64,000 nt of DNA, from assembly GCA_964019135.1 (NCBI GenBank), contig OZ025263.1:32590133-32654132 (forward strand), read 5' to 3'. The notes beneath the pieces were generated by a model, which was not told the DNA's origin, made no database searches, and was given only the letters and a program-made list of their open reading frames with translations. The position numbers and the translations under genes are program-made. This stretch comes from Arenicola marina. Its lineage: Eukaryota; Annelida; Polychaeta; Arenicolidae. The number at the start of each line of letters is the position of its first letter. Position 1 is the first letter of the stretch. Shown here piece by piece: positions 1 through 64,000 of this stretch.

Positions 1-88
1 ACAGTCTCGGAAACCACAAGCACCGGAACCAGTGGGACGACGACAACTCCCACCACTGTCACCCCGACCACCAGTGAGTCCACAACAG
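1..88 (+). CDS. Partial mucin-repeat exon (3' part)
   Basis: The window opens inside an exon, at about residue 25 of the 53-residue repeat. The frame runs through the PTT and TSES motifs to the donor CAG|GTCAGT, with the exon ending at base 88. The 5' part, including its acceptor, lies to the left of the window. It matches the consensus repeat with no amino-acid change in the visible part. Confidence 0.75.
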
Positions 89-3000
89 GTCAGTGATACA
101 ACTTTATCATTTTATGTTTAAAGGAAACGTATTGTCTAGAAGGAAACGGGCGTAGAACAAACTCTAACTTCTTAAACGTCACTTTATAAGCGACATCAGC
201 GATAATATATCGATTCTCAGCAGCTCAAAGTAGGATTGTAAGTCTGTATGCTGATTCTTTTGATAAGCACGTATGGTGCAGCGTTGTATTCTCTTTCCAC
301 CACAGTGGCGAGTACGACTAGCGCAACCAGCGCCAGCACCACTGCGGAGAGCACCACCAGCTTGACAACCCCAACGACAGTCTCGGAAACCACAAGCACC
401 GGAACCAGTGGGACGACGACAACTCCCACCACTGTCACCCCGACCACGAGTGAGTCCACAACAGGTCAGTGATACAACTTTATCATTTTATGTTTAAAGG
501 AAACGTATTGTCTAGAATGAAACGGGCGTAAAATAAACTCTAACTTCTTAAACGTCACTTTATAAGCGACATTGGCGATAATATATCGATTCTCAGCAGC
601 TCAAAGTAGGATTGTAAGTCTGTATGCTGATTCTTTTGATAAGCACGTATGGTGCAGCGTTGTATTCTCATTCCACTATAGTGGCGAGTACGACTAGCGC
701 AACCAGCGCCAGCACCACTGCGGAGAGCACCACCAGCTTGACAACCCCAACGACAGTCTCGGAAACCACAAGCACCGGAACCAGTGGGACGACGACAACT
801 CCCACCACTGTCACCCCGACCACCAGTGAGTCCACAACAGGTCAGTGATACAACTTTATCATTTTATGTTTAAGGGAAACGTATTGTCTAGAAGGAAACG
901 GGCGTAGAACAAACTCTAACTTCTTAAACGTCACTTTATAAGCGACATCAGCGATAATATATCGATTCTCAGCAGCTCAAAGTAGGATTGTAAGTCTGTA
1001 TGCTGATTCTTTTGATAAGCACTATGGTGCAGCGTTGTATTCTCTTTCCACCATAGTGGCGAGTACGACTAGCGCAACCAGCGCCAGCACCACTGCGGAG
1101 AGCACCACCAGCTTGACAACCCCAACGACAGTCTCGGAAACCACAAGCACCGGAACCAGTGGGACGATGACAACTCCCACCACTGTCACCTCGACCACCA
1201 GTGAGTCCACAACAGGTCAGTGATACAACTTTATCATTTTATGTTTAAAGGAAACGTATTGTCTAGAAGGAAACGGGCGTAGAACAAACTCTAACTTCTT
1301 AAACGTCACTTTATAAGCGACATCAGCGATAATATATCGATTCTCAGCAGCTCAAAGTAGGATTGTAAGTCTGTATGCTGATTCTTTTGATAAGCACGTA
1401 TGGTGCAGCGTTGTATTCTCTTTCCACCACAGTGGCGAGTACGACTAGCGCAACCAGCGCCAGCACCACTGCGGAGAGCACCACCAGCTTGACAACCCCA
1501 ACGACAGTCTCGGAAACCACAAGCACCGGAACCAGTGGGACGACGACAACTCCCACCACTGTCACCCCGACCACCAGTGAGTCCACAACAGGTCAGTGAT
1601 ACAACTTTATCATTTTATGTTTAAAGGAAACGTATTGTCTAGAATGAAACGGGCGTAAAATAAACTCTAACTTCTTAAACGTCACTTTATAAGCGACATT
1701 GGCGATAATATATCGATTCTCAGCAGCTCAAAGTAGGATTGTAAGTCTGTATGCTGATTCTTTTGATAAGCACGTATGGTGCAGCGTTGTATTCTCATTC
1801 CACTATAGTGGCGAGTACGACTAGCGCAACCAGCGCCAGCACCACTGCGGAGAGCACCACCAGCTTGACAACCCCAACGACAGTCTCGGAAACCACAAGC
1901 ACCGGAACCAGTGGGACGACGACAACTCCCACCACTGTCACCCCGACCACCAGTGAGTCCACAACAGGTCAGTGATACAACTTTATCATTTTATGTTTAA
2001 AGGAAACGTATTGTCTAGAAGGAAACGGGCGTAGAACAAACTCTAACTTCTTAAACGTCACTTTATAAGCGACATCAGCGATAATATATCGATTCTCAGC
2101 AGCTCAAAGTAGGATTGTAAGTCTGTATGCTGATTCTTTTGATAAGCACTATGGTGCAGCGTTGTATTCTCTTTCCACCATAGTGGCGAGTACGACTAGC
2201 GCAACCAGCGCCAGCACCACTGCGGAGAGCACCACCAGCTTGACAACCCCAACGACAGTCTCGGAAACCACAAGCCCCGGAACCAGTGGGACGACGACAA
2301 CTCCCACCACTGTCACCTCGACCACCAGTGAGTCCACAACAGGTCAGTGATACAACTTTATCATTTTATGTTTAACGGAAACGTATTGTCTAGAAGGAAA
2401 CGGGCGTAAAACAAACTCTAACTTCTTAAACGTCACCTGATAAGCGACATCGGCGATAATATATCGATTCTCAGCAGCTCAAAGTAGGATTGTAAGTCTG
2501 TGTGCTGATTCTTTTGATAAGCACGTATGGTGCAGCGTTGTATTCTCTTTCCACCATAGTGGCGAGTACGACTAGCGCAACCAGCGCCAGCACCACTGCG
2601 GAGAGCACCACCAGCTTGACAACCCCAACGACAGTCTCGGAAACCACAAGCACCGGAACCAGTGGGACGACGACAACTCCCACCACTGTCACCCCGACCA
2701 CCAGTGAGTCCACAACAGGTCAGTGATACAACTTTATCATTTGATGTTTAAAGGAAACGTATTGTCTAGAAGGAAACGGGCGTAAAACTCTAACTTCTTA
2801 AACGTCACTTTATAAGCGACATTGGCGATAATATATCGATTCTCAGCAGCTCAATGTAGGAATATCAGTCTGTATGCTGATTCTTTTGATAAGCACGTAT
2901 GGTGCAGCGTTGTATTCTCTTTCCACCATAGTGGCGAGTACGACTAGCGCAACCAGCGCCAGCACCACTGCGGAGAGCACCACCAGCTTGACAACCCCAA

Positions 3001-6000
3001 CGACAGTCTCGGTAACCACAAGCACCGGAACCAGTGGGACGACGATAACTCCCACCACTGTCACCCCGACCACCAGTGAGTCCACAACAGGTCAGTGATA
3101 CAACTTTATCATTTTATGTTTAAAGGAAACGTATTGTCTAGAATGAAACGGGCGTAAAATAAACTCTAACTTCTTAAACGTCACTTTATAAGCGACATCG
3201 GCGATAATATATCGATTCTCAGCAGCTCAAAGTAGGATTGTAAGTCTGTATGCTGATTCTTTTGATAAGCACGTATGGTGCAGCGTTGTATTCTCTTTCC
3301 ACCATAGTGGCGAGTACGACTAGCGCAACCAGCGCCAGCACCACTGCGGAGAGCACCACCAGCTTGACAACCCCAACGACAGTCTCGGAAACAACAAGCA
3401 CCGGAACCAGTGGGACGACGACAACTCCCACCACTGTCACCCCGACTACCAGTGAGTCCACAACAGGTCAGTGATACAACTTTATCATTTTATGTTTAAA
3501 GGAAACGTATTGTCTAGAAGGAAACGGGCGTAGAACAAACTCTAACTTCTTAAACGTCACTTTATAAGCGACATCAGCGATAATATATCGATTCTCAGCA
3601 GCTCAAAGTAGGATTGTAAGTCTGTATGCTGATTCTTTTGATAAGCACGTATGGTGCAGCGTTGTATTCTCTTTCCACCATAGTGGCGAGTACGACTAGC
3701 GCAACCAGCGCCAGCACCACTGCGGAGAGCACCACCAGCTTGACAACCCCAACGACAGTCTCGGAAACCACAAGCACCGGAACCAGTGGGACGACGACAA
3801 CTCCCACCACTGTCACCCCGACCACCAGTGAGTCCACAACAGGTCAGTGATACAACTTTATCATTTGATGTTTAAAGGAAACGTATTGTCTAGAAGGAAA
3901 CGGGCGTAAAACTCTAACTTCTTAAACGTCACTTTATAAGCGACATTGGCGATAATATATCGATTCTCAGCAGCTCAAAGTAGGATTGTAAGTCTGTATG
4001 CTGATTCTTTTGATAAGCACGTATGGTGCAGCGTTGTATTCTCATTCCACTATAGTGGCGAGTACGACTAGCGCAACCAGCGCCAGCACCACTGCGGAGA
4101 GCACCACCAGCTTGACAACCCCAACGACAGTCTCGGAAACCACAAGCACCGGAACCAGTGGGACGACGACAACTCCCACCACTGTCACCCCGACCACCAG
4201 TGAGTCCACAACAGGTCAGTGATACAACTTTATCATTTGATGTTTAAAGGAAACGTATTGTCTAGAAGGAAACGGGCGTAAAACTCTAACTTCTTAAACG
4301 TCACTTTATAAGCGACATTGGCGATAATATATCGATTCTCAGCAGCTCAATGTAGGAATATCAGTCTGTATGCTGATTCTTTTGATAAGCACGTATGGTG
4401 CAGCGTTGTATTCTCTTTCCACCATAGTGGCGAGTACGACTAGCGCAACCAGCGCCAGCACCACTGCGGAGAGCACCACCAGCTTGACAACCCCAACGAC
4501 AGTCTCGGTAACCACAAGCACCGGAACCAGTGGGACGACGATAACTCCCACCACTGTCACCCCGACCACCAGTGAGTCCACAACAGGTCAGTGATACAAC
4601 TTTATCATTTTATGTTTAAAGGAAACGTATTGTCTAGAATGAAACGGGCGTAAAATAAACTCTAACTTCTTAAACGTCACTTTATAAGCGACATCGGCGA
4701 TAATATATCGATTCTCAGCAGCTCAAAGTAGGATTGTAAGTCTGTATGCTGATTCTTTTGATAAGCACGTATGGTGCAGCGTTGTATTCTCTTTCCACCA
4801 TAGTGGCGAGTACGACTAGCGCAACCAGCGCCAGCACCACTGCGGAGAGCACCACCAGCTTGACAACCCCAACGACAGTCTCGGAAACAACAAGCACCGG
4901 AACCAGTGGGACGACGACAACTCCCACCACTGTCACCCCGACTACCAGTGAGTCCACAACAGGTCAGTGATACAACTTTATCATTTTATGTTTAAAGGAA
5001 ACGTATTGTCTAGAAGGAAACGGGCGTAGAACAAACTCTAACTTCTTAAACGTCACTTTATAAGCGACATCAGCGATAATATATCGATTCTCAGCAGCTC
5101 AAAGTAGGATTGTAAGTCTGTATGCTGATTCTTTTGATAAGCACGTATGGTGCAGCGTTGTATTCTCTTTCCACCATAGTGGCGAGTACGACTAGCGCAA
5201 CCAGCGCCAGCACCACTGCGGAGAGCACCACCAGCTTGACAACCCCAACGACAGTCTCGGAAACCACAAGCACCGGAACCAGTGGGACGACGACAACTCC
5301 CACCACTGTCACCCCGACCACCAGTGAGTCCACAACAGGTCAGTGATACAACTTTATCATTTGATGTTTAAAGGAAACGTATTGTCTAGAAGGAAACGGG
5401 CGTAAAACTCTAACTTCTTAAACGTCACTTTATAAGCGACATTGGCGATAATATATCGATTCTCAGCAGCTCAATGTAGGAATATCAGTCTGTATGCTGA
5501 TTCTTTTGATAAGCACGTATGGTGCAGCGTTGTATTCTCATTCCACTATAGTGGCGAGTACGACTAGCGCAACCAGCGCCAGCACCACTGCGGAGAGCAC
5601 CACCAGCTTGACAACCCCAACGACAGTCTCGGAAACCACAAGCACCGGAACCAGTGGGACGACGACAACTCCCACCACTGTCACCCCGACCACCAGTGAG
5701 TCCACAACAGGTCAGTGATACAACTTTATCATTTTATGTTTAAAGGAAACGTATTGTCTAGAAGGAAACGGGCGTAGAACAAACTCTAACTTCTTAAACG
5801 TCACTTTATAAGCGACATCAGCGATAATATATCGATTCTCAGCAGCTCAAAGTAGGATTGTAAGTCTGTATGCTGATTCTTTTGATAAGCACTATGGTGC
5901 AGCGTTGTATTCTCTTTCCACCATAGTGGCGAGTACGACTAGCGCAACCAGCGCCAGCACCACTGCGGAGAGCACCACCAGCTTGACAACCCCAACGACA

Positions 6001-9000
6001 GTCTCGGAAACCACAAGCACCGGAACCAGTGGGACGACGACAACTCCCACCACTGTCACCTCGACCACCAGTGAGTCCACAACAGGTCAGTGATACAACT
6101 TTATCATTTTATGTTTAACGGAAACGTATTGTCTAGAAGGAAACGGGCGTAAAACAAACTCTAACTTCTTAAACGTCACCTGATAAGCGACATCGGCGAT
6201 AATATATCGATTCTCAGCAGCTCAAAGTAGGATTGTAAGTCTGTGTGCTGATTCTTTTGATAAGCACGTATGGTGCAGCGTTGTATTCTCTTTCCACCAT
6301 AGTGGCGAGTACGACTAGCGCAACCAGCGCCAGCACCACTGCGGAGAGCACCACCAGCTTGACAACCCCAACGACAGTCTCGGAAACCACAAGCACCGGA
6401 ACCAGTGGGACGACGACAACTCCCACCACTGTCACCCCGACCACCAGTGAGTCCACAACAGGTCAGTGATACAACTTTATCATTTGATGTTTAAAGGAAA
6501 CGTATTGTCTAGAAGGAAACGGGCGTAAAACTCTAACTTCTTAAACGTCACTTTATAAGCGACATTGGCGATAATATATCGATTCTCAGCAGCTCAATGT
6601 AGGAATATCAGTCTGTATGCTGATTCTTTTGATAAGCACGTATGGTGCAGCGTTGTATTCTCTTTCCACCATAGTGGCGAGTACGACTAGCGCAACCAGC
6701 GCCAGCACCACTGCGGAGAGCACCACCAGCTTGACAACCCCAACGACAGTCTCGGTAACCACAAGCACCGGAACCAGTGGGACGACGATAACTCCCACCA
6801 CTGTCACCCCGACCACCAGTGAGTCCACAACAGGTCAGTGATACAACTTTATCATTTTATGTTTAAAGGAAACGTATTGTCTAGAATGAAACGGGCGTAA
6901 AATAAACTCTAACTTCTTAAACGTCACTTTATAAGCGACATCGGCGATAATATATCGATTCTCAGCAGCTCAAAGTAGGATTGTAAGTCTGTATGCTGAT
7001 TCTTTTGATAAGCACGTATGGTGCAGCGTTGTATTCTCTTTCCACCATAGTGGCGAGTACGACTAGCGCAACCAGCGCCAGCACCACTGCGGAGAGCACC
7101 ACCAGCTTGACAACCCCAACGACAGTCTCGGAAACAACAAGCACCGGAACCAGTGGGACGACGACAACTCCCACCACTGTCACCCCGACTACCAGTGAGT
7201 CCACAACAGGTCAGTGATACAACTTTATCATTTTATGTTTAAAGGAAACGTATTGTCTAGAAGGAAACGGGCGTAGAACAAACTCTAACTTCTTAAACGT
7301 CACTTTATAAGCGACATCAGCGATAATATATCGATTCTCAGCAGCTCAAAGTAGGATTGTAAGTCTGTATGCTGATTCTTTTGATAAGCACGTATGGTGC
7401 AGCGTTGTATTCTCTTTCCACCATAGTGGCGAGTACGACTAGCGCAACCAGCGCCAGCACCACTGCGGAGAGCACCACCAGCTTGACAACCCCAACGACA
7501 GTCTCGGAAACCACAAGCACCGGAACCAGTGGGACGACGACAACTCCCACCACTGTCACCCCGACCACCAGTGAGTCCACAACAGGTCAGTGATACAACT
7601 TTATCATTTGATGTTTAAAGGAAACGTATTGTCTAGAAGGAAACGGGCGTAAAACTCTAACTTCTTAAACGTCACTTTATAAGCGACATTGGCGATAATA
7701 TATCGATTCTCAGCAGCTCAATGTAGGAATATCAGTCTGTATGCTGATTCTTTTGATAAGCACGTATGGTGCAGCGTTGTATTCTCTTTCCACCATAGTG
7801 GCGAGTACGACTAGCGCAACCAGCGCCAGCACCACTGCGGAGAGCACCACCAGCTTGACAACCCCAACGACAGTCTCGGAAACCACAAGCACCGGAACCA
7901 GTGGGACGACGACAACTCCCACCACTGTCACCCCGACTACCATTGAGTCCACAACAGGTCAGTGATACAACTTTATCATTTTATGTTTAAAGGAAACGTA
8001 TTGTCTAGAATGAAACGGGCGTAAAATAAACTCTAACTTCTCAAACGTCACTTTATAAGCGACATCGGCGATAATATATCGATTCTCAGCAGCTCAAAGT
8101 AGGATTGTAAGTCTGTATGCTGATTCTTTTGATAAGCACGTATGGTGCAGCGTTGTATTCTCTTTCCACCATAGTGGCGAGTACGACTAGCGCAACCAGC
8201 GCCAGCACCACTGCGGAGAGCACCACCAGCTTGACAACCCCAACGACAGTCTCGGAAACCACAAGCACCGGAACCAGTGGGACGACGACAACTCCCACCA
8301 CTGTCACCCCGACCACCAGTGAGTCCACAACAGGTCAGTGATACAACTTTATCATTTGATGTTTAAAGGAAACGTATTGTCTAGAAGGAAACGGGCGTAA
8401 AACTCTAACTTCTTAAACGTCACTTTATAAGCGACATTGGCGATAATATATCGATTCTCAGCAACTCAATGTAGGAATATAAGTCTGTATGCTGATTCTT
8501 TTGATAAGCACGTATGGTGCAGCGTTGTATTCTCTTTCCACCATAGTGGCGAGTACGACTAGCGCAACCAGCGCCAGCACCACTGCGGAGAGCACCACCA
8601 GCTTGACAACCCCAACGACAGTCTCGGAAACCACAAGCACCGGAACCAGTGGGACGACGACAACTCCCACCACTGTCACCCCGACCACCAGTGAGTCCAC
8701 AACAGGTCAGTGATACAACTTTATCATTTTATGTTTAAAGGAAACGTATTGTCTAGAAGGAAACGGGCGTAGAACAAACTCTAACTTCTTAAACGTCACT
8801 TTATAAGCGACATCAGCGACAATATATCGATTCTCAGCAGCTCAAAGTAGGAATGTAAGTCTGTATGCTGATTCTTTTGATAAGCACGTATGGTGGAGCG
8901 TTGTATTCTCTTTCCACCATAGTGGCGAGTACGACTAGCGCAACCAGCGCCAGCACCACTGCGGAGAGCACCACCAGCTTGACAACCCCAACGACAGTCT

Positions 9001-12000
9001 CGGAAACCACAAGCACCGGAACCAGTGGGACGACGACAACTCCTACCACTGTCACTCCGACCACCAGTGAGTCCACAACAGGTCAGTGATACAACTTTAT
9101 CATTTTGTGTTGAACCGAAACGTATTGTCTAGAAGGAAAGGGGCGTAAAACAAACTCTAACTTCTTAAACGTCACTTGATAAGCGACATCGGCGATAATA
9201 TATCGATTCTCAGCAGCTCAAAGTAGGATTGTAAGTCTGTATGCTGATTCTTTTGATAAGCACGTATGGTGCAGCGTTGTATTCTCTTTCCACCATAGTG
9301 GCGAGTACGACTAGCGCAACCAGCGCCGGCACCACTGCGGAGAGCACCACCAGCTTGACAACCCCAACGACAGTCTCGGAAACCACAAGCACTGGAACCA
9401 GTGGGACGACGACAACTCCCACCACTTTCACTCCGACCACCAGTGAGTCCACAACAGGTCAGTGATACAACTTCATCACTTTATGTTTAAAGGAAACGTA
9501 TTATCTAGAAGGAAACGGGCGTAAAACAAACTAACTTCTTAAACGTCACTTTATAAGCGACATCGGCGATAATATATCGATTCTCAGCAGCTCAAAGTAG
9601 GATTGTAAGTCTGTATGCTGATTCTTTTGATAAGCACGTATGGTGCAGCGTTATATTCTCTTTCCACCATAGTGGCGAGTACGACTAGCGCAACCAGCGA
9701 CAGCACCACTGCGGAGAGCACCACCAGCTTGACAACCCCAACGACAGTCTCGGAAACCACAAGCACCGGAACCAGTGGGACGACGACAACTCCCACCACT
9801 GTCATCCCGACTACCAGTGAGTCCACAACAGGTCAGTGATACAACTTTATCATTTTATGTTTAAAGGAAACGTATTGTCTAGAATGAAACGGGCGTAAAA
9901 TAAACTCTAACTTCTTAAACGTCACTTTATAAGCGACATCGGCGATAATATATCGATTCTCAGCAGCTCAAAGTAGGATTGTAAGTCTGTATGCTGATTC
10001 TTTTGATAAGCACGTATGGTGCAGCGTTGTATTCTCTTTCCACCATAGTGGCGAGTACGACTAGCGCAACCAGCGCCAGCACCACTGCGGAGAGCACCAC
10101 CAGCTTGACAACCCCAACGACAGTCTCGGAAACCACAAGCACCGGAACCAGTGGGACGACGACAACTCCCACCACTGTCACCCCGACCACCAGTGAGTCC
10201 ACAACAGGTCAGTGATACAACTTTATCATTTGATGTTTAAAGGAAACGTATTGTCTAGAAGGAAACGGGCGTAAAACTCTAACTTCTTAAACGTCACTTT
10301 ATAAGCGACATTGGCGATAATATATCGATTCTCAGCAACTCAATGTAGGAATATAAGTCTGTATGCTGATTCTTTTGATAAGCACGTATGGTGCAGCGTT
10401 GTATTCTCTTTCCACCATAGTGGCGAGTACGACTAGCGCAACCAGCGCCAGCACCACTGCGGAGAGCACCACCAGCTTGACAACCCCAACGACAGTCTCG
10501 GAAACCACAAGCACCGGAACCAGTGGGACGACGACAACTCCCACCACTGTCACCCCGACCACCAGTGAGTCCACAACAGGTCAGTGATACAACTTTATCA
10601 TTTTATGTTTAAAGGAAACGTATTGTCTAGAAGGAAACGGGCGTAGAACAAACTCTAACTTCTTAAACGTCACTTTATAAGCGACATCAGCGACAATATA
10701 TCGATTCTCAGCAGCTCAAAGTAGGAATGTAAGTCTGTATGCTGATTCTTTTGATAAGCACGTATGGTGGAGCGTTGTATTCTCTTTCCACCATAGTGGC
10801 GAGTGCGACTAGCGCAACCAGCGCCAGCACCACTGCGGAGAGCACCACCAGTTTGACAACCCCAACGACAGTCTCGGAAACCACAAGCACCGGAACCAGT
10901 GGGACGACGACAACTCCCACCACTATCACCCCGACCACCAGTGAGTCCACAACAGGTCAGTGATACAACTTGATCATTTTATGTTTAAAGGAAACGTATT
11001 GTCTAGAATGAAACGGGCGTAAAATAAACTCTAACTTCGTAAACGTCACTTTATAAGCGACATCGGCGATAATATATCGATTCTCAGCAGCTCAAAGTAG
11101 GATTGTAAGTCTGTATGCTGATTCTTTTGATAAGCACGTATGGTGCAGCGTTGTATTCTCTTTCCACCATAGTGGCGAGTACGACTAGCGCAACCAGCGC
11201 CAGCACCACTGCGGAGAGCACCACCAGCTTGACAACCCCAACGACAGTCTCGGAAACCACAAGCACCGGAACCAGTGGGACGACGACAACTCCCACCACT
11301 GTCACCCCGACCACCAGTGAGTCCACAACAGGTCAGTGATACAACTTTATCATTTGATGTTTAAAGGAAACGTATTGTCTAGAAGGAAACGGGCGTAAAA
11401 CTCTAACTTCTTAAACGTCACTTTATAAGCGACATTGGCGATAATATATCGATTCTCAGCAACTCAATGTAGGAATATAAGTCTGTATGCTGATTCTTTT
11501 GATAAGCACGTATGGTGCAGCGTAGTATTCTCTTTCCACCATAGTGGCGAGTACGACTAGCGCAACCAGCGCCAGCACCACTGCGGAGAGCACCACCAGC
11601 TTGACAACCCCAACGACAGTCTCGGAAACCACAAGCACCGGAACCAGTGGGACGACGACAACTCCCACCACTGTCACCCCGACCACCAGTGAGTCCACAA
11701 CAGGTCAGTGATACAACTTTATCATTTGATGTTTAAAGGAAACGTATTGTCTAGAAGGAAACGGGCGTAAAACTCTAACTTCTTAAACGTCACTTTATAA
11801 GCGACATTGGCGATAATATATCGATTCTCAGCAACTCAATGTAGGAATATAAGTCTGTATGCTGATTCTTTTGATAAGCACGTATGGTGCAGCGTTGTAT
11901 TCTCTTTCCACCATAGTGGCGAGTACGACTAGCGCAACCAGCGCCAGCACCACTGCGGAGAGCACCACCAGCTTGACAACCCCAACGACAGTCTCGGAAA

Positions 12001-15000
12001 CCACAAGCACCGGAACCAGTGGGACGACGACAACTCCCACCACTGTCACCCCGACCACCAGTGAGTCCACAACAGGTCAGTGATACAACTTTATCATTTT
12101 ATGTCTAAAGGAAACATATTGTCTAGAAGGAAACGGGCGTAAAACTCTAACTTCTTAAACGTCACTTTATAAGCGACATTGGCGATAATATATCGATTCT
12201 CAGCAGCTCAATGTAGGAATGTACGTCTGTATTTTTATTCTTTTGATAAGCACGTATGGTGCAGCGTTGTATTCTCTTTCCACCATAGTGGCGAGTACGA
12301 CTAGCGTAACCAGCGCCAGCACCACTGCGGAGAGCACCACCAGCTTGACAACCCCAACGACAGTCTCGGAAACCACAAGCACCGGAACCAGTGGGACGAC
12401 GACAATTCCCACCACTACCACCCCGACCACCAGTGAGTCCACAACAGGTCAGTGATACAACTTTATCATTTTATGTTTAAAGGAAACGTATTGTCTAGAA
12501 TGAAACGGGCGTAAAATAAACTCTGACTTCTTAAACGTCACTTTATAAGCGACATCGGCGATAATATATCGATTCTCAGCAGCTCAATATAGGAATGTAA
12601 GTCTGTATGCTGATTCTTTTGATAAGCACGTATGGTGCAGCGTTGTATTCGCTTTCCACCATAGTGGCGAGTACGACTAGCGCAACCAGCGCCAGCACCA
12701 CTGCGGAGAGCACCACCAGCTTGACAACCCCAACGACAGTCTCGGAAACCACAAGCACCGGAACAAGTGGGACGACGACAACTCCCACCACTGTCACCCC
12801 GACCACCAGTGAGTCCACAACAGGTCAGTGATACAACTTTATCATTTTATGTTTAAAGGAAACGTATTGTCTAGAATGAAACGAGCGCAAAATAAACTCT
12901 AACTTCTTAAACGTCACTTTATTAGCGACATCGGCGATAATATATCGATTCTCAGCAGCGCAAAGTAGGATAGTAAGTCAGTATGCTGATTCTTTTGATA
13001 AGCACGTATGGTGCAGCGTTGTATTCTCTTTCCACCATAGTGGCGAGTACGACTAGCGCAACCAGCGCCAGCACCACTGCGGAGAGCACCACCAGCTTGA
13101 CAACCCCAACGACAGTCTCGGAAACCACAAGCACCGGAACCAGTGGGACGACGACAACTCCCACCACGGTCACCCCGACCACCAGTGAGTCCACAACAGG
13201 TCAGTGATACAACTTTATCATTTTATGTTTAAAGGAAACGTATTGTCTAGAAGGAAACGGGCGTAAAACAAACCCTAACTTCTTAAACGTCACTTTATAA
13301 GCGACATCGGCGATAATATATCAATTCTCAGCAGCTCAAAGTAGGATTGTAAGTCTGTATGCTGATTCGTTTGATAAGCACGTATGGTGCAGCGTTGTAT
13401 TCTCTTTCCACCATAGTGGCGAGTACGACTAGCGTAACCAGCGCCAGCACCACTGCGAAGAGCACCACCAGCTTGACAACCCCAACGACAGTCTCGGAAA
13501 CCACAAGCACCGGAACCAGTGGGACGACGACAATTCCCACCACTACCACCCCGACCACCAGTGAGTCCACAACAGGTCAGTGATACAACTTTATCATTTT
13601 AGGTTTAAAGGAAACGTATTGTCTAGAATGAAACGGGCGTAAAATAAACTCTGACTTCTTAAACGTCACTTTATAAGCGACATCGGCGATAATATATCGA
13701 TTCTCAGCAGCTCAAAGTAGGAATGTAAGTCTGTATGCTGATTCTTTTGATAAGCACGTATGGTGCAGCGTTGTATTATCTTTCCACCATAGTGGCGAGT
13801 ACGACTAGCGCAACCAGCGCCAGCACCACTGCGGAGAGCACCACCAGCTTGACAACCCCAACGACAGTCTCGGAAACCACAAGCACCGGAACAAGTGGGA
13901 CGACGACAACTCCCACCACTGTCACCCCGACCACCAGTGAGTCCACAACAGGTCAGTGATACAACTTTATCATTTTATGTTTAAAGGAAACGTATTGTCT
14001 AGAATGAAACGAGCGCAAAATAAACTCTAACTTCTTAAACGTCACTTTATTAGCGACATCGGCGATAATATATCGATTCTCAGCAGCGCAAAGTAGGATT
14101 GTAAGTCAGTATGCTGATTCTTTTGATAAGCACGTATGGTGCAGCGTTGTATTTTCTTTCCACCATAGTGGCGAGTACGACTAGCGCAACCAGCGCCAGC
14201 ACCACTGCGGAGAGCACCACCAGCTTGACAACCCCAACGACAGTCTCGGAAACCACAAGCACCGGAACCAGTGGGACGACGACAACTCCCACCACTGTCA
14301 CCCCGACCACCAGTGAGTCCACAACAGGTCAGTGATACAACTTTATCATTTGATGTTTAAAGGAAACGTATTGTCTAGAAGGAAACGGGCGTAAAACTCT
14401 AACTTCTTAAACGTCACTTTATAAGCGACATTGGCGATAATATATCGATTCTCAGCAACTCAATGTAGGAATATAAGTCTGTATGCTGATTCTTTTGATA
14501 AGCACGTATGGTGCAGCGTTGTATTCTCTTTCCACCATAGTGGCGAGTACGACTAGCGCAACCAGCGCCAGCACCACTGCGGAGAGCACCACCAGCTTGA
14601 CAACCCCAACGACAGTCTCGGAAACCACAAGCACCGGAACCAGTGGGACGACGACAACTCCCACCACTGTCACCCCGACCACCAGTGAGTCCACAACAGG
14701 TCAGTGATACAACTTTATCATTTTATGTTTAAAGGAAACATATTGTCTAGAAGGAAACGGGCGTAAAACTCTAACTTCTTAAACGTCACTTTATAAGCGA
14801 CATTGGCGATAATATATCGATTCTCAGCAGCTCAATGTAGGAATGTACGTCTGTATTTTTATTCTTTTGATAAGCACGTATGGTGCAGCGTTGTATTCTC
14901 TTTCCACCATAGTGGCGAGTACGACTAGCGTAACCAGCGCCAGCACCACTGCGAAGAGCACCACCAGCTTGACAACCCCAACGACAGTCTCGGAAACCAC

Positions 15001-18000
15001 AAGCACCGGAACCAGTGGGACGACGACAATTCCCACCACTACCACCCCGACCACCAGTGAGTCCACAACAGGTCAATGATACAACTTTATCATTTTATGT
15101 TTAAAGGAAACGTATTGTCTAGAATGAAACGGGCGTAAAATAAACTCTGACTTCTTAAACGTCACTTTATAAGCGACATCGGCGATAATATATCGATTCT
15201 CAGCAGCTCAAAGTAGGAATGTAAGTCTGTATGCTGATTCTTTTGATAAGCACGTATGGTGCAGCGTTGTATTATCTTTCCACCATAGTGGCGAGTACGA
15301 CTAGCGCAACCAGCGCCAGCACCACTGCGGAGAGCACCACCAGCTTGACAACCCCAACGACAGTCTCGGAAACCACAAGCACCGGAACAAGTGGGACGAC
15401 GACAACTCCCACCACTGTCACCCCGACCACCAGTGAGTCCACAACAGGTCAGTGATACAACTTTATCATTTTATGTTTAAAGGAAACGTATTGTCTAGAA
15501 TGAAACGAGCGCAAAATAAACTCTAACTTCTTAAACGTCACTTTATTAGCGACATCGGCGATAATATATCGATTCTCAGCAGCGCAAAGTAGGATTGTAA
15601 GTCAGTATGCTGATTCTTTTGATAAGCACGTATGGTGCAGCGTTGTATTCTCTTTCCACCATAGTGGCGAGTACGACTAGCGCAACCAGCGCCAGCACCA
15701 CTGCGGAGAGCACCACCAGCTTGACAACCCCAACGACAGTCTCGGAAACCACAAGCACCGGAACCAGTGGGACGACGACAACTCCCACCACGGTCACCCC
15801 GACCACCAGTGAGTCCACAACAGGTCAGTGATACAACTTTATCATTTTATGTTTAAAGGAAACGTATTGTCTAGAAGGAAACGGGCGTAAAACAAACCCT
15901 AACTTCTTAAACGTCACTTTATAAGCGACATCGGCGATAATATATCAATTCTCAGCAGCTCAAAGTAGGATTGTAAGTCTGTATGCTGATTCGTTTGATA
16001 AGCACGTATGGTGCAGCGTTGTATTCTCTTTCCACCATAGTGGCGAGTACGACTAGCGTAACCAGCGCCAGCACCACTGCGAAGAGCACCACCAGCTTGA
16101 CAACCCCAACGACAGTCTCGGAAACCACAAGCACCGGAACCAGTGGGACGACGACAATTCCCACCACTACCACCCCGACCACCAGTGAGTCCACAACAGG
16201 TCAGTGATACAACTTTATCATTTTATGTTTAAAGGAAACGTATTGTCTAGAATGAAACGGGCGTAAAATAAACTCTGACTTCTTAAACGTCACTTTATAA
16301 GCGACATCGGCGATAATATATCGATTCTCAGCAGCTCAAAGTAGGAATGTAAGTCTGTATGCTGATTCTTTTGATCAGCACGTATGGTGCAGCGTTGTAT
16401 TATCTTTCCACCATAGTGGCGAGTACGACTAGCGCAACCAGCGCCAGCACCACTGCGGAGAGCACCACCAGCTTGACAACCCCAACGACAGTCTCGGAAA
16501 CCACAAGCACCGGAACAAGTGGGACGACGACAACTCCCACCACTGTTACCCCGACCACCAGTGAGTCCACAACAGGTCAGTGATACAACTTTATCATTTT
16601 ATGTTTAAAGGAAACGTATTGTCTAGAATGAAACGAGCGCAAAATAAACTCTAACTTCTTAAACGTCACTTTATTAGCGACATCGGCGATAATATATCGA
16701 TTCTCAGCAGCGCAAAGTAGGATTGTAAGTCAGTATGCTGATTCTTTTGATAAGCACGTATGGTGCAGCGTTGTATTCTCTTTCCACCATAGTGGCGAGT
16801 ACGACTAGCGCAACCAGCGCCAGCACCACTGCGGAGAGCACCACCAGCTTGACAACCCCAACGACAGTCTCGGAAACCACAAGCACCGGAACCAGTGGGA
16901 CGACGACAACTCCCACCACGGTCACCCCGACCACCAGTGAGTCCACAACAGGTCAGTGATACAACTTTATCATTTTATGTTTAAAGGAAACGTATTGTCT
17001 AGAAGGAAACGGGCGTAAAACAAACCCTAACTTCTTAAACGTCTCTTTATAAGCGACATCGGCGATAATATATCAATTCTCAGCAGCTCAAAGTAGGATT
17101 GTAAGTCTGTATGCTGATTCGTTTGATAAGCACGTATGGTGCAGCGTTGTATTCTCTTTCCACCATAGTGGCGAGTACGACTAGCGCAACCAGCGCCAGC
17201 ACCACTGCGGAGAGCACCACCAGCTTGACAACCCCAACGACAGTCTCGGAAACCACAAGCACCGGAACCAGTGAGACGACGACAACTCCCACCACTGTCA
17301 CCCCGACCAGCAGTGAGTCCACAACAGGTCAGTGATACAACTTTATTATTTTATTTTTAAAGAAAACGTATTGTCCAGAAGGAAACGGGCGTAAAATAAA
17401 CTCTAACTTCTTAAACGTCACTTTATGAGCGGCATCGGCGATAATATATCGATTCTCAGCAGCTCAAAGTAGGATTGTAAGTCTGTATGCTGATTCTTTT
17501 GATAAGCACGTATGGTGCAGCGTTGTATTCTCTTTCCACCAAAGTGGCGAGTACGACTAGCGCAACCGGCGCCAGCACCACTGCGGAGAGCACCACCAGC
17601 TTGACAACCCCAACGACAGTCTCGGAAACCACAAGCACCGGAACCAGTGGGACGACGACAACTCCCACCAATGTCACCCCAACCACCAGTGAGTCCACAA
17701 CAGGTCAGTGATACAACGTCATCATTTTATTTTTAAAGAAAACGTATTGTCCAGAAGGAAACGGGCGTAAAACAAACTCTAACTTCTTGAATGTCACTTG
17801 TTCAGCGACATCGGCGATAATATATCGATTCTCAGCAGCTCAAAGTAGGATTGTAAGTCTGTATGCTGATTCTTTTGATAAGCACGTATGGTGCAGCGTT
17901 GTATTCTCTTTCCACCATAGTGGCGAGTACGACTAGCGCAACCAGCGCCAGCACCACTGCGGAGAGCACCACCAGCTTGACAACCCCAACGACAGTCTCG

Positions 18001-21000
18001 GAAACCACAAGCACCGGAACCAGTGGGACGACGACAACTCCTACCACTGTCACTCCGACCACCAGTGAGTCCACAACAGGTCAGTGATACAACTTTATCA
18101 TTTTATGTTTAACGGAAGCGTATTGTCTAGATGGAAACGGGCGTAAAACAAACTCTAACTTCTTAAACGTCACTTGATAAGCGACATTGGCGATAATATA
18201 TCGATTCTCAGCAGCTCAAAGTAGGATTGTAAGTCTGTATGCTGATTCTTTTGATAAGCACGTATGGTGCAGCGTTGTATTCTCTTTCCACCATAGTGGC
18301 GAGTACGACTAGCGCAACCAGCGCCAGCACCACTGCGGAGAGCACCACCAGCTTGACAACCCCAACGACAGTCTCGGAAACCACAAGCACCGGAACCAGT
18401 GGGACGACGACAACTCCTACCACTGTCACTCCGACCACCAGTGAGTCCACAACAGGTCAGTGATACAACTTTATCATTTTATGTTTAACGGAAGCGTATT
18501 GTCTAGAAGGAAACGGGCGTAAAACAAACTCTAACTTCTTAAACGTCACTTGATAAGCGACATCGGCGATAATATATCGATTCTCAGCAGCTCAATGTAG
18601 GGATGTAAGTCTGTATGCTGATTCTTTTGATAAGCACGTATGGTGCAGCGTTGTATTCTCTTTCCACCATAGTGGCGAGTACGACTAGCGCAACCAGCGC
18701 CAGCACCACTGCGGAGAGCACCACCAGCTTGGCAACCCCAACGACAGTCTCGGAAACCACAAGCACCGGAACCAGTGGGACGACGGCAACTCCCACCACT
18801 GTCACCCCGACCACCAGTGAGTCCACAACAGGTCAGTGATACAACTTTATCATTTTATGTTTAAAGGAAACGTATTGTCTAGAAGGAAACGGGCGTAAAA
18901 CTCTAACTTCTTAAACGTCACTTTATAAGCGACATTGGCGATAATATATCGATTCTCAGCAGCTCAATGTAGGAATGTAAGTCTGTATGCTGATTCTTTT
19001 GATAAGCACGTATGGTGCAGCGTTGTATTCTCTTTCCACCATAGTGGCGAGTACGACTAGCGCAACCAGCGCCAGCACCACTGCGGAGAGCACCACCAGC
19101 TTGACAACCCCAACGACAGTCTCGGAAACCACAAGCACCGGAACCAGTGGGACGACGACAACTCCCACCACTGTCACTCCGACCACCAGTGAGTCCACAA
19201 CAGGTCAGTGATACAACTTTATCATTTTATGTTTAAAGGAAACGTATTATCTAGAAGAAAACGGGCGTAGAACAAACTCTAACTTCCTAAACGTCACTTT
19301 ATAAGCGACATCGGCGATAATATATCGATTCTCAGCAGCTCAAAGTAGGATTGTCAGTCTGTATGCTGATTCTTTTGATAAGCACGTATGGTGCAGCGTT
19401 GTATTCTCTTTCCACCATAGTGGCGAGTACGACTAGCGCAACCAGCGCCAGCACCAGTGCGGAGAGCACCACCAGCTTGACAACCCCAACGACAGTCTCG
19501 GAAACCACAAGCACCGGAACCAGTGGGACGACGACAACTCCCACTACTGTCACTCCGACCACCAGTGACTCCACAACAGGTCAGTGATACAACTTTATCA
19601 TTTTATGTTTAAAGGAAACGTATTATCTAGAAGGAAACGGGCGTAGAACAACTCTAACTTCTTAAACGTCACTTTATAAGCGTCATCGGCGATAATATAT
19701 CGATTCTCAGCAGCTCAAAGTAGGATTGTAAGTCTGTATGCTGATTCTTTTGATAAGCACGTATGGTGCAGCGTTGTATTCTCTTTCCACCATAGTGGCG
19801 AGTACGACTAGCGCAACCAGCGCCAGCACCACTGCGGAGAGCACCACCAGCTTGACAACCCCAACGACAGTCTCGGAAACCACAAGCACCGGAACCAGTG
19901 GGACGACGACAACTCCCACCACTGTCACCCCGACCACCAGTGAGTCCACAACAGGTCAGTGATACAACTTTATCATTTTATGTTTAAAGGAAACGTATTG
20001 TCTAGAATGAAACGGGCGTCAAATAAACTCTAACTTCTTAAACGTCACTTTATTAGCGACATCGGCGATAATATATCGATTCTCAGCAGCGCAAAGTAGG
20101 ATTGTAAGTCAGTATGCTGATTCTTTAGATAAGCACGTATGGTGCAGCGTTGTATTCTCTTTCCACCATAGTGGCGAGTACGACTAGCGCAACCAGCGCC
20201 AGCACCACTGCGGAGAGCACCACCAGCTTGACAACCCCAACGACAGTCTCGGAAACCACAAGCACCGGAACCAGTGGGACGACAACTCCCACCACTGTCA
20301 CCCCGACCACCAGTGAGTCCACCACTCACTCATTTTATGTTTAAAGGAAACGTATTGTCTAGAATGAAACGGGCGTAAAATAAACTCTAACTTCTTAAAC
20401 GTCACTTTATTAGCGACATCGGCGATAATATTTAGATTCTCAGCAGCGCAAAGTAGGATTGTAAGTCAGTATGCTGATTCTTTTGATAAGCACGTATGGT
20501 GCAGCGTTGTATTCTCTTTCCACCATAGTGGCGAGTACGACTAGCGCAACCAGCGCCAGCACCACTGCGGAGAGCACCACCAGCTTGACAACCCCAACGA
20601 CAGTCTCGGAAACCACAAGCACCGGAACCAGTGGGACGACCACAACTCCTACCACTGTCACTCCGACCACCAGTGAGTCCACAACAGGTCAGTGATACAA
20701 CTTTATCATTTTATGTTTAACGGAAGCGTATTGTCTAGAATGAAACGGGCGTAAAACAAACTCTAACTTCTTGAACGTCACTTGTTCAGCGACATCGGCG
20801 ATAATATATCGATTCTCAGCAGCTCAAAGTAGGATTGTAAGTCTGTATGCTGATTCTTTTGATAAGCACGTATGGTGCAGCGTTGTATTCTCTTTCCACC
20901 ATAGTGGCGAGTACGACTAGCGCAACCAGCGCCAGCACCACTGCGGAGAGCACCACCAGCTTGACAACCCCAACGACAGTCTCGGAAACCACAAGCACCG

Positions 21001-24000
21001 GAACCAGTGGGACGACGACAACTCCTACCACTGTCACTCCGACCACCAGTGAGTCCACAAAAGGTTTGTGATACAACTTTATCATTTTATGTTTAACGGA
21101 AGCGTATTGTCTAGAAGGAAACGGGCGTAAAACAAACTCTAACTTCTTAAACGTCACTTGATCAGCGACATCGGCGATAATATATCGATTCTCAGCAGCT
21201 CAAAGTAGGATTGTAAGTCTGTATGCTGATTCTTTTGATAAGCACGTATGGTGCAGCGTTGTATTCTCTTTCCACCATAGTGGCGACTACGACTAGCGCA
21301 ACCAGCGCCAGCACCACTGCGGAGAGCACCACCAGCTTGACAACCCCAACGACAGTCTCGGAAACCACAAGCACCGGAACCAGTGGGACGACGACAACTC
21401 CCACCACTGTCACCCCGACCACCAGTGAGTCCACAACAGGTCAGTGATACAACTTTATCATTTTATGTTTAAAGGAAACGTATTGTCTAGAATGAAACGG
21501 GCGTAAAACAAACGCTAACTTCTTAAAGGTCACTTTATAAGCGACATCGGCGATAATATATCGATTCCCAGCAGCTCAAAGTAGGATTGTAAGTCTGTAT
21601 GCTGATTCTTTTGATAAGCACGTATGGTGCAGCGTTGTATTCTCTTTCCACCATAGTGGCGAGTACGACTAGCGCAACCAGCGCCAGCACCACTGCGGAG
21701 AGCACCACCAGCTTGGCAACCCCAACGACAGTCTCGGAAACCACAAGCACCGGAACCAGTGGGACGACGGCAACTCCCACCACTGTCACTCCGACCACCA
21801 GTGAGTCCACAACAGGTCAGTGATACAACTTTATCATTTTATGTTTAAAGGAAACGTATTATCTAGAAGGAAACGGGCGTAGAACAAACTCTAACTTCCT
21901 AAACGTCACTTTATAAACGACATCGGCGATAAAATATCGATTCTCAGCAGCTCAAAGTAGGATTGTAAGTCTGTATGCTGATTCTTTTGATAAGCACGTA
22001 TGGTGCAGCGTTGTATTCTCTTTCCACCATAGTGGCGAGTACGACTAGCGCAACCAGCGCCAGCACCACTGCGGAGAGCACCACCAGCTTGACAACCCCA
22101 ACGACAGTCTCGGAAACCACAAGCACCGGAACCAGTGGGACGACGACAACTCCTACCACTGTCACTCCGACCACCAGTGAGTCCACAACAGGTTTGTGAT
22201 ACAACTTTATCATTTTATGTTTAACGGAAGCGTATTGACTAGAATGAAACGGGCGTAAAACAAACTCTAACTTCTTAAACGTCACTTGTTCAGCGACATC
22301 GGCGATAATATATCGATTCTCAGCAGCTCAAAGTAGGATTGTAAGTCTGTATGCTGATTCTTTTGATAAGCACGTATGGTGCAGCGTTGTATTCTCTTTC
22401 CACCATAGTGGCGAGTACGACTAGCGCAACCAGCGCCAGCACCACTGCGGAGAGCACCACCAGCTTGACAACCCCAACGACAGTCTCGGAAACCACAAGC
22501 ACCGGAACCAGTGGGACGACGACAACTCCTACCACTGTCACTCCGACCACCAGTGAGTCCACAACAGGTTTGTGATACAACTTTATCATTTTATGTTTAA
22601 CGGAAGCGTGTTGTCTAGAAGGAAACGGGCGTAAAACAAACTCTAACTTCTTAAACGTCACTTGATAAGCGACATCGGCGATAATATATCGATTCTCAGC
22701 AGCTCAAAGTAGGATTGTAAGTCTGTATGCTGATTCTTTTGATAAGCACGTATGGTGCAGCGTTGTATTCTCTTTCCACCATAGTGGCGAGTACGACTAG
22801 CGCAACCAGCGCCAGCACCACTGCGGAGAGCACCACCAGCTTGACAACCCCAACGACAGTCTCGGAAACCACAAGCACCGGAACCAGTGGGACGACGACA
22901 ACTCCCACCACTGTCACCCCGACCACCAGTGAGTCCACAACAGGTCAGTGATACAACTTTATCATTTTATGTTTAAAGGAAACGTATTGTCTAGAATGAA
23001 ACGGGCGTAAAACAAACGCTAACTTCTTAAAGGTCACTTTATAAGCGACATCGGCGATAATATATCGATTCCCAGCAGCTCAAAGTAGGATTGTAAGTCT
23101 GTATGCTGATTCTTTTGATAAGCACGTATGGTGCAGCGTTGTATTCTCTTTCCACCATAGTGGCGAGTACGACTAGCGCAACCAGCGCCAGCACCACTGC
23201 GGAGAGCACCACCAGCTTGACAACCCCAACGACAGTCTCGGAAACCACAAGCACCGGAACCAGTGGGACGACGACAACTCCCACCACTGTCACCCCGACC
23301 ACCAGTGAGTCCACAACAGGTTAGTGATACAACTTTATAATTTTATGTTTAAAGGAAACGTATTTTCTAGAATGAAACGGGCGTAAAACAAACGCTAACT
23401 TCTTAAACGTCACTTTATAAGCGACATTGGCGGTAATATATCGATTCTCAGCAGGTCAATGTAGGGATGTAAGTCTGTATGCTGATTCTTTTGATAAGCA
23501 CGTATGGTGCAGCGTTGTATTCTCTTTCCACCATAGTGGCGAGTACGACTAGCGCAACCAGCGCCAGCACCACTGCGGAGAGCACCACCAGCTTGGCAAC
23601 CCCAACGACAGTCTCGGAAACCACAAGCACCGGAACCAGTGGGACGACGGCAACTCCCACCACTGTCACCCAGACCACCAGTGAGTCCACAACAGGTTAG
23701 TGATACAACTTTATCATTTTATGTTTAAAGGAAACGTATTGTCTAGAAGGAAACGGGCGTAAAACTCTAACTTCTTAAACGTCACTTTATAAGCGACATT
23801 GGCGATAATATATCGATTCTCAGCAGCTCAATATAGGAATGTAAGTCTGTATGCTGATTCTTTTGATAAGCACGTATGGTGCAGCGTTGTATTCTCTTTC
23901 CACCATAGTGGCGAGTACGACTAGCGCAACCAGCGCCAGCACCACTGCGGAGAGCACCACCAGCTTGACAACCCCAACGACAGTCTCGGAAACCACAAGC

Positions 24001-27000
24001 ACCGGAACCAGTGGGACGACGACAACTCCCACCACTGTCACTCCGACCACCAGTGAGTCAACAACAGGTCAGTGATACAACTTTATCATTTTATGTTTAA
24101 AGGAAACGTATTATCTAGAAGGAAACGGGCGTAGAACAAACTCTAAATTCCTAAACGTCACTTTATAAGCGACATCGGCGATAAAATATCGATTCTCAGC
24201 AGCTCAAAGTAGGATTGTAAGTCTGTATGCTGATTCTTTTGATAAGCACATATGGTGCAGCGTTGTATTCTCTTTCCACCATAGTGGCGAGTACGACTAG
24301 CGCAACCAGCGCCAGCACCACTGCGGAGAGCACCACCAGCTTGGCAACCCCAACGACAGTCTCGGAAACCACAAGCACCGGAACCAGTGGGACGACGGCA
24401 ACTCCCACCACTGTCACCCCGACCACCAGTGAGTCCACAACAGGTTAGTGATACAACTTTATCATTTTATGTTTAAAGGAAACGTATTGTCTAGAAGGAA
24501 ACGGGCGTAAAACTCTAACTTCTTAAACGTCACTTTATCAGCGACATCGGCGATAAAATATCGATTCTCAGCAGCTCAAAGTAGGATTGTAAGTCTGTAT
24601 GCTGATTCTTTTGATAAGCACGTATGGTGCAGCGTTGTATTCTCTTTCCACCATAGTGGCGAGTACGACTAGCGCAACCAGCGCCAGCACCACTGCGGAG
24701 AGCACCACCAGCTTGACAACCCCAACGACAGTCTCGGAAACCACAAGCACCGGAACCAGTGGGACGACGACAACTCCCACCACTGTCACCCCGACCACCA
24801 GTGAGTCCACAACAGGTCAGTGATACAACTTTATCATTTTATGTTTAAAGGAAACGTATTGTCTAGAATGAAACGGGCGTAAAACAAACGCTAACTTCTT
24901 AAACGTCACTTTATAAGAGACATCGGCGATAATATATCGATTCTCAGCAGCTCAAAGTAGGATTGTCAGTCTGTATGCTGATTCGTTTGATAAGCACGTA
25001 TGGTGCAGCGTTGTATTCTCTTTCCACCATAGTGGCGAGTACGACTAGCGCAACCAGCGCCAGCACCAGTGCGGAGAGCACCACCAGCTTGACAACCCCA
25101 ACGACAGTCTCGGAAACCACAAGCACCGGAACCAGTGGGACGACGACAACTCCCACTACTGTCACTCCGACCACCAGTGAGTCCACAACAGGTCAGTGAT
25201 ACAACTTTATCATTTTATGTTTAAAGGAAACGTATTATCTAGAATGAAACGGGCGTCAAATAAACTCTAACTTCTTAAACGTCACTTTATTTGCGACATC
25301 GGCGATAATATATAGATTCTCACCAGCGCAAAGTAGGATTGTAAGTCAGTATGCTGATTCTTTTGATAAGCACGTATGGTGCAGCGTTGTATTCTCTTTC
25401 CACCATAGTGGCGAGTACGACTAGCGCAACCAGCGCCAGCACCACTGCGGAGAGCACCACCAGCTTGACAACCCCAACGACAGTCTCGGAAACCACAAGC
25501 ACCGGAACCAGTGGGACGACGACAACTCCCACCACTGTCACCCCGACCACCAGTGAGTCCACAACAGGTCAGTGATACAACTTTATCATTTTATGTTTAA
25601 AGGAAACGTATTGTCTAGAATGAAACGGGCGTAAAATAAACTCTAACTTCTTAAACGTCACTTTATTAGCGACATCGGCGATAATATTTAGATTCTCAGC
25701 AGCGCAAAGTAGGATTGTAAGTCAGTATGCTGATTCTTTTGATAAGCACGTATGGTGCAGCGTTGTATTCTCTTTCCACCATAGTGGCGAGTACGACTAG
25801 CGCAACCAGCGCCAGCACCACTGCGGAGAGCACCACCAGCTTGACAACCCCAACGACAGTCTCGGAAACCACAAGCACCGGAACCAGTGGGACGACGACA
25901 ACTCCTACCACTGTCACTCCGACCACCAGTGAGTCCACAACAGGTTTGTGATACAACTTTATCATTTTATGTTTAACGGAAGCGTATTGTCTAGAAGGAA
26001 ACGGGCGTAAAACAAACTCTAACTTCTTAAACGTCACTTGATAAGCGACATCGGCGATAATATATCGATTCTCAGCAGCTCAAAGTAGGATTGTAAGTCT
26101 GTATGCTGATTCTTTTGATAAGCACGTATGGTGCAGCGTTGTATTCTCTTTCCACCATAGTGGCGAGTACGACTAGCGCAACCAGCGCCAGCACCACTGC
26201 GGAGAGCACCACCAGCTTGACAACCCCAACGACAGTCTCGGAAACCACAAGCACCGGAACCAGTGGGACGACGACAACTCCTACCACTGTCACTCCGACC
26301 ACCAGTGAGTCCACAACAGGTCAGTGATACAACTTTATCATTTTATGTTTAACGGAAGCGTATTGTCTAGAAGGAAACGGGCGTAAAACAAACTCTAACT
26401 TCTTAAACGTCACTTGATCAGCGACATCGGCGATAATATATCGATTCTCAGCAGCTCAAAGTAGGATTGTAAGTCTGTATGCTGATTCTTTTGATAAGCA
26501 CGTATGGTGCAGCGTTGTATTCTCTTTCCACCATAGTGGCGAGTACGACTAGCGCAACCAGCGCCAGCACCACTGCGGAGAGCACCACCAGCTTGACAAC
26601 CCCAACGACAGTCTCGGAAACCACAAGCACCGGAACCAGTGGGACGACGACAACTCCCACCACTGTCACCCCGACCACCAGTGAGTCCACAACAGGTCAG
26701 TGATACAACTTTATCATTTTATGTTTAAAGGAAACGTATTGTCTAGAATGAAACGGGCGTAAAACAAACGCTAACTTCTTAAAGGTCACTTTATAAGCGA
26801 CATCGGCGATAATATATCGATTCCCAGCAGCTCAAAGTAGGATTGTAAGTCTGTATGCTGATTCTTTTGATAAGCACGTATGGTGCAGCGTTGTATTCTC
26901 TTTCCACCATAGTGGCGAGTACGACTAGCGCAACCAGCGCCAGCACCACTGCGGAGAGCACCACCAGCTTGGCAACCCCAACGACAGTCTCGGAAACCAC

Positions 27001-30000
27001 AAGCACCGGAACCAGTGGGACGACGGCAACTCCCACCACTGTCACCCCGACCACCAGTGAGTCCACAACAGGTCAGTGATACAACTTTATCATTTTATGT
27101 TTAAAGGAAACGTATTGTCTAGAAGGAAACGGGCGTAAACCTCTAACTTCTTAAACGTCACTTTATAAGCGACATCGGCGATAATATATCGATTCTCAGC
27201 AGCTCAATGTAGGAATGTAAGTCTGTATGCTGATTCTTTTGATAAGCACGTATGGTGCAGCGTTGTATTCTCTTTCCACCATAGTGGCGAGTACGACTAG
27301 CGCAACCAGCGCCAGCACCACTGCGGAGAGCACCACCAGCTTGACAACCCCAACGACAGTCTCGGAAACCACAAGCACCGGAACCAGTGGGACGACGACA
27401 ACTCCCACCACTGTCACTCCGACCACCAGTGAGTCCACAACAGGTCAGTGATACAACTTTATCATTTTATGTTTAAAGGAAACGTATTATCTAGAAGGAA
27501 ACGGGCGTAGAACAAATTCTAACTTCCTAAACGTCACTTTATAAGCGACATCGGCGATAAAATATCGATTCTCAGCAGCTCAAAGTAGGATTGTAAGTCT
27601 GTATGCTGATTCTTTTGATAAGCACGTATGGTGCAGCGTTGTATTCTCTTTCCACCATAGTGGCGAGTACGACTAGCGCAACCAGCGCCAGCACCACTGC
27701 GGAGAGCACCACCAGCTTGACAACCCCAACGACAGTCTCGGAAACCACAAGCACCGGAACCAGTGGGACGACGACAACTCTCACCACTGTCACTCCGACC
27801 ACCAGTGAGTCCACAACAGGTTTGTGATACAACTTTATCATTTTATGTTTAACGGAAGCGTATTGTCTAGAAGGAAACGGGCGTAAAACAAACTCTAACT
27901 TCTTAAACGTCACTTGATAAGCGACATCGGCGATAATATATCGATTCTCAGCAGCTCAAAGTAGGATTGTAAGTCTGTATGCTGATTCTTTTGATAAGCA
28001 CGTATGGTGCAGCGTTGTATTCTCTTTCCACCATAGTGGCGAGTACGACTAGCGCAACCAGCGCCAGCACCACTGCGGAGAGCACCACCAGCTTGACAAC
28101 CCCAACGACAGTCTCGGAAACCACAAGCACCGGAACCAGTAGGACGACGACAACTCCTACCACTGTCACTCCGACCACCAGTGAGTCCACAACAGGTCAG
28201 TGATACAACTTTATCATTTTATGTTTAACGGAAGCGTATTGTCTAGAAGGAAACGGGCGTAAAACAAACTCTAACTTCTTAAACGTCACTTGATAAGCGA
28301 CATCGGCGATAATATATCGATTCTCAGCAGCTCAAAGTAGGATTGTAAGTCTGTATGCTGATTCTTTTGAAAAGCACGTATGGTGCAGCGTTGTATTCTC
28401 TTTCCACCATAGTGGCGAGTACGACTAGCGCAACCAGCGCCAGCACCACTGCGGAGAGCACCACCAGCTTGACAACCCCAACGACAGTCTCGGAAACCAC
28501 AAGCACCGGAACCAGTGGGACGACGACAACTCCCACCACTGTCACCCCGACCACCAGTGAGTCCACAACAGGTCAGTGATACAACTTTATCATTTTATGT
28601 TTAAAGGAAACGTATTGTCTAGAATGAAACGGGCGTAAAACAAACGCTAACTTCTTAAAGGTCACTTTATAAACGACATCGGCGATAATATATCGATTCC
28701 CAGCAGCTCAAAGTAGGATTGTAAGTCTGTATGCTGATTCTTTTGATAAGCACGTATGGTGCAGCGTTGTATTCTCTTTCCACCATAGTGGCGAGTACGA
28801 CTAGCGCAACCAGCGCCAGCACCACTGCGGAGAGCACCACCAGCTTGACAACCCCAACGACAGTCTCGGAAACCACAAGCACCGGAACCAGTGGGACGAC
28901 GACAACTCCTACCACTGTCACTCCGACCACCAGTGAGTCCACAACAGGTTTGTGATACAACTTTATCATTTTATGTTTAACGGAAGCGTGTTGTCTAGAA
29001 GGAAACGGGCGTAAAACAAACTCTAACTTCTTAAACGTCACTTGATAAGCGACATCGGCGATAATATATCGATTCTCAGCAGCTCAAAGTAGGATTGTAA
29101 GTCTGTATGCTGATTCTTTTGATAAGCACGTATGGTGCAGCGTTGTATTCTCTTTCCACCATAGTGGCGAGTACGACTAGCGCAACCAGCGCCAGCACCA
29201 CTGCGGAGAGCACCACCAGCTTGACAACCCCAACGACAGTCTCGGAAACCACAAGCACCGGAACCAGTGGGACGACGACAACTCCTACCACTGTCACTCC
29301 GACCACCAGTGAGTCCACAACAGGTTTGTGATACAACTTTATCATTTTATGTTTAACGGAAGCGTATTGTCTAGAAGGAAACGGGCGTAAAACAAACTCT
29401 AACTTCTTAAACGTCACTTGATAAGCGACATCGGCGATAATATATCGATTCTCAGCAGCTCAAAGTAGGATTGTAAGTCTGTATGCTGATTCTTTTGATA
29501 AGCACGTATGGTGCAGCGTTGTATTCTCTTTCCACCATAGTGGCGAGTACGACTAGCGCAACCAGCGCCAGCACCACTGCGGAGAGCACCACCAGCTTGA
29601 CAACCCCAACGACAGTCTCGGAAACCACAAGCACCGGAACCAGTGGGACGACGACAACTCCTACCACTGTCACTCCGACCACCAGTGAGTCCACAACAGG
29701 TCAGTGATACAACTTTATCATTTTATGTTTAACGGAAGCGTATTGTCTAGAAGGAAACGGGCGTAAAACAAGCGACATTGGTGATAATATATCGATTCTC
29801 AGCAGCTCAAAGTAGGATTGTAAGTCTGTATGCTGATTCTTTTGATAAGCACGTATGGTGCAGCGTTGTATTCTCTTTCCACCATAGTGGCGAGTACGAC
29901 TAGCGTAACCAGCGCCAGCACCACTGCGAAGAGCACCACCAGCTTGACAACCCCAACGACAGTCTCGGAAACCACAAGCACCGGAACCAGTGGGACGACG

Positions 30001-33000
30001 ACAATTCCCACCACTGTCACCCCGACCACCAGTGAGTCCACAACAGGTCAGTGATACAACTTTATCATTTTATGTTTAAAGGAAACGTATTGTCTAGAAT
30101 GAAACGGGCGTAAAATAAACTCTAACTTCTTAAACGTCACTTTATTAGCGACATCGGCGATAATATATCGATTCTCAGCAGCTCCAAGTAGGATTGTAAG
30201 TCTGTATGCTGATTCTTTTGATAAGCACGTATGGTGCAGCGTTGTATTCTCTTTCCACCATAGTGGCGAGTACGACTAGCGCAACCAGCGCCAGCACCAC
30301 TGCGGAGAGCACCACCAGCTTGACAACCCCAACGACAGTCTCGGAAACCACAAGCACCGGAACCAGTGGGACGACGACAACTCCCACCACTGTCACCCCG
30401 ACCACCACTGAGTCCACAACAGGTCAGTGATACAACTTTATCATTTTATGTTTAAAGGAAACGTATTGTCTAGAAGGAAACGGGCGTAAAACAAACTCTA
30501 ACTTCTTAAACGTCACTTTATAAGCGACATCGGCGATAATATATCAATTCTCAGCAGCTCAAAGTAGGATTGTAAGTCTGTATGCTGATTCGTTTGATAA
30601 GCACGTATGGTGCAGCGTGGTATTCTCTTTCCACCATAGTGGCGAGTACGACTAGCGCAACCAGCGCCAGCACCACTGCGGAGAGCACCACCAGCTTGAC
30701 AACCCCAACGACAGTCTCGGAAACCACAAGCACCGGAACCAGTGAGACGACGACAACTCCCACCACTGTCACCCCGACCAGCAGTGAGTCCACAACAGGT
30801 CAGTGATACAACTTTATTATTTTATTTTTAAAGAAAACGTATTGTCCAGCAGGAAACGGGCGTAAAATAAACTCTAACTTCTTAAACGTCACTTTATGAG
30901 CGACATCGGCGATAATATATCGATTCTCAGCAGCTCGAAGTAGGATTGTAAGTCTGTATGCTGATTCTTTTGATAAGCACGTATGGTGCAGCGTTGTATT
31001 CTCTTTCCACCATAGTGGCGAGTACGACTAGCGCAACCGGCGCCAGCACCACTGCGCAGAGCACCACCAGCTTGACAACCCCAACGACAGTCTCGGAAAC
31101 CACAAGCACCGGAACCAGTGGGACGACGACAACTCCCACCAATGTCACCCCAACCACCAGTGAGTCCACAACAGGTCAGTGATACAACGTCATCATTTTA
31201 TGTTTAAAGGAAACGTATTATCTAGAAGGAAACGGGCGTAGCACAAACTCTAACTTCCTAAACGTCACTTTATAAGCGACATCGGCGATAAAATATCGAT
31301 TCTCAGCAGCTCAAAGTAGGATTGTAAGTCTGTATGCTGATTCTTTTGATAAGCACGTATGGTGCAGCGTTGTATTCTCTTTCCCCCATAGTGGCGAGTA
31401 CGACTAGCCCAACCAGCGCCAGCACCACTGCGGAGAGCACCACCAGCTTGACAACCCCAACGACAGTCTCGGAAACCACAAGCACCGGAACCAGTGGGAC
31501 GACGACAACTCCCACCACTGTCACCCGGACCACCATTGAGTCCACAACAGGTCAGTGATACAACTTTATCATTTTATGTTTAAAGGAAACGTATTGTCTA
31601 GAATGAAACGGGCGTAAAACAAACGCTAACTTCTTAAAGGTCACTTTATAAGCGACATCGGCGATAATATATCGATTCCCAGCAGCTCAAAGTAGGATTG
31701 TAAGTCTGTATGCTGATTCTTTTGATAAGCACGTATGGTGCAGCGTTGTATTCTCTTTCCACCATAGTGGCGAGTACGACTAGCGCAACCAGCGCCAGCA
31801 CCACTGCGGAGAGCACCACCAGCTTGACAACCCCAACGACAGTCTCGGAAACCACAAGCACCGGAACCAGTGGGACGACGACAACTCCCACCACTGTCAC
31901 TCCGACCACCAGTGAGTCCACAACAGGTCAGTGATACAACTTTATCATTTTATGTTTAAAGGAAACGTATTATCTAGAAGGAAACGGGCGTAGAACAAAC
32001 TCTAACTTCCTAAACGTCACTTTATAAGCGACATCGGCGATAAAATATCGATTCTCAGCAGCTCAAAGTAGGATAGTAAGTCTGTATGCTGATTCTTTTG
32101 ATAAGCACGTATGGTGCAGCGTTGTATTCTCTTTCCACCATAGTGGCGAGTACGACTAGCGCAACCAGCGCCAGCACCACTGCGGAGAGCACCACCAGCT
32201 TGACAACCCCAACGACAGTCTCGGAAACCACAAGCACCGGAACCAGTGGGACGACGACAACTCCCACCACTGTCACCCCGACCACCAGTGAGTCCACAAC
32301 AGGTCAGTGATACAACTTGATCATTTTATGTTTAAAGGAAACGTATTGTCTAGAATGAAACGGGCGTAAAACAAACGCTAACTTCTTAAACGTCACTTTA
32401 TAAGCGACATCGGCGATAATATATCGATTCTCAGCAGCTCAAAGTAGGATTGTAAGTCTGTATGCTGATTCTTTTGATAAGCACGTATGGTGCAGCGTTG
32501 TATTCTCTTTCCACCATAGTGGCGAGTACGACTAGCGTAACCAGCGCCAGCACCACTGCGAAGAGCACCACCAGCTTGACAACCCCAACGACAGTCTCGG
32601 AAACCACAAGCACCGGAACCAGTGGGACGACGACAATTCCCACCACTGTCACCCCGACCACCAGTGAGTCCACAACAGGTCAGTGATACAACTTTATCAT
32701 TTTATGTTTAAAGGAAACGTATTGTCTAGAATGAAACGGGCGTAAAATAAACTCTAACTTCTTAAACGTCACTTTATTAGCGACATCGGCGATAATATAT
32801 CGATTCTCAGCAGCTCCAAGTAGGATTGTAAGTCTGTATGCTGATTCTTTTGATAAGCACGTATGGTGCAGCGTTGTATTCTCTTTCCACCATAGTGGCG
32901 AGTACGACTAGCGCAACCAGCGCCAGCACCACTGCGGAGAGCACCACCAGCTTGACAACCCCAACGACAGTCTCGGAAACCACAAGCACCGGAACCAGTG

Positions 33001-36000
33001 GGACGACGACAACTCCCACCACTGTCACCCCGACCACCAGTGAGTCCACAACAGGTCAGTGATACAACTTCATCATTTTATGTTTAAAGGAAACGTATTA
33101 TCTAGAAGGAAACGGGCGTAAAACAAACTCTAACTTCTTAAACGTCACTTTATAAGCGACATCGGCGATAATATATCGATTCTCAGCAGCTCCAAGTAGG
33201 ATTGTAAGTCTGTATGCTGATTCTTTTGATAAGCACGTATGGTGCAGCGTGGTATTCTCTTTCCACCATAGTGGCGAGTACGACTAGCGCAACCAGCGCC
33301 AGCACCACTGCGGAGAGCACCACCAGCTTGACAACCCCAACGACAGTCTCGGAAACCACAAGCACCGGAACCAGTGGGACGACGACAACTCCCACCACTG
33401 TCACCCCGACCAGCAGTGAGTCCACAACAGGTCAGTGATACAACTTTATTATTTTATTTTTAAAGAAAACGTATTGTCCAGAGGGAAACGGGCGTAAAAT
33501 AAACTCTAACTTCTTAAACGTCAATTTATGAGCGACATCGGCGATAATATATCGATTCTCAGCAGCTCAAAGTAGGTTTGTAAGTCTGTATGCTGATTCT
33601 TTTGATAAGCACGTATGGTGCGGCGTGGTATTCTCTTTCCACCATAGTGGCGAGTACGACTAGCGCAACCAGCGCCAGCACCACTGCGGAGAGCACCACC
33701 AGCTTGACAACCCCAACGACAGTCTCGGACACCACAAGCACCGGAACCAGTGGGACGACGACAACTCCCACCACTGTCACCCCGACCAGCAGTGAGTCCA
33801 CAACAGGTCAGTGATGCAACTTTATTATTTTATGTTTAAAGAAAACGTATTGTCCAGAAGGAAACGGGCGTAAAATGAACTCTAACTTCTTAAACTTCAC
33901 TTTATGAGCGACATCGGCGATAATATATCGATTCTCAGCAGCTCCAAGTAGGATTGTAAGTCTGTATGCTGATTCTTTTGATAAGCACGTATGGTGCAGC
34001 TTTGTATTCTCTTTCCACCATAGTGGCGAGTACGACTAGCGCAACCAGCGCCAGCACCACTGCGGAGAGCACCGCCAGCTTGACAACCCCAACGACAGTC
34101 TCGGAAACCACAAGCACCGGAATCAGTGGGACGACGACAACTCCCACCACGGTCACCCCGACCACCAGTGAGTCCACAACAGGTCAGTGATACAACTTTA
34201 TCATTTTATGTTTAAAGGAAACGTATTGTCTAGAATGAAACGGGCGTAAAATAAACTCTAACTTCTTAAACGTCACTTTATTAGCGACATCGGCGATAAT
34301 ATATCGATTCTCAGCAGCTCCAAGTAGGATTGTAAGTCAGTATGCTGATTCTTTTGATAAGCACGTATGGTGCAGCGTTGTATTCTCTTTCCACCATAGT
34401 GGCGAGTACGACTAGCGCAACCAGCGCCAGCACCACTGCGGAGAGCACCACTAGCTTGACAACCCCAACGACAGTCTCGGAAACCACAAGCACCGGAACC
34501 AGTGGGACGACGACAACTCCCACCACTGTCACCCCGACCACCAGTGAGTCCACAACAGGTCAGTGATACAACTTTATCATTTTATGTGTAAAGGAAACGT
34601 ATTGTCTAGAATGAAACGGGCGTAAAACAAACGCTAACTTCTTAAACGTCACTTGATAAGCGACATAGGCGATAATATATCGATTCTCAGCAGCTCAAAG
34701 TAGGATTGTAAGTCTGTATGCTGATTCTTTTGATAAGCACGTATGGTGCAGCGTTGTATTCTCTTTCCACCATAGTGGCGAGTACGACTAGCGCAACCAG
34801 CGCCAGCACCACTGCGGAGAGCACCACCACCTTGACAACCCCAACGACAGTCTCGGAAACCACAAGCACCGGAACCAGTGGGACGACGGCAACTCCCACC
34901 ACTGTCACCCCGACCACCAGTGAGTCCACAACAGGTCAGTGATACAACTTTATCATTTTATGTTTAAAGGAAACGTATTGTCTAGAAGGAAACGGGCGTA
35001 AACTTCTTAAACGTCACTTTATAAGCGACACTGGCGATAATATATCGATTCTCAGCAGCTCAATGTAGCAATGTAAGTCTGTATGCTGATTCTTTTGATA
35101 AGCACGTATGGTGCAGCGTTGTATTCTCTTTCCACCCTAGTGGCGAGTACGACTAGCGCAACCAGCGCCAGCACCACTGCGGAGAGCACCACCAGCTTGA
35201 CAACCCCAACGACAGTCTCGGCAACCACAAGCACCGGAACCAGTGGGACGACGACAACTCCCACCACTGTCACTCCGACCACCAGTGAGTCCACAACAGG
35301 TCAGTGATACAACTTTATCATTTTATGTTTAAAGGAAACGTATTATCTAGAAGGAAACGGGCGTAGAACAAACTCTACCTTCTTAAACGTCACTTTATAA
35401 GCGACATCAGCGATAATATATCGATTCTCAGCAGCTCAAAGTAGGATTGTAAGTCTGTATGCTGATTTTTTTATAAGCACGTATGGTGCAGCGTTGTATT
35501 CTCTTTCCACCATAGTGGCGAGTACGACTAGCGCAACCAGCGCCACCTCCACTGCGGAGAGCACCACCAGCTTGACAACCCCAACGACAGACTCGGAAAC
35601 CACAAGCACCGGAACCAGTGGGACGACGACAACTCCCACCACTGTCACCCCGACCACCACTGAGTCGACAACAGGTCAGTGATACAATTTTATCATTTTA
35701 TGTTTAGAGGAAACGTATTGTCTAGAAGGAAACGGGCGTAAAACTCTAACTTCTTAAACGTCACTTTATAAGCGACATCGGCGATAATATATCGATTCCC
35801 AACAGATCAAAGTAGGATTGTAAGTCTGTATGCTGATTCTTTTGTTAAGCACGTATGGTGCAGCGTTGTATTCTCTTTCCACCATAGTGGCGAGTACGAC
35901 TAGCGCAACCAGCGCCAGCACCACTGCGGCGAGCACCACCAGCTTGACAACCCCAACGACAGTCTCGGAAACCACAAGCACCGGAACCAGTGGGACGACG

Positions 36001-39000
36001 ACAACTCCCACCACTGTCACCCCGACCACCAGTGAGTCCACAACAGGTCAGTGATACAACTTTATCATTTTATGTTTAAAGGAAACGTATTGTCTAGAAT
36101 GAAACGGGCGTAAAACAAACGCTAACTTCTTAAAGGTCACTTTATAAGCGACATCGGCGATAATATATCGATTCTCAGCAGCTCAAAGTAGGATTGTAAG
36201 TCTGTATGCTGATTCTTTTGATAAGCACGTATGGTGCAGCGTTGTATTCTCTTTCCACCATAGTGGCGAGTACGACTAGCGCAACCAGCGCCAGCACCAC
36301 TGCGGAGAGCACCACCAGCTTGACAACCCCAACGACAGTCTCGGAAACCACAAGCACCGGAACCAGTGGGACGACGACAACTCCCACCACTGTCACCCCG
36401 ACCACCAGTGAGTCCACAACAGGTCAGTGATACAACTTTATCATTTTATGTTTAAGGGAAACGTATTGCCTAGAATGAAACGGGCGAAAAACAAACGCTA
36501 ACTTCTTAAACGTCACTTTATAAGCGACATTGGCGGTAATATATCGATTCTCAGCAGCTCAATGTAGGGATGTAAGTCTGTATGCTGATTCTTTTGATAA
36601 GCACGTATGGTGCAGCGTTGTATTCTTTTTCCACCATAGTGGCGAGTACGACTAGCGCAACCAGCGCCAGCACCACTGCGGAGAGCACCACCAGCTTGAC
36701 AACCCCAACGACAGTCTCGGAAACCACAAGCACCGGAACCAGTGGGACGACGGCAACTCCCACCACTGTCACCCCGACCACCAGTGAGTCCACAACAGGT
36801 CAGTGATACAACTTTATCATTGTATGTTTAAGGGAAACATATTGTCTAGAATGAAACGGGCGTAAAATAAACTCTAACTTCTTAAACGTCACTTTATTAG
36901 CGACATCGGCGATAATATATCGATTCTCAGCAGCTCAATGTAGGAATGTAAGTCTGTATGCTGATTCTTTTGATAAGCACGTATGGTGCAGCGTTGTATT
37001 CTCTTTCCACCCTAGTGGCGAGTACGACTAGCGCAACCAGCGCCAGCACCACTGCGGAGAGCACCACCAGCTTGACAACCCCAACGACAGTCTCGGAAAC
37101 CACAAGCACCGGAACCAGTGGGACGACGACAACTCCCACCACTGTCACTCCGACCACCAGTGAGTCCACAACAGGTCAGTGATACAACTTTATCATTTTA
37201 TGTTTAAAGGAAACGTATTATCTAGAAGGAAACGGGCGTAGAACAAACTCTACCTTCTTAAACGTCACTTTATAAGCGACATCAGCGATAATATATCGAT
37301 TCTCAGCAGCTCAAAGTAGGATTGTAAGTCTGTATGCTGATTTTTTTATAAGCACGTATGGTGCAGCGTTGTATTCTCTTTCCACCATAGTGGCGAGTAC
37401 GACTAGCGCAACCAGCGCCACCTCCACTGCGGAGAGCACCACCAGCTTGACAACCCCAACGACAGACTCGGAAACCACAAGCACCGGAACCAGTGGGACG
37501 ACGACAACTCCCACCACTGTCACCCCGACCACCACTGAGTCGACAACAGGTCAGTGATACAATTTTATCATTTTATGTTTAAAGGAAACGTATTGTCTAG
37601 AAGGAAACGGGCGTAAAACTCTAACTTCTTAAACGTCACTTTATAAGCGACATCGGCGATAATATATCGATTCCCAACAGATCAAAGTAGGATTGTAAGT
37701 CTGTATGCTGATTCTTTTGTTAAGCACGTATGGTGCAGCGTTGTATTCTCTTTCCACCATAGTGGCGAGTACGACTAGCGCAACCAGCGCCAGCACCACT
37801 GCGGCGAGCACCACCAGCTTGACAACCCCAACGACAGTCTCGGAAACCACAAGCACCGGAACCAGTGGGACGACGACAACTCCCACCACTGTCACCCCGA
37901 CCACCAGTGAGTCCACAACAGGTCAGTGATACAACTTTATCATTTTATGTTTAAAGGAAACGTATTGTCTAGTATGAAACGGGCGTAAAACAAACGCTAA
38001 CTTCTTAAAGGTCACTTTATAAGCGACATCGGCGATAATATATCGATTCTCAGCAGCTCAAAGTAGGATTGTAAGTCTGTATGCTGATTCTTTTGATAAG
38101 CACGTATGGTGCAGCGTTGTATTCTCTTTCCACCATAGTGGCGAGTACGACTAGCGCAACCAGCGCCAGCACCACTGCGGAGAGCACCACCAGCTTGACA
38201 ACCCCAACGACAGTCTCGGAAACCACAAGCACCGGAACCAGTGGGACGACGACAACTCCCACCACTGTCACCCCGACCACCAGTGAGTCCACAACAGGTC
38301 AGTGATACAACTTTATCATTTTATGTTTAAGGGAAACGTATTGTCTAGAATGAAACGGGCGTAAAACAAACGCTAACTTCTTAAACGTCACTTTATAAGC
38401 GACATTGGCGGTAATATATCGATTCTCAGCAGCTCAATGTAGGGATGTAAGTCTGTATGCTGATTCTTTTGATAAGCACGTATGGTGCAGCGTTGTATTC
38501 TCTTTCCACCATAGTGGCGAGTACGACTAGCGCAACCAGCGCCAGCACCACTGCGGAGAGCACCACCAGCTTGACAACCCCAACGACAGTCTCGGAAACC
38601 ACAAGCACCGGAACCAGTGGGACGACGGCAACTCCCACCACTGTCACCCCGACCACCAGTGAGTCCACAACAGGTCAGTGATACAACTTTATCATTTTAT
38701 GTTTAAGGGAAACGTATTGTCTAGAATGAAACGGGCGTAAAATAAACTCTAACTTCTTAAACGTCACTTTATTAGCGACATCGGCGATAATATATCGATT
38801 CTCAGCAGCGCAAAGTAGGATTGTAAGTGAGTATGCTGATTCTTTTGATAAGCACGTATGGTGCAGCGTTGTATTCTCTTTCCACCATAGTGGCGAGTAC
38901 GACTAGCGCAACCAGCGCCAGCACCACTGCGGAGAGCACCACTAGCTTGACAACCCCAACGACAGTCTCGGAAACCACAAGCACCGGAACCAGTGGGACG

Positions 39001-42000
39001 ACGACAACTCCCACCACTGTCACCCCGACCACCAGTGAGTCCACAACAGGTCAGTGATACAACTTGATCATTTTATGTGTAAAGGAAACGTATTGTCTAG
39101 AATGAAACGGGCGTAAAACAAACGCTAACTTCTTAAACGTCACTTTATAAGCGACATTGGCGGTAATATATCGATTCTCAGCAGCTCAATGTAGGAATGT
39201 AAGTCTGTATGCTGATTCTTTTGATAAGCACGTATGGTGCAGCGTTGTATTCTCTTTCCACCATAGTGGCGAGTACGACTAGCGCAACCAGCGCCAGCAC
39301 CACTGCGGAGAGCACCACCAGCTTGACAACCCCAACGACAGTCTCGGAAACCACAAGCACCGGAACCAGTGGGACGACGACAACTCCCACCACTGTCACC
39401 CCGACCACCAGTGAGTCCACAACAGGTCAGTGATACAACTTTATCATTTTATGTTTAAAGGAAACGTATTGTCTAGAAGGAAACGGGCGTAAAACTCTAA
39501 CTTCTTAAACGTCACTTTATAAGCGACACTGGCGATAACATATCGATTCTCAGCAGCTCAATGTAGGAATGTAAGTCTGTATGCTGATTCTTTTGATAAG
39601 CACGTATGGTGCAGCGTTGTATTCTCTTTCCACCATAGTGGCGAGTACGACTAGCGCAACCAGCGCCACCTCCACTGCGGAGAGCACCACCAGCTTGACA
39701 ACCCCAACGACAGACTCGGAAACCACAAGCACCGGAACCAGTGGGACGACGACAACTCCCACCACTGTCACCCCGACCACCACTGAGTCGACAACAGGTC
39801 AGTGATACAATTTTATCATTTTATGTTTAAAGGAAACGTATTGTCTAGAAGGAAACGGGCGTAAAACTCTAACTTCTTAAACGTCACTTTATAAGCGACA
39901 TCGGCGATAATATATCGATTCCCAACAGATCAAAGTAGGATTGTAAGTCTGTATGCTGATTCTTTTGTTAAGCACGTATGGTGCAGCGTTGTATTCTCTT
40001 TCCACCATAGTGGCGAGTACGACTAGCGCAACCAGCGCCAGCACCACTGCGGCGAGCACCACCAGCTTGACAACCCCAACGACAGTCTCGGAAACCACAA
40101 GCACCGGAACCAGTGGGACGACGACAACTCCCACCACTGTCACCTCGACCACCAGTGAGTCCACAACAGGTCAGTGATACAACTTTATCATTTTATGTTT
40201 AAAGGAAACGTATTGTCTAGAATGAAACGGGCGTAAAACAAACGCTAACTTCTTAAAGGTCACTTTATAAGCGACATCGGCGATAATATATCGATTCTCA
40301 GCAGCTCAAAGTAGGATTGTAAGTCTGTATGCTGATTCTTTTGATAAGCACGTATGGTGCAGCGTTGTATTCTCTTTCCACCATAGTGGCGAGTACGACT
40401 AGCGCAACCAGCGCCAGCACCACTGCGGAGAGCACCACCAGCTTGACAACCCCAACGACAGTCTCGGAAACCACAAGCACCGGAACCAGTGGGACGACGA
40501 CAACTCCCACCACTGTCACCCCGACCACCAGTGAGTCCACAACAGGTCAGTGATACAACTTTATCATTTTATGTTTAAGGGAAACGTATTGTCTAGAATG
40601 AAACGGGCGTAAAACAAACGCTAACTTCTTAAATGTCACTTTATAAGCGACATTGGCGGTAATGTATCGATTCTCAGCAGCTCAATGTAGGGATGTAAGT
40701 CTGTATGCTGATTCTTTTGATAAGCACGTATGGTGCAGCGTTGTATTCTCTTTCCACCATAGTGGCGAGTACGACTAGCGCAACCAGCGCCAGCACCACT
40801 GCGGAGAGCACCACCAGCTTGACAACCCCAACGACAGTCTCGGAAACCACAAGCACCGGAACCAGTGGGACGACGACAACTCCCACCACTGTCACTCCGA
40901 CCACCAGTGAGTCCACAACAGGTCAGTGATACAACTTTATCATTTTATGTTTAAAGGAAACGTATTATCTAGAAGGAAACGGGCGTAGAACAAACTCTAA
41001 CTTCTTAAACGTCACTTTATAAGCGACATCGGCGATAATATATCGATTCTCAGCAGCTCAAAGTAGGATTGTAAGTCTGTATGCTGATTCTTTTGATAAG
41101 CACGTATGGTGCAGCGTTGTATTCTCTTTCCACCATAGTGGCGAGTACGACTAGCGCAACCAGCGCCAGCACCACTGCGGAGAGCACCACCAGCTTGACA
41201 ACCCCAACGACAGTCTCGGAAACCACAAGCACCGGAACCAGTGGGACGACGACAACTCCCACCACTGTCACCCCGACCACCAGTGAGTCCACAACAGGTC
41301 AGTGATACAACTTTATCATTTTATGTTTAAAGGAAACGTATTGTCTAGAATGAAACGGGCGTCAAATAAACTCTGACTTCTTAAACGTCACTTTATTAGC
41401 GACATCGGCGATAATATATCGATTCTCAGCAGCGCGAAGTAGGATTGTAAGTCTGTATGCTGATTCTTTTGATAAGCACGTATGGTGCAGCGTTGTATTC
41501 TCTTTCCACCATAGTGGCGAGTACGACTAGCGCAACCAGCGCCAGCACCACTGCGGAGAGCACCACCAGCTTGACAACCCCAACGACAGTCTCGGAAACC
41601 ACAAGCACCGGAACCAGTGGGACGACGACAACTCCCACCACTGTCACCCCGACCACCAGTGAGTCCACAACAGGTCAGTGATACAACTTCATCATTTTAT
41701 GTTTAACGGAAACGTATTGTCTAGAAGGAAACGGGCGTAAAACAAACTCTAACTTCTTAAACGTCACTTTATCAGCGACATCGGCGATAATATATCAATT
41801 CTCAGCAGCTCAAAGTAGGATTGTAAGTCTGTATGCTGATTCGTTTGATAAGCACGTATGGTGCAGCGTGGTATTCTCTTTCCACCATAGTGGCGAGTAC
41901 GACTAGCGCAACCAGCGCCAGCACCACTGCGGAGAGCACCACCAGCTTGACAACCCCAACGACAGTCTCGGAAACCACAAGCACCGGAACCAGTGAGACG

Positions 42001-45000
42001 ACGACAACTCCCACCACTGTCACCCCGACCAGCAGTGAGTCCACAACAGGTCAGTGATACAACTTTATTATTTTATTTTTAAAGAAAACGTATTGTCCAG
42101 AAGGAAACGGGCGTAAAATAAACTCTAACTTCATAAACGTCACTTTATGAGCGACATCGGCGATAATATATCGATTCTCAGCAGCTCAAAGTAGGATTGT
42201 AAGTCTGTATGCTGATTCTTTTGATAAGCACGTATGGTGCAGCGTTGTATTCTCTTTCCACCATAGTGGCGAGTACGACTAGCGCAACCAGCGCCAGCAC
42301 CACTGCGGAGAGCACCACCAGCTTGACAACCCCAACGACAGTCTCGGAAACCACAAGCACCGGAACCAGTGGGACGACGACAACTCCTACCACTGTCACT
42401 CCGACCACCAGTGAGTCCACAACAGGTCAGTGATACAACTTTATCATTTTATGGTGAAAGGAAACGTATTGTCTAGAAGGAAACGGGCGTAAAACAAACT
42501 CTAACTTCTTAAACGTCACTTGATAAGCGACATAGGCGATAATATATCGATTCTCAGCGGCTCAAAGTAGGATTGTAAGTCTGTATGCTGATTCTTTTGA
42601 TAAGCACGTATGGTGCAGCGTTGTATTCTCTTTCCACCATAGTGGCGAGTACGACTAGCGCAACCAGCGCCAGCACCACTGCGGAGAGCACCACCAGCTT
42701 GACAACCCCAACGACAGTCTCGGAAACCACAAGCACCGGAACCAGTGGGACGACGACAACTCCCACCACTGTCACCCCGACCACCAGTGAGTCCACAACA
42801 GGTCAGTGATACAACTTTATCATTTTATGTTTAAAGGAAACGTATTGTCTAGAATGAAACTAGCGTAAAATAAACTCTAGCTTCTTAAACGTCACTTTAT
42901 TAGCGACATCGGCGATAATATATCGATTCTCAGCAGCGCAAAGTAGGATTGTAAGTCAGTATGCTGATTCTTTTGATAAGCACGTATGGTGCAGCGTTGT
43001 ATTCTCTTTCCACCATAGTGGCGAGTACGACTAGCGCAACCAGCGCCAGCACCACTGCGGAGAGCACCACTAGCTTGACAACCCCAACGACAGTCTCGGA
43101 AACCACAAGCACCGGAACCAGTGGGACGACGACAACTCCCACCACTGTCACCCCGACCACCAGTGAGTCCACAACAGGTCAGTGATACAACTTGATCATT
43201 TTATGTGTAAAGGAAACGTATCGTCTAGAATGAAACGGGCGTAAAACAAACGCTAACTTCTTAAACGTCACTTTATAAGCGACATTGGCGGTAATATATC
43301 GATTCTCAGCAGCTCAATGTAGGAATGTAAGTCTGTATGCTGATTCTTTTGATAAGCACGTATGGTGCAGCGTTGTATTCTCTTTCCACCATAGTGGCGA
43401 GTACGACTAGCGCAACCAGCGCCAGCACCACTGCGGAGAGCACCACCAGCTTGACAACCCCAACGACAGTCTCGGAAACCACAAGCACCGGAACCAGTGG
43501 GACGACGACAACTCCCACCACTGTCACCCCGACCACCAGTGAGTCCACAACAGGTCAGTGATACAACTTCATCATTTTATGTTTAAAGGAAACGTATTGT
43601 CTAGAATGAAACCGGCGTAAAACAAACGCTAACTTCTTAAACGTCACTTTATAAGCGACATCGGCGATAATATATCGATTCTCAGCAGCTCAAAGTAGGA
43701 TTGTAAGTCTGTATGCTGATTCTTTTGATAAGCACGTATGGTGCAGCGTTGTATTCTCTTTCCACCATAGTGGCGAGTACGACTAGCGCAACCAGCGCCA
43801 GCACCACTGCGGAGAGCACCACCAGCTTGACAACCCCAACGACAGTCTCGGAAACCACAAGCACCGGAACCAGTGGGACGACGGCAACTCCCACCACTGT
43901 CACCCCGACCACCAGTGAGTCCACAACAGGTCAGTGATACAACTTTATCATTTTATGTTTAAGGGAAACGTATAGTCTAGAATGAAACGGGCGTAAAACA
44001 AACGCTAACTTCTTAAACGTCACTTTATAAGCGACATTGGCGGTAATATATCGATTCTCAGCAGCTCAATGTAGGGATGTAAGTCTGTATGCTGATTCTT
44101 TTGATAAGCACGTATGGTGCAGCGTTGTATTCTCTTTCCACCATAGTGGCGAGTACGACTAGCGCAACCAGCGCCAGCACCACTGCGGAGAGCACCACCA
44201 GCTTGACAACCCCAACGACAGTCTCGGAAACCACAAGCACCGGAACCAGTGGGACGACGACAACTCCCACCACTGTCACTCCGACCACCAGTAAGTCCAC
44301 AACAGGTCAGTGATACAACTTTATCATTTTATGTTTAAAGGAAACGTATTATCTAGAAGGAAACGGGCGTAGAACAAACTCTAACTTCTTAAACGTCACT
44401 TTATAAGCGACATCGGCGATAAAATATCGATTCTCAGCAGCTCAAAGTAGGATTGTAAGTCTGTATGCTGATTCTTTTGATAAGCACGTATGGTGCAGCG
44501 TTGTATTCTCTTTCCACCATAGTGGCGAGTACGACTAGCGCAACCAGCGCCAGCACCACTGCGGAGAGCACCACCAGCTTGACAACCCCAACGACAGTCT
44601 CGGAAACCACAAGCACCGGAACCAGTGGGACGACGACAACTCCCACCACTGTCACCCCGACCACCAGTGAGTCCACAACAGGTCAGTGATACAACTTTAT
44701 CATTTTATGTTTGAAGGAAACGTATTGTCTGGAATGAAACGGGCGTAAAACAAACGCTAACTTCTTAAACGTCACTTTATAAGCGACATCGGCGATAATA
44801 TATCGATTCACAGCAGCTCAAATTAGGATTGTAAGTCTGTATGCTGATTCTTTTGTTAAGCACGTATGGTGCAGCGTTGTATTCTCTTTCCACCATAGTG
44901 GCGAGTACGACTAGCGCAACCAGCGCCAGCACCAGTGCGGAGAGCACCACCAGCTTGACAACCCCAACGACAGTCTCGGAAACCACAAGCACCGGAACCA

Positions 45001-48000
45001 GTGGGACGACGACAACTCCCACCACTGTCACTCCGACCACCAGTGAGTCCACAACAGGTCAGTGATACAACTTTATCATTTTATGTTTAAAGGAAACGTA
45101 TTATCTAGAAGGAAACGGGCGTAGAACAAACTCTAACTTCTTAAACGTCACTTTATAAACGACATCGGCGATAATATATCGATTCTCAGCAGCTCAAAGT
45201 AGGATTGTAAGTCTGTATGCTGATTCTTTTGATAAGCACGTATGGTGCAGCGTTGTATTCTCTTTCCACCATAGTGGCGAGTACGACTAGCGCAACCAGC
45301 GCCAGCACCACTGCGGAGAGCACCACCAGCTTGACAACCCCAACGACAGTCTCGGAAACCACAAGCACCGGAACCAGTGGGACGACGACAACTCCCACCA
45401 CTGTCACCCCGACCACCAGTGAGTCCACAACAGGTCAGTGATACAACTTTATCATTTTATGTTTAAAGGAAACGTATTGTCTAGAATGAAACTAGCGTAA
45501 AATAAACTCTAACTTCTTAAACGTCACTTTATTAGCGACATCGGCGATAATATATCGATTCTCAGCAGCGCAAAGTAGGATTGTAAGTCAGTATGCTGAT
45601 TCTTTTGATAAGCACGTATGGTGCAGCGTTGTATTCTCTTTCCACCATAGTGGCGAGTACGACTAGCGCAACCAGCGCCAGCACCACTGCGGAGAGCACC
45701 ACTAGCTTGACAACCCCAACGACAGTCTCGGAAACCACAAGCACCGGAACCAGTGGGACGACGACAACTCCCACCACTGTCACCCCGACCACCAGTGAGT
45801 CCACAACAGGTCAGTGATACAACTTGATCATTTTATGTGTAAAGGAAACGTATTGTCTAGAATGAAACGGGCGTAAAACAAACGCTAACTTCTTAAACGT
45901 CACTTTATAAGCGACATTGGCGGTAATATATCGATTCTCAGCAGCTCAATGTAGGAATGTAAGTCTGTATGCTGATTCTTTTGATAAGCACGTATGGTGC
46001 AGCGTTGTATTCTCTTTCCACCATAGTGGCGAGTACGACTAGCGCAACCAGCGCCAGCACCACTGCGGAGAGCACCACCAGCTTGACAACCCCAACGACA
46101 GTCTCGGAAACCACAAGCACCGGAACCAGTGGGACGACGACAACTCCCACCACTGTCACCCCGACCACCAGTGAGTCCACAACAGGTCAGTGATACAACT
46201 TCATCATTTTATGTTTAAAGGAAACGTATTGTCTAGAATGAAACCGGCGTAAAACAAACGCTAACTTCTTAAACGTCACTTTATAAGCGACATCGGCGAT
46301 AATATATCGATTCTCAGCAGCTCAAAGTAGGATTGTAAGTCTGTATGCTGATTCTTTTGATAAGCACGTATGGTGCAGCGTTGTATTCTCTTTCCACCAT
46401 AGTGGCGAGTACGACTAGCGCAACCAGCGCCAGCACCACTGCGGAGAGCACCACCAGCTTGACAACCCCAACGACAGTCTCGGAAACCACAAGCACCGGA
46501 ACCAGTGGGACGACGGCAACTCCCACCACTGTCACCCCGACCACCAGTGAGTCCACAACAGGTCAGTGATACAACTTTATCATTTTATGTTTAAGGGAAA
46601 CGTATAGTCTAGAATGAAACGGGCGTAAAACAAACGCTAACTTCTTAAACGTCACTTTATAAGCGACATTGGCGGTAATATATCGATTCTCAGCAGCTCA
46701 ATGTAGGGATGTAAGTCTGTATGCTGATTCTTTTGATAAGCACGTATGGTGCAGCGTTGTATTCTCTTTCCACCATAGTGGCGAGTACGACTAGCGCAAC
46801 CAGCGCCAGCACCACTGCGGAGAGCACCACCAGCTTGACAACCCCAACGACAGTCTCGGAAACCACAAGCACCGGAACCAGTGGGACGACGACAACTCCC
46901 ACCACTGTCACTCCGACCACCAGTAAGTCCACAACAGGTCAGTGATACAACTTTATCATTTTATGTTTAAAGGAAACGTATTATCTAGAAGGAAACGGGC
47001 GTAGAACAAACTCTAACTTCTTAAACGTCACTTTATAAGCGACATCGGCGATAAAATATCGATTCTCAGCAGCTCAAAGTAGGATTGTAAGTCTGTATGC
47101 TGATTCTTTTGATAAGCACGTATGGTGCAGCGTTGTATTCTCTTTCCACCATAGTGGCGAGTACGACTAGCGCAACCAGCGCCAGCACCACTGCGGAGAG
47201 CACCACCAGCTTGACAACCCCAACGACAGTCTCGGAAACCACAAGCACCGGAACCAGTGGGACGACGACAACTCCCACCACTGTCACCCCGACCACCAGT
47301 GAGTCCACAACAGGTCAGTGATACAACTTTATCATTTTATGTTTGAAGGAAACGTATTGTCTGGAATGAAACGGGCGTAAAACAAACGCTAACTTCTTAA
47401 AGGTCACTTTATAAGCGACATCGGCGATAATATATCGATTCACAGCAGCTCAAATTAGGATTGTAAGTCTGTATGCTGATTCTTTTGTTAAGCACGTATG
47501 GTGCAGCGTTGTATTCTCTTTCCACCATAGTGGCGAGTACGACTAGCGCAACCAGCGCCAGCACCAGTGCGGAGAGCACCACCAGCTTGACAACCCCAAC
47601 GACAGTCTCGGAAACCACAAGCACCGGAACCAGTGGGACGACGACAACTCCCACCACTGTCACTCCGACCACCAGTGAGTCCACAACAGGTCAGTGATAC
47701 AACTTTATCATTTTATGTTTAAAGGAAACGTATTATCTAGAAGGAAACGGGCGTAGAACAAACTCTAACTTCTTAAACGTCACTTTATAAGCGACATCGG
47801 CGATAATATATCGATTCTCAGCAGCTCAAAGTAGGATTGTAAGTCTGTATGCTGATTCTTTTGATAAGCACGTATGGTGCAGCGTTGTATTCTCTTTCCA
47901 CCATAGTGGCGAGTACGACTAGCGCAACCAGCGCCAGCACCACTGCGGAGAGCACCACCAGCTTGACAACCCCAACGACAGTCTCGGAAACCACAAGCAC

Positions 48001-51000
48001 CGGAACCAGTGGGACGACGACAACTCCCACCACTGTCACCCCGACCACCAGTGAGTCCACAACAGGTCAGTGATACAACTTTATCATTTTATGTTTAAAG
48101 GAAACGTATTGTCTAGAATGAAACGGGCGTAAAATAAACTCTGACTTCTTAAACGTCACTTTATTAGCGACATCGGCGATAATATATCGATTCTCAGCAG
48201 CGCGAAGTAGGGTTGTAAGTCAGTATGCTGATTCTTTTGATAAGCACGTATGGTGCAGCGTTGTATTCTCTTTCCACCATAGTGGCGAGTACGACTAGCG
48301 CAACCAGCGCCAGCACCACTGCGGAGAGCACCACCAGCTTGACAACCCCAACGACAGTCTCGGAAACCACAAGCACCGGAACCAGTGGGACGACGACAAC
48401 TCCCACCACTGTCACCCCGACCACCAGTGAGTCCACAACAGGTCAGTGATACAACTTCATCATTTTATGTTTAACGGAAACGTATTGTCTAGAAGGAAAC
48501 GGGCGTAAAACAAACTCTAACTTCTTAAACGTCACTTTATAAGCGACATCGGCGATAATATATCAATTCTCAGCAGCTCAAAGTAGGATTGTAAGTCTGT
48601 ATGCTGATTCGTTTGATAAGCACGTATGGTGCAGCGTGGTATTCTCTTTCCACCATAGTGGCGAGTACGACTAGCGCAACCAGCGCCAGCACCACTGCGG
48701 AGAGCACCACCAGCTTGACAACCCCAACGACAGTCTCGGAAACCACAAGCACCGGAACCAGTGAGACGACGACAACTCCCACCACTGTCACCCCGACCAG
48801 CAGTGAGTCCACAACAGGTCAGTGATACAACTTTATTATTTTATTTTTAAAGAATACGTATTGTCCAGAAGGAAACGGGCGTAAAATAAACTCTAACTTC
48901 TTAAACGTCACTTTATGAGCGACATCGGCGATAATATATCGATTCTCAGCAGCTCAAAGTAGGATTGTAAGTCTGTATGCTGATTCATTTGATAAGCACG
49001 TATGGTGCAGCGTTGTATTCTCTTTCCACCATAGTGGCGAGTACGACTAGCGCAACCAGCGCCAGCACCACTGCGGAGAGCACCACCAGCTTGACAACCC
49101 CAACGACAGTCTCGGAAACCACAAGCACCGGAACCGGTGGGACGACGACAACTCCTACCACTGTCACTCCGACCACCAGTGAGTCCACAACAGGTCAGTG
49201 ATACAACTTTATCATTTTATGGTGAAAGGAAACGTATTGTCTAGAAGGAAACGGGCGTAAAACAAACTCTAACTTCTTAAACGTCACTTGATAAGCGACA
49301 TAGGCGATAATATATCGATTCTCAGCGGCTCAAAGTAGGATTGTAAGTCTGTATGCTGATTCTTTTGATAAGCGCGTATGGTGCAGCGTTGTATTCTCTT
49401 TCCACCATAGTGGCGAGTACGACTAGCGCAACCAGCGCCAGCACCACTGCGGAGAGCACCACCCGCTTGACAACCCCAACGACAGTCTCGGAAACCACAA
49501 GCACCGGAACCAGTGGGACGACGACAACTCCCACCACTGTCACCCCGACCACCAGTGAGTCCACAACAGGTCAGTGATACAACTTTATCATTTTATGTTT
49601 AAAGGAAACGTATTGTCTAGAATGAAACTAGCGTAAAATAAACTCTAACTTCCTAAACGTCACTTTATTAGCGACATCGGCGATAATATATCGATTCTCA
49701 GCAGCGCAAAGTAGGATTGTAAGTCAGTATGCTGATTCTTTTGATAAGCACGTATGGTGCAGCGTTGTATTCTCTTTCCACCATAGTGGCGAGTACGGCT
49801 AGCGCAACCAGCGCCAGCACCACTGCGGAGAGCACCACTAGCTTGACAACCCCAACGACAGTCTCGGAAACCACAAGCACCGGAACCAGTGGGACGACGA
49901 CAACTCCCACCACTGTCACCCCGACCACCAGTGAGTCCACAACAGGTCAGTGATACAACTTGATCATTTTATGTGTAAAGGAAACGTATTGTCTAGAATG
50001 AAACGGGCGTAAAACAAACGCTAACTTCTTAAACGTCACTTTATAAGCGACATTGGCGGTAATATATCGATTCTCAGCAGCTCAATGTAGGAATGTAAGT
50101 CTGTATGCTGATTCTTTTGATAAGCACGTATGGTGCAGCGTTGTATTCTCTTTCCACCATAGTGGCGAGTACGACTAGCGCAACCAGCGCCAGCACCACT
50201 GCGGAGAGCACCACCAGCTTGACAACCCCAACGACAGTCTCGGAAACCACAAGCACCGGAACCAGTGGGACGACGACAACTCCCACCACTGTCACCCCGA
50301 CCACCAGTGAGTCCACAACAGGTCAGTGATACAACTTCATCATTTTATGTTTAAAGGAAACGTATTGTCTAGAATGAAACCGGCGTAAAACAAACGCTAA
50401 CTTCTTAAACGTCACTTTATAAGCGACATCGGCGATAATATATCGATTCTCAGCAGCTCAAAGTAGGATTGTAAGTCTGTATGCTGATTCTTTTGATAAG
50501 CACGTATGGTGCAGCGTTGTATTCTCTTTCCACCATAGTGGCGAGTACGACTAGCGCAACCAGCGCCAGCACCACTGCGGAGAGCACCACCAGCTTGACA
50601 ACCCCAACGACAGTCTCGGAAACCACAAGCACCGGAACCAGTGGGACGACGGCAACTCCCACCACTGTCACCCCGACCACCAGTGAGTCCACAACAGGTC
50701 AGTGATACAACTTGATCATTTTATGTTTAAAGGAAACGTATTGTCTAGAAGGAAACGGGCGTAAACTTCTTAAACGTCACTTTATAAGCGACACTGGCGA
50801 TAATATATTGATTCTCAGCAGCTCAATGTAGGAATGTAAGTCTGTATGCTGATTCTTTTGATAAGCACGTATGGTGCAGCGTTGTATTCTCTTTCCACCC
50901 TAGTGGCGAGTACGACTAGCGCAACCAGCGCCAGCACCACTGCGGAGAGCACCACCAGCTTGACAACCCCAACGACACTCTCGGAAACCACAAGCACCGG

Positions 51001-54000
51001 AACCAGTGGGACGACGAGAACTCCCACCACTGTCACTCCGACCACCAGTGAGTCCACAACAGGTCAGTGATACAACTTTATCATTTTATGTTTAAAGGAA
51101 ACGTATTATCTAGAAGGAAACGGGCGTAGAACAAACTCTACCTTCTTAAACGTCACTTTATAAGCGACATCAGCGATAATATATCGATTCTCAGCAGCTC
51201 AAAGTAGGACTGTAAGTCTGTATGCTGATTTTTTTATAAGCACGTATGGTGCAGCGTTGTATTCTCTTTCCACCATAGTGGCGAGTACGACTAGCGCAAC
51301 CAGCGCCCCCTCCACTGCGGAGAGCACCACCAGCTTGACAACCCCAACGACAGACTCGGAAACCACAAGCACCGGAACCAGTGGGACGACGACAACTCCC
51401 ACCACTGTCACCCCGACCACCACTGAGTCGACAACAGGTCAGTGATACAATTTTATCATTTTATGTTTAAAGGAAACGTTTTGTCTAGAAGGAAACGGGC
51501 GTAAAACTCTAACTTCTTAAACGTCACTTTATAAGCGACATCGGCGATAATATATCGATTCCCAACAGATCAAAGTAGGATTGTAAGTCTGTATGCTGAT
51601 TCTTTTGTTAAGCACGTATGGTGCAGCGTTGTATTCTCTTTCCACCATAGTGGCGAGTACGACTAGCGCAACCAGCGCCAGCACCACTGCGGCGAGCACC
51701 ACCAGCTTGACAACCCCAACGACAGTCTCGGAAACCACAAGCACCGGAACCAGTGGGACGACGACAACTCCCACCACTGTCACCCCGACCACCAGTGAGT
51801 CCACAACAGGTCAGTGATACAACTTAATCATTTTATGTTTAAAGGAAACGTATTGTCTAGAATGAAACGGGCGTAAAACAAACGCTAACTTCTTAAAGGT
51901 CACTTTATAAGCGACATCGGCGATAATATATCGATTCTCAGCAGCTCAAAGTAGGATTGTAAGTCTGTATGCTGATTCTTTTGATAAGCACGTATGGTGC
52001 AGCGTTGTATTCTCTTTCCACCATAGTGGCGAGTACGACTAGCGCAACCAGCGCCAGCACCACTGCGGAGAGCACCACTAGCTTGACAACCCCAACGACA
52101 GTCTCGGAAACCACAAGCACCGGAACCAGTGGGACGACGACAACTCCCACCACTGTCACCCCGACCACCAGTGAGTCCACAACAGGTCAGTGATACAACT
52201 TTATCATTTTATGTGTAAAGGAAACGTATTGTCTAGAATGAAACGGGCGTAAAACAAACGCTAACTTCTTAAACGTCACTTTATAAGCGACATTGGCGGT
52301 AATATATCGATTCTCAGCAGCTCAATGTAGGAATGTAAGTCTGTATGCTGATTCTTTTGATAAGCACGTATGGTGCAGCGTTGTATTCTCTTTCCACCAT
52401 AGTGGCGAGTACGACTAGCGCAACCAGCGCCAGCACCACTGCGGAGAGCACCACCAGCTTGACAACCCCAACGACAGTCTCGGAAACCACAAGCACCGGA
52501 ACCAGTGGGACGACGACAACTCCCACCACTGTCACCCCGACCACCAGTGAGTCCACAACAGGTCAGTGATACAACTTCATCATTTTATGTTTAAAGGAAA
52601 CGTATTGTCTAGAATGAAACGGGCGTAAAACAAACGCTAACTTCTTAAAGGTCACTTTATAAGCGACATCGGCGATAATATATCGATTCTCAGCAGCTCA
52701 AAGTAGGATTGTAAGTCTGTATGCTGATTCTTTTGATAAGCACGTATGGTGCAGCGTTGTATTCTCTTTCCACCATAGTGGCGAGTACGACTAGCGCAAC
52801 CAGCGCCAGCACCACTGCGGAGAGCACCACCAGCTTGACAACCCCAACGACAGTCTCGGAAACCACAAGCACCGGAACCAGTGGGACGACGGCAACTCCC
52901 ACCACTGTCACCCCGACCACCAGTGAGTCCACAACAGGTCAGTGATACAACTTTATCATTTTATGTTTAAAGGAAACGTATTGTCTAGAAGGAAACGGGC
53001 GTAAAACTCTAACTTCTTAAACGTCACTTTATAAGCGACACTGGCGATAATATATCGATTCTCAGCAGCTCAATGTAGGAATGTAAGTCTGTATGCTGAT
53101 TCTTTTGATAAGCACGTATGGTGCAGCGTTGTATTCTCTTTCCACCCTAGTGGCGAGTACGACTAGCGCCACCAGCGCCAGCACCACTGCGGAGAGCACC
53201 ACCAGCTTGACAACCCCAACGACAGTCTCGGAAACCACAAGCACCGGAACCAGTGGGACGACGACAACTCCCACCACTGTCACTCCGACCACCAGTGAGT
53301 CCACAACAGGTCAGTGATACAACTTTATCATTTTATGTTTAAAGGAAACGTATTATCTAGAAGGAAACGGGCGTAGAACAAACTCTACCTTCTTAAACGT
53401 CACTTTATAAGCGACATTGGCGGTAATATATCGATTCTCAGCAGCTCAATGTAGGGATGTAAGTCTGTATGCTGATTCTTTTGATAAGCACGTATGGTGC
53501 AGCGTTGTATTCTCTTTCCACCATAGTGGCGAGTACGACTAGCGCAACCAGCGCCAGCACCACTGCGGAGAGCACCACCAGCTTGACAACCCCAACGACA
53601 GTCTCGGAAACCACAAGCACCGGAACCAGTGGGACGACGGCAACTCCCACCACTGTCACCCCGACCACCAGTGAGTCCACAACAGGTCAGTGATACAACT
53701 TTATCATTTTATGTTTAAGGGAAACGTATTGTCTAGAATGAAACGGGCGTAAAATAAACTCTAACTTCTTAAACGTCACTTTATTAGCGACATCGGCGAT
53801 AATATATCGATTCTCAGCAGCGCAAAGTAGGATTGTAAGTCAGTATGCTGATTCTTTTGATAAGCACGTATGGTGCAGCGTTGTATTCTCTTTCCACCAT
53901 AGTGGCGAGTACGACTAGCGCAACCAGCGCCAGCACCACTGCGGAGAGCACCACCAGCTTGACAACCCCAACGACAATCTCGGAAACCACAAGCACCGGA

Positions 54001-57000
54001 ACCAGTGGGAGGACGACAACTCCCACCACTGTCACCCCGACCACCAGTGAGTCCACAACAGGTCAGTGATACAACTTGATCATTTTATGTGTAAAGGAAA
54101 CGTATTGTCTAGAATGAAACGGGCGTAAAACAAACGCTAACTTCTTAAACGTCACTTTATAAGCGACATTGGCGGTAATATATCGATTCTCAGCAGCTCA
54201 ATGTAGGAATGTAAGTCTGTATGCTGATTCTTTTGATAAGCACGTATGGTGCAGCGTTGTATTCTCTTTCCACCATAGTGGCGAGTACGACTAGCGCAAC
54301 CAGCGCCAGCACCACTGCGGAGAGCACCACCAGCTTGACAACCCCAACGACAGTCTCGGAAACCACAAGCACCGGAACCAGTGGGACGACGACAACTCCC
54401 ACCACTGTCACCCCGACCACCAGTGAGTCCACAACAGGTCAGTGATACAACTTTATCATTTTATGTTTAAAGGAAACGTATTGTCTAGAAGGAAACGGGC
54501 GTAAAACAAACGCTAACTTCTTAAACGTCACTTTATAAGCGACACTGGCGATAATATATCGATTCTCAGCAGCTCAATGTAGGAATGTAAGTCTGTATGC
54601 TGATTCTTTTGATAAGCACGTATGGTGCAGCGTTGTATTCTCTTTCCACCCTAGTGGCGAGTACGACTAGCGCAACCAGCGCCAGCACCACTGCGGAGAG
54701 CACCACCAGCTTGACAACCCCAACGACAGTCTCGGAAACCACAAGCACCGGAACCAGTGGGACGACGACAACTCCCACCACTGTCACTCCGACCACCAGT
54801 GAGTCCACAACAGGTCAGTGATACAACTTTATCATTTTATGTTTAAAGGAAACGTATTATCTAGAAGGAAACGGGCGTAGAACAAACTCTACCTTCTTAA
54901 ACGTCACTTTATAAGCGACATCAGCGATAATATATCGATTCTCAGCAGCTCAAAGTAGGATTGTAAGTCTGTAGGCTGATTTTTTTATAAGCACGTATGG
55001 TGCAGCGTTGTATTCTCTTTCCACCATAGTGGCGAGTACGACTAGCGCAACCAGCGCCACCTCCACTGCGGAGAGCACCACCAGCTTGACAACCCCAACG
55101 ACAGACTCGGAAACCACAAGCACCGGAACCAGTGGGACGACGACAACTCCCACCACTGTCACCCCGACCACAACTGAGTCGACAACAGGTCAGTGATACA
55201 ATTTTATCATTTTATGTTTAAAGGAAACGTATTGTCTAGAAGGAAACGGGCGTAAAACTCTAACTTCTTAAACGTCACTTTATAAGCGACATCGGCGATA
55301 ATATATCGATTCCCAACAGATCAAAGTAGGATTGTAAGTCTGTATGCTGATTCTTTTGTTAAGCACGTATGGTGCAGCGTTGTATTCTCTTTCCACCATA
55401 GTGGCGAGTACGACTAGCGCAACCAGCGCCAGCACCACTGCGGCGAGCACCACCAGCTTGACAACCCCAACGACAGTCTCGGAAACCACAAGCACCGGAA
55501 CCAGTGGGACGACGACAACTCCCACCACTGTCACCCCGACCACCAGTGAGTCCACAACAGGTCAGTGATACAACTTTATCATTTTATGTTTAAAGGAAAC
55601 GTATTGTCTAGAATGAAACGGGCGTAAAACAAACGCTAACTTCTTAAAGGTCACTTTATAAGCGACATCGGCGATAATATATCGATTCTCAGCAGCTCAA
55701 AGTAGGATTGTAAGTCTGTATGCTGATTCTTTTGATAAGCACGTATGGTGCAGCGTTGTATTCTCTTTCCACCATAGTGGCGAGTACGACTAGCGCAACC
55801 AGCGCCAGCACCACTGCGGAGAGCACCACCAGCTTGACAACCCCAACGACAGTCTCGGAAACCACAAGCACCGGAACCAGTGGGACGACGACAACTCCCA
55901 CCACTGTCACCCCGACCACCAGTGAGTCCACAACAGGTCAGTGATACAACTTTATCATTTCATGTTTAAGGGAAACGTATTGTCTAGAATGAAACGGGCG
56001 TAAAACAAACGCTAACTTCTTAAACGTCACTTTATAAGCGACATTGGCGGTAATATATCGATTCTCAGCAGCTCAATGTAGGGATGTAAGTCTGTATGCT
56101 GATTCTTTTGATAAGCACGTATGGTGCAGCGTTGTATTCTCTTTCCACCATAGTGGCGAGTACGACTAGCGCAACCAGCGCCAGCACCACTGCGGAGAGC
56201 ACCACCAGCTTGACAACCCCAACGACAGTCTCGGAAACCACAAGCACCGGAACCAGTGGCACGACGACAACTCCCACCACTGTCACCCCGACCACCAGTG
56301 AGTCCACAACAGGTCAGTGATACAACTTTATCATTTTATGTGTAAAGGAAACGTATTATCTAGAATGAAACGGGCGTAAAACAAACGCTAACTTCTTAAA
56401 CGTCACTTTGTCAGCGACATTGGCGCTAATATATCGATTCTCAGCAGCTCAATGTAGGAATGTAAGTCTGTATGCTGATTCTTTTGATAAGCACGTATGG
56501 TGCAGCGTTGTATTCTCTTTCCACCATAGTGGCGAGTACGACTAGCGCAACCAGCGCCAGCACCACTGCGGAGAGCACCACCAGCTTGACAACCCCAACG
56601 ACAGTCTCGGAAACCACAAGCACCGGAACCAGTGGGACGACGACAACTCCCACCACTGTCACCCCGACCACCACTGAGTCGACAACAGGTCAGTGATACA
56701 ATTTTATCATTTTATGTTTAAAGGAAACGTATTGTCTAGAAGGAAACGGGCGTAAATCTCTAACTTCTTAAACGTCACTTTATAAGCGACATCGGCGATA
56801 ATATATCGATTCCCAACAGATCAAAGTAGGATTGTAAGTCTGTATGCTGATTCTTTTGTTAAGCACGTATGGTGCAGCGTTGTATTCTCTTTCCACCATA
56901 GTGGCGAGTACGATTAGCGCAACCAGCGCCAGCACCACTGCGGCGAGCACCACCAGCTTGACAACCCCAACGACAGTCTCGGAAACCACAAGCACCGGAA

Positions 57001-60000
57001 CCAGTGGGACGACGACAACTCCCACCACTGTCACCCCGACCACCAGTGAGTCCACAACAGGTCAGTGATACAACTTTATCATTTTATGTTTAAAGGAAAC
57101 GTATTGTCTAGAATGAAACGGGCGTAAAACAAACGCTAACTTATTAAAGGTCACTTTATAAGCGACATCGGCGATAATATATCGATTCTCAGCAGCTCAA
57201 AGTAGGATTGTAAGTCTGTATGCTGATTCTTTTGATAAGCACGTATGGTGCAGCGTTGTATTCTCTTTCCACCATAGTGGCGAGTACGACTAGCGCAACC
57301 AGCGCCAGCACCACTGCGGAGAGCACCACCAGCTTGACAACCCCAACGACAGTCTCGGAAACCACAAGCACCGGAACCAGTGGGACGACGACAACTCCCA
57401 CCACTGTCACCCCGACCACCAGTGAGTCCACAACAGGTCAGTGATACAACTTTATCATTTTATGTTTAAGGGAAACGTATTGTCTAGAATGAAACGGGCG
57501 TAAAACAAACGCTAACTTCTTAAACGTCACTTTATAAGCGACATTGGCGGTAATATATCGATTCTCAGCAGCTCAATGTAGGGATGTAAGTCTGTATGCT
57601 GATTCTTTTGATAAGCACGTATGGTGCAGCGTTGTATTCTCTTTCCACCATAGTGGCGAGTACGACTAGCGCAACCAGCGCCAGCACCACTGCGGAGAGC
57701 ACCACCAGCTTGACAACCCCAACGACAGTCTCGGAAACCACAAGCACCGGAACCAGTGGGACGACGACAACTCCCACCACTGTCACCCCGACCACCAGTG
57801 AGTCCACAACAGGTCAGTGATACAACTTGATCATTTTATGTGTAAAGGAAACGTATTGTCTAGAATGAAACGGGCGTAAAACAAACGCTAACTTCTTAAA
57901 CGTCACTTTATAAGCGACATTGGCGGTAATATATCGATTCTCAGCAGCTCAATGTAGGAATGTAAGTCTGTATGCTGATTCTTTTGATAAGCACGTATGG
58001 TGCAGCGTTGTATTCTCTTTCCACCATAGTGGCGAGTACGACTAGCGCAACCAGCGCCAGCACCACTGCGGAGAGCACCACCAGCTTGACAACCCCAACG
58101 ACAGTCTCGGAAACCACAAGCACCGGAACCAGTGGGACGACGACAACTCCCACCACTGTCACCCCGACCACCAGTGAGTCCACAACAGGTCAGTGATACA
58201 ACTTCATCATTTTATGTTTAAAGGAAACGTATTGTCTAGAATGAAACCGGCGTAAAACAAACGCTAACTTCTTAAACGTCACTTTATAAGCGACATCGGC
58301 GATAATATATCGATTCTCAGCAGCTCAAAGTAGGATTGTAAGTCTGTATGCTGATTCTTTTGATAAGCACGTATGGTGCAGCGTTGTATTCTCTTTCCAC
58401 CATAGTGGCGAGTACGACTAGCGCAACCAGCGCCAGCACCACTGCGGAGAGCACCACCAGCTTGACAACCCCAACGACAGTCTCGGAAACCACAAGCACC
58501 GGAACCAGTGGGACGACGGCAACTCCCACCACTGTCACCCCGACCACCAGTGAGTCCACAACAGGTCAGTGATACAACTTGATCATTTTATGTTTAAAGG
58601 AAACGTATTGTCTAGAAGGAAACGGGCGTAAACTTCTTAAACGTCACTTTATAAGCGACACTGGCGATAATATATTGATTCTCAGCAGCTCAATGTAGGA
58701 ATGTAAGTCTGTATGCTGATTCTTTTGATAAGCACGTATGGTGCAGCGTTGTATTCTCTTTCCACCCTAGTGGCGAGTACGACTAGCGCAACCAGCGCCA
58801 GCACCACTGCGGAGAGCACCACCAGCTTGACAACCCCAACGACACTCTCGGAAACCACAAGCACCGGAACCAGTGGGACGACGAGAACTCCCACCACTGT
58901 CACTCCGACCACCAGTGAGTCCACAACAGGTCAGTGATACAACTTTATCATTTTATGTTTAAAGGAAACGTATTATCTAGAAGGAAACGGGCGTAGAACA
59001 AACTCTACCTTCTTAAACGTCACTTTATAAGCGACATCAGCGATAATATATCGATTCTCAGCAGCTCAAAGTAGGACTGTAAGTCTGTATGCTGATTTTT
59101 TTATAAGCACGTATGGTGCAGCGTTGTATTCTCTTTCCACCATAGTGGCGAGTACGACTAGCGCAACCAGCGCCCCCTCCACTGCGGAGAGCACCACCAG
59201 CTTGACAACCCCAACGACAGACTCGGAAACCACAAGCACCGGAACCAGTGGGACGACGACAACTCCCACCACTGTCACCCCGACCACCACTGAGTCGACA
59301 ACAGGTCAGTGATACAATTTTATCATTTTATGTTTAAAGGAAACGTTTTGTCTAGAAGGAAACGGGCGTAAAACTCTAACTTCTTAAACGTCACTTTATA
59401 AGCGACATCGGCGATAATATATCGATTCCCAACAGATCAAAGTAGGATTGTAAGTCTGTATGCTGATTCTTTTGTTAAGCACGTATGGTGCAGCGTTGTA
59501 TTCTCTTTCCACCATAGTGGCGAGTACGACTAGCGCAACCAGCGCCAGCACCACTGCGGCGAGCACCACCAGCTTGACAACCCCAACGACAGTCTCGGAA
59601 ACCACAAGCACCGGAACCAGTGGGACGACGACAACTCCCACCACTGTCACCCCGACCACCAGTGAGTCCACAACAGGTCAGTGATACAACTTAATCATTT
59701 TATGTTTAAAGGAAACGTATTGTCTAGAATGAAACGGGCGTAAAACAAACGCTAACTTCTTAAAGGTCACTTTATAAGCGACATCGGCGATAATATATCG
59801 ATTCTCAGCAGCTCAAAGTAGGATTGTAAGTCTGTATGCTGATTCTTTTGATAAGCACGTATGGTGCAGCGTTGTATTCTCTTTCCACCATAGTGGCGAG
59901 TACGACTAGCGCAACCAGCGCCAGCACCACTGCGGAGAGCACCACTAGCTTGACAACCCCAACGACAGTCTCGGAAACCACAAGCACCGGAACCAGTGGG

Positions 60001-63000
60001 ACGACGACAACTCCCACCACTGTCACCCCGACCACCAGTGAGTCCACAACAGGTCAGTGATACAACTTTATCATTTTATGTGTAAAGGAAACGTATTGTC
60101 TAGAATGAAACGGGCGTAAAACAAACGCTAACTTCTTAAACGTCACTTTATAAGCGACATTGGCGGTAATATATCGATTCTCAGCAGCTCAATGTAGGAA
60201 TGTAAGTCTGTATGCTGATTCTTTTGATAAGCACGTATGGTGCAGCGTTGTATTCTCTTTCCACCATAGTGGCGAGTACGACTAGCGCAACCAGCGCCAG
60301 CACCACTGCGGAGAGCACCACCAGCTTGACAACCCCAACGACAGTCTCGGAAACCACAAGCACCGGAACCAGTGGGACGACGACAACTCCCACCACTGTC
60401 ACCCCGACCACCAGTGAGTCCACAACAGGTCAGTGATACAACTTCATCATTTTATGTTTAAAGGAAACGTATTGTCTAGAATGAAACGGGCGTAAAACAA
60501 ACGATAACTTCTTAAAGGTCACTTTATAAGCGACATCGGCGATAATATATCGATTCTCAGCAGCTCAAAGTAGGATTGTAAGTCTGTATGCTGATTCTTT
60601 TGATAAGCACGTATGGTGCAGCGTTGTATTCTCTTTCCACCATAGTGGCGAGTACGACTAGCGCAACCAGCGCCAGCACCACTGCGGAGAGCACCACCAG
60701 CTTGACAACCCCAACGACAGTCTCGGAAACCACAAGCACCGGAACCAGTGGGACGACGGCAACTCCCACCACTGTCACCCCGACCACCAGTGAGTCCACA
60801 ACAGGTCAGTGATACAACTTTATCATTTTATGTTTAAAGGAAACGTATTGTCTAGAAGGAAACGGGCGTAAAACTCTAACTTCTTAAACGTCACTTTATA
60901 AGCGACACTGGCGATAATATATCGATTCTCAGCAGCTCAATGTAGGAATGTAAGTCTGTATGCTGATTCTTTTGATAAGCACGTATGGTGCAGCGTTGTA
61001 TTCTCTTTCCACCCTAGTGGCGAGTACGACTAGCGCCACCAGCGCCAGCACCACTGCGGAGAGCACCACCAGCTTGACAACCCCAACGACAGTCTCGGAA
61101 ACCACAAGCACCGGAACCAGTGGGACGACGACAACTCCCACCACTGTCACTCCGACCACCAGTGAGTCCACAACAGGTCAGTGATACAACTTTATCATTT
61201 TATGTTTAAAGGAAACGTATTATCTAGAAGGAAACGGGCGTAGAACAAACTCTACCTTCTTAAACGTCACTTTATAAGCGACATTGGCGGTAATATATCG
61301 ATTCTCAGCAGCTCAATGTAGGGATGTAAGTCTGTATGCTGATTCTTTTGATAAGCACGTATGGTGCAGCGTTGTATTCTCTTTCCACCATAGTGGCGAG
61401 TACGACTAGCGCAACCAGCGCCAGCACCACTGCGGAGAGCACCACCAGCTTGACAACCCCAACGACAGTCTCGGAAACCACAAGCACCGGAACCAGTGGG
61501 ACGACGGCAACTCCCACCACTGTCACCCCGACCACCAGTGAGTCCACAACAGGTCAGTGATACAACTTTATCATTTTATGTTTAAGGGAAACGTATTGTC
61601 TAGAATGAAACGGGCGTAAAATAAACTCTAACTTCTTAAACGTCACTTTATTAGCGACATCGGCGATAATATATCGATTCTCAGCAGCGCAAAGTAGGAT
61701 TGTAAGTCAGTATGCTGATTCTTTTGATAAGCACGTATGGTGCAGCGTTGTATTCTCTTTCCACCATAGTGGCGAGTACGACTAGCGCAACCAGCGCCAG
61801 CACCACTGCGGAGAGCACCACCAGCTTGACAACCCCAACGACAATCTCGGAAACCACAAGCACCGGAACCAGTGGGAGGACGACAACTCCCACCACTGTC
61901 ACCCCGACCACCAGTGAGTCCACAACAGGTCAGTGATACAACTTGATCATTTTATGTGTAAAGGAAACGTATTGTCTAGAATGAAACGGGCGTAAAACAA
62001 ACGCTAACTTCTTAAACGTCACTTTATAAGCGACATTGGCGGTAATATATCGATTCTCAGCAGCTCAATGTAGGAATGTAAGTCTGTATGCTGATTCTTT
62101 TGATAAGCACGTATGGTGCAGCGTTGTATTCTCTTTCCACCATAGTGGCGAGTACGACTAGCGCAACCAGCGCCAGCACCACTGCGGAGAGCACCACCAG
62201 CTTGACAACCCCAACGACAGTCTCGGAAACCACAAGCACCGGAACCAGTGGGACGACGACAACTCCCACCACTGTCACCCCGACCACCAGTGAGTCCACA
62301 ACAGGTCAGTGATACAACTTTATCATTTTATGTTTAAAGGAAACGTATTGTCTAGAAGGAAACGGGCGTAAAACAAACGCTAACTTCTTAAACGTCACTT
62401 TATAAGCGACACTGGCGATAATATATCGATTCTCAGCAGCTCAATGTAGGAATGTAAGTCTGTATGCTGATTCTTTTGATAAGCACGTATGGTGCAGCGT
62501 TGTATTCTCTTTCCACCCTAGTGGCGAGTACGACTAGCGCAACCAGCGCCAGCACCACTGCGGAGAGCACCACCAGCTTGACAACCCCAACGACAGTCTC
62601 GGAAACCACAAGCACCGGAACCAGTGGGACGACGACAACTCCCACCACTGTCACTCCGACCACCAGTGAGTCCACAACAGGTCAGTGATACAACTTTATC
62701 ATTTTATGTTTAAAGGAAACGTATTATCTAGAAGGAAACGGGCGTAGAACAAACTCTACCTTCTTAAACGTCACTTTATAAGCGACATCAGCGATAATAT
62801 ATCGATTCTCAGCAGCTCAAAGTAGGATTGTAAGTCTGTAGGCTGATTTTTTTATAAGCACGTATGGTGCAGCGTTGTATTCTCTTTCCACCATAGTGGC
62901 GAGTACGACTAGCGCAACCAGCGCCACCTCCACTGCGGAGAGCACCACCAGCTTGACAACCCCAACGACAGACTCGGAAACCACAAGCACCGGAACCAGT

Positions 63001-64000
63001 GGGACGACGACAACTCCCACCACTGTCACCCCGACCACAACTGAGTCGACAACAGGTCAGTGATACAATTTTATCATTTTATGTTTAAAGGAAACGTATT
63101 GTCTAGAAGGAAACGGGCGTAAAACTCTAACTTCTTAAACGTCACTTTATAAGCGACATCGGCGATAATATATCGATTCCCAACAGATCAAAGTAGGATT
63201 GTAAGTCTGTATGCTGATTCTTTTGTTAAGCACGTATGGTGCAGCGTTGTATTCTCTTTCCACCATAGTGGCGAGTACGACTAGCGCAACCAGCGCCAGC
63301 ACCACTGCGGCGAGCACCACCAGCTTGACAACCCCAACGACAGTCTCGGAAACCACAAGCACCGGAACCAGTGGGACGACGACAACTCCCACCACTGTCA
63401 CCCCGACCACCAGTGAGTCCACAACAGGTCAGTGATACAACTTTATCATTTTATGTTTAAAGGAAACGTATTGTCTAGAATGAAACGGGCGTAAAACAAA
63501 CGCTAACTTCTTAAAGGTCACTTTATAAGCGACATCGGCGATAATATATCGATTCTCAGCAGCTCAAAGTAGGATTGTAAGTCTGTATGCTGATTCTTTT
63601 GATAAGCACGTATGGTGCAGCGTTGTATTCTCTTTCCACCATAGTGGCGAGTACGACTAGCGCAACCAGCGCCAGCACCACTGCGGAGAGCACCACCAGC
63701 TTGACAACCCCAACGACAGTCTCGGAAACCACAAGCACCGGAACCAGTGGGACGACGACAACTCCCACCACTGTCACCCCGACCACCAGTGAGTCCACAA
63801 CAGGTCAGTGATACAACTTTATCATTTCATGTTTAAGGGAAACGTATTGTCTAGAATGAAACGGGCGTAAAACAAACGCTAACTTCTTAAACGTCACTTT
63901 ATAAGCGACATTGGCGGTAATATATCGATTCTCAGCAGCTCAATGTAGGGATGTAAGTCTGTATGCTGATTCTTTTGATAAGCACGTATGGTGCAGCGTT
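1..64000 (+). CDS. Interior of a giant mucin-like (Thr/Ser-rich) gene made of about 171 repeated exons; both ends lie outside the window
   Basis: Seen: 170 complete 159-nt exons and one partial exon, in one orientation, separated by short introns. Each exon runs from just after an invariant AG to just before GTCAGT. It stays open in one frame in every copy. The split codon G|TG at each junction gives Val, so all introns are phase 1 and all exons are class 1-1. The protein would be about 9,000 residues in this window, about 70% Ser+Thr, acidic, without Cys and nearly without Lys or Arg. Known: such PTS domains in secreted or membrane mucins are O-glycosylated in the Golgi by GalNAc-transferases and form extended gel or coat polymers. 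Inferred: this is the central glycosylated domain. The signal peptide and any cysteine-rich, VWD or transmembrane ends must lie outside. Alternatives are another extended O-glycosylated protein such as a silk, glue or cuticle protein, or an expanded non-coding satellite derived from one mucin exon. Orthology cannot be assigned. Confidence 0.7.
248..305 (+). promoter_or_regulatory. Representative 3' splice site: branch candidate, pyrimidine tract and AG
   Basis: A CTGAT branch-like motif (251-255) lies about 50 nt before the acceptor. A pyrimidine-rich run ending CTCTTTCCAC precedes the AG at 304-305. Across the array the base before the AG varies (CACAG at exons 1 and 4, AAAG at 17545, CTAG at 35141 and elsewhere, TATAG in most), yet the AG itself is present in every copy I checked. 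An earlier AG (GTGCAG at about 275-280) would add 24 nt in frame, but a copy at 11521 has TAG in that stretch and several copies carry 1-bp deletions just upstream, so the later AG is preferred. Confidence 0.7.
306..464 (+). CDS. Representative complete mucin-repeat exon (exon 1), 53 codons, phase 1-1
   Basis: This exon carries the consensus repeat. Residue 1 is the Val whose codon is split across the intron (G|TG). Residues 1-20 form an Ala/Ser/Thr stretch. Residues 21-26 are TTPTTV, followed by Ser27-Glu28. A Gly-containing turn occupies residues 31-36 (STGTSG). TTPTTV recurs at 39-44, and TSESTT ends the exon. Glu 15, 28 and 50 are the only charged residues. Thr 26 and Ser 11 of 53 provide many O-glycosylation acceptors. 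There is no Asn and therefore no N-glycosylation sequon. The exon was bounded by the AG at 304-305 and the GT at 465-466. Variants elsewhere are described with these residue numbers. Confidence 0.78.
306..6461 (+). CDS. Mucin-repeat exons 1-17 (17 exons of 159 nt)
   Basis: Exon starts: 306, 682, 1057, 1433, 1809, 2184, 2560, 2932, 3308, 3684, 4056, 4428, 4804, 5180, 5552, 5927, 6303. Most encode the consensus. Differences: T38M and P46S at 1057; T32P and P46S at 2184; P46S at 5927; E28V with T39I at 2932 and 4428. Exons at 682, 1809, 4056 and 5552 share an altered acceptor tract (CATTCCACTATAG). Before 1057, 2184 and 5927 one base is missing about 35 nt upstream of the exon (GCACTATGG in place of GCACGTATGG), a frameshift that would matter only if that stretch were coding. 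The segment is built from 3- and 4-unit blocks. Confidence 0.72.
462..472 (+). promoter_or_regulatory. Representative 5' splice site CAG|GTCAGT with an in-frame TGA just inside the intron
   Basis: The donor is a good match to the metazoan consensus except for C at +3. Rare alleles are GTTTGT (exons at 20905, 22033, 22409, 25785, 27661, 28789, 29165), GTTAGT (exons at 23161, 23537, 24285) and GTCAAT (exon at 14913). All of them keep GT. The exon frame continues Gly-Gln-stop (or Gly-Leu-stop, or Gly-stop), so an unspliced transcript terminates within nine bases of every exon. A second in-frame GTGAGT lies 15 nt upstream (450-455) in most units. Confidence 0.7.
465..681 (+). other. Representative intron, 217 nt, phase 1
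   Basis: The intron is AT-rich with three landmarks shared by nearly all copies: an early TTTATCATTTTATG block, a TCTAGAA(T/G)GAAACGGGCG block, and a late GATAATATATCGATTCTC block before the pyrimidine tract. Two main haplotypes differ at TCTAGAATG against TCTAGAAGG, and they sort with CAAAC, ATAAAC or shortened variants. Length classes across the array are 217, 213, 216, 215, 206 and 188 nt. Stops occur in all three frames. I see no RNA gene or other coding sequence within it. Confidence 0.7.
1968..7585 (+). repeat. 3,743-bp offset duplication enclosing the 1,496-bp repeat
   Basis: Exons at 2184, 2560, 2932, 3308 and 3684 correspond to 5927, 6303, 6675, 7051 and 7427, each 3,743 bp further on. 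Shared rare markers are P46S with the one-base intron deletion, the GTGTGCTGATT variant just after each (about 2500 and 6243), and the E28V/T39I exon. Correspondence ends after 7585, where the following unit has S49I in place of the CATTCC acceptor. Confidence 0.75.
2719..5710 (+). repeat. 1,496-bp higher-order repeat (4 units), two copies
   Basis: Copies 2719-4214 and 4215-5710 share unit lengths 372, 376, 376 and 372 and the E28V/T39I exon at the head of each. The last unit of each copy carries the CATTCCACTATAG acceptor. The tail intron differs slightly (CAAAGTAGGATTG against CAATGTAGGAATA), so the exchange point or a later conversion lies in the last unit. Confidence 0.8.
6675..12823 (+). 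CDS. Mucin-repeat exons 18-34 (17 exons)
   Basis: Exon starts: 6675, 7051, 7427, 7799, 8175, 8547, 8923, 9299, 9673, 10049, 10421, 10797, 11173, 11545, 11917, 12289, 12665. Differences: E28V/T39I at 6675 (the same allele as 2932 and 4428); S49I at 7799, which also destroys the upstream GTGAGT; S11G and V44F at 9299; A10D and T45I at 9673; T4A and V44I at 10797; A7V, T40I and V44T at 12289. The exon at 11545 is fully open, but the preceding 24 nt contain an in-frame TAG, which helps place the acceptor. The introns here are a mixture of 217 and 213 nt, with one of 215 before 9673. Confidence 0.72.
7958..12075 (+). repeat. 1,874-bp higher-order repeat (5 units) and a partial third copy
   Basis: Exons at 8175, 8547 and 8923 correspond to 10049, 10421 and 10797, an offset of 1,874 bp. 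The pairing is fixed by CAACTCAATG in the 213-nt introns and by GTGGAGCG in place of GTGCAGCG upstream of 8923 and 10797. The 213-nt unit then recurs twice more in a row (11545, 11917). Confidence 0.75.
13041..19954 (+). CDS. Mucin-repeat exons 35-53 (19 exons)
   Basis: Exon starts: 13041, 13417, 13793, 14169, 14541, 14913, 15289, 15665, 16041, 16417, 16793, 17169, 17545, 17921, 18297, 18673, 19045, 19421, 19796. A basic-residue allele (A7V, E15K, T40I, V44T) recurs at 13417, 14913 and 16041. The exon at 17169 has G36E and T48S. The exon at 17545 has S9G and T43N, and T43N creates Asn-Val-Thr. The exon at 18673 has T21A and T39A; 19421 has T13S and E50D. The exon at 14913 has the weakest normal donor, GTCAAT. 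Introns in front of 13793, 15289 and 16417 have a TTATC change in the pyrimidine tract. Confidence 0.72.
13200..16951 (+). repeat. 1,128-bp trimer repeat (three marked unit types)
   Basis: Three unit types cycle: the E15K/T40I/V44T exon (13417, 14913, 16041), a unit with TTATC in its pyrimidine tract (13793, 15289, 16417), and a unit with CAGCGCAAAG and GTCAGTATG in its intron (14169, 15665, 16793). The last two cycles are exactly 1,128 bp apart. A 213-nt-intron unit is inserted between the first and second. Confidence 0.75.
20172..20312 (+). CDS. Mucin-repeat exon 54 with lost normal donor; probable end at the upstream GTGAGT
   Basis: The acceptor AG (20170-20171) and the reading frame are normal, but the exon differs in two ways. 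It has an in-frame 3-bp loss in the Gly-Thr-Thr run after residue 36. It also has a net loss of 16 bp across the usual exon end, which removes CAG|GTCAGT. The GTGAGT present 15 nt upstream in most units survives here at 20313-20318 and would end a 141-nt, 47-codon exon that is still phase 1-1. Without it the frame would read on to a TAA in the intron. Skipping this exon would also keep frame. The 3' end given is an inference from the motif. Confidence 0.5.
20529..29699 (+). CDS. Mucin-repeat exons 55-79 (25 exons)
   Basis: Exon starts: 20529, 20905, 21281, 21657, 22033, 22409, 22785, 23161, 23537, 23909, 24285, 24657, 25033, 25409, 25785, 26161, 26537, 26913, 27285, 27661, 28037, 28413, 28789, 29165, 29541. 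This segment holds nearly all the non-standard donors: GTTTGT after 20905, 22033, 22409, 25785, 27661, 28789 and 29165; GTTAGT after 23161, 23537 and 24285. The T21A/T39A allele occurs at 21657, 23537 (also P46Q), 24285 and 26913. Others: T53K at 20905, S3T at 21281, T13S at 25033, P41L at 27661, G36R at 28037. Synonymous Pro and Thr third-base changes (CCT, ACT) mark one subfamily from about 17.9 kb onward. Confidence 0.72.
29700..29887 (+). other. Shortest intron in the array (188 nt)
   Basis: This intron lacks 29 bp between the GGGCGTAAAACAA block and the GCGACATTGG block, removing the CTAAC and TTCTTAAACG stretch found in all other units. Donor, late AT-rich block, CTGAT branch candidate, pyrimidine tract and AG remain. 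The CTAAC motif, itself a good branch-point match, is therefore dispensable if this exon is spliced, which favours the CTGAT nearer the acceptor. Confidence 0.65.
29888..34934 (+). CDS. Mucin-repeat exons 80-93 (14 exons)
   Basis: Exon starts: 29888, 30264, 30640, 31016, 31392, 31768, 32144, 32520, 32896, 33272, 33648, 34024, 34400, 34776. The most varied stretch: A7V/E15K/T40I at 29888 and 32520; S49T at 30264; G36E/T48S at 30640; S9G, E15Q and T43N (a second Asn-Val-Thr) at 31016; A7P, P46R and S49I at 31392; T48S at 33272 and 33648 (the latter also E28D); T18A and T34I at 34024; S19T and T39A at 34776. Exons 30640 and 31016 form the same ordered pair as 17169 and 17545, 13,471 bp away. Confidence 0.72.
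35050..38800 (+). repeat. 1,875-bp higher-order repeat (5 units), two copies
   Basis: The second copy begins about 36925. Exons 35141, 35516, 35888, 36264 and 36640 match 37016, 37391, 37763, 38139 and 38515, all offset by 1,875 bp. Markers in order: CCCTAG acceptor, V26D exon with the T-tract deletion, E15A exon, consensus, T39A exon. The intron before the first copy is 206 nt and before the second 217 nt, so the junction falls late in that intron. Confidence 0.82.
35141..41297 (+). CDS. Mucin-repeat exons 94-110 (17 exons)
   Basis: Exon starts: 35141, 35516, 35888, 36264, 36640, 37016, 37391, 37763, 38139, 38515, 38891, 39267, 39639, 40011, 40387, 40763, 41139. A distinct allele (S11T, T12S, V26D, S49T) appears at 35516, 37391 and 39639. 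Its CTGAGT in place of GTGAGT removes the alternative donor. The next exon in each case (35888, 37763, 40011) carries E15A, so the two alleles travel as a pair. T39A occurs at 36640 and 38515; E28A at 35141; P46S at 40011. Upstream of 35516 and 37391 a T-rich 1-bp deletion (GATTTTTTTATAAG) breaks the frame ahead of the acceptor, consistent with intron. Confidence 0.72.
41515..49945 (+). CDS. Mucin-repeat exons 111-133 (23 exons)
   Basis: Exon starts: 41515, 41891, 42267, 42643, 43019, 43395, 43771, 44147, 44523, 44899, 45275, 45651, 46027, 46403, 46779, 47155, 47531, 47907, 48283, 48659, 49035, 49411, 49787. G36E/T48S at 41891 and 48659; T39A at 43771 and 46403; E50K at 44147 and 46779, which turns the alternative donor into the stronger-looking GTAAGT; T13S at 44899 and 47531; S35G at 49035; S19R at 49411; T5A at 49787. 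All introns here are 217 nt, so exon spacing is a uniform 376 bp, making the 7-unit and 18-unit periods exact multiples. Confidence 0.72.
42802..48065 (+). repeat. 2,632-bp higher-order repeat (7 units), two copies
   Basis: Copies 42802-45433 and 45434-48065 pair exons 43019-45275 with 45651-47907. Markers include GAAACTAGCG at the head, GAAACCGGCG before the T39A exon, GTATAGTCTAG, the E50K exon and the T13S exon preceded by CACAGCAGCTCAAATTAGG. Only a few single-base differences are visible. Confidence 0.85.
50163..57812 (+). CDS. Mucin-repeat exons 134-154 (21 exons), first copy of the 7,867-bp block
   Basis: Exon starts: 50163, 50539, 50904, 51279, 51651, 52027, 52403, 52779, 53151, 53527, 53903, 54279, 54655, 55030, 55402, 55778, 56154, 56530, 56902, 57278, 57654. 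T39A at 50539, 52779 and 53527; V26L with T39R at 50904; S11P/T12S/V26D/S49T at 51279; S11T/T12S/V26D/S49T at 55030; E15A at 51651, 55402 and 56902 (56902 also T5I); V26I with T37R at 53903. The exon at 56530 is chimeric: consensus up to about residue 48, then the S49T end with its TCGACA codons. The acceptor reads CCCTAG before 50904, 53151 and 54655. Confidence 0.72.
58030..63803 (+). CDS. Mucin-repeat exons 155-170 (16 exons), second copy of the 7,867-bp block
   Basis: Exon starts: 58030, 58406, 58771, 59146, 59518, 59894, 60270, 60646, 61018, 61394, 61770, 62146, 62522, 62897, 63269, 63645. They repeat exons 134-149 one for one, including rare alleles: V26L/T39R (58771), S11P/T12S (59146), E15A (59518, 63269), V26I/T37R (61770) and the CCCTAG acceptors (58771, 61018, 62522). 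Intron lengths repeat in the same order, including the 206-nt intron before 58771. Only isolated base differences are visible, for example ACGATAAC near 60500 against ACGCTAAC near 52635. Confidence 0.72.
63804..64000 (+). other. Partial intron at the right edge
   Basis: The last exon ends at 63803 and the window stops 197 nt into the following intron, about 20 nt short of the next acceptor. It carries the ATTTCATG variant and GTTTAAGGG, the same as the intron starting at 55937, and continues the 7,867-bp repeat without a break. The array therefore goes on past the window. Confidence 0.75.

Follow-up and report, generated by a model that had tools for sequence, protein, structure and literature searches.

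A giant tandem array in Arenicola marina as the probable repeat-coding core of a mucin-type gene with one symmetric exon per repeat

The window analysed here, 64,000 nt of the genome of the polychaete Arenicola marina, is a single uninterrupted head-to-tail array (one TRF row, positions 1-64000) and is probably the central repeat-coding part of a giant mucin-type (PTS) gene in which every repeat has its own symmetric phase-1 exon. According to the mechanism that we propose, each 376-bp unit would combine a symmetric phase-1 exon of 159 nt, which codes for 53 residues with about 69% Ser/Thr and no Cys, with an intron of about 217 nt, splicing would join the exons into a Thr/Ser-rich extended polymer, presumably heavily O-glycosylated, and unequal exchange or conversion, acting on multi-unit blocks, would lengthen the array and keep it uniform. 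Exons may be added, lost or skipped in frame because each of them starts and ends in the same phase. Both ends of the array fall beyond the window edges, and the 64 kb hold repeats only, with no gene end among them; the non-repeat ends of the putative gene would therefore lie outside.

Results

Array layout and unit segmentation

The preliminary description, made from the sequence alone, had proposed an array of near-identical units of about 376 bp across the whole window, and both TRF and segmentation bear this out (Table 1). Segmentation was cut at the exon start and gave 170 exon starts, delimiting 169 complete units: 125 of 376 bp, 28 of 372 bp, 10 of 375 bp and six of other lengths. Together with one partial exon, the 170 complete exons bring the tally to 171. 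The predicted introns are most frequently 217 or 213 nt long, and the sequence is consistent with the exon boundaries first placed at 464/682 and 840/1057. Pairwise identity between units averages 96.2% with a minimum of 82.7%, and distinct sequences number 130 among the 169 units, 59 among the 169 exons and 116 among the 169 introns.

Table 1. Coordinates of the main features in the window.
Feature	Position	Strand	Details
Tandem array, about 171 units	1-64000	+	TRF: period 376, 170.8 copies, 95% matches; segmentation
Partial first exon (3' part)	1-88	+	First 5' splice site directly after base 88
First complete exon	306-464	+	159 nt, 53 residues, phase 1 at both ends (G/TG ... ACA ACA G)
Exon-end segment between alternative in-frame GTGAGT and main 5' site	450-464	+	15 nt
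First complete intron	465-681	+	217 nt, GTCAGT ... TATAG
Segment between alternative in-frame TGCAG and main 3' site TATAG	658-681	+	24 nt
Block duplication, units 5-9 (1809-3683) = units 15-19 (5552-7426)	1809-7426	+	4/5 unit pairs identical
Aberrant unit 54	20172-20528	+	357 bp; 3-nt exon gap and 16-nt gap across exon end and main 5' site; GTGAGT retained
Unit 79	29541-29887	+	347 bp; 29-nt intron deletion, intact exon
Weaker block duplications, units 109-116 with 127-134 and 114-121 with 121-128	40763-50538	+	Mean identity 99.5% and 99.7%, respectively
Block duplication, units 133-148 (49787-55777) = units 154-169 (57654-63644)	49787-63644	+	14/16 unit pairs identical
Last complete exon	63645-63803	+	

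Length, frame and composition of the predicted exon

An exon length of 159 nt was found in 168 of the 169 aligned units and again in the last exon, that is in 169 of the 170 complete exons, unit 54 being the sole exception. The original proposal of a 159-nt exon open in a single frame in all copies thus stands for every complete exon but this one. When the 168 ungapped exons were joined without unit 54, they translated into 8,904 residues with zero stops; with unit 54 inserted as it stands, the frame was lost and 113 stops appeared in 8,953 codons. In the consensus exon the other two forward frames contain stops. The 53-residue repeat occurs in 42 protein versions among the 168 ungapped exons, the commonest of which is used 91 times.

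Read in phase 1, these 168 exons code for 69.3% Ser+Thr, in line with the first estimate of about 70%, with 5.6% Pro and no Cys. This composition exceeds the thresholds given for mucin-type (PTS-repeat) proteins in the passages cited from PMC2515642 (Ser+Thr of at least 20-25%, Pro of about 5%). The same passages further call for four or more tandem repeats that fill a third or more of the protein (PMC2515642); 171 repeats were counted in the window, beyond which the predicted protein would extend.

Dinucleotide shuffles of the unit (n=1,500) never produced a symmetric open AG..GT stretch with at least 60% Ser+Thr, the highest value being 51%, and Ser+Thr peaked at 43% in exon-only shuffles (n=3,000). 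Symmetric open stretches as such are easily obtained: 97.6% of the 1,500 shuffled units contain at least one AG..GT stretch of this kind of 100 nt or more, and in the real unit 24 such combinations of at least 102 nt lie on the plus strand; the minus strand has 23 symmetric open stretches, the best of them with 21% Ser+Thr. Among the 71 distinct exon alleles new stops number 0 in the sense frame, 4 and 3 in the other forward frames, and 8, 0 and 1 in the three frames of the opposite strand. Just 0.4-1.3 stop alleles would be expected by chance in the sense frame, and the consensus exon (e.g. 306-464) also has two open frames out of three on the antisense strand, one Val/Leu-rich and the other Gly/Cys/Arg-rich; the openness of the sense frame is for these reasons weak evidence, and the notion of an exon "open in one frame" is valid among the forward frames but not when both strands are considered. 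The frame is thus beyond chance as a Ser/Thr-rich reading and not as mere openness, and no other evidence speaks as strongly for a descent of the unit from a mucin-type exon as this Ser/Thr richness. On the antisense strand the dinucleotides flanking the 159-nt stretch are AC and CT instead of AG and GT, and an antisense coding reading, having no positive sign, was put aside.

Predicted splice sites and alternative exon ends

The main 3' splice AG is kept in 169/169 units and the main 5' splice GT in 168/169, so that the AG and GT flanks initially reported for all exons hold everywhere except at the 5' site of unit 54. Intact AG and GT are by themselves weak evidence, because conservation is just as high at other AG and GT pairs of the unit. 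The predicted 5' site reads CAG/GTCAGT, with GTCAGTG in 157 of the 169 units; 11 of the 168 surviving sites differ from it (seven GTTTGTG, three GTTAGTG and one GTCAATG) and one site is lost. Upstream of the 3' site lies a pyrimidine-rich stretch, TTCTCTTTCCACC, present in exact form in 158/169 units, and branch-like motifs are found as TGCTGAT in 165/169 and as TTTTGAT in 143/169 units. The GTCAGT-type 5' site, the TATAG 3' site and the branch motifs were judged against the general splice-site and branch consensus.

The 24 plus-strand combinations show that the exon ends are not unique, and we rate one in-frame alternative highest for each end. The GT of a GTGAGT located 15 nt upstream of the main 5' site is intact in 158/169 units and lost in 11, and none of the 169 units, unit 54 included, has lost both GTs. 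Similarly, the AG of a TGCAG located 24 nt upstream of the main 3' site is intact in 168/169 units; the corresponding extension (658-681 and its equivalents), which would add the residues ALYSLSTI, is gap-free in all 169 units and carries a stop in one of them. The exon ends of the preliminary description are the most likely ones, but other in-frame ends exist.

Variation among copies in exon and intron

Variable columns are fewer in the exon (61/159) than in the intron (125/217; Fisher p=0.0003), and the lower variability of the exon also holds against the intron core for G/C columns (p=0.017) and A/T columns (p=2e-5) taken separately. Within the intron, the tail carrying the pyrimidine tract and the branch-like motifs is less variable than the core (26/60 versus 96/149, p=0.008). 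Four-fold sites of the exon are likewise less variable than the intron core (16/40 versus 96/149, p=0.007) and show no difference from the other exon sites (16/40 versus 45/119, p=0.85). Since four-fold sites vary like the remaining exon, protein constraint alone does not explain the low variability of the exon, to which splicing signals or local homogenisation may contribute as well. The first 100 exon columns have 29 variable positions against 32 in the remaining 59, and in these last columns (101-159) variability is not significantly below that of the intron core (32/59, p=0.21). Variability is lowest in a block of the unit that comprises columns 337-376 and 1-100 (e.g. 642-781), that is the intron tail and the first ~100 nt of the exon; four-fold sites within this block vary no more freely than its other sites.

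The ratio of nonsynonymous to synonymous changes (N:S) was evaluated as a possible sign of coding. Among the 71 distinct exon alleles it amounts to 52:19, against expectations of 49.9:20.3 under the intron spectrum and 49.7:20.8 under the exon's own spectrum; this neutral ratio does not show coding, and purifying selection on amino-acid identity was not seen in this set of alleles. Third codon positions are not the most variable ones. Changes that lose Ser or Thr were observed 22 times for 28.6-30.6 expected (P = 0.014, 0.054, 0.029 and 0.045 under four null models), a mild shortage that fits a protein whose composition, and not its sequence, matters.

Gaps distinguish exon and intron further. 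The intron shows seven distinct gap runs of 4, 1, 1, 11, 2, 1 and 29 nt, none of them divisible by three: columns 226-229 are missing in 28 units, column 333 in six, column 342 in three and columns 226-236 in three, and columns 233-234, 230 and 230-258 are missing in one unit each. In the 169 aligned units the exon is touched by two gaps (3 nt and 16 nt), both in unit 54. These observations of constant exon length beside a gapped intron, together with a composition beyond that of the shuffles, support the earlier proposal of symmetric phase-1 mucin-like exons. The intron gaps cluster at unit columns 226-258.

CpG dinucleotides show no depletion (observed/expected = 1.01), and transitions affect CpG sites (11 of 42) no more often than other C/G sites (42 of 136), which together suggests a genome without heavy CpG methylation, as in an invertebrate or protist and unlike that of a heavily methylated vertebrate.

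Block duplications and array turnover

Duplications of multi-unit blocks can be read directly from the sequence (Table 1). The longest involves a 16-unit block that recurs at an offset of 21 units. Run lengths of the four duplications are 16, 8, 8 and 5 units, and the longest run obtained after shuffling the order of the units was 4, reached in 8 of 200 shuffles. Variants are also mixed between units: all four combinations, each present in at least two units, were found for 34 of the 66 pairs formed by 12 hand-picked frequent columns. Such mixing is as expected from exchange or conversion, and repeated mutation could contribute to it. Identity to the consensus follows no clear trend along the array, the first 17-unit block standing at 98.4% and the other nine at 97.4-98.0%. 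The growth or shrinkage in whole units by recombination that had been predicted is thus supported by duplications within the array, and the length of the array may vary between individuals today.

Searches for related sequences and RNA structure

Comparison of the repeat protein with two sequence collections returned 463 pattern stretches in viral_contigs and 592 in genome_contigs, none of which was confirmed, and 0 matches were obtained with an exon 20-mer in genome_contigs or with an intron 21-mer in viral_contigs. These misses say little about eukaryotes, because both collections are viral, bacterial and archaeal. Gel-forming and transmembrane mucin families are recognised by conserved domains outside the repeats, such as VWD, cystine-knot or SEA. 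When three repeat copies were joined and scanned against Pfam, a single match was obtained, with an E value of 0.93, below the cut-off, and an Rfam scan of positions 1-20000 gave no family. The predicted RNA fold of one unit has a z score of 0.19, and 64 of 100 shuffles fold as well; a structured-RNA reading was rejected since the unit is no more stable than its shuffles.

Discussion

The composition of the single Ser/Thr-rich frame, the constant exon length and the duplication of whole units argue for the repeat-coding core of a giant mucin-type gene. Transcription of the array and splicing at the predicted sites would yield a product that is presumably secreted and O-glycosylated; the single polymer of over 9,000 residues that had been envisaged requires all exons to be in one transcript. 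We also entertain a bolder version, for which we would claim only a modest chance: one gene with well over 171 near-identical and freely skippable exons, each end of which has a backup splice site in frame, might give rise to a ladder of mucin polymers, the length of which would depend on unequal exchange in the germ line as well as on the number of identical exons that the spliceosome includes. Under this version splicing, and not protein sequence, would be the reason why the least variable DNA block is maintained.

The main competing explanation, which we consider unlikely, is that the array derives from a mucin exon and is now silent or mostly skipped, having been amplified like a satellite beyond expression and kept uniform by recombination only. 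The neutral N:S ratio would follow naturally, as would a variability lowered alike at four-fold and other exon sites, a diversity minimum that covers the intron tail and the first part of the exon instead of the exact exon, the loss of the main 5' site in one unit and a copy number far exceeding that reported for SmPoMuc (see below). Against it speak an exon that is gap-free in the other 168 aligned units next to an intron in which gaps are common, and the mild retention of Ser/Thr. Going further, one could take the array for ordinary satellite DNA in which a frame happens to be open. A length of 376 bp corresponds to about two nucleosome repeats, a period that satellites can have, the head-to-tail, uninterrupted, homogenised and block-duplicated structure is satellite-like, and symmetric open AG..GT stretches are common by chance, as illustrated by 97.6% of the shuffles and by the 23 examples on the minus strand. 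However, no shuffle attains the Ser/Thr richness of the forward frame and the exon is spared by gaps, which leaves this explanation very improbable. A non-coding satellite is expected to have no coding frame beyond chance; what we found is a single Ser/Thr-rich forward frame beyond the shuffles and a constant exon length, the N:S ratio being neutral though.

It is also conceivable that the array does code for a mucin but with other or multiple exon ends, using 144-nt exons that stop at GTGAGT and/or 183-nt exons that start after TGCAG; a unit would then code for 48, 53, 56 or 61 residues. The frame is preserved at either alternative site, both are largely intact (GT in 158/169, AG in 168/169), and every one of the 169 units retains one or both GTs. 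Losses, on the other hand, fall on the upstream GT in 11 units versus one for the main GT, the 24-nt extension is interrupted by a stop in 1/169 units, and TGCAG appears by eye to have no preceding pyrimidine tract, so that we regard these ends as a rather improbable substitute for the main ones.

Provided that it is expressed, the mucin-type gene that we favour would be exceptionally rich in exons and an extreme example in nature of mucin coding with one exon per repeat. Such a gene would put to the test how more than 170 exons and introns, all nearly identical, are processed in order by the spliceosome, and whether DNA recombination, splicing or both set the length of the polymer. The array is, in addition, a sequence where exon constraint and homogenisation might be separated. 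Short-read assemblies are likely to lose or collapse arrays of this kind.

VNTR mucins have tandem Ser/Thr-rich repeats in variable number. Single-exon members of this group share these features with the Arenicola marina array, but have them within one exon. Frog integumentary mucins may have per-repeat exons. For a frog glue protein, excerpts of PMC11237159 describe exon duplication of a domain and do not mention one exon per mucin repeat. The preliminary description had set the array apart from mucins whose PTS domains are coded by one very large exon; this agrees with the abstract of the mucin pangenome paper, where the repeats of single-exon VNTR mucins lie in one large exon (PMC13345508), but does not extend to MUC16 or to SmPoMuc of Schistosoma mansoni. 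The contrast was too strong because SmPoMuc, in the excerpts of PMC2576457, already codes each repeat as its own exon in a tandem exon-intron unit. Human MUC16/CA125 is similarly a giant mucin coded by repeated small exons, but differs in that its 156-residue repeat, present in at least 60 partially conserved copies, is spread over five exons and includes a SEA domain (excerpts of PMC3431878).

The closest likeness is to the exon-2 region of SmPoMuc, which is mucin-like and has one small exon per tandem unit with near-identical introns. The same architecture, a symmetric exon per tandem unit separated by near-identical introns, was found here at the DNA level and with predicted exon ends. In the excerpts of PMC2576457, a 27-bp exon lies in a tandem unit of about 1 kb that is more than 93% identical between copies, up to about 20 genomic copies and up to 100 repeats in transcripts are described, the repeat number differs between individuals, the units hold microsatellites and an intronic hammerhead ribozyme is found in SmPoMuc genes. 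The Arenicola marina array, with a 159-nt exon in a 376-bp unit and at least 171 copies against at most about 20, is likened to it by architecture and not by homology.

Spider Flag and Argiope MaSp2 genes offer a second parallel, with iterated exons, homogenised near-identical introns and a giant repetitive protein that is secreted in silk; their successive introns are nearly identical according to the excerpted text of PMC1885213, and spider silk introns are described as more homogenised than the exons in that of PMC2576457. Unlike these genes, the Arenicola marina array has a PTS and not a silk composition, and its exon, not its intron, is the less variable part. In the Coccidioides SOWgp gene, repeated exons and introns are nearly identical and unequal crossing-over has been shown (PMC2576457, excerpts); this fungal wall glycoprotein is likened to the array by description only. 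No mucin array with at least 171 such exons was seen among the open-licence papers searched. The design therefore has precedents, SmPoMuc, Flag silk and SOWgp being similar, and it is the copy number that is extreme.
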